Below, piece by piece: positions 1 to 64,000 of a stretch of 64,000 nt of DNA. Numbering within the stretch: position 1 is the first letter of the stretch; each line of letters begins with the position of its first letter. The translations under genes were made by a program, and so were the position numbers. The stretch is taken from positions 1 through 64,000 of the forward strand of contig JAKIWE010000003.1 of the NCBI GenBank assembly GCA_022750195.1, written 5' to 3'. The notes beneath the pieces were generated by a model. The model saw only the letters and a program-made list of their open reading frames with translations, was not told the origin of the DNA and did no database searches. Source of the stretch: Thermoplasmata archaeon (GTDB lineage Archaea > Thermoplasmatota > Thermoplasmata > Lutacidiplasmatales > UBA184).

Positions 1-2860
1 TTCCGTCCGAGAACTGGAACCGGTTCAGTCCGTCCAACGTGTCCGCCTCGACGCTCGCCGCCCAGACGCCACGTCCGGTACTCGCGTCGACCACACGGCC
101 GTTGACCCAGACGCCCGCAGCGCCCGAACCGGTCGAGCCTCCGCTGCCGCCCGCCGACGGATGTTGTCCGACCGGGGCGGCTGAAGAGTTCGTCCCGACC
201 GGTAGGATCGTCATCGTCGGCACCACCGAGGTCTGGCCTGGGGTCGCGTTGACCCACGCCCAGTCCGTCGAGTAGCCGCTCGCCGTCACCACGACGGCGT
301 AGGTGGTCCAGGGAAGCCAGCCGCCCGGGACCGTCCCGTTGTACACTCCGTCGGTCTCGGTCTGGCCGGCTCCTAGCGTCTTACCGCCGCCCAAGGCGCA
401 CGTGGGGGTCTTCGAGACCGTGCAATAGTGTACGTTGGCCTGGAAGATCGGTGCGCCGTTCGGCCCTACGACCCGCCCGGTGAGAGTGGCGAGAGGGGTC
501 AGGGTCAGGTTCCCGGCCGAGACGTTGGCGCCGAGAGACGCGACGTCGACCCACGCCGTGTTCTGCGAGTAGCCGGACGCCGAAGCGGTGACGTAGTCCC
601 AGCCGATCGGGGCCGCCGCGTAGAAGTTACCGCCGGCGTAAACGACGGTGTACGTGCAGGCGAACGGCGACGTAGAGGCCGCCGGACAGACCTGGACCGA
701 ACCGAAGGCGACGCCGAGGGAGGTTCCGCCGCCGAAGACGTGGCCGTAGACGGCCCCCTCCGTGGAGAGGTTGATGTCCTGGAGGTGCTGGTTCGTCACC
801 GCTTGCAACTGGGCCGGTTCCAGAAGCTTGTTGCAGCAGAGCGACGGGCCCCAGCCCCAGGTCCAATTGTCCAGGTAGCCCGGAGCTGTCGCCTTGATCT
901 GGAAGTCGCCCGGGGGCGCCGCCACACAGAAGTTCGACGCACCCTGGGTCTGCTGCGTGCAGGCCCAGTTCGACGGGCCGTAGTAGCCGGCCCGTGGGTT
1001 GGGGTAGGTATACGGGTACTGGATCAGGGTAGGATATTCGGTGGAGAACACCGAGATGGTGAAGCCGTTCGGCGGACCGACCAGCTTGCCGGTCTTGTCG
1101 TGAACGTAGATGTTGCCGTAGACATAGTCCCCGTAGGTGAAGTTGAGGAAGATGCGGCCGGTCGCCGACTGGCCGGGCAGCATCGAGATCCAGGTGTTGT
1201 TCCCCCAGACCGGGGCGAGCCCGGGGATCGGCCAGTACGGGTAGCCGTTGCTGCACATGCCGGAGTAATCCGGGGCCGTGGAGACCACGTTCCGGAGCGG
1301 GAAGGCCGTCACGCCCGTCAGGAGTCCGATCGTCCCGGCGCAGCCGTTGATCGTACCGGTGACGGTCATGTTGAGCCCGGTGTTGGTCTGGATCACCACG
1401 CCCATGCTGTAGCCGTCGAGGCTCGAGATCGAGACCGAGTAGAAGCAGTTCGGACCCGCGTAGCACGACGTACCGAGCGACCAGTGGGGGTAGCTCGAAT
1501 CACTCGTGGGGTGACTGACCCCGATATCAAGGTTGAACGACGACATCGGCACCACGAACACCGGAATGTACCCCGGTGAGCCCGAGGGCCACGATTGGCC
1601 TGCGGCGAGCTCGGGGACCGGCCCGATCATCGTGATGTTCTCGAGGAAGTTCTGGACCTGCACGTGGACGTAATCCTCCCCGGTGAAGGCGAGGGAGGAG
1701 ATCACCGACGGCGTGCCCACCGTCGGCGACTGTGCGAGGCAGGCGCCGGAGACCGCACTGCAGACGGAGATCGCTGCGTACGAGCCGCTCACCGGCACGT
1801 TGTAGAGCCCGCCCGACCCCCGTTGGAGCCGGTCGAAGACCTTGATGCGGATCTGGGTCAAGTGCGAGAGGTAGATCGTCCCGATGTTGATCGTCGCCCC
1901 CGGGGTCGCGTTCACATACGTGAAGTTCCCCAGATACCCGGGCGGCGGGCTGAACAGGATCTTCGAGGGTAGCGGCGGCACCGCCACCGAGAACACTCCG
2001 TTCGTGTTCGACGTCCCCGCCGGGTTCCCCGTCACCGTCCCGTCCCGCGAGATCGACTGCACCGACACCCCCGCCACCTTCTGGTGCGACGCGGTGTCCC
2101 CCTCTAGGAGCCCGGTGACCGTCGCCTCGGGAACTAGGTAGACCGCGCTCAGGTTCGTGTCGAGCCCGTTGCTGCAGCTGGAGTAGGTGACGTTCGTCAG
2201 GTAGAACGACTCGGAGTACTGCACGAAGTCCGCCCCGACCGGGCAGACGACCGTGTAGGCCCCGGCGCTGTTGGAGGAGACGGGGGCGCAGGTGGTCGCC
2301 GGGCAGATCGCCGCGCCGACACTGTAGGCTTCGACGGTGACGCCCTGGACGGCGGCGCCGGTCAGGGAGTTGTAGACGTAGCCGGAGAACTTGCCGGTCG
2401 GGATGGTGAGGTCCGGGTGCGCGCGAGCCTGAGCGGCGGTCGCGTTCGCGGCCTCCGAGGCGTTCCGCTCGGCCCAGGCTTGGCGGGATCGCTCGTAGAT
2501 GTTGATCTCGGACTGGAACGCGAGGTGGGAGGAGGTGCTCGGGACGCTAGGAAGGAATCCGTTGGAAGCCGACGTGATGACCGAGCTCGCGGAAGGACCG
2601 CTCGGGAGGTGAGAGCCCGCAGCTACATGGTGCGCCGAAGGGCTCCCAATCGGCGTCGCGATCGGGCCGGTCAGGTTGAGAGCGACCCCCGAAAGGTCGG
2701 GGATGGCCATGACCCCTATGGCGATCCAGAAGACGAGGCCGATGGCCAGGAGACCGGCTCGCCGTCCGGCGGGACGACGAGCGCCCTCGGACCCCGAGCT
2801 TCCGCTCGCGGTACGTCGGACAGGCGGAGAACACGCGGCTGAACAAGAGGCGTCGGTCAT
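1..2860 (-). CDS. Large secreted protein with carboxypeptidase-regulatory-like repeats (C-terminus off the window)
   Basis: An uninterrupted minus-strand frame runs from ATG at 2860 to the left edge, giving at least 953 residues without a stop. Residues 1-35 are polar with R-R pairs, followed by a hydrophobic helix (LLAIGLVFWIAIGVMAI) that fits a signal peptide or anchor. From about residue 140 there are successive beta-sandwich units of the carboxypeptidase regulatory-like/CnaB type: 'G.vy...tg.av.gVtVeay', 'a.vtGlleGd', 'a.ltGrVvgpnGapi' and 'vnGrVvDastGrgv'. Ala, Ser, Thr, Gly and N-x-S/T sites are abundant, with paired cysteines, as expected for an extracellular protein. No catalytic domain is visible in the part present. 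It lies beside the A/B surface-protein array but has a different fold content and does not belong to it. The start is supported by a TATA-like box at 2892-2902. Function unknown; surface structure or adhesion is an inference. Confidence 0.8.
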   Translation of the reverse strand, partial: MTDASCSAACSPPVRRTASGSSGSEGARRPAGRRAGLLAIGLVFWIAIGVMAIPDLSGVALNLTGPIATPIGSPSAHHVAAGSHLPSGPSASSVITSASNGFLPSVPSTSSHLAFQSEINIYERSRQAWAERNASEAANATAAQARAHPDLTIPTGKFSGYVYNSLTGAAVQGVTVEAYSVGAAICPATTCAPVSSNSAGAYTVVCPVGADFVQYSESFYLTNVTYSSCSNGLDTNLSAVYLVPEATVTGLLEGDTASHQKVAGVSVQSISRDGTVTGNPAGTSNTNGVFSVAVPPLPSKILFSPPPGYLGNFTYVNATPGATINIGTIYLSHLTQIRIKVFDRLQRGSGGLYNVPVSGSYAAISVCSAVSGACLAQSPTVGTPSVISSLAFTGEDYVHVQVQNFLENITMIGPVPELAAGQSWPSGSPGYIPVFVVPMSSFNLDIGVSHPTSDSSYPHWSLGTSCYAGPNCFYSVSISSLDGYSMGVVIQTNTGLNMTVTGTINGCAGTIGLLTGVTAFPLRNVVSTAPDYSGMCSNGYPYWPIPGLAPVWGNNTWISMLPGQSATGRIFLNFTYGDYVYGNIYVHDKTGKLVGPPNGFTISVFSTEYPTLIQYPYTYPNPRAGYYGPSNWACTQQTQGASNFCVAAPPGDFQIKATAPGYLDNWTWGWGPSLCCNKLLEPAQLQAVTNQHLQDINLSTEGAVYGHVFGGGTSLGVAFGSVQVCPAASTSPFACTYTVVYAGGNFYAAAPIGWDYVTASASGYSQNTAWVDVASLGANVSAGNLTLTPLATLTGRVVGPNGAPIFQANVHYCTVSKTPTCALGGGKTLGAGQTETDGVYNGTVPGGWLPWTTYAVVVTASGYSTDWAWVNATPGQTSVVPTMTILPVGTNSSAAPVGQHPSAGGSGGSTGSGAAGVWVNGRVVDASTGRGVWAASVEADTLDGLNRFQFSDG

Positions 2861-2891
2861 CCTCGGAAGGCGTGCGAACGGAGTTTGGGAG

Positions 2892-2902
2892 ATATACCTT
2901 TT
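2892..2902 (-). promoter_or_regulatory. TATA-like promoter of the secreted repeat protein
   Basis: On the minus strand this reads AAAAGGTATAT, very close to the GTAAAGGTATTT box in front of the four A genes. It lies about 32-42 bp upstream of the ATG at 2860, so transcription would start a few bases before the start codon. Inferred from position and similarity only. Confidence 0.55.
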
Positions 2903-2994
2903 GACAGCGTATCGACCGTTTTCTCGCCGGCCGGAAGTGTAACGACGGCGTACGAGCCGGAGGTCCCCGCGCGGGCCCGGTGGCGGGCCGAGAG

Positions 2995-3002
2995 GTTTAA
3001 GT
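2995..3002 (+). promoter_or_regulatory. TATA-like box upstream of the small membrane protein
   Basis: GTTTAAGT sits 40 bp ahead of the ATG at 3042 in the 181-bp divergent spacer. It is the only A/T-rich stretch close to the gene in very GC-rich DNA, and would leave a leader of roughly 15 nt. Confidence 0.4.
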
Positions 3003-3041
3003 CGGTGGTGCCACTCGCGCCTCCCGTCGGAGTCGTCATCG

Positions 3042-3497
3042 ATGGACGTACCGCTCTACGCAATTGCGCTGGCCGTGTTCGCGGTGCTCTACCTCGCCAT
3101 CGGCGTGTTCCTCGCCTACACGCTGGTCTTCACCTTGATCATCATGTTCGCCTACCTCGCGATCCGGCACGGCGACCTCTCGGAGAACTACCCGCACGGG
3201 GTCGGGGACACGATGATCACCGTGACGTTCATCGGGATCACTTGGGCGATCTTTACCTTCCTCGCCCCGAAGAGCCCGGTTCCGTTCATCGGGGCGGGCC
3301 TCACCTACACCAACGGCGCCAGCATTCCGTTCGACGCGATCATCACCATCGCGGTCGTGGTGGCCCTGGTGTTCCTCGTCATCGGTTCCTTCGTCGCGCG
3401 CGAACTGCGGGGCGCGGGCCGGGGCGGCGGGACGCCGAGTTCCACCGCCAACGCACCCGGGGACAGCAAGCAGAAGCAGGGCGTGGGCGCGGGCTAG
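3042..3497 (+). CDS. Small multi-pass membrane protein, unknown function
   Basis: A 151-aa protein with three or four strongly hydrophobic segments: residues 5-24, 25-45, 65-83 and 104-126. A hydrophilic Gly/Ser/Lys-rich C-terminal tail of about 25 residues begins with basic residues (R-E-L-R), suggesting a cytoplasmic C-terminus. Between helices 2 and 3 is a polar loop (RHGDLSENYPHG). I do not recognise a family. The gene is divergent from the large secreted protein at 1-2860 and is followed after 54 bp by the plus-strand gene at 3552. Coding character and clean start make it likely real; no function can be assigned. Confidence 0.75.
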   Translation: MDVPLYAIALAVFAVLYLAIGVFLAYTLVFTLIIMFAYLAIRHGDLSENYPHGVGDTMITVTFIGITWAIFTFLAPKSPVPFIGAGLTYTNGASIPFDAIITIAVVVALVFLVIGSFVARELRGAGRGGGTPSSTANAPGDSKQKQGVGAG

Positions 3498-3519
3498 TCG
3501 AACCGACGTTTTCGGCAGG

Positions 3520-3527
3520 TCTAAGTA
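3520..3527 (+). promoter_or_regulatory. TATA-like box of the 395-aa protein gene
   Basis: TCTAAGTA is centred about 28 bp before the TTG at 3552, the spacing expected for a leaderless archaeal transcript, and is one reason for choosing the TTG start. Confidence 0.4.
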
Positions 3528-3551
3528 ACGGCCGGCGTATGCCGGTCGGCC

Positions 3552-4739
3552 TTGCGCGACGTGACGTGCGGCGAGGTTCGCACCTACTTAGCCGGACTAG
3601 CCGCGGGAAGCCCCAGCCCGCCAGACCCGGACGTCTGGCAGTCGATGGTCACCCACGGCGCGGTGACCGGTCCGACGACCCAACCGCAGCTAACCCCGGT
3701 CGGTCAACATGTGCTCGAGCAGCTCTCGCTCCTCGGCTACCGCACCGACCGGCTCTCCCTGACGATGGTGAGCGAGCGGCTCGCCCGTCTCTTCTCCGAT
3801 ATGGACGGGGTCGCCAAGACCGCCGAGTACTTCCTCGCCGAACTAGGTCCGGTGGCGCCGGCGGAGGCGTTGCCGTTGCTGCGGCCCGTCGCGATCGACC
3901 TGGCCAACCGTCGCGAACCTCCCGAGGACCTCGCGGTCGAGTTCCGTAACACGTGGGGTTCCGTCGAGGTGCTGGGCGGTGACCCGCGGGACCGACTGGT
4001 CGCGGGCCAGCTGTTGCACGACTCTGAGGTCGCGGTCGAGACCGTCTACGCTCCCCTGATGAACACGATCAACCGCGTCCGGGAGATCGCCGGGCCCAAC
4101 TCCTCGGCGTCGACGATCGCCGCGCTCCTCCACCTCACCCCGGCCGCCGGCGGAGCCCCCGCCCTCGACGCTTTCGTGCAATGGCGAGCCGCGACGCGCG
4201 CCTCCGACGAGGCGGCGGCGTTGCTCGCTGGGGTCTTCCCGGAGGTCGGTCCTGCCCTCGAGCGCAGGGAGGCCCTGCGCAAGCTCCTCGACCCGTCGGG
4301 GAACTCGAACGACGCCATGCTCGCGGCCTCGCTCCTCACGGCGGTCCGTCCGAATCCGGAGGAGAAAGGCGCTCGCTGCCTCGAGCTCGCGGCGGCGCTC
4401 GGAACGAGGTTCGCGCGGCCGATGACCCCGGCCTCCCTCCTGGCCCTCCGCTCCACCCTCGCCCCGGCCGAGCTCGTCCACTGGCTCGACGTGGCGGCGG
4501 CCTACGCGAAGGCCCGGCAGCTGGCCCCCTCGACGGCGGAGCTCAACGCCCTCGGTCTGGCGCTCGTCTTCGGAGTCCCCCGGGACCACCTGGAGTTCGA
4601 CCCCGCGATGGCGGCGACCGCCCCCGTCGTGAGCCGCGTAGAGCGGATGGCCGCGACGGTCGCCCTCACCGTGTGGATCTATCGCCCTCTGACGTCGCCG
4701 GCAACGGCGAAGACGACGACACCCGCGGCGGCTGCGTAG
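3552..4739 (+). CDS. Unrecognised 395-aa soluble alpha-helical protein
   Basis: The translation is rich in Ala, Leu and Arg, with regularly spaced amphipathic helices and no signal peptide or clear membrane span, so a cytoplasmic helical protein is likely. An N-terminal stretch (about residues 1-60) ends in 'LTPVGQHVLEQLSLLGY', reminiscent of winged-helix or DUF4003-type proteins, but I cannot support either assignment. The rest resembles helical-repeat packing ('ALRKLLDPSG', 'AASLLTAVRP', 'ALRSTLAPAELVHWLDVAAAYAKA'). The start is TTG at 3552; GTG at 3561 is in frame and is the main alternative. It ends 89 bp before the convergent stop of B1. That spacer contains a 7-bp inverted repeat (CCCTCCG at 4743-4749, CGGAGGG at 4793-4799) but no T-tract typical of archaeal termination. 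Confidence 0.7.
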   Translation: MRDVTCGEVRTYLAGLAAGSPSPPDPDVWQSMVTHGAVTGPTTQPQLTPVGQHVLEQLSLLGYRTDRLSLTMVSERLARLFSDMDGVAKTAEYFLAELGPVAPAEALPLLRPVAIDLANRREPPEDLAVEFRNTWGSVEVLGGDPRDRLVAGQLLHDSEVAVETVYAPLMNTINRVREIAGPNSSASTIAALLHLTPAAGGAPALDAFVQWRAATRASDEAAALLAGVFPEVGPALERREALRKLLDPSGNSNDAMLAASLLTAVRPNPEEKGARCLELAAALGTRFARPMTPASLLALRSTLAPAELVHWLDVAAAYAKARQLAPSTAELNALGLALVFGVPRDHLEFDPAMAATAPVVSRVERMAATVALTVWIYRPLTSPATAKTTTPAAAA

Positions 4740-4828
4740 GGTCCCTCCGCCGCGCGCAAGTCGGGCCGCCCTCCTGGGGGCTCTGGGAAGGCCGGAGGGT
4801 CGCCCCTCCAACCCGCGTTGGGGGACGG

Positions 4829-7800
4829 CTAGCCCGGTCCGCCCGACCCGTCCTCGGGGCTCTCGCCCTCGACCGGCTGCGGCTCGGCCGCGCTCGGCGC
4901 CCGCGGCGCGCTGCGCCGCCGGAACACCAGGAAGCCGACCAACAGCCCTACGACCAGCAGTACCGCCAACAGTCCGAACGCCAGCGGCTCCCCCGCCGTC
5001 GCGCTCCCCGTGCTCTTCACGGGGTACACGGGTGCGAACGCTGCCGTCTCCTTGACCGGCCCGTTGACCGTCAGCGTCGTGCTCGCGAGCGCTCCGGTGT
5101 AGGCCCCGGTCCCGCTCCCGGTCCAGTTCGCGAACACCTCGCTCGCGTTCGCCGGCGTAGCGCTCAATGTCACCGTCGCCCCGGCGTTCACCCAGCCGGC
5201 GGCCGTCGGGCTCGCGCTCGCGCTCCCTCCGGACCCGCTCGTCACCGTCACTAGGAACTGCTCGGTGAAGCTCACCGTCACCGTGGCGTTCGCCGCCACC
5301 GACACCGACAGGCTCGCCGTCACTCCGCTCACGTTCGCCACGTACCGCGTGTCCGTCCCGACGTAGACGGGCGGCACGACCACCGTGTACGAACCGTTCA
5401 GTCCCGCGATCGTTAGCCCCGTGCCGCTCCCGTGCGCGCCCGTCGTCCCGATCGTCGCCGCCCACGCCGCCGTGCTGGGCAGTCCGCTCTCCGTCACCGT
5501 CAGGTTGTAGGTCTTTGGCGCGACGTTCGGCGCCCACAGGAACTGGCCGGTCTCCCACACCGGGCTCCCCAGCGTCAGCGAGATCGTCTTCGCCACCGAG
5601 TTGACCGACCCGACCCCCGAGCCGTTCCAGCCCACGAACTTGTAGTGGCTCGCCGGCGTCGCGCTCACCATCACGGTCGCCGTCGGCGACTCCCAGCTCG
5701 TTCCGGCCCCGGGAGAGATCGTCCCGTTCCCCGTCGAGCTGAGCGTCAGCAGATACTCCGGCGCGAACGTCACGTTCACGTATCCGTTCGCCACGACCTC
5801 GAGCGCTCCTCCCGCCGTCTGCGCGAACGAGCTCTGCGTCACCGTCGGCACGTACCGCGTCTCGTTCGAGCTGTTCAGATACACGTAGCCCACGTTCACG
5901 CTGTAGTTCCCCGAGGAGAGCCCGCTCACCCGGAACGTCCCGTTGCCGGTGTACGCCCGACTGCCGAGGCCGATCGTGAAGGCGAGCGTGCTGGGCAGCC
6001 CGACCCCTTTCACCGTCACCGTCCAGGTCGACGGCGGCAGGTGCACGAACGCTGCGAACTCCGTCACCGGCCCGCTCGGCGTCACAGAGATCGCCGGGTT
6101 CGACGAGTTCACCGCCCCGAGACCGTCGCCCGTCCAGCTGACGAACGAGTAGCCGGGGTCCGGCGTCGCGTTCAGGTGCACCGTCCGCGAGGCCTTCACC
6201 CACTGGCTGCTCTGGTTGACCGTCCCTCCGGCGCCCGCGGCGAGGGTGAGGTAGAAGGCCGGCGAGTAGACGAACTGCGCGAGCGTCGGTCCGTTGATCG
6301 GAACGTTCGCTGGCGTGGTGTAGTTCGTGAACGAGCTGTTCAGGACGAGCGGCTGCGTCGTCAGCAGGCTCGGGTAGAATCCGCTCCCGTTGGTCAGGTA
6401 GACCGGCGAGGCGTTGAGGGCGTAGCTACCACCCCGCAAGGCGAAGGAGGTCGCGTTCCCCTGGACCCCGTAGCCGTTCCCGCCGATTGACATGGCCCAG
6501 CTCTGGCCGTTCGGCAATCCCGTCTGGTTGACGAACAACGGGAACACCGCCGCGCTGGGCAGCTCCCGCTGGAACTGCACGTTCACGATCGAGTCGGTCG
6601 GGAGCTCCACCGGCGAGGCTGGCGTGCCGGTCCCGACCCAGTACTCCCCGGCGCCCGCCGGGATGGTCCAGACGTAGTAGTAGGCGATCTTGCTCGTCGC
6701 GGTGCCCGAGACGTAGATCCAGGACGTGTTCGAGGTGATCGTCGTCACCGCCCCGGAGCCCTGCACGCTCACCGTCCAGTTCTGGCCGACGGGCAGACCG
6801 TTCTCATGGAAGGCGATCGAGGAGTTCTGCTTCCAACAGGTGTCGTAGGAGAAGTACGGCGGGTCCTTTTCGACCGTACACCAACCGGTGAGGTCGAAGT
6901 TCGCGGTCATGTTGATCGGGCCCCGCGCGGTGATCGTCGTCAGGTTCGACGACGTGTTGACGGACCCGGCGCCGTTGCCGGTCCACGACTCGAACGAGAG
7001 GTTCAGCTCGTTAAAGTAGCAGAAGCCGGCGGGGCAGTTCTGCGACCGGTTCGTGACGTTGAGCACGAACGACGTTCCCGGCGAGACCCAGTTCGGACCC
7101 GGGTCCGGCGTGATGTTGTAGTTGATCATCGCGCAGTACGGATTGTCCCAGATCAGGAGGCCGCAGTAGGTACCGTACGGGCTCGACCCTGGAATGAACG
7201 GCACCGAGGTGATGTTCACCAGCACCTGTTCGGTGAACGTGTCGGTGACCGTGGTATTCGCGGTGATCACGGTGGGCGAGACGAGGCTGAGGGCGCCAAA
7301 GTACCGGACGCCGTAGCCGGCGGCCGGGTTCGAGAGGTTGAAGCTGACGTTCGACCCGTCGGGGATGCCGGAGACCTGCAGCGGCGCGGGGGCCACGGCC
7401 GAGCGTGCGTTGCCTTGCACGCTCACCGACCAGCCGGTGCCGGCCTGCAGGCCGGTCTCGGTGAAATTCAGGTCCCAGCCGGACCCTTCGAACAGCCTCG
7501 AGACCTGGATCTGGGTGACGCCCTGACCGGGGTAGCCGGGCCACGTGCAGTAGGCGACCGTGGGGTTCAGGCAGATGTCGAGGGTCCAGCCGATGTAGAC
7601 GTTCGTGCCGACCGCGAGCAACGTGTCGTACTCGCCGTCCGGATAGTACGGCATCAGCGTCATGTTCGACGAGATGGTGATGGCGCTCGAGAAGGTCGCG
7701 CCGTTGTCCGTGGAGCTCGCGAACGCCTGCGACTGCTCCCCGCAGGTCGTCCCGTAGATGTAGGGGCCGCAGAGCGACTCGTTGTACTCGGTGAACTCGA

Positions 7801-9265
7801 CGAGCACCGTCCCGGTCGCGTTGACCGTGACGGAGGGGTTGTACATCTGGAAGCCGTGGAAATAATCGCTCAGCTCCGGGGCGATGACGTGGGGGCGTGA
7901 CCAGCTGGCCCCATCGGTCGACGAGTTGACGACGAACACCTGCTGGTAGCTCGCCGGGTAGCAGCCGTACGAGTAGCACTTCAGGATGACCTGAAAGGCA
8001 CCGTAGCTCAGGAGCAGCTGGCCGGTCGCCGCCCCGTAGGCGAGCTGGGGGGACGGGTCGTGGAACGGGTCTCGGTAGGCGACGAAGCCGGTCGCGTGAA
8101 CGGCCACGGCGTACGCAAACGTGGTGCCGTTATCGGTCGATCGCGCGACCTCGATGTCGGTGAAGTAGGTGTAGTTCGTGGTCGAGTAGGTCAGGTTGGT
8201 GCCGTAGGTGACGTAGAGCTCCCCGCCCGCCCCGACGATCACCTGCGGGTTGTAGGAGAAGCTCCATCCGGCGGAGCCGAACGACTGGAGGTCGATCTGG
8301 GCTCCCCAGCTCGCCCCGCCGTCCGTCGAGACCCGCAGATGGACCCCGGCCGAGGCGGTCGTCGAGTAGTACTCGTCCTTCGTGTCGTTCATCCACGTCA
8401 CGTAGACGGTCGACCCGGTCGCCGTCGCCCAGGGGCGCAGGGGCGCGAACGCCGAGGCGTTGAGCCCGGGGTTGCTCGAGGAGTTGAGCACCGTCGGCAT
8501 GGTCCAGGAGAGCCCGTTATCGTAGCTCTCGCGGACGACGAGGCGGTCGAACGGCACTGAGTAGCTGTACGGGCCCCACCCGCCGTAGGCGAGGCTGTTC
8601 GGAATCTGGACGGTGCTCGTGACGTTGAACTCGACGTAGGCAAGTACTAGCGTCCCGTTGGCGAGCGACGTCAAGCTCGGCGTCCAGGCGTCTGGGTAGT
8701 CGCTCGCGACCGTGCAATCCGGATTGCCGAGATAGCTCGGCGTCGTCCAGGTCGCTCCCCCGTCGCTCGAGCTGGCGAAGCCGATCTGCGTGACCGTGTA
8801 GTTCGTGACGTTGGTGCAGGTGGAGGTGTTCGTGTAGGCGGTGTAGGCGACCGCGAGCAGCCCGTTCGAGGTGTAGTTGAGCGACGGGTCGTTGGTGATG
8901 TTCCCGCACGTGTAACCCCCGTAGTAGTTCCGTAGGCACGGTAGGGTGTTGTTCGGCGGGTCGGGGATCTGCGCCGTCGTGAAGAACGTGCCGCGTCCGG
9001 AGGCGACCGGACCGGCGGCCGGATGGGGCGCCATCGGAGCGCCGGAGGCGAGCGGGTTGTGGCTGGACGCAGCGCTCCCCAGGTGCGTGGTCGCGGCAGG
9101 GAGGTAACCGAACGCCGGGCTGCCGACCGGCGCGTGACCGACGGCACCGAGAGCGGACGCCGACGGGAAGGCGAACACGGCGGCGAGCAGGATCACCGTC
9201 CAGGGCGTCGAGCGCGCGAGGAGGCGTCGCACGGCGGCGCGGAGCGCCGAGACGTTGCTCGTCAT
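4829..9265 (-). CDS. B1: giant membrane-anchored surface protein (Asp-box propeller + G-L-P and InlB-like repeats)
   Basis: 1478 aa. A signal peptide with basic N-region (RRLLAR) and hydrophobic core lies at residues 20-40. A propeller region at about 85-595 carries six Asp-box-like motifs (SSDGGATW, SYDNGLSW, STDGGASW, STDNGTTF, STDGASW, STDNGATF), consistent with a six-bladed sialidase-type fold; no sialidase F/Y-R-I-P motif is seen, so binding is likelier than catalysis. Residues 601-1410 alternate five 'ETGLP.G..W' repeats with four InlB-B-like repeats (FESWTGNG, FVSWTGDG, FVGWNGSG, FANWTGSG). A B-type signature with paired Cys ('WDNPYC', 'NYNITPDPGPNW') is at 701-730. One membrane helix at about 1426-1448 is followed by RRR and an acidic Pro/Gly tail. 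N-glycosylation sequons are very dense. The tail matches B2, whereas the membrane-proximal ectodomain is identical to B3: a mosaic. Convergent with the gene ending at 4739. Role (adhesion or recognition) is inferred. Confidence 0.92.
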   Translation of the reverse strand: MTSNVSALRAAVRRLLARSTPWTVILLAAVFAFPSASALGAVGHAPVGSPAFGYLPAATTHLGSAASSHNPLASGAPMAPHPAAGPVASGRGTFFTTAQIPDPPNNTLPCLRNYYGGYTCGNITNDPSLNYTSNGLLAVAYTAYTNTSTCTNVTNYTVTQIGFASSSDGGATWTTPSYLGNPDCTVASDYPDAWTPSLTSLANGTLVLAYVEFNVTSTVQIPNSLAYGGWGPYSYSVPFDRLVVRESYDNGLSWTMPTVLNSSSNPGLNASAFAPLRPWATATGSTVYVTWMNDTKDEYYSTTASAGVHLRVSTDGGASWGAQIDLQSFGSAGWSFSYNPQVIVGAGGELYVTYGTNLTYSTTNYTYFTDIEVARSTDNGTTFAYAVAVHATGFVAYRDPFHDPSPQLAYGAATGQLLLSYGAFQVILKCYSYGCYPASYQQVFVVNSSTDGASWSRPHVIAPELSDYFHGFQMYNPSVTVNATGTVLVEFTEYNESLCGPYIYGTTCGEQSQAFASSTDNGATFSSAITISSNMTLMPYYPDGEYDTLLAVGTNVYIGWTLDICLNPTVAYCTWPGYPGQGVTQIQVSRLFEGSGWDLNFTETGLQAGTGWSVSVQGNARSAVAPAPLQVSGIPDGSNVSFNLSNPAAGYGVRYFGALSLVSPTVITANTTVTDTFTEQVLVNITSVPFIPGSSPYGTYCGLLIWDNPYCAMINYNITPDPGPNWVSPGTSFVLNVTNRSQNCPAGFCYFNELNLSFESWTGNGAGSVNTSSNLTTITARGPINMTANFDLTGWCTVEKDPPYFSYDTCWKQNSSIAFHENGLPVGQNWTVSVQGSGAVTTITSNTSWIYVSGTATSKIAYYYVWTIPAGAGEYWVGTGTPASPVELPTDSIVNVQFQRELPSAAVFPLFVNQTGLPNGQSWAMSIGGNGYGVQGNATSFALRGGSYALNASPVYLTNGSGFYPSLLTTQPLVLNSSFTNYTTPANVPINGPTLAQFVYSPAFYLTLAAGAGGTVNQSSQWVKASRTVHLNATPDPGYSFVSWTGDGLGAVNSSNPAISVTPSGPVTEFAAFVHLPPSTWTVTVKGVGLPSTLAFTIGLGSRAYTGNGTFRVSGLSSGNYSVNVGYVYLNSSNETRYVPTVTQSSFAQTAGGALEVVANGYVNVTFAPEYLLTLSSTGNGTISPGAGTSWESPTATVMVSATPASHYKFVGWNGSGVGSVNSVAKTISLTLGSPVWETGQFLWAPNVAPKTYNLTVTESGLPSTAAWAATIGTTGAHGSGTGLTIAGLNGSYTVVVPPVYVGTDTRYVANVSGVTASLSVSVAANATVTVSFTEQFLVTVTSGSGGSASASPTAAGWVNAGATVTLSATPANASEVFANWTGSGTGAYTGALASTTLTVNGPVKETAAFAPVYPVKSTGSATAGEPLAFGLLAVLLVVGLLVGFLVFRRRSAPRAPSAAEPQPVEGESPEDGSGGPG
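4914..6194 (-). repeat. Near-identical 1.28-kb tract shared by B1 and B3 (copy 1)
   Basis: Matches 22917-24197 at a constant offset of 18003 bp with only a couple of differences, both close to the 3' end of the gene. It covers residues 1026-1452 of B1: the last repeats, the membrane helix and the RRRS stop-transfer. Similarity falls abruptly at 6194, where B1 reads GGCCTTCACC and B3 GGCCTGGACC. Confidence 0.93.
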
Positions 9266-12200
9266 GTCGATCCCCCGCCCGTCATGTCCTCCCCTGCGCT
9301 CGAACTCTCCATCGAACCTCCGTCGTGCACGTAATCACCCGAGGGCGCGGATCCCGCCCCGCTGGCCATCGGCTCGGAAGGCCCGCGCATCTCCGTCCCT
9401 CCACCGCCGCGGCCGCCACGCATTCGCGCGGCGAGCAGCCCAACGATGAGCCCGACCACCAACCCTACGACCGCCAGGCCCACCAGCAGCCCCGAGGAGG
9501 TGTACGCGCTCGACACCGTCTTCGCCGCCGGTGCCGGCGGCACGAAGGTCGCTACCTCGCTCACCGGAGCGTTCACGTGGATCTGGCTCTGGTTGAGCGG
9601 CCCGGTGTACGACCCCGTCCCGCTCCCCGTCCACCCCGCGAACAACGCCGGCGCCGTCGCGCTCGCCACCAGCGTCACCGACGAACCCGCCGCGAACCAG
9701 CCGTCCGAGCTCGGCGTGACCGTTCCCGGCCCCACCGCCCGGATGCTGAACCAGTAGTACGCGCCGAAGGCGACCTGCGAGCTGCCGTTCGCGCTCAGGT
9801 GCAACGGCGCCGGCGCCACCGGCCGCCACTCCGTCTGCCCGTCCGTGCTACTGACCGTGCTGACCGTGACCGCGTAGCTCCCCGCGAGCAGCCCCGTCAC
9901 GTTCAGGTAGTTCGTCTCCGACGAGTAGTCCACTCCGTTCAACGCCAGGCTCCAGCTCGTCCCCGCCGGGAACCCCGGCGTCGCCTGGAACGACCAGCTA
10001 TACCGCATCGGCGGTGGAATGATGATCGGCGCGAACACCGCGAGCTCGCTCACCGGCCCGAACAGTTGCACCTGCGGCTGCGCCTGCGCCCCGGTGTAGT
10101 TCCCGTTCCCCGTCCCGTTCCACCCCAGGAACTGGTAACCGGAGTTCGCGCTCGCTGCCAACGACACCAGCGCGCTGCTCGCTACCCACGACCCGTTCGA
10201 GATCACCGACGCGCCCACCACCGCTGAGATCGATCCCCCGGCGGTCGTGGACAACGTGAGGAAGTACTGCGGAGCGAAGTGCACCGTCGTCGCCGCGCCC
10301 CCGCACACCGTGCTCGGCGGGGCGACCGGGACATACCGCGTCTGCGCTGGGGTCCCGTTCGCATACTCGTACGGCAGGCCCAGACCGTAGGAGCCGCGCC
10401 CCCCGGAGACCGCGCACGAGTAGACCTGGCTCACGTTGATCTGCCAGTTCGTGGAGGAGTAGCCGACCCCGCCGACATACGCCGTCCAGCTCGTCCCGTT
10501 CGGGATCCCCATCTCCTGCACGGTGAGATTGAACCGAGCGCCCGGTAGGGGGACGAACGTCGCCGTCTCCACGACCGGCCCGTTGACCGTCACATTCGCC
10601 GTCGCGTTCATCCCGGTGTAGGAGCCGACGCCCGTCCCCGTCCACCCGGCGAAGGTGTAGCCGACGTTCGCCGCCGCCGTGAACGATTTCATCGTCCCGG
10701 GGGCGACCCAGAAGTCCGACGTCGCCGGGGAGACCCGACCGCCGAAGCCGGAGACGACCTGGAGCTGGAAGGCGGAGGAATAGTTGACCAGGTAGGTGCT
10801 CCCCGGGACGACGTCCACGGTCGCCGGGAGGGTGTCGGGCGTGTACCCGACGCTGCCGTTCTGCGCCGTCACCGGGAACGCCGCCTGCGTGAACGTGCCC
10901 GGGTGCGTCGTGATGTTGATCCACGGCGTCGTCGAGCTGTACAACGTTCCGTTAAACTCGAAGTTCCAGACCGTCCCCGCCGTGAACCCGTTCGCCTGGA
11001 ACGTGACGACGCCCGCCGGCGCCGAGAGGTTCTCGTAGGCGAAGGAGAGGTTGTCCGACGGAACATCGGGCACGAGCAGCGGGTTGCCGCCGTCGGAGCG
11101 GCCGATGTACTGCCAGCCGGACTTCGAGGAGTTCGCGGTGATGGAGTCCAGCCAGTGCGGCCCGGTCTGCACCTGATGGGCCGTGATGCTCTGGGTCGCC
11201 GGTCCGGAGTACGCCGCGCCGTCCAGGTTGAAGGAAAATACCGAGGTGGCGGGGAGACCGATCGCGTTGAACGAAACGTTGTAGATGCCGATCGGCAACG
11301 CCCACGCGGTCTCGTTCACCGGTCCGTTGAGCGTGAGGTTCGCGTCCGGCCCGAGACCGGTGAAGTTCGCGTTCCCGGAGCCGGTCCAGTAGTTGATGGG
11401 CGCGGAGCTGGTGTAGTACTCGTAGATCGGTGGCGACGCGGTCGGCGTGAGGTCCAGGTGCATCCCCAGGGGGAGGTACCAGGGGAAGACGCAGCCGTAG
11501 AAGTAGGAATTGACCGTGCCAAAGGCGGAGGTGTACCATTGGGCGTAGAAGTTGAAGCTGTGGCCGCTGGTGTTGTAGAGATCGAGGTAGAAGTTCTGGA
11601 GGTCCGGCGGCTGGATCGCGACGCTGAGCCCGACGAACTTCGTGAAGTAGAAGGTGAAGTTCGCCGCGGCGTACTCGACCAGCATCTGCTGGGGGTCGCT
11701 CACCCCGGTGTACTCCTCGTACCCCGTCCAGGTCCGGACCCCTGTCCACGCGACGAACACCGGCAGGCCGACCGGGAAGTTCGAGATCGTCGTGTTGTTG
11801 GTCGAGAGCGTGTAGTAGTTCACGCCGGCGTTGAACGACCAGGAGCTGCCGGGGGCGAGCCCGGTCTCCCAGACGGTAACGTTCACCGTGGGGCCGACAT
11901 ACACGGAGTCGACCTGGACGACGTTGTTGTAGTAGATGTCGGGGTAGAAGTAGCCGCTCACCAAGGTCATCACGTCCGCGACGAACAGCGCTCCCGTCGC
12001 GTTGAAGCCGACCGAGGCGGTGTAGCCGAGGTCGTTGTCCCCACCGAAGGTCTGCGGCTGGACCGTGAGCGGCCCCGGGGGCGTCCAACCGATACCGTTC
12101 GTGCTGGTCGTGAGCCACTGGCTGTAGGAGTAGCCGAGGTACGTGGAGTAACCGCAGTTCGCGTTCGAGTAGTTGTACTCCGTGTAGGTGAGGTAGACAG

Positions 12201-13668
12201 TACCGTCGTGGACGCCGAGGGCCGGCGTGAAGTAGCCTCCCTCGAAGATCTGGCCGTGCAGGATCTCCGGCCCGGAAGCGCGCCCGGAGACCCAGTTCAC
12301 TCCGGCGTTGGTGGAGACGCCGGCGAAGATGACGGCCTGGTCGAAGTTGTAGTAGATGTAGGTCGACAGCGCGTTGTACGATGCCTCCCACGCCACGTAG
12401 AGGTTGCCGGAGAGCGGGTCGTAGGCGATGGTCGTCGCCGGTGCGAACTCGAAGAGGAACGGCAGGAAGTTGCCGGTCGTGTAGCTGTAGGAGAAGTACT
12501 GCGGCTCGCCCTGGCCGAAGGCGACCGTGTACGGCCCGTTCCAGGTGGTTCCGTTGGTCGAGGAGGTCGCCACGACGATGTCCTCCCCGTAGGCGGGATA
12601 GAGGCCGCACTGAGCGATGCACGATCGGTTCGTGTCGTACGCCACGGCCACGAGGCCGGAAGAGGTGACGGTGATCGACGGGGAGTAGGAGGTGTTGTAC
12701 CAGGAGGTGTTCTCGCCGGCGAGCGTGTACGGGCCGTGCCAGGTCGTCCCCTGGTCGCTCGAGTAGAGCAGGTTGATCGAGACCGGGTACTCCGAACTCG
12801 GATAGGCGGGGATGATCGACGTGTTCCCGGCGCTCACGTTCTCGTAGACGATGTAGATGGTGTGGCCGAACGTGGCGATCGCCGGGCGGCTTACGTTGCC
12901 CGTGACCAGGGTGGTCGCATTGGAAAAGCTCGTCCCGTCGTTCGTCGAGTTGACGAACGCGAGCGCGTCATTGTATCGCGGATAGTAGTAGGCCAGCGGC
13001 GCGTAGAACGGGTAGTAGTTCATTTTGGACGCCGTTGAGTTCGCCTCGACGAACGCCCCGTCGATCGTCCCGGACGGCGCGACGGTGAACGACGGCTCGA
13101 ACTGCTGGGCGTACGGGCAGCTCTCGTTGATGTAGGTCGGGTTCCCGAAGGAGCTACCACCGTTGGAGGAGGAAGCGAACAGCACGCGGATGAACGTGTA
13201 CAGTGAGATGTTGATCGTGCCCGAGCCGTTCGCGTTCGGACCGGAGGTGACGCACGTCGAGGTGTTGTAGCTCGTGATCTGACTGAAGGTGATGCCCAGG
13301 TTGCCGCTCGACAGGTTGAGCAGCGAAGGGCTCTGCGACTGGCGGTCGCAGAAGAACTCGAACCCGAAGTAGCTCTGGCAGTTGGTGTAGCTCGAGGAGG
13401 CTTGAGAGAACGACGAGGTGTTCTGGAAAAAGGTTCCCGTGACGGTCGGCGAGCTCAGGGCCCGCACGCCGTGATTTTCCGGCGCCGCCGGAACGACCGC
13501 GGCCGACGGGTGCGCGACCCGGTGCGGCGCGGCCGCGAGCCCCGCCGAGGGCCCGTGCCCGAGCAGCCCCGGTGTCGGTAGCAGTACCGCGACCAGCGCG
13601 ATGGCGGCGAGCGCCGCCCAGTTCGTTCGGACCCAGCGTACGGAATATCCTCCGCCCGGCGAGGACAT
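9262..13668 (-). CDS. A1: giant membrane-anchored surface protein, partner type A
   Basis: 1468 aa. Hydrophobic signal segment at residues 17-37. Six Asp-box-like motifs mark a propeller at about 75-595: SSNGGSSF near 168, STNDGTSF 241, SSDQGTTW 303, STNGTTW 370, STNAGVNW 452, STNGIGW 522. Five G-L-P-type repeats start near 601, 803, 893, 1053 and 1231, interleaved with four InlB-like repeats near 760, 1003, 1178 and 1342. The A-type signature 'GC.FPWYLP' is at 725-733. The membrane helix is at about 1393-1415, with a Gly/Ser-rich cytoplasmic tail of about 50 residues. The ATG at 13668 lies 26 bp downstream of the shared promoter box, implying a leaderless transcript; the stop overlaps the B1 start (ATGA), so A1 and B1 are probably translationally coupled. 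Residues about 1080-1420 are identical to A3. Extracellular and single-pass; ligand and function unknown. Confidence 0.92.
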   Translation of the reverse strand: MSSPGGGYSVRWVRTNWAALAAIALVAVLLPTPGLLGHGPSAGLAAAPHRVAHPSAAVVPAAPENHGVRALSSPTVTGTFFQNTSSFSQASSSYTNCQSYFGFEFFCDRQSQSPSLLNLSSGNLGITFSQITSYNTSTCVTSGPNANGSGTINISLYTFIRVLFASSSNGGSSFGNPTYINESCPYAQQFEPSFTVAPSGTIDGAFVEANSTASKMNYYPFYAPLAYYYPRYNDALAFVNSTNDGTSFSNATTLVTGNVSRPAIATFGHTIYIVYENVSAGNTSIIPAYPSSEYPVSINLLYSSDQGTTWHGPYTLAGENTSWYNTSYSPSITVTSSGLVAVAYDTNRSCIAQCGLYPAYGEDIVVATSSTNGTTWNGPYTVAFGQGEPQYFSYSYTTGNFLPFLFEFAPATTIAYDPLSGNLYVAWEASYNALSTYIYYNFDQAVIFAGVSTNAGVNWVSGRASGPEILHGQIFEGGYFTPALGVHDGTVYLTYTEYNYSNANCGYSTYLGYSYSQWLTTSTNGIGWTPPGPLTVQPQTFGGDNDLGYTASVGFNATGALFVADVMTLVSGYFYPDIYYNNVVQVDSVYVGPTVNVTVWETGLAPGSSWSFNAGVNYYTLSTNNTTISNFPVGLPVFVAWTGVRTWTGYEEYTGVSDPQQMLVEYAAANFTFYFTKFVGLSVAIQPPDLQNFYLDLYNTSGHSFNFYAQWYTSAFGTVNSYFYGCVFPWYLPLGMHLDLTPTASPPIYEYYTSSAPINYWTGSGNANFTGLGPDANLTLNGPVNETAWALPIGIYNVSFNAIGLPATSVFSFNLDGAAYSGPATQSITAHQVQTGPHWLDSITANSSKSGWQYIGRSDGGNPLLVPDVPSDNLSFAYENLSAPAGVVTFQANGFTAGTVWNFEFNGTLYSSTTPWINITTHPGTFTQAAFPVTAQNGSVGYTPDTLPATVDVVPGSTYLVNYSSAFQLQVVSGFGGRVSPATSDFWVAPGTMKSFTAAANVGYTFAGWTGTGVGSYTGMNATANVTVNGPVVETATFVPLPGARFNLTVQEMGIPNGTSWTAYVGGVGYSSTNWQINVSQVYSCAVSGGRGSYGLGLPYEYANGTPAQTRYVPVAPPSTVCGGAATTVHFAPQYFLTLSTTAGGSISAVVGASVISNGSWVASSALVSLAASANSGYQFLGWNGTGNGNYTGAQAQPQVQLFGPVSELAVFAPIIIPPPMRYSWSFQATPGFPAGTSWSLALNGVDYSSETNYLNVTGLLAGSYAVTVSTVSSTDGQTEWRPVAPAPLHLSANGSSQVAFGAYYWFSIRAVGPGTVTPSSDGWFAAGSSVTLVASATAPALFAGWTGSGTGSYTGPLNQSQIHVNAPVSEVATFVPPAPAAKTVSSAYTSSGLLVGLAVVGLVVGLIVGLLAARMRGGRGGGGTEMRGPSEPMASGAGSAPSGDYVHDGGSMESSSAGEDMTGGGST
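9430..10430 (-). repeat. Near-identical 1.0-kb tract shared by A1 and A3 (copy 1)
   Basis: Matches 27460-28460 at an offset of 18030 bp; I noticed a single substitution inside (10389 versus 28419). It covers A1 residues about 1080-1413, that is the last two repeat pairs and the membrane helix. High but imperfect similarity continues a further 350 bp upstream. Confidence 0.92.
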
Positions 13669-13693
13669 AATCGGCGGGGACCGGGTCGCCTGT

Positions 13694-13706
13694 CAAATAC
13701 CTTTAC
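13694..13706 (-). promoter_or_regulatory. Promoter of the A1-B1 operon (shared box)
   Basis: Reads GTAAAGGTATTTG on the minus strand, 26 bp from the ATG of A1. The same 12-13 bp recur at the same distance before A2, A3 and A4 while the surrounding spacer sequence differs, so the box is under constraint. Interpreted as BRE/TATA element giving a leaderless mRNA. Confidence 0.75.
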
Positions 13707-13772
13707 GAAGGCTCCGAGAGCGCTTGGGGGTCGTCCGACGGGGGTGGGGGGTTCCCGCCCGGCCGAGGGGCC

Positions 13773-14311
13773 CTAGCCCGGTCCGCCCGACCCGTCCTCG
13801 GGGCTCTCGCCCTCGACCGGCTGCGGCTCGGCCGCGCTCGGCGCTCGCGGCGTGCTGCGCCGGCGGAACACCAGGAAGCCGACCAACAGCCCTACGACCA
13901 GCAACACCGCCAACAGTCCGAACGCCAGCGGTTCGCCCGCCGTCGCGCTCCCCGTGCTCTTCACAGGGTACACGGGTGCGAACGCTGCCGTCTCCTTGAC
14001 CGGCCCGTTGACCGTCAGCGTCGTGCTCGCGAGCGCTCCGGTGTAGGCCCCGGTCCCGCTCCCGGTCCAGTTCGCGAACACCTCGCTCGCGTTCGCCGGC
14101 GTAGCGCTCAATGTCACCGTCGCCCCGGCGTTCACCCAGCCGGCGGCCGTCGGGCTCGCGCTCGCGCTCCCTCCGGACCCGCTCGTCACCGTCACTAGGA
14201 ACTGCTCGGTGAAGCTCACCGTCACCGTGGCGTTCGCCGCCACCGACACCGACAGGCTCGCCGTCACTCCGCTCACGTTCGCCACGTACCGCGTGTCCGT
14301 CCCGACGTAGA
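13773..14311 (-). repeat. 540-bp near-identical 3' tract shared by B2 and B1
   Basis: Corresponds to 4829-5367 of B1 with only scattered substitutions, the core 13984-14311 being identical by eye. It covers the last InlB-like repeat, membrane helix and tail. Because B3 shares the core but not the tail, B1 is a composite of B2-like and B3-like sequence. Confidence 0.85.
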
Positions 14312-17300
14312 CCGGCGGAACGACCACCGTGTACGAACCGTTCAGGCCTGCGATCGTCAGCCCCGTGCCGCTCCCGTGCGCACCCGTCGTGCCGACGCTC
14401 GCGACCCAGCTCGCCGTTCCCGGGAGTCCGCTCTCGGTGACCGTGAGTTGGTAGGTCTTCGGCGCGACGTTCGGCGCCCACAGGAACTGCCCCGTCTCCC
14501 ACACGGGCCCACCGAGCGTCAGCGACACGGTGCGGGCGGTCGAATTGACCGACCCGGTCCCGGAACCGTTCCAACCGACGAACCGGTAGTGGGGGTCCGG
14601 CGTGGCGCTCACCGTTAGCGTCGCCGACGGCGACTGCCAGAAGGTACCGGCCGCCGGGTTGATCGTTCCGTTCCCCGTCGAGGAAAGGGTCAGCAGATAC
14701 TGAGGCGCGAACGTCACGTTCACGTACCCGTTCGCCACGATCTCCAACGCTCCTCCCGCCGTCTGTCCGTAGGAGCTCTGCGTCGCGGTCGGAACGAAGC
14801 GCGTCAGGTTCGAACTGTTCAGGTAGACGAACCCGACGTGCACGGTGTAGTTGCCGGACGCGAGCCCGCTCACCCGGAAGCTGCTGTTGCCCGAGTAGGC
14901 GTGCGCTCCGAATCCGACCGAGTAGGCGAGCGTGATCGGCAAGCCGGTCTCCTGGACGGTCACGGTCCACGTAGGGTTCGGGATCGGCGTGAACGACGCG
15001 AACTCCGAGATCGCGCCGGAGGGGATCACCGTGATCGCGGGGTGCGTCGAGTTGACCGCGCCCGGCCCGAACCCGTTCCAGCCGACGAAGGAGAATCCGG
15101 GGTCGGGCGTCGCGTTCAGGTGGAGCGAACGGCCCTGCTGGACCCACTGGCTCCCGTTGGTGACCGTGCCCCCGGAGCCGGCCGTGACGGTGACGTAGCT
15201 CGCCGGCGTGAACAGGAACTCCGCCAGCGTCGGTCCGTCGACCACCACCGTCGCCGGGGTGCTCACGACCTGCCCGGTCGAGTTCTCGACGAGCGGGGTG
15301 ACGTTGACCGAATTGGCGAACAGCGCAGTGCCGTTCGCGTAGTAGACCGGCGAGCTGTTCAGCGCGTAGCTGCCCCCGGTAAGGGAGAACGAGGTGGAGC
15401 CCGTCACGACCCCGAAGCCGAGGTTGCCGAGGGTCAGGGACCAGTTGGTACCCGGGGGGAGGCCGCTCGCGCTCGCGACCAGGGGGAACTCGGCCGAGGT
15501 CGCGGGCTCGCGCACGAAGTTCACAAGGACGATCGCGTCCGCCGGGAGCTCGACCGGGGAGGGGGGGTTCCCTTCGCCGACCCAGTAGTCGCCCGCGCCG
15601 GAGGGGATCGACCAGACGTAGTAGCTCGCGATCCGGCTCGTCGAGGTGCCGGAGACGTAGATCCACGGGGTGCTGCTCGAGACCGTCGTGCTGTTGCCGG
15701 AACCGAGGACCGTTACCGTCCAGCTCTGGCCGGCCGGGAGGCCGGACTCGTGGAAGGCGATCGTCGAGTTCTGGGCGTAGCAGTGGTCGAAGGCGTACGC
15801 CGGATAGGTGTAGACATCGCACCAGCCGGTCAGGTCGAAGTTCGCGGTCTCGTTGATCGGCCCGCGGGCGACGATCGTCGTCAGGTTCGACGAGGTGTTC
15901 GTGCTCCCGGCGCCGGAGCCCGTCCACGATTCGAAGGAGAGGTTGAGCTCGGTGTAGTAGCAGTAGCCCGGGCCGGCGCAGAACTGCGGGATGGGGGTGA
16001 CGTTGAGCAGGAACGAGGCGCCCGGAGTGACCCAGTTCGGGCCCGGGAGGGGGGTGATGTTGTAGTTGATCATCGAACAGGCTGAGTTGTCCCAGTACAG
16101 CTGCCCGCAGTAGTTCCCGAAGGCGCCTTGCGTCGGGATGACCGGCAAGCTCGCGATGTTCACCAGCACCTGCTCGGAGTAGTTCTCGTAGACGAGCTGG
16201 GAGGCGGAGAAGCTCGCGGGCGAACTGACGGACGCGTTCGCGAAGTACCGGATCCCGTAAGCGCTCGAGGAGGAGGAGACCGCCCAAGAGAGGTTCTCGC
16301 CCGCGGGGACCCCCGAGACGACAAGGTTGGTCGGGGCGAGCGCGGAACGCACGTTGCCGAGGACCGAAACGCTCCAGGTGGTGCCGGTGACGAGCCCGCT
16401 CTCCTGGAAGGTGAGGGCGAAGCCGGTCCCGGCGAACTTCTCGGAGACCGTGACCTGGGCGGAGCCGGCCGCCTGGGCGTAGTCACAACCGAAGGTGGAG
16501 ACGTTCCACGTCGAGCAGAGCACGTGGACCCAGGCGAGCCAGACGTGAGAGCCGGCCGCGACCATCGTCGCGTACTCGCCGTCCCACTGGGCGCGCGTGT
16601 AGTAGCTCGCGTACGGCGTGAAGTTCCCCTCGAGCAGCACCGGCGGGGCGAAGCTTCGCCCCTGGTCGGTGCTGTTCGTGTACAGCTGCTGGATAGCGCC
16701 GCAGGCCGGGAGGCCCCCGACCATCGGAGCGCACCAGGAGCCGTTCGCGACGGAGAACTCGAGGTGGACGGTGCCCGAGGCGTCGACGGCGATCGCGGAG
16801 TTGTAGACGATGCTGTTCGTCCCATCGTTCGGGTTCATCAACGCCGGGTCCACGAGCCGGGTCGGCGACCAGGTGGCGCCGTGGTCGGAGGAGTTCGTGA
16901 CGTAGAGATCCGGCTGGATGTGCAACGAGCAGTAGCCGTAGGCGTCGCAGAAGTTCCCCATCCGACCGGCGGTGAAGACCAGGTACAGCTGGTGAGCGGC
17001 GGCGCCGTAGGCGAGCTGCGGCGACGGGTCGTTGAACGGGATCACCGGCGCGTCGAAGTTGTTCCAGCTAACGAAGGCGACCTGCTTGGAGGCGACGGCG
17101 TAGCTGAACGTCGTGCCGTTGTTCGTCGAGGCGGCGACGACGACGTCGACGGCGTCCGTGATCTGGCAGTTCCCTTGGTAGCAGAAGTTCTGGTACGAGT
17201 GGTTCGAGGCGTACGTCACGAACAGCTCGCCCGACGGCGCGACGATCACCGTGGGGTTCTCCGCCACCGAGTACGTGTCGGAGGAGAACGTCGTGAGGTC

Positions 17301-18230
17301 GATCGGGGCTCCCCAGGTGCTCCCTCCGTCGGTGGAGACGAGGAGGTGCACCGCGGAGGAGGCGTACGAGTCGCTCAGGTTCATCCACGTCACGTAGAGC
17401 GTCTTGCCGAACGCCGTGATCCAGGGCCGTTGCGCCGGGAAGCCCGGGCACGGCTCCCCGAGGGAGGGGTTCGTCGTCACGTTCAGGACCTTCGGCGTCG
17501 TCCAGCTGCTCCCGTTGTCGTAGCTCTCCTGCACGACCAACCGGTCGTCGCTGACGTCGTAACAGGCGGTGCTCGGGATCTCGGTGCCGACGGTCACGTT
17601 GTACTGGATGTAGGCGAGGGCCAAGGTGCCGTTGGCGAGCGAGGTGAGCGACGGCTGCCAGGCGCTCGTGAAGTTGGCCTCCACCGCGCAGTTCGTGTTG
17701 CCGAGGAAGACGGGGGCCGACCAGGTCGAACCTAGGTCGCTGGAGACCGAGAAGCCGATCGCGCTCTCGATGAACGGCCCGGCGCTTCCGTTCCAGCACG
17801 GCGAGTCGTTCGTCAGGGCGGTGTAGGCCACGGCGAGGAAACCGCGGCTGGTCAGGTTGATCGACGGCTCGTTGGTGACGTTGACGCAGGTGCCGAAGAA
17901 GCACGTCTGGTTCGCCAGCGGAGGCTGGGGGATCGGGTGGTTGACGAAGAACGTCCCGCGACCGGAGGCGACCGGGCCGGACGAGGGGGCGGGGTGCAAG
18001 GACGTCGAGGCCACGGAGGGGCTCCGGTCGGCCGCTGGCGCGCGGGGCGACGCCTGAGCGACGGCAGTCCCGAAGCCGTGGGGGGTTGCGGGGCCGGAGG
18101 ACCCACCGAGAGGGGCGGCAACGTGCGAGGCCGACGAGGGGACGACGAAGAGGAGGGCCAGCAGCACGCTCGCGGCCGCAACCGTCCAAGGGGGTAGGCG
18201 GGTCGGGAGGCGGAGAGCCACCGGGTTCAT
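13773..18230 (-). CDS. B2: giant membrane-anchored surface protein, partner type B
   Basis: 1485 aa. Signal region 'WTVAAASVLLALLFVVPSSAS' near residues 14-35. Propeller with six Asp-box-like motifs (SSDLGSTW, SYDNGSSW, STDGGSTW, STNNGTTF, SSDHGATW, STDQGRSF). Then alternating G-L-P repeats (ESGLVTGTTW, ESGLPAGQSW, ASGLPPGTNW, ETGLPITLAY, ESGLPGTASW) and four InlB-like repeats, the B signature ('YWDNSAC', 'NYNITPLPGPNW'), one membrane helix and the same 27-residue acidic tail as B1. From its stop to about 14311 the DNA is almost the same as B1 (offset 8944), with an identical core of over 300 bp; beyond that the two drift apart. The start overlaps the A2 stop by 4 nt. Same topology and inferred role as the other B proteins. 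Confidence 0.92.
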   Translation of the reverse strand: MNPVALRLPTRLPPWTVAAASVLLALLFVVPSSASHVAAPLGGSSGPATPHGFGTAVAQASPRAPAADRSPSVASTSLHPAPSSGPVASGRGTFFVNHPIPQPPLANQTCFFGTCVNVTNEPSINLTSRGFLAVAYTALTNDSPCWNGSAGPFIESAIGFSVSSDLGSTWSAPVFLGNTNCAVEANFTSAWQPSLTSLANGTLALAYIQYNVTVGTEIPSTACYDVSDDRLVVQESYDNGSSWTTPKVLNVTTNPSLGEPCPGFPAQRPWITAFGKTLYVTWMNLSDSYASSAVHLLVSTDGGSTWGAPIDLTTFSSDTYSVAENPTVIVAPSGELFVTYASNHSYQNFCYQGNCQITDAVDVVVAASTNNGTTFSYAVASKQVAFVSWNNFDAPVIPFNDPSPQLAYGAAAHQLYLVFTAGRMGNFCDAYGYCSLHIQPDLYVTNSSDHGATWSPTRLVDPALMNPNDGTNSIVYNSAIAVDASGTVHLEFSVANGSWCAPMVGGLPACGAIQQLYTNSTDQGRSFAPPVLLEGNFTPYASYYTRAQWDGEYATMVAAGSHVWLAWVHVLCSTWNVSTFGCDYAQAAGSAQVTVSEKFAGTGFALTFQESGLVTGTTWSVSVLGNVRSALAPTNLVVSGVPAGENLSWAVSSSSSAYGIRYFANASVSSPASFSASQLVYENYSEQVLVNIASLPVIPTQGAFGNYCGQLYWDNSACSMINYNITPLPGPNWVTPGASFLLNVTPIPQFCAGPGYCYYTELNLSFESWTGSGAGSTNTSSNLTTIVARGPINETANFDLTGWCDVYTYPAYAFDHCYAQNSTIAFHESGLPAGQSWTVTVLGSGNSTTVSSSTPWIYVSGTSTSRIASYYVWSIPSGAGDYWVGEGNPPSPVELPADAIVLVNFVREPATSAEFPLVASASGLPPGTNWSLTLGNLGFGVVTGSTSFSLTGGSYALNSSPVYYANGTALFANSVNVTPLVENSTGQVVSTPATVVVDGPTLAEFLFTPASYVTVTAGSGGTVTNGSQWVQQGRSLHLNATPDPGFSFVGWNGFGPGAVNSTHPAITVIPSGAISEFASFTPIPNPTWTVTVQETGLPITLAYSVGFGAHAYSGNSSFRVSGLASGNYTVHVGFVYLNSSNLTRFVPTATQSSYGQTAGGALEIVANGYVNVTFAPQYLLTLSSTGNGTINPAAGTFWQSPSATLTVSATPDPHYRFVGWNGSGTGSVNSTARTVSLTLGGPVWETGQFLWAPNVAPKTYQLTVTESGLPGTASWVASVGTTGAHGSGTGLTIAGLNGSYTVVVPPVYVGTDTRYVANVSGVTASLSVSVAANATVTVSFTEQFLVTVTSGSGGSASASPTAAGWVNAGATVTLSATPANASEVFANWTGSGTGAYTGALASTTLTVNGPVKETAAFAPVYPVKSTGSATAGEPLAFGLLAVLLVVGLLVGFLVFRRRSTPRAPSAAEPQPVEGESPEDGSGGPG

Positions 18231-21200
18231 GCCGGACCTCCCTCGAGGCTCGAGTCTCCGTCCGTCGGCACTGGCTGGCCCTCCGGTCCTTCGCTCCAGA
18301 CGTTCTCCTCCGGCGCCGGCGGTGACGCCGGCGAGGGTGGGGAGGGAGCGGAAGGGCCCGGGGTCAACGTAGCGTCGGTGCTTTCGGCGCGACCGCCGCC
18401 GCGCATGCGGGCTGCGAGAAGTCCGACAACCAGACCGACCACGAGACCGACGACCGCGAGCGCGACCACCGTCCCCTCCGAGGAGAACGCGCTCGTGACG
18501 GTCTTGGCCGCCGGGGCGGGGGGGACGAAGGTGGCGACTTCGCTCACCGGGCTACTGAGGTGGATCGTGGTCATGTTGAGCGGGCCGGAGTAGGCGCTCG
18601 CGCCGCTCCCGGTCCATCCGACGAACAGTGAGGGCGCCCGAGCCGTCGCGATGAGGGCGACCGGCGAACCGGTCAGGTACCATCCGTTCGACGACGGCGC
18701 TACCGTCCCCGAGCCGACCGCGGTGATCGCGAACCAGTAGTACGGCTGGAAGTCGACCTGGGTGGTACCATTGCCGCCGACGCTGATGTGCTGGACGGCG
18801 AGCACTGGCCGCCACTGCGTGAGCCCGTCCGCGCTTCCGACCACGGCGACGGTGAGCGGGTAGCCCCCGGCCAGTAGGCCGGAGACGACGATCGTCGAGG
18901 TGGACGACGAATAGTTGACGCCGTTGAACTCGACCGCCCAAGAGGTGCCCGGGGGGAACGCCGGGGACGCCTGGAGCGACCAGGTGAACCGGGCGGGTGG
19001 CGGGAGGACGATCGGGGCGAACGCGGCGAGCTCGGTAACGGGTCCCGCGAGCTGGACCTGCGGCTGGGATTGGGGCCCGGTGTAGTTGCCCAGCCCAGTT
19101 CCGTTCCAACCGAGGAACAGGTAGCCGGCGTCCGGGGTCGCGGCCAGCGAGACGAGGGCGGCGGTCGGGATCCAGGTGCCGTTCGTCACCACTTTGGAGC
19201 CAAAGACGGCGGTGACGCTCCCTCCCGCCGTCGACTGCAGGGTGAGGAAGTACTGGGTCGAGTAGGTGAGCGTGGTCGTCGTCCCGCCGCAGACGGTCGG
19301 CGGTGAAGCGACCGGGGTGTATCGGGTGAGCGACGCCGAGCTACCGTTCGCGTAGTCGTACGGCACGGCGAGGCCGTAGACGCCCCGGGCCCCGGAGACC
19401 GCGCAGGAGTACACGGAGGAGACGTTGATCTGCCAGGTCGAACTCGAGTAGCCGACGCCTCCGACGAACGCGTTCCAGCTCGTCCCGTTCGGGATCCCGA
19501 CCTCCTGGACCGTCAGGTTGAACCGGGCGCCGGGCAGCGGGACGAAGCTCGCCGTCTCCACGATCGGGCCGTTCGCCGTTACCGGGGCGGTCGCGTTCGG
19601 GCCGGTGTAGGCGCCCGCGCCGCTCCCCGTCCATCCCCCAAAGGTGTACCCAGCGTTCGGCGTAGCGACGAAGTTCTTGGTCGCCCCGGGGGCGAGCCAG
19701 TAACTGACGTTCGAGGGGGCGACGTGCCCACCGACTCCCGCGTAGACCTGCAACTCGAAGGTCGGCGTGTAGGTGACCGGGTACGTCGAACCCGTCGTCA
19801 CATTGATCGTCGGGGCCACGCCCGAGGGTGCGTAGCCGACGCTGCTGTTCTCCGAGGTGACCGGGAAGGCGCTCTCGGCGAAGGTCCCGGGGCGCGTGGT
19901 AACGTTGATCCACGGCGTCGAGGAGCTATAGACCGTCCCGTTGAGCTCGAACTGCCAGACCGTACCGAGCGTGAATCCGACGGCGTGGAAGCTGACGACG
20001 CCCGCCGGGGCGGTCACGTTGACGAACGCGAACGAGAGCACGTCCGACGGGGCGTCGGGGACGACCAGAGGATTGCCGGCGTCCGAGCGGCCGATGTAGT
20101 CCCACCCGGCCCGGGAGGAGTTCGCCGAGATCCCGCTCAGCCAGTGCGGGCCGGTCGTCACGTTCGGGGCGGTGACGGACAGGAGCGCGGGGGAGGTGTA
20201 GTTGACGCCGTTGAACGAGAAGTTGTACACCGAGCTCGCGGGGAGGTTGCGTGCGGAGAAGGAGATGTTGTAGCTCCCGATCGGAAGCGCCCAGGCGGTC
20301 TCGTTGATCGGGGCCCGTAGCGTGACGTTGGCGTCGGCGCCTACCCCGGTGAAGCTCCCGCTCCCGGTCCCGCTCCAGTAGTTGATCGACGAGCTCGAGA
20401 AGTACTGGCCGTTGATCGGGCCGGAGCTCAGGTTGGAGAGCAGGAACTGGGTGCGGAGCGGCAAGTACCACGGGAAGGGGCATCCACCGAACTGCGTTTG
20501 CAGGGGCGGCCCGTAAAAGGTGTTCCAGTACGCGTAGAAGTTGAACCCGCCGACGGTCATGTTGACGAGCTGGAACTCGAAATTGCCGATGTCCGGAGGC
20601 TGGATCGCGAGGGTGAGCCCGACGAACGGCAGGAAGTCGAAGGTGAAGTTCGTCGACGTCGAGAAGACCGCCATCGTGTAGGGGTTGGTCACGCCGACGT
20701 ACTCCTCGTAGCCGGTCCACACCGCCGCGCCGCCGGACGCCAGGAGTTGCGGCGGGCCGGCCGGGACGTTGGTGATCGTCGTGTTGTTGGTAGTGATCGT
20801 GAACGACCAGGCGCCCACGGTGAACGACCACGAAGTACCGGGTGCGAGGCCGGTCTCGTGGACCCCGAGCGAGATCGTCGCACCGCCCCAGACCGACGCG
20901 ACCTCGACCGCGCCGGTGTAGAGGATCGTCGGGAAACCGTAGGAGTACGGTCCGATCACCGCGTACGCGACCGCGGGCTGACCGCTCGCGTTGAACCCGA
21001 TGCTGGACGTATAACCCAGCGACTCCGAACCGGAGTAGAGGTTCGGCTGGACGGAGAGATCGCCCGGCGGCGTCCACACGACCCCGTCGGCGCTCGTCGT
21101 CCACCATTGGCTGTGGGAGAACTGGAGGTAGCTCGTGGTGCCGCAGCCCGAGGAGTCGTTGTAGTAGCCGTAGGTCAGGTAGACCGTGCCGTCGTGCACG

Positions 21201-22654
21201 GCGAGGGCGGGGGTGTAGAACCCGCCGGCGTACTGGGTGCCTCCGACGACCTCCGGACCGGAGACGCGGGCCGTCGTCCAGCCGACGCCGGCGTTCGACG
21301 AGACCCCCGCCCAGACGACCGTCTGCGAGAACTCGTAGTAGTAGTCGGTCGCGGCCGAGAAGTACGAGCCGTCCCACGCCGTGTACAGTCGCCCGCTCGC
21401 GGGGTCGTAGGCGATCGAGGTGTCCGGGGCATACTCAAAGAGGTACGGTCGGTAGACGCCGGTGTTCTCGTTGCCTCCGAAGATCGACGATTCGCCGACC
21501 GCCGAGGCGACCGTGTAGGGGCCGTTCCAGGTCGTGCCGTTCGTCGAGGAGGTCGCGACCACGATGTCGTCCCCGGAGTTCGCGTAGAACCCTCCGCACA
21601 GGAACAGGCACGTGCGGTTCGTCGCGTAGGCGACCGCGACCAAGCCGGAAGCGGTGACCGTGATCGACGGGGAGTACGAGGTGTTGAACGAGGTCGCGTT
21701 CTCTCCCGGGAGCGTGTACGGCCCGTGCCAGGTGGTGCCCTGGTCGGTGGAGTAGACGAGGTTGATCGACACGGGGTACTGCGCTGAGGGGTAGCTCGCG
21801 ATGAGCGAGGTCGCCCCGGCGCTCAGGTTCTCGTAGACGATGTAGACGGAGTTTCCGAACGTGGCGATCGCCGGCCGGCTGACGTTCCCGAGCACGAGCG
21901 CCGTCGCGTTGGAGAACGTAGCGCCGTTGTTCGTAGAATTAACGAAGGCGAGCGCATCCTGGTACCTCGGGAGATAGTAAAGACCCGGCGCATCGAACGG
22001 GTAGAAGCTGAACGCCTTAGGGGTGGCGTTCGCCTCGACGAACGCCCCGTCGACCGCCCCGTTGGGGGCGACCGTGAACGAAGGCTCCATCTGCTGGGCG
22101 TACGGGCAGCTCTGGTTGACGTAGGTCGGGGCCCCGAAGGAGCCGCCGCCGTCCGCCGAGGAGGCGAAGAGGACGCGCATCTCGGTCCAGACCGAGACGT
22201 TGATCGACCCGCCCGTGGCGTTGGTGGAGGGGTAGGTACAGACGCTCGCGTTGAGCTTCGTGCTCTGGCTGTAGCCGATCCCGAGCTTCCCGTTCGACAG
22301 ATTGAGCAACGACGGGCTCTGCGACTCCTGGTAGCAGTACGACTCCGTGTAGTACGCAGCGCAGTACTTGTTCGTCGAACTGGGCTGGGAGAACGCCGAG
22401 GTGTTGGTGAAGAAGGTTCCGGTCGTCGTCGGCGAACTCGCGGGACGCGCGGTGGCGGGGTGGGTCGTGGCCGGGACGGTGGAGGCGCTGACGTGCGCCG
22501 GAGCCCCCAACAAGGCCGCCGCCGAGGCCGGGCCGACGCCCCGGGCCAGGAGCCCGGGGGCAGGGATCAGGACGGCGACCGCCACCACGGCGGCCACGGC
22601 GACCCACGTCGATCGGACCCTAGCTGCGGGAGAAGCTCCCACCGGCGAGAACAT
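18227..22654 (-). CDS. A2: giant membrane-anchored surface protein, partner type A
   Basis: 1475 aa from ATG 22654, chosen because it is 25 bp below the shared promoter box and matches the N-terminal layout of A1; in-frame codons further upstream overlap the promoter. Signal segment near residues 18-40. Six Asp-box-like motifs (SADGGGSF, STNNGATF, STDQGTTW, STNGTTW, SSNAGVGW, SADGVVW). Five G-L-P-type repeats (ETGLAPGTSW, ARNLPASSVY, AVGFTLGTVW, EVGIPNGTSW, SPAFPPGTSW) and four InlB-like repeats. A signature 'GGCPFPWYLP' is present. A membrane helix is followed by a long Pro/Ser-rich, acidic cytoplasmic tail. Unlike A1 and A3 it shows no recent exchange with its paralogs: its codon choices differ throughout the membrane-proximal third. 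The stop overlaps the B2 start. Confidence 0.92.
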   Translation of the reverse strand: MFSPVGASPAARVRSTWVAVAAVVAVAVLIPAPGLLARGVGPASAAALLGAPAHVSASTVPATTHPATARPASSPTTTGTFFTNTSAFSQPSSTNKYCAAYYTESYCYQESQSPSLLNLSNGKLGIGYSQSTKLNASVCTYPSTNATGGSINVSVWTEMRVLFASSADGGGSFGAPTYVNQSCPYAQQMEPSFTVAPNGAVDGAFVEANATPKAFSFYPFDAPGLYYLPRYQDALAFVNSTNNGATFSNATALVLGNVSRPAIATFGNSVYIVYENLSAGATSLIASYPSAQYPVSINLVYSTDQGTTWHGPYTLPGENATSFNTSYSPSITVTASGLVAVAYATNRTCLFLCGGFYANSGDDIVVATSSTNGTTWNGPYTVASAVGESSIFGGNENTGVYRPYLFEYAPDTSIAYDPASGRLYTAWDGSYFSAATDYYYEFSQTVVWAGVSSNAGVGWTTARVSGPEVVGGTQYAGGFYTPALAVHDGTVYLTYGYYNDSSGCGTTSYLQFSHSQWWTTSADGVVWTPPGDLSVQPNLYSGSESLGYTSSIGFNASGQPAVAYAVIGPYSYGFPTILYTGAVEVASVWGGATISLGVHETGLAPGTSWSFTVGAWSFTITTNNTTITNVPAGPPQLLASGGAAVWTGYEEYVGVTNPYTMAVFSTSTNFTFDFLPFVGLTLAIQPPDIGNFEFQLVNMTVGGFNFYAYWNTFYGPPLQTQFGGCPFPWYLPLRTQFLLSNLSSGPINGQYFSSSSINYWSGTGSGSFTGVGADANVTLRAPINETAWALPIGSYNISFSARNLPASSVYNFSFNGVNYTSPALLSVTAPNVTTGPHWLSGISANSSRAGWDYIGRSDAGNPLVVPDAPSDVLSFAFVNVTAPAGVVSFHAVGFTLGTVWQFELNGTVYSSSTPWINVTTRPGTFAESAFPVTSENSSVGYAPSGVAPTINVTTGSTYPVTYTPTFELQVYAGVGGHVAPSNVSYWLAPGATKNFVATPNAGYTFGGWTGSGAGAYTGPNATAPVTANGPIVETASFVPLPGARFNLTVQEVGIPNGTSWNAFVGGVGYSSSTWQINVSSVYSCAVSGARGVYGLAVPYDYANGSSASLTRYTPVASPPTVCGGTTTTLTYSTQYFLTLQSTAGGSVTAVFGSKVVTNGTWIPTAALVSLAATPDAGYLFLGWNGTGLGNYTGPQSQPQVQLAGPVTELAAFAPIVLPPPARFTWSLQASPAFPPGTSWAVEFNGVNYSSSTSTIVVSGLLAGGYPLTVAVVGSADGLTQWRPVLAVQHISVGGNGTTQVDFQPYYWFAITAVGSGTVAPSSNGWYLTGSPVALIATARAPSLFVGWTGSGASAYSGPLNMTTIHLSSPVSEVATFVPPAPAAKTVTSAFSSEGTVVALAVVGLVVGLVVGLLAARMRGGGRAESTDATLTPGPSAPSPPSPASPPAPEENVWSEGPEGQPVPTDGDSSLEGGPA

Positions 22655-22678
22655 ACTCCAAAGGACCCGGGTTCCGCC

Positions 22679-22691
22679 CAAATACCTTTAC
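22679..22691 (-). promoter_or_regulatory. Promoter of the A2-B2 operon (shared box)
   Basis: GTAAAGGTATTTG on the minus strand, 25 bp from the A2 ATG, matching the box of the other three units. Confidence 0.75.
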
Positions 22692-22828
22692 TTGGTTCAC
22701 CTCAGCAGGTCCGGGGGCGGCCAAGGGCTGCCGCGAGGCCCCGACCGGCCCCGGCACGGGCGCCGCGGACGGTCCGTCGGAGTCGCCGGCGTCGCGCTGG
22801 ATCCCGGAACTTTGGGCCGCCTCGTTCC

Positions 22829-25800
22829 CTAGGTGGAGCCCGAATCGTCCGTCGACTCGCCTCCTGCGTCGCTCGTCGGCGACTCCTCCGAGTGCATCGC
22901 GGGCGGGGAGGAGGAGCGCCGCCGGAACACCAGGAAGCCAACCAACAGCCCCACGACCAGCAGTACCGCCAACAGTCCGAACGCCAGCGGCTCCCCCGCC
23001 GTCGCGCTCCCCGTGCTCTTCACGGGGTACACGGGTGCGAACGCTGCCGTCTCCTTGACCGGCCCGTTGACCGTCAGCGTCGTGCTCGCGAGCGCTCCGG
23101 TGTAGGCCCCGGTCCCGCTCCCGGTCCAGTTCGCGAACACCTCGCTCGCGTTCGCCGGCGTAGCGCTCAATGTCACCGTCGCCCCGGCGTTCACCCAGCC
23201 GGCGGCCGTCGGGCTCGCGCTCGCGCTCCCTCCGGACCCGCTCGTCACCGTCACTAGGAACTGCTCGGTGAAGCTCACCGTCACCGTGGCGTTCGCCGCC
23301 ACCGACACCGACAGGCTCGCCGTCACTCCGCTCACGTTCGCCACGTACCGCGTGTCCGTCCCGACGTAGACGGGCGGCACGACCACCGTGTACGAACCGT
23401 TCAGTCCCGCGATCGTTAGCCCCGTGCCGCTCCCGTGCGCGCCCGTCGTCCCGATCGTCGCCGCCCACGCCGCCGTGCTGGGCAGTCCGCTCTCCGTCAC
23501 CGTCAGGTTGTAGGTCTTTGGCGCGACGTTCGGCGCCCACAGGAACTGGCCGGTCTCCCACACCGGGCTCCCCAGCGTCAGCGAGATCGTCTTCGCCACC
23601 GAGTTGACCGACCCGACCCCCGAGCCGTTCCAGCCCACGAACTTGTAGTGGCTCGCCGGCGTCGCGCTCACCATCACGGTCGCCGTCGGCGACTCCCAGC
23701 TCGTTCCGGCCCCGGGAGAGATCGTCCCGTTCCCCGTCGAGCTGAGCGTCAGCAGATACTCCGGCGCGAACGTCACGTTCACGTATCCGTTCGCCACGAC
23801 CTCGAGCGCTCCTCCCGCCGTCTGCGCGAACGAGCTCTGCGTCACCGTCGGCACGTACCGCGTCTCGTTCGAGCTGTTCAGATACACGTAGCCCACGTTC
23901 ACGCTGTAGTTCCCCGAGGAGAGCCCGCTCACCCGGAACGTCCCGTTGCCGGTGTACGCCCGACTGCCGAGGCCGATCGTGAAGGCGAGCGTGCTGGGCA
24001 GCCCGACCCCTTTCACCGTCACCGTCCAGGTCGACGGCGGCAGGTGCACGAACGCTGCGAACTCCGTCACCGGCCCGCTCGGCGTCACAGAGATCGCCGG
24101 GTTCGACGAGTTCACCGCCCCGAGACCGTCGCCCGTCCAGCTGACGAACGAGTAGCCGGGGTCCGGCGTCGCGTTCAGGTGCACCGTCCGCGAGGCCTGG
24201 ACCCACTGACTGCTCGCGTTGACGCTCCCTCCGCTGCCGGCGGTCAGGGTGAGGTAGTACGCCGGCGTGTAGACGAACTGCGCGAGCGTCGGACCGTCGA
24301 TCGGCACGTTCGCCGGCGTGGTGTAGTTCGTCTCCGTGCCGTTCACCACGAGGGGGACGGTCGAGAGGTGGCCCGCGTAGTACGCCGTTCCGTTGGCGAG
24401 GTAGACCGGCGAGGCGTTGAGCGCGTAGCTGCCGCCCCGCAGCGCGAAGGAGGTGGCGTTGCCGATCACGCCAAAGCCGTTCCCGCCGATCGACATCGCC
24501 CAGTTCTGGCCGTTCGGAAGTCCCGTCTGGTTGACGAACAGGGGGAAGACGGAGGCGCTCGGCAGCTCCCGCTGGAATTGCACGTTCACGATCGCGTCCG
24601 TCGGCAGCTCCACCGGTGAGGCTGGCGTGCCGGTCCCGACCCAAAACTCTCCGGCGCCCGCTGGGATCGTCCAGACGTAGTAGTAGGCGATCTTGCTCGT
24701 CGCGGTGCCCGAGACGTAGATCCAGGACGTGTTCGAGCTGATCGTCGTCACCGCCCCGGAGCCCTGCACGCTCACCGTCCAGTTCTGTCCGGCCGGGAGC
24801 CCGGTCTCGTGGAAGGCGATCGACGAGTTCTGCTTCCAGCAGCTATCGTAGGAGAAGTACGGCGGGTCCTTCTCGACGTAACACCAGCCGACCAGGTCGA
24901 AGTTCGCGGTCATGTTGATCGGGCCGTGGGCGACGATCGTCGTCAGGTTCGTCGAGGTGTTGACGGACCCGGCGCCGTTGCCGGTCCACGACTCGAAGGA
25001 GAGGTTGAGCTCGGTGAAATAGCAGAAGCCGACGGGGCACCACTGCGACTGGTTCGTGACGTTGAGCACGAAGGAGGTGCCGACCGACACCCAGTTCGGT
25101 CCCGGGTCCGGCGTGATGTTGTAGTTGAGCTCCGGACACTTCGGATTGTCCCAGACCAGTTGGCCGCAGTAGACGCTGGCGAACTGGTCGGCCCCCGGGA
25201 TGTACGGCGAGGAGGTGATGTTGACGAGGACCTGCTCGCTGAAGGTCTCGATGACCGTCGTGTTCGCCGTGATCACGGTCGGGGAGCTGAGGCTGGCGAC
25301 CCCGAAGTACCGGATCCCGTAGCCGGCGCCCGGACTGTTGAGGATCCAGCTCACGTTGTAGCCGTTCGGGACCCCCGTCACCTGCAGCGGGGTCGGCGCG
25401 GAGGCGGAGCGGACGTTGCCGATGACGCTCACCGACCACGGCGTCCCGCCGACGAGCCCGGTCTCCGTGAAATTGAGGTCCCAGCCCGTGCCTTCGAAGA
25501 GCCCGGAGACTTGGACCTCGGTGATGCCGTTCCCCGGGTACCCCGGCCAGTAGCAGTACGCCACGGCGGCCCCCAGGCAGAGGTTGATCGTCCAGCCGAC
25601 GTAGACCCCGGTCCCCATCGTGAGCATCGTGTCGTACTCCCCGTCCGGGTAGTACGGCGTCACGGTCATGTTGCTCGAGATCTCGACGGCCGAGGAGAAG
25701 GTCGTGCCGTTGTTGGTCGACCAGGCGAACTGCTGCGACTGCTCCCCGCACCCCGTGCCGTAAACGTACGGGCCGCAGAGCGAGTCGTTCACGTACGACA

Positions 25801-27283
25801 TCTCGATGAACACGGTGCCGGTCGGACCGACCGCGATCGACGGGTTGTACAGGCTGAAGCCCTGGCCGTTGCCGTTGAGCTCGGGGGCGACGACGTGGTC
25901 GGCGGACCAGCTGGAGCCGCCGTCCGAGGAGTTCGTAACGAACACCTGCGGCTCGAAGTAGAGGTAGCACCCGTACGAGAAGCAGAGCGTTACCGGGACC
26001 GCCGCGGAGTAGGTGACGAGGATCTGCCCCGTGGCGTGCGCGTAGGCGATCTGCGGCGACGGGTCGATGAACGGCGTGTGGGGCCAGTTGTAGTAGTCGA
26101 CGGGCACGGTGTGCGCGGCGACGCTGTAGCTGAAGCTCGTACCGTTGTTCGTGGACGTGGCGACCTCGACGTCTGCGTTGAACGAGTAGTTGTACGAATC
26201 GAACGTCGCGTTCGTCCCGTACGTCACCAGGAGCTCACCCCCGGCCCCGACCGCGGCCGTCGGATTGAACGAGAACGACCCCGAGCCGCCGTTGACGGTG
26301 GTCAGGTTCCGCATCGGGCCCCACGTACTGCCGCCGTCCTTCGACACGAGGAGGTGGACGCCGGCCGAGCCTTTCGTGCCGCCGAACTCGAGGCCGGACG
26401 AGTAGTTCATCCAGGTCACGTAGACCGTGGACCCGGTCGCCGTGACCCACGCCCGCTCCGGGGCCCAGTTCGTCGCGTTCAGCCCGGGGTTGTTCGACGA
26501 GTTGAGGACGGTCGGCGTCGTCCAGGACACCCCGTCGTTGTAGCTCTTCGTGAGGACGAGCCGGTCGGTCGGCATGCGCCAACCGTACGGACCCCAGCCG
26601 TCGCCGTACATCAGGCTCTGGGGGATCTGGGTGTACTTCGTGACGTTGAACTCGATGTAGACGAGCACGAGGGTGCCGTTCGCAAGCGAGGTAAGGCTCG
26701 GCGTCCAGGCGTTCGCGTACTGGCTAGCGACCGTGCAGTCGGGGTTTCCGAGATAGACCGGCGTCGACCAGGTCGTGCCGTTGTCCGACGAGGTGGAGAA
26801 GCCGACCTGGGCCATCGTGTAGTTGGTCGTGTTCGCGCACTGGGTGAGATTCGTGTACGCGGTGTACGCCACCGCGAGCGTTCCGTCGCTCGTGTAGTTG
26901 AGCGACGGGTCGTTCGTGGTGTTCGAACAGGTCGTCCCGCCGAAGAAGTTCGAAAGGCACGGGACGGTCCCGGGGAGCGGGTTGGGAATCGAGCTCGTCG
27001 TGAAGAACGTCCCGGGTCCCGCGGCCGTCGGCCCGGACGCCGGCCGCGGGCCCAGGTGGGCGGCCACCTTGGAGACCGAGGGGTGCAGAGGTGAGGTGAC
27101 GGCGGCACCCGAAAGGGCGTGCGCGACCGTCGGCATCGGTATCGGAGCGACGCGGTCGGTGGCGAGCGCCGAGGCCGACGGGACGACGAACATCGCCACG
27201 AGCAAGAAGGCGGCCCACGGCGTCGCCCGTCGGAGGAACTGCCGCGCGGACGCAACGGTCGAGATCGTCAGGGTCGCCGTCAT
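22829..27283 (-). CDS. B3: giant membrane-anchored surface protein, partner type B
   Basis: 1484 aa. Signal segment 'WAAFLLVAMFVVPSASA' near residues 19-37. Propeller with SSDNGTTW, SYNDGVSW, SKDGGSTW, STNNGTSF, SSDGGSSW and STNNGTTF. Five G-L-P repeats and four InlB-like repeats as in B1, and the B signature ('VWDNPKC', 'NYNITPDPGPNW'). Membrane helix and RRRS are identical to B1, but the cytoplasmic tail (SSPPAMHSEES...) is unrelated to the B1/B2 tail. From residue about 1030 to the stop-transfer the protein equals B1 exactly, while the propellers are clearly different sequences. The ATG overlaps the A3 stop as ATGA. Sequon density and paired cysteines indicate an extracellular glycoprotein; function inferred only. 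Confidence 0.92.
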   Translation of the reverse strand: MTATLTISTVASARQFLRRATPWAAFLLVAMFVVPSASALATDRVAPIPMPTVAHALSGAAVTSPLHPSVSKVAAHLGPRPASGPTAAGPGTFFTTSSIPNPLPGTVPCLSNFFGGTTCSNTTNDPSLNYTSDGTLAVAYTAYTNLTQCANTTNYTMAQVGFSTSSDNGTTWSTPVYLGNPDCTVASQYANAWTPSLTSLANGTLVLVYIEFNVTKYTQIPQSLMYGDGWGPYGWRMPTDRLVLTKSYNDGVSWTTPTVLNSSNNPGLNATNWAPERAWVTATGSTVYVTWMNYSSGLEFGGTKGSAGVHLLVSKDGGSTWGPMRNLTTVNGGSGSFSFNPTAAVGAGGELLVTYGTNATFDSYNYSFNADVEVATSTNNGTSFSYSVAAHTVPVDYYNWPHTPFIDPSPQIAYAHATGQILVTYSAAVPVTLCFSYGCYLYFEPQVFVTNSSDGGSSWSADHVVAPELNGNGQGFSLYNPSIAVGPTGTVFIEMSYVNDSLCGPYVYGTGCGEQSQQFAWSTNNGTTFSSAVEISSNMTVTPYYPDGEYDTMLTMGTGVYVGWTINLCLGAAVAYCYWPGYPGNGITEVQVSGLFEGTGWDLNFTETGLVGGTPWSVSVIGNVRSASAPTPLQVTGVPNGYNVSWILNSPGAGYGIRYFGVASLSSPTVITANTTVIETFSEQVLVNITSSPYIPGADQFASVYCGQLVWDNPKCPELNYNITPDPGPNWVSVGTSFVLNVTNQSQWCPVGFCYFTELNLSFESWTGNGAGSVNTSTNLTTIVAHGPINMTANFDLVGWCYVEKDPPYFSYDSCWKQNSSIAFHETGLPAGQNWTVSVQGSGAVTTISSNTSWIYVSGTATSKIAYYYVWTIPAGAGEFWVGTGTPASPVELPTDAIVNVQFQRELPSASVFPLFVNQTGLPNGQNWAMSIGGNGFGVIGNATSFALRGGSYALNASPVYLANGTAYYAGHLSTVPLVVNGTETNYTTPANVPIDGPTLAQFVYTPAYYLTLTAGSGGSVNASSQWVQASRTVHLNATPDPGYSFVSWTGDGLGAVNSSNPAISVTPSGPVTEFAAFVHLPPSTWTVTVKGVGLPSTLAFTIGLGSRAYTGNGTFRVSGLSSGNYSVNVGYVYLNSSNETRYVPTVTQSSFAQTAGGALEVVANGYVNVTFAPEYLLTLSSTGNGTISPGAGTSWESPTATVMVSATPASHYKFVGWNGSGVGSVNSVAKTISLTLGSPVWETGQFLWAPNVAPKTYNLTVTESGLPSTAAWAATIGTTGAHGSGTGLTIAGLNGSYTVVVPPVYVGTDTRYVANVSGVTASLSVSVAANATVTVSFTEQFLVTVTSGSGGSASASPTAAGWVNAGATVTLSATPANASEVFANWTGSGTGAYTGALASTTLTVNGPVKETAAFAPVYPVKSTGSATAGEPLAFGLLAVLLVVGLLVGFLVFRRRSSSPPAMHSEESPTSDAGGESTDDSGST
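22917..24197 (-). repeat. Near-identical 1.28-kb tract shared by B3 and B1 (copy 2)
   Basis: Partner of 4914-6194. The left boundary falls at the codons for the stop-transfer arginines, so membrane helix and proximal repeats are shared while the cytoplasmic tail is not. Confidence 0.93.
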
Positions 27284-30200
27284 GCGCTACCCTCCTCCAG
27301 GCCCCCGTCGGACGGCGGAGTTTCCGTTGTGCTCTCGTCTTCCATGTAGTCGGAAGAGCCCGAGGAGCTCGGTCCACCCGGAGACGGCCCGACGGGTTCC
27401 GGGCGACCCGGAGGGGTCATCGGCCCTGGCCTCCCGCCGCGTCCACCGCGCATCCGCGCCGCGAGCAGCCCAACGATGAGCCCGACCACCAACCCTACGA
27501 CCGCCAGGCCCACCAGCAGCCCCGAGGAGGTGTACGCGCTCGACACCGTCTTCGCCGCCGGTGCCGGCGGCACGAAGGTCGCTACCTCGCTCACCGGAGC
27601 GTTCACGTGGATCTGGCTCTGGTTGAGCGGCCCGGTGTACGACCCCGTCCCGCTCCCCGTCCACCCCGCGAACAACGCCGGCGCCGTCGCGCTCGCCACC
27701 AGCGTCACCGACGAACCCGCCGCGAACCAGCCGTCCGAGCTCGGCGTGACCGTTCCCGGCCCCACCGCCCGGATGCTGAACCAGTAGTACGCGCCGAAGG
27801 CGACCTGCGAGCTGCCGTTCGCGCTCAGGTGCAACGGCGCCGGCGCCACCGGCCGCCACTCCGTCTGCCCGTCCGTGCTACTGACCGTGCTGACCGTGAC
27901 CGCGTAGCTCCCCGCGAGCAGCCCCGTCACGTTCAGGTAGTTCGTCTCCGACGAGTAGTCCACTCCGTTCAACGCCAGGCTCCAGCTCGTCCCCGCCGGG
28001 AACCCCGGCGTCGCCTGGAACGACCAGCTATACCGCATCGGCGGTGGAATGATGATCGGCGCGAACACCGCGAGCTCGCTCACCGGCCCGAACAGTTGCA
28101 CCTGCGGCTGCGCCTGCGCCCCGGTGTAGTTCCCGTTCCCCGTCCCGTTCCACCCCAGGAACTGGTAACCGGAGTTCGCGCTCGCTGCCAACGACACCAG
28201 CGCGCTGCTCGCTACCCACGACCCGTTCGAGATCACCGACGCGCCCACCACCGCTGAGATCGATCCCCCGGCGGTCGTGGACAACGTGAGGAAGTACTGC
28301 GGAGCGAAGTGCACCGTCGTCGCCGCGCCCCCGCACACCGTGCTCGGCGGGGCGACCGGGACATACCGCGTCTGCGCTGGGGTCCCGTTCGCATACTCGT
28401 ACGGCAGGCCCAGACCGTAAGAGCCGCGCCCCCCGGAGACCGCGCACGAGTAGACCTGGCTAACGTTGATCTGCCAGTTCGTCGAGGAGTAGCCGACCCC
28501 GCCCACGTAGGCGCTCCAGCTCGTCCCGTTCGGGATCCCCGTCTCCTGGACCGTCAGGTTGAACCGCGCCCCGGGCAGCGGCACGAACGTCGCTGTCTCC
28601 ACGACCGGCCCGTTGACCGTCACCGTCGCGCTCGCGTTCATCCCCGTGTAGGAGCCGACCCCGGTCCCGGTCCATCCGGCGAAGGTGTAACCGACGTTCG
28701 CCGCCGCCGTGAACGACTTCATCGTCCCGGGGGCGACCCAGACGTTCGACGTCGCCGGGGAGACCCGACCACCGAAGCCGGCCACGACCTCGAGCAGGTA
28801 GGCTGCTGTGAAGTTGACGAAGTAGGTCCCGCCGGTCACGACCGACACCGTGCTCGGGATCGACACCGGCGTGTAGCCGACGCTGCCGTTCTGCGCGGTC
28901 ACTGGGAACGCCGCCTGCGTGAAGAGCCCGGGATGCGTCGTCACGTTGATCCACGGCGTTGTCGAGCTGTACAACGTTCCGTTGAATTCGAAGCTCCAGA
29001 CCGTCCCCGCCGTGAACCCGTTCGCCTGGAACGTGACGGTGCCCGCCGGCGCCGAGAGGTTCTCGTAGGCGAAGGAGAGGTTGTCCGTCGGCTGGTCAGG
29101 GATGACCAGCGGGTTGCCCGCGTCCGAACGGCCGATGTACTGCCAGCCGGACTTCGAGGAGTTCGCCGTGATATTGCTGAGCCAGTGTGGCCCGGTCGAC
29201 AGGTTGTGGACCGCCAGCACCTGGGTCGAGGGTGCGGAGAAAGCGTTCCCGTCGACCGAGAGCGAGAAGGTCGAGGTGGGCGGCAACCCGAGCGCCTGGA
29301 ACGTGGCGTTGTAGTAGCCGGCCGGGAGCGCCCACGCCGACTCATTGATCGCGCCGTTCAGCGTCACGTTCGCCTTCGGACCGAGGCCGGTGAAGCTCCC
29401 GTTCCCTACTCCGCTCCAGTAGTCGATCGGGTTGGAACCCGCGTACGAGGCCACGATCGCGGAGCCGCTGCCTCCGACCGAGAAGTCCAGGTTGGTTCCT
29501 TCCGGGAGGTACCATGGGAACGGACAGCCGTAGAAGTAGGTGGTCGGGGGACCACCGAACGCGTAGGTGTTCCAGTCGGCGTAGAAGTTGACGCGGGTGC
29601 CCGTGTTGGAATAGACGTTCACGTCGAAGTAGTTCATATCGGGCGGCTGCACGGCGACCTGCAGCCCGGCGAAGTCGACGAAGGAGAAGGTGAAGTTGCC
29701 GGGGCTCGAGTACGCCTGGATCGACTGCGGAGGGGTCGCGGCGATGAACTCGCGGTATCCCGTCCAGGTCACCGGGCCGGGCCAGGCGATGAAGACGCCC
29801 ATGCCGGACGGGACGTTCGTCACGGTGGTGTTGTTGGCGGTCGTCGTGTACTGGTTGCCGCCGATGGAGAACGACCAGGAAGTTCCAGGGGCGAGCCCGA
29901 CCTCATGGAACGTCACCGGCACGGTCGTTCCCGAGTAGACCGTCGCCACCTCGAGCGCGACCGGGTAGTAGTAGGTCGGGTAGTTGCCGGTCTCGGTGCC
30001 GGGCATCACGTCGGCAGCGAGGGGGCTTCCCGTGGCCCCGAAGATCAGGCTCGCCGTGTAGCCCACGTAGTCGTCCCCGCCGTAGGTCTGCGGCGAGACG
30101 GCGACCGCCCACGGGAGCGACCAGCTGAGGCCGTTGAGACTGTGGCTCATCCACTCGCCGTGCGCGTAGGAGAGATACTGCGCGTACCCGCAGCTTTGGG

Positions 30201-31701
30201 AGTAGTTGTCGGAGGAGTAGGCGAGGAAGACCTCGCCGTTGTGGACCGCGATGACGGGGTTGTAGTAGCCCCCCTGGGTCGTCTGGGAGCCGATCTGCTC
30301 GGGGGCGGAGGCCATGGTACTTTGCCAACTGACCCCGCCGTTGCCCGACGCCGCGGAGTACACGACGGACTGATCGTAGTCGTAGTAGTAGCCCTGACTG
30401 GAGAAGCTGTTGTACGCGCCGACGAACGCGACGTAGAAGTTGCCCGAACTCGGGTCGTAGGCGATCGAGGTGTCCGGAGCGTACTGGAACGTGAATCCCA
30501 TGAAGTTGCCGGTGTAGTAGCTGTAGCCGAAGTAACCGGGCTCTCCGACCCCGAAAGCGACGGTGTACGGGCCGTTCCACGTCGTCCCGTTGGTCGTGGA
30601 GGTCGCGACGACCACGTCGTCGCCACGCTCCTGGTAGAAGCCGCCGCAGAAGTTGATGCAGCTGCGGTTCGTGTCGTAGGCGACGGCGACCTTGCCCGCA
30701 GGGGTCACGGTGATCGACGGGGAGTAGGAGGTGTTGTACACCGTCGCGTTCTCCCCCGGGAGCGTGTACGGGCCGTGCCAGGTCGTCCCCTGGTCGGAGG
30801 AGTAGACCAGGTTGACGGAGGCCGCGTACTGGTTGGCGGGATAGCCGTTCTGGATGGTCGAGGCGGAAGCGCTCAGGTTGAGGTAGACGATGTAGATCGT
30901 GTCGCCGACGGTGGCGATCGCCGGACGGCTGACGTTGCCGTAGACGAGCGCCGTGCCGTTCGCGAAGTTGGTGCCGTTGTTGGTCGAGTTGACGAAGACG
31001 AGCGCGTCGGAGTATCGGGGATAGTACGAGTAGAGGGGGGGATAGAACGCGTAGGAGTTGAGCGCGGCGCCGGTGGCATTCCCCTCCACGTAGGCGCCGA
31101 CGATCGTTCCGGAGGGGCTCGTCGTGAAGCTCGGCTCGATCTGCTGGGCGTACGGACAGGTCGTGTTGAGGTAGGTCGGGCTCCCGAAGGAGCTCCCGCC
31201 GTTGGTCGAGAGCGAGAAGGCGACGCGGCTCTCCGTCCAGATCGAGTAGTTGGTCGGCGTACCGGTGGCGTTGCTGGTGTACGTGCAGGTCGTGGTGTTG
31301 TAGTTAGTCAATTGGCTGAAGCCGATGCCGACATCGCCGTTGGAGAGGTTCAGGAGGGAGGGGCTCTGCGACTGAGGATCGCAGTAGATCTCGAAGCTGA
31401 AGTAGCTCTCGCAGTAGGTATTGGTGCTGGTGGGAGACGAGAAGGACGAGGTGTTCTGGAAGAAGGTTCCCGTAACGGTGGGCGAGCCCAAGGCCCGCAC
31501 CCCGTGACGCAGGGGAGCAGCCGGTACGACAGCCGCGGACGGGTGGGCGATGCGATGCGGCGTCCCCGCTACCGCTCCGCTGGACCCGTGGCCCAGCAAC
31601 GCTGGCGTCGGAAGCAAGACTGCCACCAGCGCGACGGCGGCGAGCGCCGTCCAGTTCGATCGGACCCAACCTACGGTATATCCTCTGCCCGGTGAGGACA
31701 T
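27280..31701 (-). CDS. A3: giant membrane-anchored surface protein, partner type A
   Basis: 1473 aa from ATG 31701; its first residues (MSSPGRGYTVGWVR) align with A1, and the ATG is 25 bp from the promoter box. An in-frame TTG at 31728 lies inside that box and is rejected. Six Asp-box-like motifs (STNGGSSF, STNNGTNF, SSDQGTTW, TTNGTTW, SGNGGVSW, SLNGLSW). G-L-P repeats (EVGLAPGTSW, ALGLPPTSTF, ANGFTAGTVW, ETGIPNGTSW, TPGFPAGTSW) and four InlB-like repeats. A signature 'GCPFPWYLP'. The membrane-proximal third and the helix are identical to A1; the tail diverges after 'RMRGGRGG'. Propeller and middle repeats are only moderately similar to A1. The stop overlaps the B3 start. Same inferred cell-surface role. 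Confidence 0.92.
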   Translation of the reverse strand: MSSPGRGYTVGWVRSNWTALAAVALVAVLLPTPALLGHGSSGAVAGTPHRIAHPSAAVVPAAPLRHGVRALGSPTVTGTFFQNTSSFSSPTSTNTYCESYFSFEIYCDPQSQSPSLLNLSNGDVGIGFSQLTNYNTTTCTYTSNATGTPTNYSIWTESRVAFSLSTNGGSSFGSPTYLNTTCPYAQQIEPSFTTSPSGTIVGAYVEGNATGAALNSYAFYPPLYSYYPRYSDALVFVNSTNNGTNFANGTALVYGNVSRPAIATVGDTIYIVYLNLSASASTIQNGYPANQYAASVNLVYSSDQGTTWHGPYTLPGENATVYNTSYSPSITVTPAGKVAVAYDTNRSCINFCGGFYQERGDDVVVATSTTNGTTWNGPYTVAFGVGEPGYFGYSYYTGNFMGFTFQYAPDTSIAYDPSSGNFYVAFVGAYNSFSSQGYYYDYDQSVVYSAASGNGGVSWQSTMASAPEQIGSQTTQGGYYNPVIAVHNGEVFLAYSSDNYSQSCGYAQYLSYAHGEWMSHSLNGLSWSLPWAVAVSPQTYGGDDYVGYTASLIFGATGSPLAADVMPGTETGNYPTYYYPVALEVATVYSGTTVPVTFHEVGLAPGTSWSFSIGGNQYTTTANNTTVTNVPSGMGVFIAWPGPVTWTGYREFIAATPPQSIQAYSSPGNFTFSFVDFAGLQVAVQPPDMNYFDVNVYSNTGTRVNFYADWNTYAFGGPPTTYFYGCPFPWYLPEGTNLDFSVGGSGSAIVASYAGSNPIDYWSGVGNGSFTGLGPKANVTLNGAINESAWALPAGYYNATFQALGLPPTSTFSLSVDGNAFSAPSTQVLAVHNLSTGPHWLSNITANSSKSGWQYIGRSDAGNPLVIPDQPTDNLSFAYENLSAPAGTVTFQANGFTAGTVWSFEFNGTLYSSTTPWINVTTHPGLFTQAAFPVTAQNGSVGYTPVSIPSTVSVVTGGTYFVNFTAAYLLEVVAGFGGRVSPATSNVWVAPGTMKSFTAAANVGYTFAGWTGTGVGSYTGMNASATVTVNGPVVETATFVPLPGARFNLTVQETGIPNGTSWSAYVGGVGYSSTNWQINVSQVYSCAVSGGRGSYGLGLPYEYANGTPAQTRYVPVAPPSTVCGGAATTVHFAPQYFLTLSTTAGGSISAVVGASVISNGSWVASSALVSLAASANSGYQFLGWNGTGNGNYTGAQAQPQVQLFGPVSELAVFAPIIIPPPMRYSWSFQATPGFPAGTSWSLALNGVDYSSETNYLNVTGLLAGSYAVTVSTVSSTDGQTEWRPVAPAPLHLSANGSSQVAFGAYYWFSIRAVGPGTVTPSSDGWFAAGSSVTLVASATAPALFAGWTGSGTGSYTGPLNQSQIHVNAPVSEVATFVPPAPAAKTVSSAYTSSGLLVGLAVVGLVVGLIVGLLAARMRGGRGGRPGPMTPPGRPEPVGPSPGGPSSSGSSDYMEDESTTETPPSDGGLEEGSA
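27460..28460 (-). repeat. Near-identical 1.0-kb tract shared by A3 and A1 (copy 2)
   Basis: Partner of 9430-10430. The homogenised part spans the last two repeat pairs and the membrane helix, the same topological region as the B1/B3 tract in the neighbouring gene of each unit. Confidence 0.92.
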
Positions 31702-31725
31702 GGGCCGGCGCAGCGGCTTGCCTAT

Positions 31726-31738
31726 CAAATACCTTTAC
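31726..31738 (-). promoter_or_regulatory. Promoter of the A3-B3 operon (shared box)
   Basis: GTAAAGGTATTTG on the minus strand, 25 bp from the A3 ATG at 31701. Confidence 0.75.
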
Positions 31739-31851
31739 TCGGCCACCGTCAGAGCGCGGGGGCCGGAGCGAGTTTCCGAGCGGACGCCCACGGACGGGCC
31801 GTCGGGCCGGCGCGACGCTCGGACCGCGGTGCCCGCAGGGAGGGCACCCGA

Positions 31852-34800
31852 TTACGGCGCCGGTCCTTCCGAATAGACCGACGCGTCGCTGCCCTCGTCC
31901 ATGCCCGGCTCGCCCGGCGTCTCGGCCGACCACGCGGGGGTGGGGCCGGCGGAGGGAGGTCGGCGGCGGCCCACGATCAGCCCGATCACGAGGCCGAGAA
32001 CGAGTAGGACCGCCAGCAGCCCGAAAGCGATCGGAACGCCCGCCGTGGTGCTGCCGGTCTTGACGATCGGGTAGGCGGGGGAGAACGTGGCCCGCTCGCT
32101 CACGGGCCCGTTGACCGTCAGGGTCAGCACGCCGGTCGTCTGATTCACCGCGTCGGCCCCGGTGCCGTTCCAGGAACGGAGCAGCGAGGTCGCGTTCGGC
32201 GTCGCGGTCAACGTCAGTTGGCTTCCCTTCGTCATCCAGAGCATTCCGCTCGGCGTGACAGAGCCGCCTAGGCCGCCGGTCACCTGGACCTCGAACTGCT
32301 CGAGGAAGTCGACCGTGATCGAACGGTTGGAGGTGACCATCTCGGTCGCGTTCGCCGTAAGGTTCGCGACGTACCGGGTCCCCGACCCAACGAGGACCGG
32401 CGCGACGGTGAGCACGTAGCTTCCGTTGAGACCTTCCACGAGGAGGTTCGAGAGCGTGCCGGCCGCTCCGGTCACGCCGACGCTGAACGCCCACGGCAGG
32501 TTGGCCGGAAGCCCGGAGGCGGTGACCGTCAGGTGGAAGGTCGCCGGAGGGATCGTCGGCGCCCAGACGAACTGGGCGGTCTCCCACAGCGGGCTCCCGA
32601 CCGTCGGGTCGATCGCGAGGAGCGGAGAGTTGAGCGCCCCATTCCCCGTGCCGTTCCAAGAGAGGAGCTGGTAGTGGCGCGTCGGCGTCGCGGAGAGCGG
32701 GAAGCTCTGACCGCCCGTCACCCAGTAGCTTCCGGGCGACGGCGTCACCGAGCCGTTTCCGGTGGACCCGACGGTGACCAGGTACTGGGTCGTGTAGGTG
32801 ACCACGACCGAGCCGTTCGCCGCGATCTGCAGCGTTCCTCCGGCCCCCATCGTGTAGCTGGTGCCGCTCACCGACGGGATGAACCGCGTCTGGTTCGAGC
32901 TGTTCAGGTAGACGTAGGGGACACTCAGCGCGTAGCTGCCGCTGGAGAGGCCGGAGACGTTGAACGAGCCGTGGCCACTATAGGCCCGGTCCCCGAGACC
33001 GACCGTGAACGCGGTGCCCGACGGGAGGCCGACCTCGGAGACGACCACCGTCCAGAGAGGGAGGGGGATCGGATGGAAGGTCGCGAGTTCGCGGACCGGC
33101 GCGATCGGATGGACGGTGATCGTGAGGCTGCTCGAGGTCACCGAGCCCGCCCCGGAGCCGGTCCAGCCCACGAAGTAGTACCCCGTCTGGGGGGTCGCGG
33201 TCAGGGCGGTTCCGGCGCCGTTCTCGACCCACTCGCTCGACGGAGTGACCGAACCGCCGGGACTCGCTGTGGTCTCGAGCCAGAACTGCGGCTTGTAGAC
33301 GACCGTGACGAAGGTAGCGCCATGGACCGAGAGCGGGTTCAGCGGAACGGTGGTCGTGTTCGACCAGCTGCCGTTCTCGATGAGGGGTAGGACGTCGAAC
33401 CCCGACGCGTAGAAGCCGGTGCCGTTCTGGAAGAAGACCGGCGAGGCGTTGACGGCATGCAGGCCCCCGCCGACCGTGTAGCTGGCCGAGGGGCCCCGGA
33501 CCCCGTACATCGCCCCGTCGACCGACGACGACCAGGTCGTCCCGTTCGGAAGCCCGGTCTGATTGAGCTGCAGGGGGAACTCGAGGCCGGTCGCGTTGAC
33601 GAGCGTGAACGTCACCTGGATCAGGCTCTGGGAGGGGAGCACGACCGGGGAGACCGGAGTTGTGCGGCCGACCCAATAGTCACCGGTGGCGGCGTCCGGG
33701 ACCGTCCAGACCTGGAAGTCGGTCGCCCCGATCGTCGCGTTGCCGGTGACGGTGAGCACGTTGGTCGTGCTCGAGTTGGTCGTGAAGTTCCGGCCGTCCG
33801 GGCTCCAGATCGACACCGACCACGGCACGCCGCTCGGGAGGCCGCTCTGGAGGAAGGTGAGGGTGCCGTTCGCCGTACGGCACTTCTGGACCGGCGTCCC
33901 GTAGTAGTAGTAGAAGCACCAGCCGTTGATGTTGAAGGTCGCCGTCTCGTTGATCGGCCCGTGCACGGTCAAGGTCGTGGCGTTGCTGACGGTGTTGACG
34001 CTACCATTGCCCGTCCCCGCCCACGAGTCGAAGGTCAGGTTCAGGTAGGTCGTGTCGTAGCAGTAGTAGCCCGCCCCACAGTACACCGGCACCTTCTCCG
34101 CTGAGACGTTCACGGAGGCGCCCGGCGAGACCCAGTCGGGGCCGGGCGCGGGGGTGAGGTTGTAGTTCGTCTTCGAGCAGGACGGGAAGTCCCAGTAGAA
34201 TCCCTGGTAGGCGGAGCAGTAGTAGTACGTGTACGGGTAGCTTCGGAGCATCGGCTCGGTGAGGACGTTGACCAGGAACTTCTCCGTGAAGTTGTCGTAG
34301 ACCGTCGTGTTGCTCGTGACGGTCCACGACCCGTTGAGGCTCAGGACCCCTGAGTACCGGATCCCGTAGCCGCCGGAGATGTTCGTCACGTTCCAGGTGA
34401 TGTTATCGCCGCTCGGGATCCCGGTGATCGTGAGGTTGGCCGGCGCGTAGCCGCTCACGACGTTCCCCATCACCTGGGCCGACCAGAGGGTGCCGCTCGT
34501 GATGCCGGTTTCGTTGAAGGTGAGCGAGAGACCGCTCCCGGCGAACAGGGAGGAGACGTGGACCTCCGCGAGACCGGTCGAGCCGATCCAGTAGCAGGTC
34601 GAGTAGCTGACGACCGGGCAGACGACCATCGTCCAAGCGATGAACACGCTGCTCCCCGCGGTGACCAGGGTCGCGTACTCTCCGTCGGGGTTGCTCGCGT
34701 AGATCGACGTGTTGTCCGACACCAAGACACTAGGGCCGAAGGTACGACCGTTGTCGAGGGAGGTGGCGTACTCCTCCGAGAGCTCCCCGCAGACCCTCGA

Positions 34801-36354
34801 ACCGTACACGTTGAGGGCGCACTCCGAGTAGTTGTAGTAGCTCACGGCGAGGTGGAGGGTGCCGCCGCCATCGTAGCCGATCGCGGGATTGTACACCGAA
34901 TAGCTGGACAGGCCGAGGGCGTTCAGCCACGGCTCGGCGATTTTCGGCGTCGACCAGCTGGCCCCGTTGGTCGAGGAGTTGGTCACCCAGACCGTGGGGA
35001 GCTCCGAATAGTAGCAACCGTAGTAGTAGCAGACCTGCCCGACGGTGTACGCGGCGAACGCCACGGCGATCTCCCCGTTCGCCGGGGAGTACGCGATCTG
35101 CGGGGACGGGTCCTGACTCAGCCAGCGGTACGAGAGCCAGACGTCCCTCGCCGCGATCGCGTAGGTGAAGCTCGTGCCGTTGTCGGCGGAGCTCGCGACG
35201 ATGACGTCCGCGGTGCCAACATAGTAGAAGCACGTGCCCCCGATGCAGGAGTTGTACAGGACCGAGACGTTCGACGCGTAGGCGACCAGCAGCTCGCCCC
35301 CCGCGCCGATGGTGACCGTTGAGTACTGGGCGATGTGGGCGTCCTTCCCCACGTAGGTCTTCAGGGTCACCGGCGAGCCCCAGGTCGACCCGCCGTCGGT
35401 GGAGACGATGAGGTGCACGGCGGAGGAGCCTGAGCTCACGATCGACCCGTTGGTGTAGAGCGTGGTGTACGCGGAGGTCATGTTCGTCCAGGTCACGTAG
35501 ATGGTCTGGCCGGTGGCGGTGATCCACGGACGGACTGCCGCGAAGCTGTGCGCATTGGCGAGGAGGTTCGCGGAGGCGTTGAGGACCGTCGGCGTGGTCC
35601 AGTTCGTTCCGTTGTTGTAGCTCTCTGTCACGACGAGCCGATCGTAGGTGACGGTGTAGGTGAACGGCCCGAAGTAGAGGTACGGCATCGAGTAGAAAGA
35701 GGTCGACACGTTGAACTCGATGTACGCGAGGACGAGGGTCCCGTTCGCGAGGGAGGTGAGCGTCGGCTGGTAGGCGCTCGAGTAGTTCGTGTTCGGCCCG
35801 CTCGCGCAGACCGGGTTCCCCAGGTAGATCGGCGAGCTCCAGCTCGCACCCTGGTCGGTCGACGCCACGAAGCCGACCTCCGTCTTGGCGTACCCCGCGG
35901 CCCCGGCACACGGGGCGAGCGTCGTGTAGGTCGTGTAGGCGGCGGCGAGGAGGCCGGTCGACGTGTAGTTGACGGACGGGTCGTTAGTCACGTTCTCCGT
36001 TGTGCCGTAGTACGACGTCTGGTTCGCGGGTACCGGGTTCGGGATCGCGCCGGGCACGAAGAAGGTCCCGCGCTGCGAGGAGGGGGGTGTGAGCGGGGCC
36101 GCACGGAGTGCGGCCGGCGCAGCGACGGAGGCGTGGGCCGCGAGGGGCGATGCCGGAGCTGTAGGGGAACTCACCGGGCTCGAAAGGGCGTGGGCGAGGG
36201 GGGTCGCGGCCGATCCCGTCGACGAGCCGAGCGCAACGCCCGCCGACAGCAGCAGGGTTAGCACCACGCCGACCGCGAAGAGCCCCTGGACCCAGGCGCG
36301 GCGCGGAGGGCTCTCCCGCCGGACGTCGACCGCCGTCGAGGGAACGCTCCTCAC
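31852..36354 (-). CDS. B4: giant membrane-anchored surface protein, partner type B
   Basis: 1500 aa from GTG 36354, which overlaps the A4 stop as GTGA exactly where the other B genes start; a longer open frame reaches upstream into A4 but is only its shadow. The N-terminus is basic (RRESPPRR) followed by a hydrophobic core 'LFAVGVVLTLLLSAGVALG'. Asp-box-like motifs: STDQGASW, SYNNGTNW, STDGGSTW, SADNGTSF, SSTNGASW, SLDNGRTF. Repeats: ETGITSGTLW, QSGLPSGVPW, QTGLPNGTTW, EVGLPSGTAF, ASGLPANLPW, plus four InlB-like repeats. The B signature appears as 'YWDFPSC' and 'NYNLTPAPGPDW'. Membrane helix 'FGLLAVLLVLGLVIGLIV', then GRRR and a Pro/acidic tail. The most diverged B protein, with no near-identical tract to B1-B3, suggesting an older copy or one outside the conversion network. 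Confidence 0.9.
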   Translation of the reverse strand: MRSVPSTAVDVRRESPPRRAWVQGLFAVGVVLTLLLSAGVALGSSTGSAATPLAHALSSPVSSPTAPASPLAAHASVAAPAALRAAPLTPPSSQRGTFFVPGAIPNPVPANQTSYYGTTENVTNDPSVNYTSTGLLAAAYTTYTTLAPCAGAAGYAKTEVGFVASTDQGASWSSPIYLGNPVCASGPNTNYSSAYQPTLTSLANGTLVLAYIEFNVSTSFYSMPYLYFGPFTYTVTYDRLVVTESYNNGTNWTTPTVLNASANLLANAHSFAAVRPWITATGQTIYVTWTNMTSAYTTLYTNGSIVSSGSSAVHLIVSTDGGSTWGSPVTLKTYVGKDAHIAQYSTVTIGAGGELLVAYASNVSVLYNSCIGGTCFYYVGTADVIVASSADNGTSFTYAIAARDVWLSYRWLSQDPSPQIAYSPANGEIAVAFAAYTVGQVCYYYGCYYSELPTVWVTNSSTNGASWSTPKIAEPWLNALGLSSYSVYNPAIGYDGGGTLHLAVSYYNYSECALNVYGSRVCGELSEEYATSLDNGRTFGPSVLVSDNTSIYASNPDGEYATLVTAGSSVFIAWTMVVCPVVSYSTCYWIGSTGLAEVHVSSLFAGSGLSLTFNETGITSGTLWSAQVMGNVVSGYAPANLTITGIPSGDNITWNVTNISGGYGIRYSGVLSLNGSWTVTSNTTVYDNFTEKFLVNVLTEPMLRSYPYTYYYCSAYQGFYWDFPSCSKTNYNLTPAPGPDWVSPGASVNVSAEKVPVYCGAGYYCYDTTYLNLTFDSWAGTGNGSVNTVSNATTLTVHGPINETATFNINGWCFYYYYGTPVQKCRTANGTLTFLQSGLPSGVPWSVSIWSPDGRNFTTNSSTTNVLTVTGNATIGATDFQVWTVPDAATGDYWVGRTTPVSPVVLPSQSLIQVTFTLVNATGLEFPLQLNQTGLPNGTTWSSSVDGAMYGVRGPSASYTVGGGLHAVNASPVFFQNGTGFYASGFDVLPLIENGSWSNTTTVPLNPLSVHGATFVTVVYKPQFWLETTASPGGSVTPSSEWVENGAGTALTATPQTGYYFVGWTGSGAGSVTSSSLTITVHPIAPVRELATFHPIPLPLWTVVVSEVGLPSGTAFTVGLGDRAYSGHGSFNVSGLSSGSYALSVPYVYLNSSNQTRFIPSVSGTSYTMGAGGTLQIAANGSVVVTYTTQYLVTVGSTGNGSVTPSPGSYWVTGGQSFPLSATPTRHYQLLSWNGTGNGALNSPLLAIDPTVGSPLWETAQFVWAPTIPPATFHLTVTASGLPANLPWAFSVGVTGAAGTLSNLLVEGLNGSYVLTVAPVLVGSGTRYVANLTANATEMVTSNRSITVDFLEQFEVQVTGGLGGSVTPSGMLWMTKGSQLTLTATPNATSLLRSWNGTGADAVNQTTGVLTLTVNGPVSERATFSPAYPIVKTGSTTAGVPIAFGLLAVLLVLGLVIGLIVGRRRPPSAGPTPAWSAETPGEPGMDEGSDASVYSEGPAP

Positions 36355-39300
36355 GGCTCCCCTCCCTCGGGCGGGGGGTTGCCCGGAGGTGGAGCTTCCG
36401 GCGACGACCCTTCCACGGGCTCCGGGGCGTAGGGGGCTGGCGGGGCGCGCCGACCGCGGGCCCTCACGGCGATCAGTCCGATCACGAGCCCGACGACCAG
36501 ACCGACCAGGGCCAACCCGGCCCAGACCGGGACGGTGTTGAACGCGCTCGCGACCTGGACCGCCGGGGGCACGGGCGGGACGAAGGTCGCGACCTCCGTC
36601 ATCGGACCGCCTACGCGGACGCTGGGCGGAGTCGCGTTCGTCCCCGAATACGCCCCGGGACCGGTACCGACCCAGCCGCTGAAGAGGTTCGTGCCGTCCG
36701 GGGTCGCCACGAGCGGGACCGCAGCGTTCGCCGGGAACCATCCACTGGCGGGACTCACGCTCCCTCCTCCGACCTCGGAGATGCTGACCCAGTAGGAGGT
36801 CGCGTAGCTGATCGCGTACGACGAGTTGGCGGTGATCCCGATCCGGGGGTTCACTCCGACCGCGGCGTACTGTGTGAGACCGTCCGGCGTAACGATCGTG
36901 GGGACCGCGACCGAGTACGAGCCCGCGAGCAGGTTACTGATGTTGAGGTAGGCCGTGCTCGACGAGTAGTTCGCGCCGTTGAACGTCACCAACCACGTCT
37001 GGCCCGCGGGCAAGGTCGAGCCCAGGTGGAAGCTCACCCAGTACCGGGGCGGCGGCGGCACGTAGACGATCCCGAACGCAGCGATCTCGGTGATCGGGCC
37101 CTCCATGGCTGCCGAGCCGATCGGCTGGACGCCGGTGAAGTTTCCCGGGGCCCCCGAACCGTTCCAGCCGAGGAAGATGAATCCGGGGTTCGGCGTCGCC
37201 TGGAGCGTGACCGCCGTGAGGCCGGGGACCCAGGTCGAGTTGCTCGAGACCGTCGCACCGAACGCGACGCTCGCGTTGCCGCCGGAGGTCCACTCGAGCG
37301 TGAGGAAGTACTGGGCACTGAAGTTCAGCGACTCGGGCGCACCGCCGCCGCAGAGCGTCGCGGGGTACGGCTTCGCCACGTACCGCGTGAGCGAGGAGGT
37401 GCCGTTGTCGTAGGCGTACGGGACCGTGACCGTGTACCGACCGCGGCCGCCGGAGAACTGGCAGGAGTAGACGTTCGGGACGGTGAGGGTGTTGTTGGTG
37501 GAAGAGTAGCCGACTCCGTTGAGGTTCACGGTCCAGCTCGTCCCGTTCGGAATCCCGTTCTCCGAGAAGCTCAGGTTGAACCGGTCCGCGACCAGCGGGT
37601 AGAACGCGGCGACCTCCACGATCGGACCGTTGGCGGTCACGGTCGCCATGAAGCCGTTGCCGCTGAACGAGCCGGCGCCCTCCCCCGACCAGCCTTGGAA
37701 GGCGTAGCCGATCGCAGGGGTCGCGGTGAAGCTCTTGATCGTTCCGGGGGCGACCCAGTAACTGGAGGTCGTCGGCGAGACGGCCCCTCCGGCCCCGGCG
37801 ACGACGTCGATCCGGTACGCGGGGGTATAGTTCACCTGGTAGGTCTGGCCGGCGTCGAGCGTCCAGGTCGACGGCACGGCGTTCGGTGTATAGCCGGCCG
37901 AACCGTTGTACGAGGTCACCACATACGCCGAGGTTGGGTAGATCCCGGAGTGGGCCGTGACGTTGATCCACGGAGTGTTCGAGCTCAACGTAGAACCGTT
38001 GAACTCGAACTGCCAGACGGTGCCGGGCGTGAGGCCCTGGGCATGGAAGCTGATCGTCCCGAGGGACGACGAGAGGTTCACCGCGGCGAACGACATGTTG
38101 ACGACGCTCTGCAAAGGTACCAGGACCGGGTTGCCGCTCGCGGGGCCGCCGAAGTACGCCCAGCCGCTTTCGGAGCTCGTGGCCTGAGCATGGGTCACCC
38201 AGTAGGCCCCGGTGGTGACGTTCACGGCATGGCCCAACGCTCCGCCGCCCGGGGCGGAGACGTTCTGGCCGTCAAAGGTCAGGTTGAACGTTGAACTGAC
38301 CGGCAGCGTCGGCGCGCCGAAGTACTCCGAGTACGTGCCGTACGGCAGGAGCCACATCGTCTGATTGATCGCGCCGTGAACGGTGAGGTTCGCCGAGGAA
38401 CCGGTGCCGGTGTAGGAGCCGGGTCCGGTGCCGTTCCAGTACGACACCGGGAGCTCGAAGTTGTAGTACGCGTACTGGGGTCCCCCGCTGCTCGACGGCC
38501 GGATCTGCAAGGTGGTGCCGTCGGGGACGTACCACGGGAACGGACAGCCGCTGACCGAGTTGTAGGTGTAACACGTCGTTGGGCTATAGCAGTAGACCTC
38601 CTGCTCGTAGTACTCGTAGTAGGTGTACTGACTCTGGTTGTACACGTACAACTCACTGTAGCCGGAGAGTAGCCCCAGTGGCTGAGGGTTGAAGGCGATC
38701 CCGTCCCACAGGGTATAGTTGAGGTACAGGATCGTGGGCGTCTTGACGACCTGCGCGCCGCTGCTGCTGAGGATCGGCTGGTACTCCCGCCAGTATCCGG
38801 CCGAGGGCGTGGCCGCCGTAACCGGGACGACGACCACCACTTGGGTGGTTGGCACATCGACGACGGTGATGTTCGGGTTGGTCGATTCGAAGACATTCCC
38901 ATCGACAGCGAAGCCCCACCGGCTGCCGGCGGCGAGCCCGTGCTGCTCGACCGTCAAGGTGCTGTTCGTTCCCTGGTACGGCTGCGCTACCATGAGCTTC
39001 ACCTGGTTCACGTACTCGGTGTTCGCGCCGATCGTCTCCTGCTGGAAGCTCAGAGCGACGGCGTAGCCGAGGAGCACAGTGCCCGCCGCGGTGTACCCAA
39101 CGGAGCCGAGGAATCCCTGGTAATCGTAGTAGATGTCGAGGTAGGTGTAGTACCCGGACGACGGCGGTTTCACAACCGCCGCGATCAGCGGGGGGCTCCA
39201 GGTGAGCCCGTTCGTACTGTTCGCCGTCCACAGGGTGATCGAGGGGGAAAGGTAGGTGCCGCTCGCAACCGGGCCACAATTGCCACCGGTGTAGGTCTGG

Positions 39301-40763
39301 TTATACTCGGTGAACGTGAGCGTGACCTCGCCGTTGTTCGCCCCGAGGGCCGGGTTGTAGTACTCGATGCTCCCGCCCGAGTAGGTCGTCTCGGGAACTG
39401 GCGGCGAGGCTAGCGAAGTGTTCCAAGTTACGCCATCGTTCAGCGACGAGCCGACCCCGACCTGGAAATTCGAGTAATCCGAGTAGTAGTACCCGTTGGG
39501 GAGGGAGAGGTTCAGCGCCCCCGCCCACGCCACCTCCCAGGCGGTGGCCGCGTCGTCCCAAGCGATCGCGGTCTCGGGCGCCTCCTGGAAGAGCGCATTG
39601 AAGTAGACGCCTTGGAAGTAGTAGTACTCGCCCACGTTCGATTGGACCTGGAACGGACCCTTCCACGTCGTCCCATTGGTCAAGGACGTCGCGACGACGA
39701 TTTCTTCCCCGTACGCCGCACCGTAGTAGACCCCACAAAAGGCGAGGCACGACCGGTTCGTGGCATACGCGACCGCGACGGTCCCGTTGGAGCTGACCGC
39801 CACGGACGGCGACATCGTCGTGTTCAGCTCCGTCGGATTGAGGCCCGGCAGGGTGTACGGCCCGTGCCACGTACTCCCGTTGTCCGCGGAGTAGACCAAC
39901 TGCACCGCGATTGGGGCGGCCGCCGGGTAGAAGTTGCCGGGGAGGGGACCGGTCCCGTTCGAGATGTTCTCGAAGACGATGTACACCGTCTCCCCGAACG
40001 TGGCAATCTGGGGGCGGGAGATGTTCCCGCCGGCAAGGACGGTGAGCGGCTTCGCGAACTTGGTCCCGTTGGAGCTTATGGAGATGAACCCGAGTGCGTC
40101 GTCGTACCGCGTGGTGTACGTGGTCGTCGGCGAACCGTAGTAGCCGAGGACGCCGTACTGCGTCGCGTTCGATTCCACGAACGCTCCGTAGACGTGGCCG
40201 CTCGGCCCGGCCGCGAACGACGGCTCCAGCGCCTGCTCGTACGAGCAGGTCGTGTTCCCGAGTTGGGTGGTGCTGCCGAAGCTCGTGCCGTTGTTCTTGG
40301 AGATGACCCAGCCCAGCCGAATGCCCGTGTTCGCTCCCGCTCCCGAACACGTATCGGTCGTCCGGGTGGTCACCTGGGAGAAGCCGACGCCGATCTGGCC
40401 GTTGGTCATGCGGACGATCGAGGGATCCTGAGACTGAGGGTAGCAGTAGCCGTAGCTCGTCGAAGTACAGTATGTCTGACTGAACGGCGGGGTAGTGAAG
40501 CCCGAAGTGTTCTGGAAGAAGTTGCCGGAGACGTTTACGCTCGAATTGACGAACGGCCGGGGGGCGATCGGCGCGGGGGCCGCCGACTTTGCCGATGCCG
40601 CCGCTGACGTGGAGTGTCCGGCGGCGGAATGGGTAGCTCCGCCACCGAGGGCCGAGGCCGGAAGCGCGAGGAGCGAGCTGAGGACCACCACCAGCGTGGC
40701 GAACGTGACCAAGCTCGTTCGGAACCAACTAGATCGCATGGACGGCGCCCCCGGGCGGGCCAT
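36351..40763 (-). CDS. A4: giant membrane-anchored surface protein, partner type A
   Basis: 1470 aa from ATG 40763, 25 bp from the promoter box; ATG 40739 (MRSSWF) is an alternative but fits the spacing less well. Signal segment 'FATLVVVLSSLLALPASALG'. Asp-box-like motifs: SKNNGTSF, SSNGTKF, SADNGSTW, SLTNGTTW, SLNDGVTW, STNGLTW. G-L-P-type repeats (QHGLAAGSRW, APTLPVSSTF, AQGLTPGTVW, ENGIPNGTSW, GSTLPAGQTW) and four InlB-like repeats. A signature 'GCPFPWYVP'. A Tyr-rich, Cys-containing insertion before that signature ('YYEYYEQEVYCYSPTTCYTY') is absent from A1-A3. Membrane helix 'WAGLALVGLVVGLVIGLIAV', then a Pro-rich acidic tail. Located at the promoter-proximal end of the array and divergent from the housekeeping cluster. 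Confidence 0.9.
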   Translation of the reverse strand: MARPGAPSMRSSWFRTSLVTFATLVVVLSSLLALPASALGGGATHSAAGHSTSAAASAKSAAPAPIAPRPFVNSSVNVSGNFFQNTSGFTTPPFSQTYCTSTSYGYCYPQSQDPSIVRMTNGQIGVGFSQVTTRTTDTCSGAGANTGIRLGWVISKNNGTSFGSTTQLGNTTCSYEQALEPSFAAGPSGHVYGAFVESNATQYGVLGYYGSPTTTYTTRYDDALGFISISSNGTKFAKPLTVLAGGNISRPQIATFGETVYIVFENISNGTGPLPGNFYPAAAPIAVQLVYSADNGSTWHGPYTLPGLNPTELNTTMSPSVAVSSNGTVAVAYATNRSCLAFCGVYYGAAYGEEIVVATSLTNGTTWKGPFQVQSNVGEYYYFQGVYFNALFQEAPETAIAWDDAATAWEVAWAGALNLSLPNGYYYSDYSNFQVGVGSSLNDGVTWNTSLASPPVPETTYSGGSIEYYNPALGANNGEVTLTFTEYNQTYTGGNCGPVASGTYLSPSITLWTANSTNGLTWSPPLIAAVVKPPSSGYYTYLDIYYDYQGFLGSVGYTAAGTVLLGYAVALSFQQETIGANTEYVNQVKLMVAQPYQGTNSTLTVEQHGLAAGSRWGFAVDGNVFESTNPNITVVDVPTTQVVVVVPVTAATPSAGYWREYQPILSSSGAQVVKTPTILYLNYTLWDGIAFNPQPLGLLSGYSELYVYNQSQYTYYEYYEQEVYCYSPTTCYTYNSVSGCPFPWYVPDGTTLQIRPSSSGGPQYAYYNFELPVSYWNGTGPGSYTGTGSSANLTVHGAINQTMWLLPYGTYSEYFGAPTLPVSSTFNLTFDGQNVSAPGGGALGHAVNVTTGAYWVTHAQATSSESGWAYFGGPASGNPVLVPLQSVVNMSFAAVNLSSSLGTISFHAQGLTPGTVWQFEFNGSTLSSNTPWINVTAHSGIYPTSAYVVTSYNGSAGYTPNAVPSTWTLDAGQTYQVNYTPAYRIDVVAGAGGAVSPTTSSYWVAPGTIKSFTATPAIGYAFQGWSGEGAGSFSGNGFMATVTANGPIVEVAAFYPLVADRFNLSFSENGIPNGTSWTVNLNGVGYSSTNNTLTVPNVYSCQFSGGRGRYTVTVPYAYDNGTSSLTRYVAKPYPATLCGGGAPESLNFSAQYFLTLEWTSGGNASVAFGATVSSNSTWVPGLTAVTLQATPNPGFIFLGWNGSGAPGNFTGVQPIGSAAMEGPITEIAAFGIVYVPPPPRYWVSFHLGSTLPAGQTWLVTFNGANYSSSTAYLNISNLLAGSYSVAVPTIVTPDGLTQYAAVGVNPRIGITANSSYAISYATSYWVSISEVGGGSVSPASGWFPANAAVPLVATPDGTNLFSGWVGTGPGAYSGTNATPPSVRVGGPMTEVATFVPPVPPAVQVASAFNTVPVWAGLALVGLVVGLVIGLIAVRARGRRAPPAPYAPEPVEGSSPEAPPPGNPPPEGGEP

Positions 40764-40787
40764 GCGGCCGCGGACTTTGGGTGTGGC

Positions 40788-40800
40788 TAAATACCTTTAC
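40788..40800 (-). promoter_or_regulatory. Promoter of the A4-B4 operon (shared box)
   Basis: GTAAAGGTATTTA on the minus strand, 25 bp from the A4 ATG. Apart from this box and its spacing, the spacer differs from those of units 1-3. Confidence 0.75.
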
Positions 40801-40886
40801 ACATGCGGATTCGCCGATAGCGAGTTCGCATCGAAAATTCGGCGTTCGACGTGGCCGTACCCGTAGCTTCCTGGGGTCGAACCGGG

Positions 40887-40895
40887 GAAATAAGT
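40887..40895 (+). promoter_or_regulatory. TATA-like box of the IPK cluster
   Basis: GAAATAAGT is centred about 28 bp before ATG 40919 and is the only A/T-rich element between the two divergent genes on this side. Confidence 0.45.
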
Positions 40896-40918
40896 AGGCG
40901 AGCGCGATGGTTTCGTCG

Positions 40919-41146
40919 ATGAGCGAAGGCGAGGTTCACTCCGGTCACTTCAAGACGCCCCCGTTGGGCGCCCGGGCCCTGGGCTTCGTACTGCTCGCGG
41001 CCGCCCTGATCGGGGTGGGTCTCCTCATGGTTATGGCCTGGATCGTTTCCCTTGGGACCGACTGGTACTGGGCTCTCGGACTCCTCCCCGTCACGGCAGG
41101 CTCGGTCCTTCTGTTCCTGCCGGCCAGCGGACCGGACCACGCCTAA
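40919..41146 (+). CDS. Small two-helix membrane protein
   Basis: About 75 aa with two hydrophobic helices (about residues 21-45 and 50-67) joined by a short loop (SLGTDW), a hydrophilic N-terminus and almost no C-terminal tail. No family recognised. ATG 40919 is preferred because it is about 24 bp from the TATA-like box; ATG 40907 would add four residues (MVSS). It precedes IPK by 70 bp on the same strand and may head the cluster's transcript, although the mevalonate and tRNA genes that follow give no clue to its role. Confidence 0.65.
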   Translation: MSEGEVHSGHFKTPPLGARALGFVLLAAALIGVGLLMVMAWIVSLGTDWYWALGLLPVTAGSVLLFLPASGPDHA

Positions 41147-41216
41147 CCCTGCCGGCCCAAGCGACCGCCCCGACCTGAGCCGAACCGACACGACGAGCAG
41201 ACCCGAAGGAGCGACG

Positions 41217-42017
41217 GTGACGGGCGAACCGCCGGTGGTGATCAAGCTCGGGGGTAGCGTCATTACGCGCAAGCAAGGGGAGGCGCGCGTTCGCCCCAAG
41301 GTCTTGGGCCGGCTCGCCGAGGAACTGGCGGTCGATGGGCCGCCCCGCATCGTGCTCCACGGGGCCGGTTCCTTCGGTCACCCCGGTGCGGCACGTTGGG
41401 GACTTGCGTCCCCGCCGAACGAAAAGTCACGAGGTCGCGACCGTTCTCGAGGAGCCGCCATCGTGAGCGCCGAGGTCCGGAAACTCCACGTCGCGGTGCT
41501 CAAGGCGATGGTCGACGCCGGCGGTTCGCCGTTCTCGCTACCCGCCTCCGGACTTGCGGCGAACCAGGAAGGGCGACTCGCCCGCTTCGAGCCCTCCCCC
41601 TTCCGGGAGGCGCTCGCGCTCGGCGCGACGCCGGTCTCGTTCGGCGATGTCGTCCTCGACGGATCGTGGGGCTTCTCCATCCTTTCAGCCGACACGATCG
41701 CAGTCGAGCTCGCGCGGGCGCTGAACGCTCGCTCCGTCGTCTTCGTGAGCGACGTCCCGGGGGTTTTCGAGCGGTTCGATGGCGGCCGAGGCCGGATCAT
41801 CGAGCGCCTCACCCCGTCCGTCGCGGGCGAACTCATTCCGGCCGCAGGCGATCGCGACGTAACGGGCGGCATCCGGGGCAAGGTCGAGGCGATGCTCGCG
41901 ATCGCCGCGCTCGGCACTGACGCAGGACTTATTAGCGGACTGACGGATGGAGCGCTCGCGCGCGCGATCCGAGGGGAGGCCGTCTACGGTAGCTGGGCCC
42001 GGGCGCGATCTCCCTAG
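41217..42017 (+). CDS. ipk: Isopentenyl phosphate kinase
   Basis: 266 aa of the amino-acid-kinase fold. It phosphorylates isopentenyl phosphate to isopentenyl diphosphate with ATP, the last step of the archaeal mevalonate route to isoprenoid lipids; cytoplasmic. The N-terminal 'VIKLGGSVIT' (Lys10, Gly12-Gly13-Ser14) and 'LHGAGSFGH' (48-55) are family hallmarks, the His of S-F-G-H being the catalytic His of characterised IPKs. 'SADTIAVELA', 'VVFVSDVPGV' and 'DVTGGIRGKV' are the expected nucleotide- and phosphate-binding segments. The GTG start is supported by an AAGGAG Shine-Dalgarno-like sequence a few bases upstream and by alignment of the first strand; a longer open frame upstream is non-coding in character. 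The 3' end overlaps the isomerase gene, whose product acts directly on the IPK product. Confidence 0.93.
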   Translation: MTGEPPVVIKLGGSVITRKQGEARVRPKVLGRLAEELAVDGPPRIVLHGAGSFGHPGAARWGLASPPNEKSRGRDRSRGAAIVSAEVRKLHVAVLKAMVDAGGSPFSLPASGLAANQEGRLARFEPSPFREALALGATPVSFGDVVLDGSWGFSILSADTIAVELARALNARSVVFVSDVPGVFERFDGGRGRIIERLTPSVAGELIPAAGDRDVTGGIRGKVEAMLAIAALGTDAGLISGLTDGALARAIRGEAVYGSWARARSP

Positions 42018-43098
42018 CCCATCGGTCGCCGACGCCTCCGGCCTAGACCTCACCCACCGGAAGGCGGAACACGTCAAGGTCGTCCTGGAGGGCCAGGTCG
42101 AAGGACGGTACCGATACTGGAACGACGTTCAGATCCTTCACAACGCGCTCCCCGAGATCGACTTCGAGAGCATCGACACCTCCATCGAACTGCTCGGCCA
42201 CCGGCTCGCCGCACCGTTGATGATCACCGGGATGACCGGCGGATTCCCGGACGCCGCCAAGATCAACGACAACCTCGCCCGCGCGGCGGCCGAGGTCGGC
42301 ATCGCCATGGGGGTCGGTAGCGAGCGAGCGGCAATCCTGAAAGGGCAGTATCCGGAGAGCTACGCCTGCGTCGCGCGCCACCCCGTGCCTCTCAAATTCG
42401 CGAACATCGGGGCCCCCCAGATCATCGCCCAGGCCCCGGGCGACAAGGTCGTCGGGGTCGCGGAGGCGCGGAGCGCGATGGAGCTCATAGGCGCCGACGT
42501 CCTTGCCGTCCATCTGAACTTTCTGCAGGAGATGGTCCAACCCGGCGGCGACCGCAAGGCCGCCGGCTGCCTCGAGAAGATCGGGGAGCTCGCCGAGGCG
42601 CTGCCCGTCCTCGTCAAGGAAACCGGAGCCGGCCTCTCCCGCCAGGTCGCCGAGCGTCTGCGCTCGCGAGGCGTGCTGGCGTTCGATGTCAGCGGTACGG
42701 GCGGAACCTCGTTCGCGGCGGTGGAGCACCACCGAGCCGTGGCCCAGGGCGCACGGCGCGAGGCGCGCGTGGGGAAGACCTTCTGGGACTGGGGCATACC
42801 GTCGCCGGTCGCCGTGCGGGGGCTCGCCCCGCTCAACGTGCCGGTCATTGCGAGCGGCGGGGTCCGCTCCGGGCTCGATGTCGCCCGCGCGCTCGTGCTC
42901 GGGGCCACCGCCGCGGGCATCGCGGGAGGCGTCCTACGAGCCGCCTCGACCAGCTTCGAAGCGACCTTGACCGAACTGCAAGACCTAGTCCATGAGCTCC
43001 GCGTGGCGATGTTCCTGACCGGGAGCCGGACCGTCACCGAGCTTCGGCAAGCCCCGTACGTCCTCACGGGGGAGACGCGACAGTGGCTGACCCCGTAG
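41947..43098 (+). CDS. fni: Type 2 isopentenyl-diphosphate delta-isomerase (FMN-dependent)
   Basis: 383 aa, close to the usual 350 plus a 33-residue N-terminal extension. Interconverts IPP and DMAPP using reduced FMN and NAD(P)H in a TIM-barrel. Family markers: 'HRKAEHVKV' at the N-terminus, 'APLMITGMTGG' (FMN binding), 'GVGSERAA', 'HLNFLQEMVQPGGDR' (the Gln and acidic residue needed for metal/substrate binding), 'VSGTGGTSFAAVE' and 'VIASGGVRSGLDVARAL' (phosphate-binding loop). The only in-frame ATG/GTG/TTG before the conserved core is ATG 41947, so the gene overlaps IPK by 71 nt, an unusually long overlap suggesting co-expression. Its product feeds geranylgeranyl-diphosphate synthesis for ether lipids. 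Confidence 0.93.
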   Translation: MERSRARSEGRPSTVAGPGRDLPSPSVADASGLDLTHRKAEHVKVVLEGQVEGRYRYWNDVQILHNALPEIDFESIDTSIELLGHRLAAPLMITGMTGGFPDAAKINDNLARAAAEVGIAMGVGSERAAILKGQYPESYACVARHPVPLKFANIGAPQIIAQAPGDKVVGVAEARSAMELIGADVLAVHLNFLQEMVQPGGDRKAAGCLEKIGELAEALPVLVKETGAGLSRQVAERLRSRGVLAFDVSGTGGTSFAAVEHHRAVAQGARREARVGKTFWDWGIPSPVAVRGLAPLNVPVIASGGVRSGLDVARALVLGATAAGIAGGVLRAASTSFEATLTELQDLVHELRVAMFLTGSRTVTELRQAPYVLTGETRQWLTP

Positions 43099-44684
43099 GT
43101 CAGGGCGCCTTCGCCTCCACCGATGCCACGGGTTCGACGCCCGAGCTGATCCACCGGCAGAAGCTCGCGTGGATGCGTGAGCACCCGGGTGGGCCGGTAC
43201 CCTCCAACCTACACTGGATCGAGCGACTGGCCGACAGCGAGCGAGCCAGGCTGCCCGCGGGCGCCCGGCGCAAGCCAACGCGCTCCCTCTCCGGTGTGGC
43301 GGTCGTAGCGGTGATGACCTCACCGGCCGCTTGCCCGCACGGCCGCTGTACCTACTGCCCGGGCGGTGTCGAGCTTCGGGCGCCGCAGAGCTACACGGGG
43401 GAGGAGCCGTCCGCCCTTCGTGGAGCCCAGTTCGGCTACGACCCCCGGGCGATCACCGAGCATCGATTGAAGGTGCTCGAATCGATCGGGCACTCTACGT
43501 CCAAGGTAGAAGTGATCGTCATGGGCGGGACGCTCCCGTCGCGTGGCGCGGCCTACCAGTCGAGCGTTTTCCAGGGCATTTACGACGGCCTGAACGGCAC
43601 CTCCTCGCCCACGCTGGAATCGGCTCAGCAGCAGAACGAGACCGCCGCTCGCCGGCTCGTTAGCCTGACCGTCGAGACCCGGCCGGACTGGTGCGACGAG
43701 CGCGTGCTGCCCTCCCTGCTGGCCGCGGGCGTCACCCGCGTCGAGATCGGGGTCGAATGCTTGCACGATGACGTTCTCCAAGCCGTCGGCCGTGCTCACG
43801 GCTCCGGCGAGGTCGTCGCAGCCACCCGGTCGGCCCGTTCGCGCGGGCTGAAAGTTTGCTACCACTTGATGGTGGGACTCCCCGGCATGAACCCCGCGTC
43901 AGACTTCGAGGATTTCCGACGACTGTTCGACGAACCGGAGTTCCGACCGGACATGCTGAAGATCTACCCGACGCTCGTGCTTCCGGGAACGCCGCTCTAC
44001 GAGTCGTGGAAGGTCGGAGAGTACACCCCGTACGATACCGCCACGGCGGTCGACCTGTTGGCCCGGATGAAGTCCATCGTCCCGCCGTGGGTCCGCATCC
44101 AACGCATTCAGCGGGATATTCCGGCCCGGCTCATCGCCGCCGGGGTCCGTACGAGCAACGTCCGGCAGCTCGCTCAGCGACGCCTCCAGAGCGAGGGCCA
44201 TCCCTGCCGTTGCCTCCGGTGCAGGGAGGCGGGGCGCGACCGGCGAGCATCGTCGACCAGCTACACGATGAACGAAACGCGGTACGCGGCGGCCGGCGGC
44301 GAGGAGTGCTTCCTCGTCTACGAAGACAAGGCGACCGACACGATCGCCGGTTTCATCCGCCTCCGGTTTGCGTCCGTTGGGGACGGGAGCCAGCTCCCGA
44401 TCGTCCGGGAGCTCAAGGTCGTGGGCACCGAAGTGGCGGTCGGCAGTTCGCCCTCCGGTCAGGGCTCGATGCAGCACCGCGGGTTCGGGCGGAGCCTGCT
44501 CGCTCGCGCCGAGGAGCTCGCCCGCGAGGCCGGGTTCGACGGGCTCCGGGTGCTCAGCGCCGTAGGTACCCGGGAGTATTACCGGAAGTTCGATTATCAC
44601 CCGGACGGGCCCTACATGACGAAACGAGTTTTCGCCGGACGCAAGGAATCCACGAGGGCGCCGGTCGCCGGTGGGAACTCTTAA
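43083..44684 (+). CDS. elp3: Elp3-type tRNA uridine(34) acetyltransferase (radical SAM + GNAT)
   Basis: 533 aa. Elp3 uses a radical-SAM cluster and acetyl-CoA to start formation of cm5U-type modifications at the wobble uridine of tRNAs; in archaea it acts without other Elongator subunits. The cluster-binding cysteines are visible as 'CPHGRCTYC' (Cys84, Cys89, Cys92). 'VIVMGGTLPSR' and 'VEIGVECLHDDVLQ' are typical radical-SAM Elp3 strands, and 'CRCLRCREAG' around residue 378 gives the conserved zinc-binding Cys. A GNAT domain fills residues about 390-525 ('VRELKVVGTEVAVG', 'GFGRSLLARAEELAREAGF', 'YYRKFDYHPDGPYM'). The GTG start overlaps the fni stop by 16 nt, so the genes are probably co-transcribed. 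Length and domain order are normal. Confidence 0.95.
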   Translation: MADPVGQGAFASTDATGSTPELIHRQKLAWMREHPGGPVPSNLHWIERLADSERARLPAGARRKPTRSLSGVAVVAVMTSPAACPHGRCTYCPGGVELRAPQSYTGEEPSALRGAQFGYDPRAITEHRLKVLESIGHSTSKVEVIVMGGTLPSRGAAYQSSVFQGIYDGLNGTSSPTLESAQQQNETAARRLVSLTVETRPDWCDERVLPSLLAAGVTRVEIGVECLHDDVLQAVGRAHGSGEVVAATRSARSRGLKVCYHLMVGLPGMNPASDFEDFRRLFDEPEFRPDMLKIYPTLVLPGTPLYESWKVGEYTPYDTATAVDLLARMKSIVPPWVRIQRIQRDIPARLIAAGVRTSNVRQLAQRRLQSEGHPCRCLRCREAGRDRRASSTSYTMNETRYAAAGGEECFLVYEDKATDTIAGFIRLRFASVGDGSQLPIVRELKVVGTEVAVGSSPSGQGSMQHRGFGRSLLARAEELAREAGFDGLRVLSAVGTREYYRKFDYHPDGPYMTKRVFAGRKESTRAPVAGGNS

Positions 44685-44688
44685 AGAG
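44678..44688 (+). promoter_or_regulatory. Candidate internal promoter for AdoMet synthetase
   Basis: CTCTTAAAGAG overlaps the elp3 stop codon and is centred 35 bp before ATG 44718. It could serve as a TATA box giving the downstream gene its own transcript; it is also a perfect palindrome apart from its central base. Confidence 0.4.
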
Positions 44689-44717
44689 CCCCCGCGCTCG
44701 GGCGGCCCCGAGTCCCC

Positions 44718-45914
44718 ATGGGCCGCAACATCCGCATCGAGCCGCTCCGGACCGTTCACATCGAAGACCAGGACGTGGAGCTCGTCGAGCGGAAGGGGCT
44801 CGGCCACCCGGACTCCATCGCGGACGGCGTCAGCGAGAGCGTCAGCCGCGCGCTCAGCCGGATGTACCTGGACGAGTTCGGGCGCATTCTCCACCACAAT
44901 ACGGACGAGACACAGGTCGTCGGTGGCGCCAGCGAACCGAAGTTTGGCGGCGGGAAGGTCACGAACCCGATCTACATCTTGCTCGTCGGCCGCGCCACGA
45001 CCGAGGTCAACGGCGAGAAGCTCCCTTTCCGCCAGACGGCGATCGACGCGGCGAAGGCCTACGTCCACGGGGTCTGCGCCCACCTGGACGTTGAGAAGCA
45101 GGTCGAGTGGGATTGCCGGATCGGCCAGGGTTCGATCGACCTGCGCGGGGTCTTCGACCAGAAGTCCGTCCTCTCGAACGACACCTCCTTCGGGGTCGGG
45201 TTCGCGCCGTACTCCGACACCGAGCGCCTCGTCCTCGAGAGCGAGCGGTTCCTCACGACCCGTCTCAAGAAGCGGCTCCCGGCGCTCGGCGAGGACGTCA
45301 AGGTGATGGGTTACCGGTCGGGCGATGCCATCCGGCTGACCGTCGCCGCGGCTCTGGTCGACAGCGAGGTCGCCGACGCCGACGAGTACGCCAACGTCTG
45401 CCAGGAGATCCAGGAGAAGCTCATGGACCAGGCGGCGAAGCTCACGCACCGCAGCGTCACCATCGACGTCAACACCGCCGACGACCCCGAGCTCGGCCGG
45501 TTCTACCTCACCGTGACCGGACTCTCCATGGAGGCCGGCGACGACGGCTCGGTCGGTCGCGGGAACCGCGCGAACGGCCTCATCACCCCGTGCCGCCCGA
45601 TGAGCCTCGAAGCCTCCGCGGGCAAGAACCCCGTCAACCACGTCGGCAAGATCTACAATCTGCTCGGCGGTCTGATCGCCCAGGATATCGTCAAGGAGAC
45701 CGGGGGCAACGTGAAGGAGGTCCACGTCCGGATCCTCTCGCAGATAGGAAAGCCCGTGGACCAGCCGCAGGTCGCTAGCATCCAGCTGCTGACGGCGAAC
45801 GGCGTGAAGCTCGCGCAGGTCCAGCCAAAGGCCGAGGGCGTCGTCCAGAAGTGGTTCGACCAGATCGACACGATCCCGCAGCGGCTGCTGACCGACAAGC
45901 TCACCGTGTTCTGA
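44718..45914 (+). CDS. mat: Archaeal S-adenosylmethionine synthetase
   Basis: 398 aa, the standard length of the archaeal methionine adenosyltransferase family, which is very divergent from bacterial MetK. Makes S-adenosylmethionine from methionine and ATP in the cytoplasm. Family segments: N-terminal '[10 protein letters not shown]', '[18 protein letters not shown]' (methionine and metal site), '[18 protein letters not shown]', '[11 protein letters not shown]', 'DWNTADD'-like '[18 protein letters not shown]', '[18 protein letters not shown]' and '[11 protein letters not shown]'. It follows elp3 by 33 bp on the same strand. Elp3 consumes SAM, so the proximity is biochemically sensible although not required. 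Confidence 0.96.
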
Positions 45915-46091
45915 GCGCGGAGTCTCTCCCCGCACGACCCGCGGCTTTTCGGGCTCCTAGGCCGCCCGTCGCCGTCCCCCGTGCCGGCCCGCGCCGAACC
46001 TCCGCGTTCAAATACCGCCTCTCGACGTACATTTCAGCCGGAACGGTAGGAGGGTCGGGGCCCGCCCGGAGGCCCAGCCTCTCCTCTCAGC

Positions 46092-47039
46092 ATGGCCCCT
46101 ACGGACACGGTCGACCTCCTGGTCATCGCGCTCTTCCTGGTCGCGGCCACGTTCCTCGGATTCCTCTACGCCCTGCGTCGGCTTCGTTCCCGCAAGTCGA
46201 CCTTGGCGAAGGAGCTCTCCGACTCGCCGGACCTTCTTCCGGATCGGGCGTTCAATGCGATCGCCATGGCCCGGGCCGAGGCCGGGGTGCTCGGACGGGA
46301 CGGGTTCGACGTCCGACGTCAGGTCGAGCGGCTCGACGAGGCCCAGGGGCTCTCGGAGCGGCGCGACTTCGTCGGCGCGACCGCGCTAGCGCGCTCCGTC
46401 CATGACACGCTCGTCCAGATCCGTCGCACCGGCGTGGCCTCTGGACCGTCCACCCGCCTCGCTCCGACGACCGTCCGCCCGGTGGTCGGGGCTCGCCCGC
46501 CCCCGCCCGGCGCGGGTGGTTCCTCCCCGAACTACCGGGGGGAGCTTCTGCCGACCGAACCCGGTGCTGAGCTCGCCGACGACGCGACGGAACCCGATAT
46601 GCCGGCGACGGCCCGACTACCGAAGAACCAGGTCGAATCGAAGTTCCAGCTCGAGCTGTTGACCGAAGAGCTCACGACCGCGCCCGAGGCGGAAGCCACG
46701 ACCCGGGAGGCGGCCGCGTTCCGGCTCCAGGCCGTCGCAGCGTTCGGCCAGAAAGAGTTCACGGAATCGCTCCGCCTCGCCCTGCGCGGGCGCCGACGTC
46801 TAGGCGCCAAGGTCGAGAGCCTCGCGTCACCCCCTGTCGCCGTCCGTGCTGCGCCCACCCCGGGGGGAAGTGGGGCGCCGTCCTCGCGATGTTCGAACTG
46901 CGGCCGTGACCTCGCCCCCGAAGACGCGTTCTGCCGCGGATGCGGAGAGCCTCGACCGCCCGTGGCGTGTGCCCGGTGTGGGGGGACGCTCACCGCGGCG
47001 GACCAGTTCTGCGGACGGTGCGGGGCTCCGCGGAGCTAG
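46092..47039 (+). CDS. Membrane-anchored double zinc-ribbon protein
   Basis: 315 aa. A single N-terminal hydrophobic helix (residues about 8-26) is followed by R-R-L-R-S-R-K, predicting a short outside end and a cytoplasmic body. Residues 50-110 look helical or coiled ('VRRQVERLDEAQGLSERRDF'). A Pro/Ala-rich linker and a second helical region (about 180-235) follow. The C-terminus from residue 267 holds two zinc ribbons, CSNC/CRGC and CARC/CGRC, the double-zinc-ribbon arrangement common in archaeal proteins of unknown role. The 177-bp spacer upstream carries an A/T-rich TTCAAATACC at 46008-46017, which would leave a leader of about 50 nt. Function not assignable; a scaffold or regulatory role is speculative. 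Confidence 0.75.
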   Translation: MAPTDTVDLLVIALFLVAATFLGFLYALRRLRSRKSTLAKELSDSPDLLPDRAFNAIAMARAEAGVLGRDGFDVRRQVERLDEAQGLSERRDFVGATALARSVHDTLVQIRRTGVASGPSTRLAPTTVRPVVGARPPPPGAGGSSPNYRGELLPTEPGAELADDATEPDMPATARLPKNQVESKFQLELLTEELTTAPEAEATTREAAAFRLQAVAAFGQKEFTESLRLALRGRRRLGAKVESLASPPVAVRAAPTPGGSGAPSSRCSNCGRDLAPEDAFCRGCGEPRPPVACARCGGTLTAADQFCGRCGAPRS

Positions 47040-47054
47040 GCTCGGCCGCCTGCG

Positions 47055-48386
47055 TCAGGCGGCGGACGCCGGGACCGCGGGCGCGTCCAGGTACTCGTCG
47101 AGGCGTCGTTGGGTCCGCGCCTCGTGGAGGAGCGCGCTCTGCGCAAGCCAGCGCTCCAACGGGATGGTGAAGGTCTGCCGGACCCGTTCGAGCACCTCAT
47201 GCAGACCCGACAGCCGTTCCGGCGGTGTGCGAAGGGCGGCGCGTACGTGTTCGCGGACGTTCCACACCCCGAGGGGGAGGATCTCCCCCGGGTGGACCTC
47301 CCGCAGGACGATCGCGCCCGCCTGACGCCCATGGGCGAGCAGGTCCTCGGTGATCGCGAGGCGGGCGGCGTAGTAACAGCCCCCGATCGAGGCGTACTTC
47401 GTCCTCCCCCGGTAGCCTTCGTGGTCGCCCATCATCACGACCCGTTCGCCCGCCGGGTTCCAGAGGGTGTTCGGGTACCACGTCTCGATCGACTCGTAGC
47501 GGAACACCCCGGGCAGGTAGATCAGCAGCCACCGGTTGTCGAGCGCGGTCAGCTGGCGGACCCAGTACTCGGAGAGCTCGGGGAGCTCCTTGACGCGTTC
47601 GAGGTTGTCGAGGCCGAGCAGGTCATCGACCGCGGTGATGCTCCAGCGCGTCGGAACGAACCGTCGCCGGCCGTGACGACCGAGAGTGCCCGCGCTGAAC
47701 GCTCGCTGGATCCGGCTCACCCGGACCCCCCGGCCGTACAGTTCGTGGACCGCCACCCGCGCGGTGGCGTCGGTGTCGGACGCGAGCCGCTCTAGGTGCT
47801 GGTCGACCCGTCGAACGTCGAGACGCACCGAGTCGATCGGCGCCGTCGGACCGTACGGGGGGAGGTCCTCCGACAAGGCGAGGTGGCCCCGAGGAGGTCG
47901 TCGGAACGTCGCTTCGGTCTCGACGCTCTCTCGCGCCAGCGCCAGGGTCTGGACGTCTTCGATGAGTCGGTCGGCCGTCTCGGCGTCGTCCACGTGGAAG
48001 CGACGAGTTCCTCGGACCAGCATGGTCCGGAAGCCGACGACCTCGGGCACCGACCGACCCACCCACTCCTCGGGGGTGTCCATGAGCAACGTATCCCCGT
48101 GGAGAGGCGTAACGAGGGGGCCGAGGGAGACCTTCGGCCATCCGAAACGACCGACGAAGAGGCCGGGGGGAGAGGAGCCGTTGACCTCTTTCGACCCGAT
48201 CATCGGAAGGGTCTTCGCGTAGGCGTCGTACTTGATCAGGATCGGACAGGCCGGCTTGCCACAGAGCATCTGGGCGGCGCGGCAACGAAGGCACATCGTC
48301 GGGTCCTCGCGCAGGCCCGGGATGCTCCACCGGAGCGACTCGAACGGGGCGAGCCCCGGGATCGGGGGGGATGTCGGGGCGTCCAT
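47055..48386 (-). CDS. nre: Archaeal DNA repair protein Nre with C-terminal PIP-like motif
   Basis: 443 aa. Matches the archaeal Nre (NreA/NreB) family, which is linked to repair of DNA damage through interaction with PCNA. N-terminal cysteines Cys32, Cys35, Cys42 and Cys47 form the family's zinc-finger-like motif ('MCLRCRAAQMLCGKPACP'). Conserved blocks follow: 'GSSPPGLFVGRFGWPKVSLGP' and 'TPEEWVGRSVPEVVGFRTM', then 'FSAGTLGRHGRRRFVPTRWSITAVDD' and 'ENPA/NPAGERVVMMGDHEGYRG'-like strands. The C-terminal 'QRRLDEYL' (426-433) fits a PIP-box for PCNA binding. ATG 48386 is chosen because the zinc motif follows at the usual distance and the longer open frame would run antisense through the tRNA at 48510-48584. 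Convergent with the zinc-ribbon gene, ending 16 bp from it. Confidence 0.9.
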   Translation of the reverse strand: MDAPTSPPIPGLAPFESLRWSIPGLREDPTMCLRCRAAQMLCGKPACPILIKYDAYAKTLPMIGSKEVNGSSPPGLFVGRFGWPKVSLGPLVTPLHGDTLLMDTPEEWVGRSVPEVVGFRTMLVRGTRRFHVDDAETADRLIEDVQTLALARESVETEATFRRPPRGHLALSEDLPPYGPTAPIDSVRLDVRRVDQHLERLASDTDATARVAVHELYGRGVRVSRIQRAFSAGTLGRHGRRRFVPTRWSITAVDDLLGLDNLERVKELPELSEYWVRQLTALDNRWLLIYLPGVFRYESIETWYPNTLWNPAGERVVMMGDHEGYRGRTKYASIGGCYYAARLAITEDLLAHGRQAGAIVLREVHPGEILPLGVWNVREHVRAALRTPPERLSGLHEVLERVRQTFTIPLERWLAQSALLHEARTQRRLDEYLDAPAVPASAA

Positions 48387-48509
48387 TCGGCCCGGAATCC
48401 CGGGTTGGGCTATAGCCGTACGACCTGAGGTCGAGAAACGGCAGCCCTCCCGGTTTTTCGGCCTCACCGTCATATACCGAGGGCGGGTGGGCGGCCCGCC
48501 GGGCGCCAT

Positions 48510-48584
48510 GGGACTGTGGGGTAGCTTGGTCCATCCTTCGGGGTTCGGGACTCCGAGACGCCAGTTCAAATCTGGCCAGTCCCA
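48510..48584 (+). tRNA. tRNA-Pro (anticodon CGG)
   Basis: Full cloverleaf in 75 nt: acceptor GGGACTG/CAGTCCC with discriminator A; D-arm with 'GGTAGCTTGGT'; anticodon stem CGGGG/CTCCG with loop TTCGGGA (anticodon CGG, reading CCG); T-arm GCCAG-TTCAAAT-CTGGC. CCA is not encoded and there is no intron. It sits in the 258-bp spacer between divergent Nre and the 3' end of the PEGA-repeat gene. Stem closure throughout makes the call firm. Confidence 0.95.
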
Positions 48585-48644
48585 TCCGCGGCGGTGCCGG
48601 CCTCCCGCCGCACGCGACCCTTCTGGTCCGGGATGAGGAGCCGG

Positions 48645-51638
48645 CTACCGCAGCTCGTTCGCAGGCGACCGACCACCGACCGTCGGCTCGGGTCGTCGTC
48701 GGCGCCGCCCTAGCAGCACCCCCACTGCGGCGGCCGCAGCGACGACGGCGGCAGCGCCCGCCAATCCGAGCAGCGTCCAACTTCCCGCGGCCGGAGTGGG
48801 GGCGCGCGAGGCCACGAGCGAAATCGAGACGTTCTGGCTGCGCCCAGCCTCGACCGTTACGAGCTGGTGGAGGGTGGCAAAGCCGGCGCTCGACGCGTTC
48901 AGTTGGTGCGTCCCTGCGGTCGTGGAGAGATTGAACTCGCCGGCGCCACCGAGCGGCACCAGCACCGCGTCGACGGTGACCGAAGCACCGAGCGGGTGGA
49001 CCACTCCGGCGAGCCAGCCCGGAGCAGTCAGCAATCGGACGGAGACCTCCGTGCTCGACCCGCCGGCCACGTTGACGGGCTGATCGCGGGGCGTGAAGCC
49101 GGAGGCGCTCACGTTGAGCCAGTACGACCCGGGGGCGAGGGTGGCGGAGAACGTACCGGCGACGACCGGTAGCGCGCCGCCATCGAGGTACACCGAAGCG
49201 GACTCCGGCGAGACGTTCCCCTCGAGAACCCCCGGTTCCACGGTGAGATTCAGATCGACGTGCACCCGGCCGAAGGGCACCACCGTGAGCGGCCCGGTGG
49301 AGGCGGGAACGTACCCCACGGCGGTCGCGTTCACCCAGTAGACCCCGACCGGTACCTCGGCGGCAAAGACCCCGCCGGAGGCGGCGAGCGGGCGTCCGTT
49401 CAGGGTCAACGTCGCTCCGGGGAAATTGACCGTCCCGTTGATCCATCCGGGCTCCCCGGTCAGGAGAATATCAAGAACGGTGGCTTGCGCCGCCTGCACC
49501 TGCACCGAGTCGGCAAGGAAATCGGCATAACCGTACTTCCACGCTCGAACCGTGTACGTCCCTGCGGGTAGCACCACCGAGAAGCTTCCATCGATAGCAA
49601 CCGGGCGATCGGTCCCGTTCACGGAGAGGTTCGCCGAGCCGGGGATGATGACGCCTTCCAGGAGGCCCGGTGGCCGGGCCAAGGTGAGGTTGACGAACGT
49701 CGTGTTGGCCGGGGTCACCGAGACGTTGAGGGACGCAGGAGCGTAGCCGGGCGCGGACGCACTGACGGTGTAGGTACCGGGAGTCTCGTTGACGGCCACG
49801 CCCCCGGCTTGGAGCGGGAGCGGCCGACCGTCGACCGTGACCCGCGCCCCGGACGGACGCACCGTGATCGCGAGAGTTCCGAGCCATGGGCATCGGCCGT
49901 TGAGCGCCGTGGCGTAGCAGGCGGTGAACCCGATCGGGCCGGTCACCGTGCCGCGGATGGTCGGGCTGGTGGAGTTCACGGTCCCGAACCAGGAAGCGAA
50001 GTACCGTACGGAGCCGTTCACCGATACCGTCGCGGGGGCCGTCAGTTCGAAAGCGGCCCCGACGATCCCATCGATCGGCACGGGGGAGGGTCCCGCCAGG
50101 ATCGCCCTCGTCCCGGGTACCGTGCCGTTCACGGTGATCATCGCCGGAACCGTGGAGCCGAGCCGGGCCGTGACCAGTTCCGCCGTGTAGAAGCTGGAAT
50201 TGGTGTCCCATTCGTCACTCTCGCATTGAGGATACACACAATGCCGCTCGGCCGAATCGGGGACGCCGCGCATATCGACCCACAGCGCATGCACCCCCAG
50301 GGCCCCGGCGCCCGGATTCACATAGTCGCCGAGGACCCCAAGATTGGTCGAGCCGTTGATCGGCTCGGAGGGCGCGTCGCTGACACGGAAGCTCGGCTCG
50401 AAGCTGACGCCCCCGTCATGGGAGGCGCTCGCGTAGAGGTAGAACGACGCGTTGGTCCGAGACTGTCCGTACCACTGGACCCAGACGGTACCGTCCGGAC
50501 CGACGGCCACCGCCGGTTCTAGGTTGAAGAGACCGGGGATCGTGTTGACCTGGAGGGGCGGCGACCAGGAGGAGCCATTGTCGCTCGATCGGCTGAACGA
50601 AATGTTCGCGAGGGCCGTCATGCCGGTCGTCCCGTTCTCCCACACCATGTACAGCGGGTCGGCCGGCCCGGTCCCGGAGCGGTCCCCGACGGCCAGGCTC
50701 GGTAAGCTGACCTGGCAGAGGTGGCCGTCGGCGCTGCATGGGTTGAGGCCCGGGACCGTCGCGACCCGGAGGGGGGTCGAGAAGGCGAGCTGGTCGTCGA
50801 CGGCGCGCGCGAAGTACATCCGGTTGGAGATCCAGTCGACCCAGCCGACGTTGATAGCACCGTCCCGGCCGATCGCAAGCTGTTCCCCCCACGCCCGGCC
50901 GGAGTTCCCGAGGCTGTGCACCGTCCAGGTACGACCGCCATCGGTGGAGTTCGCCACCTCGCCCGCGTCGCCGACATAGTAGGCCAGGTAGAGCTCGCCG
51001 CTGGAGGGATCGACCACGAGCCAGTCCTTGTCGTTCCCGCCGATCGCGGGGTAAAGGTACCGCATGGTCCCCCAGGTCCTCCCCCCGTCCGGGGAGCTCA
51101 CCATGCCGAATCCGCTGTCCATGCAGACCACGTAGACGCGGTTGTTCGGCCCGAAGGCGACGGTCGGGTCGAGGGTGTTGAGGTGGGTCCCGTTGGCCGG
51201 CGCGTACCCGTCCGACCAGGTGTTCCCACCGTCCCAAGAGACGAAGATTCCGATCCCCCCGTTGGCCGTCGACCCGGTCGAATTGTTCGCTCCCGCGTAG
51301 CCGTGGTCGATGCCGACCGCCACGAGATTCAGCGGGTTCGAGGGGTTTTCCGCGAGGGCGCCCTCCCGGGTCCAGTTGGCGATGTACCGGTTCGTGGGGG
51401 TCGACCCGAGCGAGCTCGCCGCGAACGCGAACCTCGAGGGGAGCGGCGCCACCGGGCGGCCCGCCCCGCAGGTCCGCGCGGCACAGGAGACGATCGGGAG
51501 GGCGTGGGCCCGAACCGCCGGGCTAGGTGCCGACGCGGGCGGGCGGGAGGGCACCGTGGAGCCACCATTCGGTACGAGATTCAGCAGGAGGAGAACCGCG
51601 ACGACGACCGCCAGGCTCGAGACCGGGTCCCTCCGCAT
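48645..51638 (-). CDS. Membrane-anchored propeller + PEGA-repeat surface protein
   Basis: 997 aa from ATG 51638, chosen because it begins directly before a signal segment ('SLAVVVAVLLLLNLVPNG'); the longer open frame upstream overlaps the next gene and lacks protein character. Residues about 75-480 form a sialidase/BNR-like propeller with Asp-box motifs (SWDGGNTW, SPDGGRTW, STDGGRTW, SSDNGSSW, SHDGGVSF). From about 560 to 930 there are five PEGA-type repeats ('VTVDGRPLPLQAG...TYTVSASAPGY', 'LSVNGTDRPV', 'LTLNGRPLAA', 'VYLDGGALPV', 'VTVDAVLVPL'). A membrane helix at about 953-976 is followed by RRRRR and a short cytoplasmic tail. It shares propeller-repeat-anchor architecture with the A/B proteins but uses PEGA instead of InlB-like repeats. 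Extracellular, function unknown. Confidence 0.88.
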   Translation of the reverse strand: MRRDPVSSLAVVVAVLLLLNLVPNGGSTVPSRPPASAPSPAVRAHALPIVSCAARTCGAGRPVAPLPSRFAFAASSLGSTPTNRYIANWTREGALAENPSNPLNLVAVGIDHGYAGANNSTGSTANGGIGIFVSWDGGNTWSDGYAPANGTHLNTLDPTVAFGPNNRVYVVCMDSGFGMVSSPDGGRTWGTMRYLYPAIGGNDKDWLVVDPSSGELYLAYYVGDAGEVANSTDGGRTWTVHSLGNSGRAWGEQLAIGRDGAINVGWVDWISNRMYFARAVDDQLAFSTPLRVATVPGLNPCSADGHLCQVSLPSLAVGDRSGTGPADPLYMVWENGTTGMTALANISFSRSSDNGSSWSPPLQVNTIPGLFNLEPAVAVGPDGTVWVQWYGQSRTNASFYLYASASHDGGVSFEPSFRVSDAPSEPINGSTNLGVLGDYVNPGAGALGVHALWVDMRGVPDSAERHCVYPQCESDEWDTNSSFYTAELVTARLGSTVPAMITVNGTVPGTRAILAGPSPVPIDGIVGAAFELTAPATVSVNGSVRYFASWFGTVNSTSPTIRGTVTGPIGFTACYATALNGRCPWLGTLAITVRPSGARVTVDGRPLPLQAGGVAVNETPGTYTVSASAPGYAPASLNVSVTPANTTFVNLTLARPPGLLEGVIIPGSANLSVNGTDRPVAIDGSFSVVLPAGTYTVRAWKYGYADFLADSVQVQAAQATVLDILLTGEPGWINGTVNFPGATLTLNGRPLAASGGVFAAEVPVGVYWVNATAVGYVPASTGPLTVVPFGRVHVDLNLTVEPGVLEGNVSPESASVYLDGGALPVVAGTFSATLAPGSYWLNVSASGFTPRDQPVNVAGGSSTEVSVRLLTAPGWLAGVVHPLGASVTVDAVLVPLGGAGEFNLSTTAGTHQLNASSAGFATLHQLVTVEAGRSQNVSISLVASRAPTPAAGSWTLLGLAGAAAVVAAAAAVGVLLGRRRRRPEPTVGGRSPANELR

Positions 51639-51934
51639 GCCGTTGGCGGAAGGCGGAGGTCGTCTATGCCTTCGCGCATCCGTTACGCATGGGTCTTCCG
51701 ACCCCCCTAGCAGTTCAGGGCCGGCGGCACTCCCGGTTCGCGGAGAGTCCGACGGGGGGATCGGCGGGGCCGTCGGATTCGAGCAGGGTCCCGCTCGTGC
51801 GGACGGCACTTGTCGAGCGACCGTGCCCGGCTCACGGGTCGCTCCCTTGCCCCTCCCCCCGATCCGACGGTGGGGGGGTGGGCGTTCGCGAGCGCCGTGG
51901 ACGCCTCGCGGGCTCCGGCCCGTTCCTTGCGCGA
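51639..51934. other. Non-coding spacer, nothing recognised
   Basis: A 296-bp stretch between two minus-strand genes. No tRNA, convincing ORF or repeat was found. A G-rich run (GGTGGGGGGGTGGG, about 51869-51882) stands out, but I attach no function to it. Confidence 0.5.
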
Positions 51935-53302
51935 TTACACCGACTCTTCGATCCCGCCGGCGACGATCGACCCGGCGAGACCGCTGGCCACCGAGTCGAG
52001 GATCGAGAGGTGCCGCTCGACGTCCGCCTCGGTGTGGACGACCGAGATCGTCCACTGCTCGTCGGGTCCGGTGCCCGAGGGAATGAGCCCCCGGTTCAGA
52101 CAGAGATAGTAGTAGAGCATTGAGCGTTCGCCGTCGACGGCGAGGAAGCTTCTCCAGTCGCGGACCGGTTTGTCCGTGAAGAACACGGTCCCGGAGACCC
52201 CGTCGGCCGCCACCAGGGCCGTCACGTGCCGGTCGCGCATCACCTGCTGGTAGCCAGCGGCGAGCTTGGCGTTGAGGCGCGCCGAGCGCTCGAGCGCCTC
52301 CTCGGTCAAGATGTGCTCGAGGCTCGCGAGGCAACAGGCGATCGAGAGGGGGTTCGAATTGAACGTGCCGGCGTGGGCGATCTTCCTCGGTCCCACGTCG
52401 GAGAGAATCCCCTTCCGCGCGGCGATCGCCGAGAGGGGGGCCCCGCAGGCGATCGACTTGCCCAGGAGCGTCAGGTCCGGCCGGACGCCGAGCCGCCCGG
52501 CCCCACCGTGGGGGTACTTCGCACCCGTCTTGATCTCGTCGAAGACCAGCAGCGCCCCGAGCTCGTCCGCGAGGTCACGCAGCCCCGGAAGGAAGCCGTC
52601 TTCGGGCAGGACGAAGCCCATGTTCATCGGGATCGGCTCGGTGATGATCGCCGCGAGGTCCTTGCTGTGCTCGCGGGCGATGGCGCGCGTGGCCTCGAGG
52701 TCGTTGAATGGCGCGACCAACGTTCGCTCGACGACCTGGGGCAGCAGCCCCCGGGACGCCGGAGCGGAGGCGGGGCGGTCGGCCGGCCCGGCGTCTTCGA
52801 TGCGGGGTTTCACCCCGACGAGCAGCGTATCGTGGGAACCGTGGTAGCCGCCCTCGAACTTCAGCACGTGCCGGCGCCCGGTCGTGGCCCGGGCGATCCG
52901 CATCGCGTGGTGCGTCGCTTCGAGCCCGGTCGACGAGAACCGCACCTGGTCCATCCCGAAGCGGCGGCACACCCGCTCCGCCGCCTCCGGGGTCCTCTCC
53001 CATTCGTAGCCGTAGAGGGTACCGTCGGCGAGCTGGCGGCTCATCGCCTCGACGATCGCCGGGTGGGCGTGGCCGCTCTGAAGGCCGCCGAATCCCATGT
53101 TGAAGTCGAGGTACTGGTTGTCGTCGACGTCCCAGAGGTGCACCCCGCTCGCTCGGCGGACGTAGAAGGGGTACGGGTCGAGCGACCGGTAGTTGCTGTG
53201 GACGCCGAGGGGGGTCCACTGCTGCGCGTGCTGCCAGACGGCCCGCGACTTGGGCGTCCGGGCCTCGTACTGACGGATCGCCTCCTGCATTCCCGGTTGC
53301 AT
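51935..53302 (-). CDS. Class III PLP aminotransferase, glutamate-1-semialdehyde aminomutase-like
   Basis: 455 aa, fold type I PLP enzyme. The PLP lysine is Lys282 in 'LLGKSIACGAPLSAI' and the cofactor-ring aspartate is Asp255 in 'VFDEIKTG'. 'RFSSTGLEATHHAMRIARA' and 'FEGGYHGSHD' match glutamate-1-semialdehyde aminomutase (HemL) relatives. It differs from true HemL: 'DEIKTG' replaces the usual DE[VI]-[MI]-TG-[FY]-R and the sequence is longer, and no other haem-biosynthesis gene is near, so it may transfer the amino group of another substrate. The ATG has a GGGGGAG element 8 nt upstream on its strand. The gene follows a second class III aminotransferase by 162 bp in the same direction. TATA-like GGTTAT sequences lie in that spacer. 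Confidence 0.85.
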   Translation of the reverse strand: MQPGMQEAIRQYEARTPKSRAVWQHAQQWTPLGVHSNYRSLDPYPFYVRRASGVHLWDVDDNQYLDFNMGFGGLQSGHAHPAIVEAMSRQLADGTLYGYEWERTPEAAERVCRRFGMDQVRFSSTGLEATHHAMRIARATTGRRHVLKFEGGYHGSHDTLLVGVKPRIEDAGPADRPASAPASRGLLPQVVERTLVAPFNDLEATRAIAREHSKDLAAIITEPIPMNMGFVLPEDGFLPGLRDLADELGALLVFDEIKTGAKYPHGGAGRLGVRPDLTLLGKSIACGAPLSAIAARKGILSDVGPRKIAHAGTFNSNPLSIACCLASLEHILTEEALERSARLNAKLAAGYQQVMRDRHVTALVAADGVSGTVFFTDKPVRDWRSFLAVDGERSMLYYYLCLNRGLIPSGTGPDEQWTISVVHTEADVERHLSILDSVASGLAGSIVAGGIEESV

Positions 53303-53464
53303 GATCGCGTCTCCCCCGTTGGTGAGTTGAGCACTAGGTCCTAGCGCGCTGGGACGAACGACCGACTCGGCGCGGCGTACATAACCAAGCAGAAGTCCGG
53401 TTATACGCCAGCCGCAGCTTCCGGCTCGTCCTGGCGAGGGGAGGGTCGACTCCTCACCCGGGCG

Positions 53465-54811
53465 CTACGACGCTGCCGCGGTTGGGTCCACTTGCGCGTC
53501 GGCGAGCGCGAGCGCCTTGTCGAGCGCGTCGACGCCCCGGTCGATCTCGGCCCGGGTGACGATGAGCGGCGGAGCCAGGATTAGGTGACTGACCCACGGC
53601 ATCACGTAGACCCCGTCGGCCATCATCGCCGCGGCGACCGACTCGGCGACGAGAGGCTTCCCGGCGATCTTCTCGGCCTCCGTGTTGAACGGCGCTTTCG
53701 TGGCCCGGTCCCGCGCGAGCTCGACCGCGCAGAGCAGGCCGAGCCCGCGCACCTCTCCGACGGACGGGTGACGACGTTGGAGATCTTTGAGCCGTTCGAG
53801 CAAGTAGACGCCGTCAATCCTCGCCTTGTCGATCAGGCCTAGCCGGCGGTATTCTCCGATCGCGGCGGCCCCGGCCGCCAGGAGGACCGGATGGGCCTCG
53901 TAGGTATGGCCGTGCGGGAAGAAACGGTCTCGGAAAGCCTGGTGAAGCACGGTCGTGGTCGCAGTCAGGCCCAGAGGAAGGTAGCCCCCGGTGATCCCCT
54001 TCGCGGTCGTGAGGATATCCGGCTCGACGCCGAAGGCGGAGACCCCGAACCAGGCGCCCAGACGGCCCCATCCGGTCATCACCTCGTCGGCGATCAGGAG
54101 CACGCCGTGACGACGCGTGATCTCGCGGATGCGAGGGAGATACTCGGGGACCGGGACGATCGCACCGTTCGTTCCGACGACCGGCTCGACAATCATCGCC
54201 GCCACGTCCCCCTCCCGCTCGATCATCGGCTCGATCGCGTCGGCGCAAGCGACCCCGCAGCTAGGATAGGTGAGGGCCAACGGGCACCGGTAACAGTAGC
54301 AGTCCGGCGCGAAGAGGGTCCCCGGGACCGATTGCACCGATTCCGCCGGTCCACGCCGAGGGTCACCGCTCACGGAGATCGACGCCGCCGTCGCGCCGTG
54401 GTAGGAGCGTTCCCGGGCCAGCACCTTACGGCGGCCGGTCACGAGCCGGGCGATCTTCAGCGCTGCCTCGTTCGCTTCCGTGCCGGAGGTCGTGAAGAAG
54501 TAGTGCGTGAGCCCGGAGGGTAGCACCGTCGCCAGCTCCCGACTGATCGCGGCCCGTGCCGGGGTGATGAACCCTGGGGCGACGAACGGGATCTCACGGA
54601 GCTGCCGCTCGGCCGCCGCCTTCACCGCTGCGTTCGAGTGGCCTAGGTTCGAGGCGACCAACTGCGAGGCGAAGTCGAGGTAGCTTCGCCCCTCGGCGTC
54701 CACGAACGACGAACCCTCCCCGCGGACGATCTCGAGCGGGTTCCACCCGGCCTGACGACGCCACGTGACGTAGTTCGACGCCCGGACGACGTCCCGGTCG
54801 TCGTCCGTCAC
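53465..54811 (-). CDS. Class III PLP aminotransferase (omega-aminotransferase type)
   Basis: 448 aa. PLP-binding features: 'FFTTSGTEANEAALKIAR' (105-122), 'RSYHGAT' (135-141), 'LIADEVMTGWGR' with Asp242, and the Schiff-base Lys271 in 'TTAKGITGGYLPLG'. A cysteine cluster (Cys171, Cys173, Cys176, Cys185, Cys189; 'CYCYRCPLALTYPSCGVAC') is characteristic of one branch of class III aminotransferases annotated as aspartate aminotransferase family or omega-amino acid:pyruvate type, and may bind metal. It transfers an amino group from an omega-amino acid or polyamine to a 2-oxo acid; the exact substrate cannot be read from sequence. It is 25 bp downstream of the stop-side neighbour on the same strand (hydrolase at 54837), consistent with an operon of small-molecule enzymes. 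Confidence 0.9.
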   Translation of the reverse strand: MTDDDRDVVRASNYVTWRRQAGWNPLEIVRGEGSSFVDAEGRSYLDFASQLVASNLGHSNAAVKAAAERQLREIPFVAPGFITPARAAISRELATVLPSGLTHYFFTTSGTEANEAALKIARLVTGRRKVLARERSYHGATAASISVSGDPRRGPAESVQSVPGTLFAPDCYCYRCPLALTYPSCGVACADAIEPMIEREGDVAAMIVEPVVGTNGAIVPVPEYLPRIREITRRHGVLLIADEVMTGWGRLGAWFGVSAFGVEPDILTTAKGITGGYLPLGLTATTTVLHQAFRDRFFPHGHTYEAHPVLLAAGAAAIGEYRRLGLIDKARIDGVYLLERLKDLQRRHPSVGEVRGLGLLCAVELARDRATKAPFNTEAEKIAGKPLVAESVAAAMMADGVYVMPWVSHLILAPPLIVTRAEIDRGVDALDKALALADAQVDPTAAAS

Positions 54812-54836
54812 GCTGCTCCTCGGGCCGACCCGGCCC

Positions 54837-55487
54837 TCAGAATCCCTTCACGAGCTTGTGGAGATGCGCGCTCCCGTCACGGAGGTAGGGCCCGCCATGG
54901 TAGGTGAGGAGCGCGTCGATCGACAGCTCGGCCATCCGGCGTGCTGAGACCTGGGCCGTGAGCGTGTGCAGAGTGTACTCTGGGGTAGTCAGGACCGGCC
55001 CGTCGTCGGTCCCAAAGAACAGGTCCCCCGTGAACAGCACCTTGCGCTCGGGGAGGTAGAAGCTGGTGTGCCCGGGCGTGTGGCCCGGGGTGTGGTAGGC
55101 GACGATGCCGCCGTCCAGCTCGTCCCCGTCCTTGAACCGCTCGTCGACCGCGACCGGCTCGAGCGGGTGCATGCCGGGACCGTCGTACTTCGGACGCTCG
55201 TTGATGAACGCCGCCTCGATCCAGTGCGCGTAGGTCCGGGCCCCGGTCAGTTCGATCATCCGTCGTAGGCTGCCCACGTGATCCCGGTGGAGGTGAGTGA
55301 TCAGGATCCGGCGGACCGACTTGGGGTCGATCCCCTGCTTCTTCAGGTACGCCGCGATCGCCACATGGGCGTCCGGCAGGCCGGTGTCGACGAGCGTCCA
55401 GCTCGATCCCTTGTCCTTCAGGAGGAAGACGTGCGTCGACGGGTCGACCCCTTCGACCAAGGTGATGCCGGGGAGAATCTCCGCCAT
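54837..55487 (-). CDS. Metallo-beta-lactamase-fold hydrolase (glyoxalase II-like)
   Basis: 216 aa. The dinuclear metal motif 'THLHRDHVG' gives His65, His67, Asp69 and His70; further ligands are the His of 'TPGHTPGHTSFY', the Asp of 'LFTGDLFF' and the His of 'LLTYHGGP'. Cytoplasmic hydrolase of the broad YflN/glyoxalase II group; the substrate (thioester, lactone or phosphodiester) is not predictable. The start is ATG 55487: an upstream-extended open frame overlaps the VOC gene and is a GC-rich shadow. It lies between the aminotransferases and the YCII-VOC gene, all on the minus strand with gaps of 25-30 bp, suggesting one transcript. Confidence 0.88.
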   Translation of the reverse strand: MAEILPGITLVEGVDPSTHVFLLKDKGSSWTLVDTGLPDAHVAIAAYLKKQGIDPKSVRRILITHLHRDHVGSLRRMIELTGARTYAHWIEAAFINERPKYDGPGMHPLEPVAVDERFKDGDELDGGIVAYHTPGHTPGHTSFYLPERKVLFTGDLFFGTDDGPVLTTPEYTLHTLTAQVSARRMAELSIDALLTYHGGPYLRDGSAHLHKLVKGF

Positions 55488-55516
55488 GGTAGCCTCACGC
55501 CTCGGACGCGGGGTGG

Positions 55517-56296
55517 CTACTTGCTCTTTACGCCGGGGGCGGGGCGTCCAGCGGGGGCGGGGCGCGGGCGTCGGTCGAAGGCGAGGAACTCGTTGCCGTC
55601 CGGGTCGGTGAACCGAAGGGTCGTGCCGCCCCACGGTTGGGGCAGCGGCGCCTGGGTCACGACGGCCCCCGCGTGGCGGAGCCGCAGCTCGAGCGCCGGC
55701 ACGCTGTCGGTCTCGAAGGCGATCCCCGTCGGCGTCCCGATGCGGTTCGCCGCCTCGGCGTGGAACGGCTCGCCCCACTCCGGCTTGGGGGCCACGAGGC
55801 TGAGCGCGGCGGTGCCGCCTCCGAGGGAGATCTCGACGTACCCCGTCTCCGGATCGGCCTCTCGGACCGACAACCCGAGGATGTCCTTGTACCACGCCAC
55901 GGCCGCCGCCTGGTCTCGCACGAACACCGAGACCCGCCGCAGGACCGTCAGCCGGCCGCTCCCGAGAGCCGGCGGGGGCTCGAGATTGACCCCGCTCCCG
56001 AGCTTCTCCGGCCCCCAGGGCAGGAGCTCGTAGGCGGCCCCCACGAGGGAGCGGTACGGGTCGGAGCGGAGGACGCGGGAGGCTTCCGCGGGATCGACGG
56101 CCCTCAGGATGAGAAGGTCGCCGACCGGGTCGGTGAGCCGACCATGGGCGACCAGCCGCCCCACGCGTTCCAGATTCTCGACGAACGCTGCGACGACGCG
56201 CGGGGGAGGAAGGTCGTCGCGACCGGCGTCGCCGAGGCGGACGACCCGGACGTACAGCCGTCGCGGCTTCGGGCCCGGTCTCGCCCCCTCTCGCAC
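55517..56296 (-). CDS. YCII-like + VOC (glyoxalase/dioxygenase fold) fusion protein
   Basis: 259 aa from GTG 56296; there is no ATG before the first domain. Residues about 12-95 resemble a YCII-like alpha/beta-barrel ('FVENLERVGRLVAHGRLTDPVGDLLILRA', 'EASRVLRSDPYRSL'). Residues about 112-245 are a VOC domain ('VSVFVRDQAAAVAWYKDILGLSV', 'GIAFETDSVPALELRLRHAG', 'WGGTTLRFTDPDGNEFLAFDR'), the last Glu being a usual metal ligand. VOC domains act as dioxygenases, isomerases or glutathione/fosfomycin transferases, so the activity is open. The two folds are distantly related, and fusing them may give a pseudo-dimer. First gene of the minus-strand enzyme group ending at 51935 and divergent from the surface protein at 56421. 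Confidence 0.8.
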   Translation of the reverse strand: MREGARPGPKPRRLYVRVVRLGDAGRDDLPPPRVVAAFVENLERVGRLVAHGRLTDPVGDLLILRAVDPAEASRVLRSDPYRSLVGAAYELLPWGPEKLGSGVNLEPPPALGSGRLTVLRRVSVFVRDQAAAVAWYKDILGLSVREADPETGYVEISLGGGTAALSLVAPKPEWGEPFHAEAANRIGTPTGIAFETDSVPALELRLRHAGAVVTQAPLPQPWGGTTLRFTDPDGNEFLAFDRRPRPAPAGRPAPGVKSK

Positions 56297-56388
56297 GAAG
56301 AAGAGGAGCGAACGGGGCTCCTAACGACTCTCCCGCCCTAGTTCTGCCGAGGGAGCGCCGGCAGAACCTTTTCAGGCGGACCATTGCG

Positions 56389-56396
56389 TTTAAATA
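56389..56396 (+). promoter_or_regulatory. TATA box of the 782-aa surface protein
   Basis: TTTAAATA, centred 28 bp before ATG 56421, the cleanest consensus TATA box in the window and placed for leaderless transcription. Confidence 0.75.
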
Positions 56397-56420
56397 TCGG
56401 GAACCGCGGTTTTTTCCACC

Positions 56421-58769
56421 ATGCACCGAAGCCTGTCGGTGGCGATCGCGGTCGCGATCGTCACGGCCCTACTGTTGACGATCGTGCCGCCCCTCGCCCG
56501 AGGGAGCCCCGCCCCCGCGGCGGCGCCGCTGGTAGTCCGCCCGCAGGCCACGGATACGGTCACGACGACCGATGGCTTTGGCGGGACGCAGACGGTCTTC
56601 ACGACCTCCGCCGTCAACGACCTCGTCTTTTTCCGTGCCTTCGACCCGACCGACACCACCGCCACGGTGTCCATCAACGACCCGAACGGCTCGCGCGACG
56701 GCGTCGGCGCCCGTCCGTTCACCACCACGGTCCACTTCAACACCGGCTCGACGAACTCGAGCTACCTCTGGAACATTTTCTACAAGATCCCGACCTCGGT
56801 CCAGTTTGGCGGCCAGTGGAACATCACCGTCACGGGAACGGTGGCGGGCTTCTTCTCCCAGAACTTCACGGTGATCACCTACACCGTCGGGGCCACCGCT
56901 GCGGCGCCGGCGTATCTCCCCGGTCATGCCGGCGAGGTCCTGTACGCGATCAACTCGACCGCCACGGACGGCCCCTACGGCGGGGTCACGTCGGTGACGG
57001 TCCTGGGAAGCTACCTCACCCAGACCGCCGCCACGGCGAAGGTCCCGGGCTTCCCGCGCAACGTCCCGGCGGTCGCGCAGGGCGCGTTCAACTTCACGGT
57101 CCCGACCGACGCCCAGACCGGCTTTGGCGGGCTCTCGTTCTGGATCTACGCGAACGTCACCGCGCAGAACCTGAGCGAGCTCGCCCAGCTCTCGGTCCCC
57201 GTGGCCTCGGTCAGCACTCCGTCCATTCAGCTCGGTAGCTGCCCGTCCGGGTGCAACACGGGCACCTTCCAGGACGGCACCCCCGTCTACGTGTCGGTCC
57301 GGGTCGACCTCATCTGGAACACCGGGAGCGCGCCCGCCCCCGGCATGAACCTCCAGTTCCACTTCACCGCCGGCGCCGCCCCCGCGACGCCGACCGGTGG
57401 CTGGCCGGCGAACCTCACCACCAACTTGAGCGGCGGCGCGGCGATCCTGTTCGTCGCGACCAACGCGGTGTTCCCGGTCGGGGACACCGACTCGGTGACC
57501 GTCGCGGTGACCGACTCGGTCGACGCGATGATCCACGTGACGAACTTCGCCGACTTCACCGTCGTCGCGGTGGCGCCGGGCTTCGCGCAGCTCCAGGTGC
57601 TCCTCGACCGCGCCCAGTACTTCGGCGGCGACACGGCGACCGGCAGCTGGCAGCTCGCGGGGACGACCTCCTCAGCGGGGACCGGCTGGGTCGTCACCGA
57701 GTGGTCGGCGTGGCAAGTGAACAGCGGGACGCTCATCGTCTGGAAGAACGTCACCGGCAACGCGGCCCAGGGGAGCGCGACCTTCTCGGTCCCGCTCAAC
57801 TACGGCGGCGAGGTACGGTTCACCGTCAGCGTCCACAACGCGACGGAGTCGCTCACCCAGAGCGCCTACGCCGTCGTCACCTCGCAGGTGATCCTGCTCA
57901 ACCCGAGCAAGCCGACCTACCTCCCCGGGGACACCGTCACCGTGGGCGTCACCACGGAGGGCCAGATCTTCCAGGGTGCCACGCTCTGGGAGTCGGTCGT
58001 GGACAGCAACGGTAACGTGCTGAGCTCCGGGATGCTGACGGGCTCGTCGATCTCGATCACCATCCCGAAGGTCGGCGCGCCGTACTCCGTCCACGTCAGC
58101 GTCGGAGCGCAGAGCGCCACGGGTGGCCTGATCGCCGACGCGAGCGTCTACCTCAACCAGGCGAGCGGCTACGAGCTGATGGCCGGCGTCAGCACCGCGT
58201 CGAACTACATCGACGGGAGCTACCAGCCCGGCCAGTCGATCCAGCTCTCCTACAGCGTCATCGCGCTGGGGACCTCCGTGCTCCCGAAGTCGTTCGAGAT
58301 CCAGGTGTTCCCGGGCTCGTCGATCTTCAACTTCTACGGCTACGGGGCGGTCCTCGCCCGCACCACCTCCCCCTCGGGCAACGTCCCGTACACGATCCCG
58401 AGCTCGACGCCGTCCGGCGAGCAGAGCTTCACGATGGTCGTCTACTTCGTCGGGCCGGGCTGCGACGGGACCTGCGACGCGATCACCTCGTTCTCCGCGG
58501 ACGTGAACCCGTCCCCGCCGGCGCTCGGCTACGTCCTGGGCGCCGGGACCGGGCTCACGGTCGGCTGGCTGGTCCTGCTCATCCTCCTCTTCCTCGCGGT
58601 GATCGTGGGCCTCCTGCTCCACCGCCGCGGGAACCGCCCGATGATGATGAAGCCGGAACAGTCGCACGCTCCGGCGACCACCAGCGGGGAGCCGGCGAGC
58701 TGGAAGGAGGGGGCGCCGCCGAGCGGCACCAGCCCTCCGCCCCCCCCGCCGTCCGGCGGCTCGGCCTAG
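56421..58769 (+). CDS. Membrane-anchored beta-sandwich surface protein
   Basis: 782 aa. A signal peptide at residues 1-28 ('VAIAVAIVTALLLTIVPPLA') is followed by a Pro/Ala-rich stretch. The mature part is a series of Ig-like or macroglobulin-like beta-sandwich domains, all-beta, Ser/Thr/Gly-rich with N-x-S/T sequons. One unit begins 'LNPSKPTYLPGDTVTVGVT', which resembles the MG2 strand of alpha-2-macroglobulin-type proteins, and 'DGSYQPGQSIQLSYSV' is a second variant. No thioester (GCGEQ) is present. Two Cys pairs (CPSGC; CDGTC) could form local disulfides. A C-terminal helix ('VGWLVLLILLFLAVIVGLLL') is followed by H-R-R-G-N-R and a cytoplasmic tail with M-M-M-K and a Pro-rich end. Topology matches the A/B proteins but the ectodomain is unrelated. 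Convergent with the oxidoreductase gene 10 bp away. Confidence 0.88.
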   Translation: MHRSLSVAIAVAIVTALLLTIVPPLARGSPAPAAAPLVVRPQATDTVTTTDGFGGTQTVFTTSAVNDLVFFRAFDPTDTTATVSINDPNGSRDGVGARPFTTTVHFNTGSTNSSYLWNIFYKIPTSVQFGGQWNITVTGTVAGFFSQNFTVITYTVGATAAAPAYLPGHAGEVLYAINSTATDGPYGGVTSVTVLGSYLTQTAATAKVPGFPRNVPAVAQGAFNFTVPTDAQTGFGGLSFWIYANVTAQNLSELAQLSVPVASVSTPSIQLGSCPSGCNTGTFQDGTPVYVSVRVDLIWNTGSAPAPGMNLQFHFTAGAAPATPTGGWPANLTTNLSGGAAILFVATNAVFPVGDTDSVTVAVTDSVDAMIHVTNFADFTVVAVAPGFAQLQVLLDRAQYFGGDTATGSWQLAGTTSSAGTGWVVTEWSAWQVNSGTLIVWKNVTGNAAQGSATFSVPLNYGGEVRFTVSVHNATESLTQSAYAVVTSQVILLNPSKPTYLPGDTVTVGVTTEGQIFQGATLWESVVDSNGNVLSSGMLTGSSISITIPKVGAPYSVHVSVGAQSATGGLIADASVYLNQASGYELMAGVSTASNYIDGSYQPGQSIQLSYSVIALGTSVLPKSFEIQVFPGSSIFNFYGYGAVLARTTSPSGNVPYTIPSSTPSGEQSFTMVVYFVGPGCDGTCDAITSFSADVNPSPPALGYVLGAGTGLTVGWLVLLILLFLAVIVGLLLHRRGNRPMMMKPEQSHAPATTSGEPASWKEGAPPSGTSPPPPPPSGGSA

Positions 58770-58779
58770 GCCCCAGCGA

Positions 58780-59766
58780 CTACCGGACGAGCGGGCCAAG
58801 GGCTCGCACCGAACCGACGACCTGGTCGAGCGGAAGCCCGCCAAAGTCGAAGATCCCGAGCACCTCGTCGACCCCGATCCGGCGGAACGCCTCGAGGCGC
58901 TCGGCGACCTCCCCTGCGGAGCCGATCAGGGCGAAGCCGCTCGCCTCGATCGTCGCGCCCGAGGCGTGGCGTGGGTCCTGCCGCACCTTCGCCTCGTAGA
59001 AGCTGCTCTGCGTCGAGAGGCGCGCATCGAGGTACCGCTGCAACGCGGCGCGTGCCTCCGCCGGGTGAGCGCCCGCGTAGAGGTGGAGCGCGACCGCCAC
59101 CTCGGCCGATCTCCCGACGGGGAGGTGGCGACGGAACTCGGCGATCTCCTCCCCCAACTCGCCGATCGATTGCACCGTGGCGTAGGGAACGAGGGCGACG
59201 TTCGCTCCTCGACGCGCGACGAACGGCAGCGCCTCCCGCCGCTGGACGGCGACCCAGAGCGGGGGGTGCGGGCTCTGAAGGGGGCGGACGTTGAGCCGAA
59301 CCGTACCCCCGAACGGGCCTTCGACCCGGATCGCCTCTCCGCGCCAAGCGGACAAGATCGTGGCGAGAGCCGCGTCAAACTTTTCCCGCTTGGTCGACGG
59401 GTCGACGTTGAACCCCTGGAGCTCGAGCGGGATGTAGCCGCTCCCCGTTCCGAAGTTGAGCCGGCCGCCGGAGAGCTGGTCGACCATCGCGTACTGCTCG
59501 GCGACCTCGATCGGATTGTGGAACGGAAGGACGCTCACGAGGACGCCCAGCCGGAGCCGTTGCGTCCGCATCGAAGCCGCGGCGAGGAGCACGGCCGGGG
59601 CAGGGTCGGTTCCCCCCGGCTGGAAGTGGTGCTCGGCGACCCAGAGCGTCCCGAGACCGCCCTGCTCGCAGGCCTCCGCGAGCCGGAGCACCTCGCCGTA
59701 CCGGTCCCTTCCCCCTTCGACGCCCGAGGGGAACTGGTCGACGACGGTGAAGGCGCTCAGCCGCAT
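58780..59766 (-). CDS. LLM-class flavin-dependent oxidoreductase (luciferase-like)
   Basis: 328 aa TIM-barrel of the bacterial-luciferase/F420 superfamily. Typical segments: 'EACEQGGLGTLWVAEHHFQPGG', 'LRLGVLVSVLPFHNPIEVAEQYAMVDQLSGGRLNFGTGSGY' and 'HPPLWVAVQ', with the C-terminal 'IGSAGEVAERLEAFRRIGVDEVLGIF'. Such enzymes use FMN or F420 to oxidise or reduce small molecules; the E-H-H motif groups it with luciferase-like monooxygenases, but cofactor choice is not decided by sequence. Cytoplasmic. Start ATG 59766; divergent from the Nudix gene with a 60-bp shared upstream region that has no clear TATA box. Confidence 0.9.
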   Translation of the reverse strand: MRLSAFTVVDQFPSGVEGGRDRYGEVLRLAEACEQGGLGTLWVAEHHFQPGGTDPAPAVLLAAASMRTQRLRLGVLVSVLPFHNPIEVAEQYAMVDQLSGGRLNFGTGSGYIPLELQGFNVDPSTKREKFDAALATILSAWRGEAIRVEGPFGGTVRLNVRPLQSPHPPLWVAVQRREALPFVARRGANVALVPYATVQSIGELGEEIAEFRRHLPVGRSAEVAVALHLYAGAHPAEARAALQRYLDARLSTQSSFYEAKVRQDPRHASGATIEASGFALIGSAGEVAERLEAFRRIGVDEVLGIFDFGGLPLDQVVGSVRALGPLVR

Positions 59767-59826
59767 CGGGCAGGCAGGCGGAGCCAGCCTACTTCAAGCT
59801 TCAGGGGTTGGCCACATCTCGCGACC

Positions 59827-60558
59827 ATGCCCACCACCTCCACCCCCGACCTGGTCGATGCCGAGGTCGAGGGCGTCGCGATCCACCCGGGGGTGGCCGA
59901 AGGCGTGCTGGGCTTCGGCGAGCCCGGCGACCCCGCCACCATCCGATACCTGCCGGTCGGGGGCAGTGGAGTCCGGGCCGGACGAGGGACGAAGGGGTGG
60001 ATCCTCGAAACCGAACGCCCTAGCGCCGACACCTTCGACGCCCCCGCCGTGGGCGGGATCGAGCGAGACCTCGTTCGGGCCGGCGACCGGGTATGTGTGG
60101 ACGGGGACCGGGGGGTCCTGATCCTCCGGGGCGTGAGCCGCCATGATGTCGTGACGGCCTTCCTCGAGCGGGCGGACGGTCAGATCCTGGTGCTCCGTCG
60201 TTCGGACAAGGTGGGGAGCTTCCGAGGTCAGTGGGCTGGGGTCTCCGGCTTCCTCGAGGACCCGACCGCCGAGGCTCAGGCGCTTCGGGAGGTGCAGGAG
60301 GAGACCGGAGTCCCGGCGAGCGCGCTCTCTCTCGCTGCGACGGGCCGACTCGTCTTCGCGCGCGACGGCGATCGGGTCTTCGCGGTCCACCCATTCCGGT
60401 TTCGCGTCGGCGAGACGGCGATCCGCCTCGACTGGGAGCATACCGAATTCGCGTGGATCCCTCCGGGGGAGCTCGGGGCTCGTTCGACCGTCCCGAAGTT
60501 GACGAAGGTGTGGGAGCGAGTGGCGCCTCCACCGCCTCCCGCGGCGCAGACCAAATAG
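59827..60558 (+). CDS. Nudix hydrolase-like protein with an N-terminal swivel-like domain
   Basis: 243 aa. Residues about 100-235 form a Nudix domain with 'GFLEDPTAEAQALREVQEETGV'-type box residues: R-E-x-x-E-E-x-G is intact (metal and pyrophosphate binding), but the segment before it is one residue shorter than the consensus G-x5-E-x7-R, so the first Glu is out of register. Residues about 8-95 are unusual for a Nudix protein: 'VEGVAIHPGVAEG' and 'VRAGDRVCVDGDRGVLIL' recall the swivelling beta/alpha domain of PEP-utilising enzymes, without its T-S-H phospho-histidine loop. Substrate unknown. ATG 59827 is used; the longer open frame is antisense to the oxidoreductase. tRNA-Ala starts 30 bp after its stop. 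Confidence 0.8.
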   Translation: MPTTSTPDLVDAEVEGVAIHPGVAEGVLGFGEPGDPATIRYLPVGGSGVRAGRGTKGWILETERPSADTFDAPAVGGIERDLVRAGDRVCVDGDRGVLILRGVSRHDVVTAFLERADGQILVLRRSDKVGSFRGQWAGVSGFLEDPTAEAQALREVQEETGVPASALSLAATGRLVFARDGDRVFAVHPFRFRVGETAIRLDWEHTEFAWIPPGELGARSTVPKLTKVWERVAPPPPPAAQTK

Positions 60559-60588
60559 TATGAGCGGGGAACGGTCCCCCCTCCCCGT

Positions 60589-60662
60589 GGGCTGGTAGAT
60601 CAGTCCGGAAGATCGCCGGTTTTGCAAACCGGAGGCCTCGGGTTCAAATCCCGACCAGTCCA
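60589..60662 (+). tRNA. tRNA-Ala (anticodon TGC)
   Basis: 74 nt including discriminator A: acceptor GGGCTGG/CCAGTCC with the G3:U70 pair that identifies alanine tRNAs; D-stem GATC/GATC; anticodon stem CCGGT/ACCGG with loop TTTGCAA (TGC); T-arm TCGGG-TTCAAAT-CCCGA. No CCA encoded and no intron. The 191-bp spacer that follows, up to 60853, contains no recognisable gene. Confidence 0.96.
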
Positions 60663-60853
60663 CTAGGTCCTACGCCGACGACGAGGAGGGGTCGCGCTTT
60701 CGCGGCCCACCGACGGACGGGCAGAGCTCGCCCCGCGCGTCAACCTCACGCCGTAGCATCCCGGGGGGCTTGAAGAGCCTCGGAACGAACCCCGAGGTAC
60801 GCACCGACGCGGGCTGCCCCCCGAAGGGGAGGTCACGGCGACCCGAGGGGCTC

Positions 60854-61633
60854 CTAGCAGCCGCCGGTGATCCCTTCCAGGGTCGAGCCGCTGCTCTTGT
60901 AGAAGTAGGTGGTCCCGCCGTAGGTCGCGGCGAGCGTCGACGAGCCGCACGAGTTGTCCGAGGGATGCCAGGTGAACGTGCAGTTCCCGGTGGACCCTAG
61001 CGTGCAGGTCCCCTTGTTCGAGAACGATCCTCCCCCCGAACTCGTGAGGTGGAGCTTCCCCGTGGGGTAGTGCGTGCCGTTCCAGAGATCCTTGACCGTG
61101 GCTTTGCAGGTGGTCTTGCCGGCGACGTCGATGCTCGTCGGCGTGCACGAGATCGTGGTCGAGGTCTGCTCCGCCTTCGTGAACCTCACGACGATGGTGC
61201 CGTTGTCCACCGTGTAGGTGTAGGTGCAGCCGCCGCCATGCCCGCTGTGGCCATGACAGGTGATGGTGTAGTTCGAGTCCGTGGTCCCGTAGACGACCTT
61301 ACCGGTGTTCACGTCGGTACCGAAGAAATTGCCGATCGTCCAGTAGGTGTAGGTGCCGTTGAGCCGCTGGATGTACGTCCAGTACGTGAGATTGGCGGAG
61401 GTCTTGGCCTCCCCGGGGAGCCTCAGCGACATCGTGCCGGGGTACAGGTAACCGCTACTGCTGCCGTTGGCCCATCCCTTGCCCGTCGACCCATTGAAGA
61501 CGAAATGGCACGACCAGTTCGAACTGCACGTCGTGATGACTCCGTTCAGCGGGGTCGCGGCCCCCGGAGCAGGCAGGATCGCGAGGAGGAGCAACCCGAC
61601 GGTACCGACCAGACCGATGGTTACGCCGCGCAT
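60854..61633 (-). CDS. Small secreted Ig-like protein
   Basis: 259 aa from ATG 61633, which directly precedes a signal peptide ('IGLVGTVGLLLLAILPAPGAA', A-x-A-like cleavage site) and lies 26 bp from a TATA-like box; the longer frame upstream has no protein character. The mature region begins with a Cys-containing all-beta segment ('CSSNWSCHFVFNGSTG', 'YWTYIQRLNGTYTYWTIG'). A bacterial Ig-like (BIg3-type) domain follows from about residue 165 ('CTPTSIDVAGKTTCKATVKD', 'TFTWHPSDNSCGSSTLAATYGG'). No C-terminal membrane helix, so it is probably released or associated with other surface proteins. At least ten Cys suggest several disulfides. Function unknown. Confidence 0.82.
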   Translation of the reverse strand: MRGVTIGLVGTVGLLLLAILPAPGAATPLNGVITTCSSNWSCHFVFNGSTGKGWANGSSSGYLYPGTMSLRLPGEAKTSANLTYWTYIQRLNGTYTYWTIGNFFGTDVNTGKVVYGTTDSNYTITCHGHSGHGGGCTYTYTVDNGTIVVRFTKAEQTSTTISCTPTSIDVAGKTTCKATVKDLWNGTHYPTGKLHLTSSGGGSFSNKGTCTLGSTGNCTFTWHPSDNSCGSSTLAATYGGTTYFYKSSGSTLEGITGGC

Positions 61634-61653
61634 GCGGGAGCTAGGGAGCCGGC

Positions 61654-61664
61654 GTCTTAAAGAC
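61654..61664 (-). promoter_or_regulatory. TATA-like palindrome of the secreted Ig-like protein gene
   Basis: GTCTTTAAGAC on the minus strand, centred 26 bp before ATG 61633. Its inverted-repeat form could also serve as an operator. Confidence 0.5.
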
Positions 61665-61855
61665 GTGCTCGGCGAAATACAGCGGGGTATTCCGAACATC
61701 GTTCCGGTCGAATACCTCGCCGCCACCATCCTCGGCCCACGGTGCGGGATGGCTCTTCCGGCGGGCGCCTCGGGGCATCGCGCCGCCGGCGCCACTCAGG
61801 CGTAAGTTCACATGGGGGGATGGACCGCGACCCCGAGCACGGCCGGATTCCGCTC

Positions 61856-61867
61856 ACCCTATAGGGT
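61856..61867 (+). promoter_or_regulatory. Perfect 12-bp palindrome over the TATA box of the exporter gene
   Basis: ACCCTATAGGGT is its own reverse complement, with TATA at its centre, 33 bp before the GTG at 61895. A palindromic site covering a promoter is the usual layout for a repressor operator, and MFS drug exporters are commonly regulated this way; no regulator gene is visible beside it. Confidence 0.5.
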
Positions 61868-61894
61868 CCCACGGGAGCCTCCGACGCGATCGAC

Positions 61895-63340
61895 GTGGAC
61901 CGAAAGTGGGTCACTCTCAGCAACACGACCGTCGGGACGTTCATGGCGCTCCTCGACTCGTCGATCGTGGTCATCTCCCTCCCGACGATCGGCCGTGAGC
62001 TGCCCGGCGCCACCCCGGCCGTCCTGCTCTGGGTCGTCCTTTCCTACAGCCTCGTGACCACGACCCTGCTCCTCTCGCTGGGGCGGCTCTCCGACATCTT
62101 CGGCCGGGTGCGCCTCTACACCGTCGGCTTCGCGGTGTTCACCGTCGGTTCGCTGCTGGCCAGCCTCTCCGCCACCGGTGGCGAGCTGCTCGCCGCCCGG
62201 GTGGTCCAGGGCGTCGGAGCTGGATTCCTGTTCTCGAACTCCGCGGCGATCCTGACCGACGCCTTCCCGCCGGGCGAGCGCGGACGGGCGCTCGGCATCA
62301 ACCAGGTCGCGGCGCTCTCCGGGTCGATCCTCGGACTCGTTCTGGGCGGCGTGCTGACGACCGAGCTCGGCTGGCGGTCGATCTTCTGGGTGAACCTGCC
62401 GGTCGGACTGTTCGGGACGTGGTGGGCGTACGCCCAGCTCACCGAGCTTCACCGCCCGGAGACCGGGGCACGGCTCGACTGGCAGGGGAACCTCACCTTC
62501 GGCCTTGGACTGACCGCGACGCTCGTCGGGTTGACGCTCGGTTCCTTGGGGGGATGGGGTCAGCCGACGATCGTGGCCCTCTTGCTCATCGGCCCGGGGC
62601 TCCTCGTCGCCTTCGTAGCCATCGAGCGTCGGGCGATCCAGCCGATGTTCGACCTCGGACTCTTCCGGATCCGGACGTTCGTCGCGGGCAACGCCGCAGC
62701 GTTCCTCGCCGCTCTGGCCCGGGGGGCGTTCACCTTCGTGATGGTGTTCTACTTCCAGGGCGTGCTGCGAACGAGCGCGGAGGAGGCGGGTCTGCTGCTC
62801 CTTCCGCTGAGCGCAGCCTTCGCCGTCGCCGGACCGATGAGCGGGATCGTCTCCGACTTCACCGGGGCCCGGTCGATCGGCACCGCCGGCCTTCTCCTGA
62901 GCTGCGTCGGCTTCGGCGTGCTCGTCCTCGCCCCTTCCTCGCCATCCTACTCGACCCTGGCCGCGGCGATGGTGTTGCTGGGCATCGGCCAAGGCATGTT
63001 CGCAGCCCCGAACCGGTCGGAGGTGATGTCGAGCGTTCCGGCCGCGCGACGGGGGATCGCCGCCGGGGTCGGTACCACCTTCCTCAACGCCGGCAACCTT
63101 GGCAGTCTGATCATTGGGTTCACCGTCCTGGCCAGCGTCGTCCCCGCGGGTAGCCTCGCACTTGCTTTCGCCGGACAGACCGGCGGCACGATCGATGCCT
63201 CCGCCTTCGCCTCCGCGCTCCACCTGCTGTTCGCGATCGCCCTCGCGCTCACCGCCTCGGCGGCGGCGGTGAACCTTCTCCGGGGTCACCCGGACCCTCC
63301 ATCGACCCCGACCGAGGTGCGAGCCCCGGCTGTAGGCTGA
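61895..63340 (+). CDS. MFS exporter, DHA2 (14-helix, EmrB/QacA-like) family
   Basis: 481 aa with about 14 hydrophobic segments, the DHA2 number. Helix 1 carries 'LLDSSIVVISLPTIGREL' (motif D1-like), the loop after helix 2 'GRLSDIFGRVRLY' (motif A), and helix 5 'SGSILGLVLGGVLTTELGWRSIFWVNLPVG' (motif C, typical of antiporters). It exports drugs or other hydrophobic compounds by proton antiport; the natural substrate is unknown. GTG 61895 is used since it precedes helix 1 by about 13 residues. A 9-bp gap separates it from the helical protein at 63350, probably the same transcript. Confidence 0.92.
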   Translation: MDRKWVTLSNTTVGTFMALLDSSIVVISLPTIGRELPGATPAVLLWVVLSYSLVTTTLLLSLGRLSDIFGRVRLYTVGFAVFTVGSLLASLSATGGELLAARVVQGVGAGFLFSNSAAILTDAFPPGERGRALGINQVAALSGSILGLVLGGVLTTELGWRSIFWVNLPVGLFGTWWAYAQLTELHRPETGARLDWQGNLTFGLGLTATLVGLTLGSLGGWGQPTIVALLLIGPGLLVAFVAIERRAIQPMFDLGLFRIRTFVAGNAAAFLAALARGAFTFVMVFYFQGVLRTSAEEAGLLLLPLSAAFAVAGPMSGIVSDFTGARSIGTAGLLLSCVGFGVLVLAPSSPSYSTLAAAMVLLGIGQGMFAAPNRSEVMSSVPAARRGIAAGVGTTFLNAGNLGSLIIGFTVLASVVPAGSLALAFAGQTGGTIDASAFASALHLLFAIALALTASAAAVNLLRGHPDPPSTPTEVRAPAVG

Positions 63341-63349
63341 AACTCCCCG

Positions 63350-63859
63350 ATGGCCGAAACCGGTCCCCGAGCCCCAGAGTCGTCGAAGGCCTCCCTCGCC
63401 GAGACGGTCGGTCGCTCCCTCGGGCGCGTGCGCGCCGTCGCTGCCGCTCTCGACCGCCACTCCGAGGAGCTTGTGGCGCTCGCGCCGACCCCGGTCCACG
63501 ACGTTCGTCGATCCGTGGCCAACCTCGAAGCGGAGCTGCTCGAAGCGCACCCACCGCTGGTCGCCCGCTGGCTGCGGGAGTCGGACCTCACGGGGGCCGA
63601 GGCGGATCGCCTCGCCTCCGACCACCGATGGTTCCCGGAAGGGTTCGCCGAGATCCGGGGACTCCTCGACGTGGTCGAGAGGGACGATCATGGGGGGAAC
63701 CGCCAGGCGGTAGGACAGTACGGCCGGATCCTGCTCGAGGCGATCCGCCGGCACCTCTCGGAGGAGGAGGCCCTTCTCCTCTCCGGAGACGGGCCTGTTG
63801 CGGAAGGTCGAGGCTCAAATGCGGGGTCGGATACGCTCCCCCCGCCTTCCAACCGATGA
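63350..63859 (+). CDS. Small helical protein, possibly hemerythrin-like
   Basis: 169 aa, almost entirely helical. Segments 'LLEAHPPLVARWLRE', 'LASDHRWFPEGFAEIRGLLDVV' and 'LLEAIRRHLSEEEALLL' follow the pattern of HHE/hemerythrin four-helix bundles (H...E-E near the last helix), but not all expected His/Glu ligands can be placed, so the assignment is tentative. The C-terminal 25 residues are polar and disordered. It follows the MFS exporter by 9 bp. An ATG overlapping its stop (63856) opens only a 42-codon frame, which I do not call a gene. Confidence 0.65.
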   Translation: MAETGPRAPESSKASLAETVGRSLGRVRAVAAALDRHSEELVALAPTPVHDVRRSVANLEAELLEAHPPLVARWLRESDLTGAEADRLASDHRWFPEGFAEIRGLLDVVERDDHGGNRQAVGQYGRILLEAIRRHLSEEEALLLSGDGPVAEGRGSNAGSDTLPPPSNR

Positions 63860-64000
63860 GCGACGGTCTCCGAGCCCACGAAGCGCCGCCTCTGGGGCGG
63901 CCGACCGGTGGGGGGGGCGGCCCGATTCTGGGTTTCAGCGGTGAGAATCGACGGCCCGCACGACTAGCCCCGACGGGGTGCTGACCGTGGAGGCTCCGAC
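63860..64000. other. Right edge: no complete gene
   Basis: 141 bp of GC-rich sequence after the last gene. A GTG at 63979 could open a plus-strand gene continuing beyond the window, but seven codons are not enough to support it. Confidence 0.4.

Follow-up and report, generated by a model that had tools for sequence, protein, structure and literature searches.

A conserved two-gene unit encoding paired giant surface-type proteins in a Thermoplasmata archaeon

The minus strand of contig JAKIWE010000003.1 (assembly GCA_022750195.1), from a Thermoplasmata archaeon whose family probably belongs within Lutacidiplasmatales, carries eight giant genes of two types, A and B, in strict alternation. Do the two types encode partners in one surface system, and what might such a system do? 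The window, that is, the whole stretch of DNA analysed, comprises positions 1 to 64,000 of the contig (64,000 nt), and all coordinates of the array and its neighbours refer to it. No description of the A-B pair was found in the open-licence literature searched, and the words S-layer, adhesi-, glycosyl- and repeat are absent from the main text of the Lutacidiplasmatales paper (PMC9287336).

The array consists of eight open frames without internal stops, all on the minus strand, transcribed in the order A1 B1 A2 B2 A3 B3 A4 B4. They form four A-B units, and their products are 1468–1500 aa long. The first unit comprises A1 (36351..40763, 1470 aa), encoding a signal segment, a sialidase-type head, a stalk, a C-terminal transmembrane segment and a short tail, and B1 (31852..36354, 1500 aa), which starts with the GTG at 36354 within a longer listed ORF (31852–36741). 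The other units are A2 (27280..31701, 1473 aa) with B2 (22829..27283, 1484 aa), A3 (18227..22654, 1475 aa) with B3 (13773..18230, 1485 aa), and A4 (9262..13668, 1468 aa) with B4 (4829..9265, 1478 aa); residues 70–1060 of A4 and 85–1100 of B4 were modelled. In every unit the stop codon of A and the start codon of B overlap by exactly 4 nt: GTGA at 36351–36354 and ATGA at 27280–27283, 18227–18230 and 9262–9265. Between successive units lie 150, 174 and 104 nt. The mechanical ORF list places the A2 and A3 starts at TTG codons; the ATGs at 31701 and 22654 fit better and were preferred, because they are aligned with the other A starts and the TTGs overlap a promoter-like element. The original prediction of eight proteins of this size in strict A-B order with 4-nt overlaps was confirmed when the frames and junctions were re-read. 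Scans for tRNA genes and Rfam families gave nothing tied to the array, the two tRNA genes found both lying outside it. A tRNA-Pro gene on the plus strand (48509–48587) lies antisense inside a 607-aa ORF (47623–49446), which may be spurious because of this gene and because it has no Pfam match.

The promoter-like element is an 11-mer, TAAAGGTATTT, located on the minus strand 25 nt upstream of the starts of A1 (40789..40799), A2 (31727..31737) and A3 (22680..22690), and 26 nt upstream of A4 (13695..13705). As the prediction of one promoter per pair would have it, the element stands before each A gene of the array and before no B gene, and these are its only four copies in the whole 2,448,124-base genome; its reversed control has no copies in the same genome. 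With up to two mismatches allowed, the window contains five matches against 0.61 expected, and one of 100 shuffles reached five. The fifth match, AAAAGGTATAT at 2892–2902, lies 31 nt upstream of the start of a neighbouring gene (2–2860, minus strand) for a large surface-type CarboxypepD_reg protein that runs off the window. On the other side of the array, the minus-strand gene at 48645–52334 encodes another large surface-type protein (1229 aa), in which CarboxypepD_reg occurs in four stretches alongside a PEGA domain and a sub-threshold BNR_2 match; its stalk is different, its head perhaps similar. In regions fetched from related genomes the TAAAGGTATTT motif, at up to three mismatches, precedes 22 of the 42 A genes and none of the 46 B genes. 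The next in-frame start follows 24–29 nt after the motif in 20 of these 22 genes and 13 nt after it in the other two; the remaining 20 A genes have no clear upstream match. We infer that TAAAGGTATTT is a BRE/TATA-type promoter of a leaderless transcript.

The window's own genome contains three more complete A-B loci, two on contig C11 and one on C3, and a fragment on C2. At the C3 locus the A and B halves lie within one 3193-aa frame. Other weak matches in this genome cover stalk repeats only. Among 120 genomes drawn from the class, eight have an A match at E ≤ 1e-40; all eight are in the window's own family, and in four of them the match covers only part of the model. The family census comprised 101 genomes, that of the window among them; at E ≤ 1e-30, with the best five candidates per genome scored, 43 match the A model and 37 the B model. 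Since the presence of the pair is patchy, it is dispensable in the lineage. Regions around these matches were fetched, and every ORF of at least 150 aa was scored in 64 of them. Matches to stalk positions only were left unfetched (G001 C55, G003 C29 and C56, G009 C69, G013 C16, G015 C18 and C23, G019 C175, G020 C64, G021 C77, G041 C17, G071 C74 and G077 C155), and one fetched region, L209, was left unscored, being on the same contig as L154.

The 64 regions contain 55 separate A ORFs, 56 separate B ORFs and seven joined A-B ORFs. Forty-six of the separate A ORFs are followed by B, seven are cut at the 3'-end, one is followed by another A piece (G030 C27), and one lies 124 nt from a contig end. 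On the B side, 46 ORFs are preceded by A, eight are cut at the 5'-end, one represents a B in two ORFs, and one is 148 nt away from the end of its contig. The RTGA 4-nt overlap is present at all 47 scored junctions (46 from A to B and one within a split A). Fourteen further regions yielded one more testable pair (G061 C111), again with ATGA; their remaining fragments are cut by a contig end or, in one case (G030 C53), start 28 nt from one. Taken with the four units of the window, 51 out of 51 testable A genes, from 30 genomes in four genera, are followed by B with an RTGA overlap, and the regions fetched contain no unpaired A or B except at or near contig ends. As a background, a four-base overlap was counted by simple gene calling in 46 sequences, where 7 of 65 closely spaced gene neighbours on the same strand, other than A/B, have it. 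The same run recovered it for 44 of 51 A/B neighbours, and the seven without it equal in number the steps from a B to the A of the next unit, of which the window has three and other loci four.

Two loci are unusual in form. At L176 (G030 C27:4239–8998) the head and the stalk of A are encoded by two separate ORFs with an ATGA overlap of their own; this is either an assembly frameshift or a real three-gene version. At L062 (G000 C11:642395–653076) the pair is enlarged, with ORFs of 1652 aa for A and 1915 aa for B, and the head match of this B is interrupted by a long unmatched stretch (ORF residues 194–481).

Many pairs in relatives stand alone, and tandem sets were also found in G022, G045, G061 and G077. 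Because so many are single, the conserved unit is the pair and not the array, which is a local amplification.

The seven in-frame A-B ORFs come from G000, G011 (four), G069 and G087; three of them are complete, and the other four run into a contig end. Two of the seven, one from G000 and one from G011, have A and B halves of full length and group as sisters in the tree despite coming from different genera. In all seven, two hydrophobic segments lie between the A stalk and B, so that A and B would both be exposed on the outer side of one membrane. In-frame start codons are present at the joint, and B may therefore still be translated separately. A B version without the propeller head was found at three loci, fused to A at L146 (G069 C122) and L149 (G087 C63) and separate at L132 (G046 C36); it keeps the stalk and, where the contig allows, the anchor. 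Given these three loci, the B head can be dispensable. Fusion of genes is a classical sign of two proteins working together.

These counts bear on the possibility that A and B are co-transcribed paralogs which stay adjacent by operon inheritance and act independently on the surface. They are indeed plain paralogs of the same architecture, and the contact between them is one that we infer. Against independent action stand the retention of both members and of the exact 4-nt overlap in every testable pair across four genera, the lack of lone genes away from contig ends in the fetched regions, and the seven joined ORFs; we regard it as rather unlikely. Homologs occurring usually alone, which the original prediction had named as evidence against itself, is thus the opposite of what the pair counts and joined frames gave. 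Its claim of a heteromeric surface complex fares well as regards a working pair, on the strength of the constant pairing and the joined ORFs, with the physical complex itself staying putative.

A and B are paralogs that align colinearly along their full length (hhalign probability 100; 28% identity across 1343 columns), a relationship on which the original prediction was silent. Both have an N-terminal hydrophobic signal segment, a sialidase-fold head, an InlB-repeat stalk, a C-terminal membrane span and a short tail. In the stalk, PF18998 repeats (Flg_new_2, InlB-type) alternate with G-L-P domains that are matched by no Pfam model. PF18998 scored above the gathering threshold in all six proteins scanned against Pfam, with three to four stretches in each; the sole NCBIfam match was the TIGR02543 repeat, below the cut-off in two of four proteins. 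Read by eye, the order of stalk domains is G-I-G-G-I-G-I-G-I in both A and B. Motif counting recovers most of this order in A, the full order being reached only with one more domain added by eye, and part of it in B. A sequence search of the PDB found no relative, the single match having E = 0.15. AlphaFold models are usable for the heads, whose core strands have pLDDT of about 70–88 with lower values in loops; the models of the stalks are unusable, and the mean pLDDT over the whole model is 43.9 for B and 45.4 for A. Foldseek matched both heads to GH33-type sialidases, with best E-values of 3.6e-11 (B) and 5.6e-11 (A). Asp-box-like repeats number six at matching places in seven of the eight window heads and, by the pattern used, five in A1. 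Together with the Foldseek matches, these repeats assign the heads to the six-bladed Asp-box propeller fold of GH33 sialidases. The domain scans and Foldseek thus bear out the earlier reading of a propeller, InlB-like and G-L-P repeats and an anchor in a Thermoplasmata-type genome.

Such a fold raises the question of catalysis. In GH33 sialidases an N-terminal (F/Y)RIP motif carries the first catalytic Arg, and the active site clusters an Arg triad, an Asp and a Tyr/Glu pair. The RIP motif occurs in none of 31 A and two of 31 B sequences. The A heads keep R219, R250, R337, E180, D222, Y261 and E379, each in at least 26 of 31 sequences, with three Arg plus acids kept in 26–30 of them; the B heads have one Arg and no Asp or Glu conserved at 80% (31 sequences). 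Judging by these residues, the A head may have activity, because it keeps several Arg and acidic positions. This is the pattern that a sialidase-fold surface glycoside hydrolase A with an inactive partner B would give, and the matches of both heads to sialidases agree with it. We nevertheless consider this improbable: besides the near-absence of the RIP motif, the positions of the conserved Arg relative to the Asp-boxes depart from the order usual for GH33, and an archaeon of acid soils seems unlikely to use sialic acid as a substrate.

A tree of 66 sequences, rooted at its midpoint, separates A and B into two monophyletic groups, and therefore one ancient duplication made the pair. The distance matrices of A and B for 33 pairs correlate with r = 0.90. 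Random relabelling gave at most 0.23, and relabelling within genomes gave a mean of 0.50 and a maximum of 0.869, with none of 5000 trials reaching the observed value. The two trees have 19 of 30 splits in common, and for 23 of the 33 pairs the nearest neighbour in the A tree is also the nearest in the B tree. The congruent trees show copying of the pair as a unit, which by itself is no proof of co-adaptation; duplication of the unit alone explains them also if A and B act independently.

Within the array, parts of the stalks (all on the minus strand) are identical between copies. A tract of 957 nt is common to A2 (27463..28419) and A4 (9433..10389), and one of 1242 nt to B2 (22955..24196) and B4 (4952..6193); 345 nt of B3 (13968..14312) are identical in B2 and B4 (5024–5368 in the latter). 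A1 and B1 have no such tract. The heads of the copies that have these identical stalk ends are only about 48–65% identical at third codon positions. The tracts could be an assembly error, an explanation against which stands the fact that the tails beyond them mostly diverge; gene conversion limited to the stalk is their likely origin. In other genomes, identical runs of at least 30 codons between copies of the same type were found in G094 only, 60 codons each and both at contig ends. Antigenic variation by hypervariable heads was considered as well and is unsupported in the one close ortholog set compared: dN/dS of head and stalk is 0.27 vs 0.23 for A and 0.21 vs 0.29 for B. Since in this set the heads have values no higher than the stalks, there is no sign of an arms race.

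The main rival to a binding system is a coat, in which A and B would be components of a dense protein layer, ordered or unordered, that protects the cell in a lineage with no known S-layer. An unordered exterior protein layer of about 20 nm, with no S-layer, was seen by cryo-tomography in two Thermoplasmatales (PMC12448462). The proteins themselves suit such a layer in that each A or B carries 45–56 N-glycosylation sequons, A/B ORFs span about 2.8% of this genome, and heads and stalks are under similar purifying selection in the ortholog set. The 20-nm layer belongs to another order, however, and no S-layer domain was found either by Pfam in the six of eight proteins scanned or by NCBIfam in four. 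The distribution is a further objection. No A match at E ≤ 1e-30 was found in 58 of the 101 family genomes, some of them near-complete (best five candidates per genome), and the InlB-repeat family has no match at E ≤ 0.001 in 13 of 21 genomes, including 7 of 12 relatives from the same genus. Such patchiness within the family disfavours an essential coat, and the S-layer-associated role offered as one option at the outset loses ground accordingly; a coat of some kind is the less likely reading.

We favour, at roughly even odds (about 0.5), the reading in which A and B are co-translated and assemble, as its two obligate subunits, into a surface complex anchored in the membrane, with heads that bind and homogenised stalks that support them. 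A heteromer is supported by the invariable A-B pairing, by the precise overlap and by the joined ORFs. The ancient duplication of one gene would have given A and B, and from then on the pair would have been maintained and duplicated as one unit, with occasional fusion of the two genes. Each unit would produce a single transcript starting at A, and ribosomes ending A would re-start on B through the RTGA overlap, so that translation would be coupled and the two chains made in about equal amounts. The A and B chains, putatively in contact, would be anchored side by side in the same membrane with their heads outward, each consisting of a sialidase-fold head in which the usual catalytic motif is missing, a stalk with some nine beta-domains and a C-terminal membrane span. 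The heads, which differ between copies, would be the binding parts, with glycans or other surfaces of cells or minerals as the most likely targets, and the stalks, being homogenised, would be their common support. The surface role is probably binding or adhesion, which we prefer because the heads have no catalytic motif and diverge on common stalks, and because the distribution is that of an accessory, multi-copy system. A more specific version can be put forward tentatively: the A and B stalks might zip together as a generic heteromeric support, kept identical between copies by conversion, and the diverging heads might give each locus a two-headed specificity, the whole forming a receptor repertoire.

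Several known systems resemble the pair in part. SlaA and SlaB of the Sulfolobales form a two-component archaeal S-layer (PMC10903991). They are two different surface glycoproteins that act together, with a stalk and a membrane anchor, as A and B would. SlaA and SlaB are mutually unrelated proteins, and only SlaB has a membrane anchor. Unlike them, A and B are paralogous to each other, have one layout in common, are both anchored and occur in multiple copies; a lattice made of them would be hypothetical. The exterior layer of Cuniculiplasma and Oxyplasma is likewise a protein layer on an S-layer-less membrane in Thermoplasmatota, yet it comes from another order, and a 2025 cryo-EM study of it states that identifying its proteins will take additional work, for instance by proteomics (PMC12448462). 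Secreted YncE-type beta-propellers of 'E-plasma' (Thermoplasmatales) are propeller surface proteins from the same phylum for which a role in intercellular interactions was suggested; they are assigned there to other families (arCOG02560, arCOG02562 and arCOG02532), and the passages on them mention no pairing (PMC10354927). The archaellum built of two alternating subunits (PMC8821640) also has homologous subunits encoded in one operon that form a heteromer, as A and B may do, but its archaellins are proteins of another kind and build a filament. At the level of domains, GH33-type sialidases (BNR, or Asp-box, propellers) have the Asp-box-like repeats and the fold of the heads, whereas the A/B heads nearly all lack the catalytic RIP motif, sit on a giant stalk and come in pairs. 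InlB B-repeat (Listeria-Bacteroides repeat) surface proteins have the PF18998 stretches, with TIGR02543 below the cut-off in A/B; unlike in those proteins, the repeats here alternate with G-L-P domains to form the stalk of a paired system.

The exact 4-nt overlap recurs at all testable junctions but in only 7 of 65 background neighbours, which argues strongly that selection has acted on the coupled translation of two archaeal surface subunits. The identity confined to stalks, if it arose by gene conversion, would be a clear example of domain-limited concerted evolution. The natural versions in which A and B form a single ORF make the heteromer idea directly testable. For the biology of the lineage, the pair is a sequence-defined candidate for a strictly two-part surface system in soil archaea related to the S-layer-less Thermoplasmatota.
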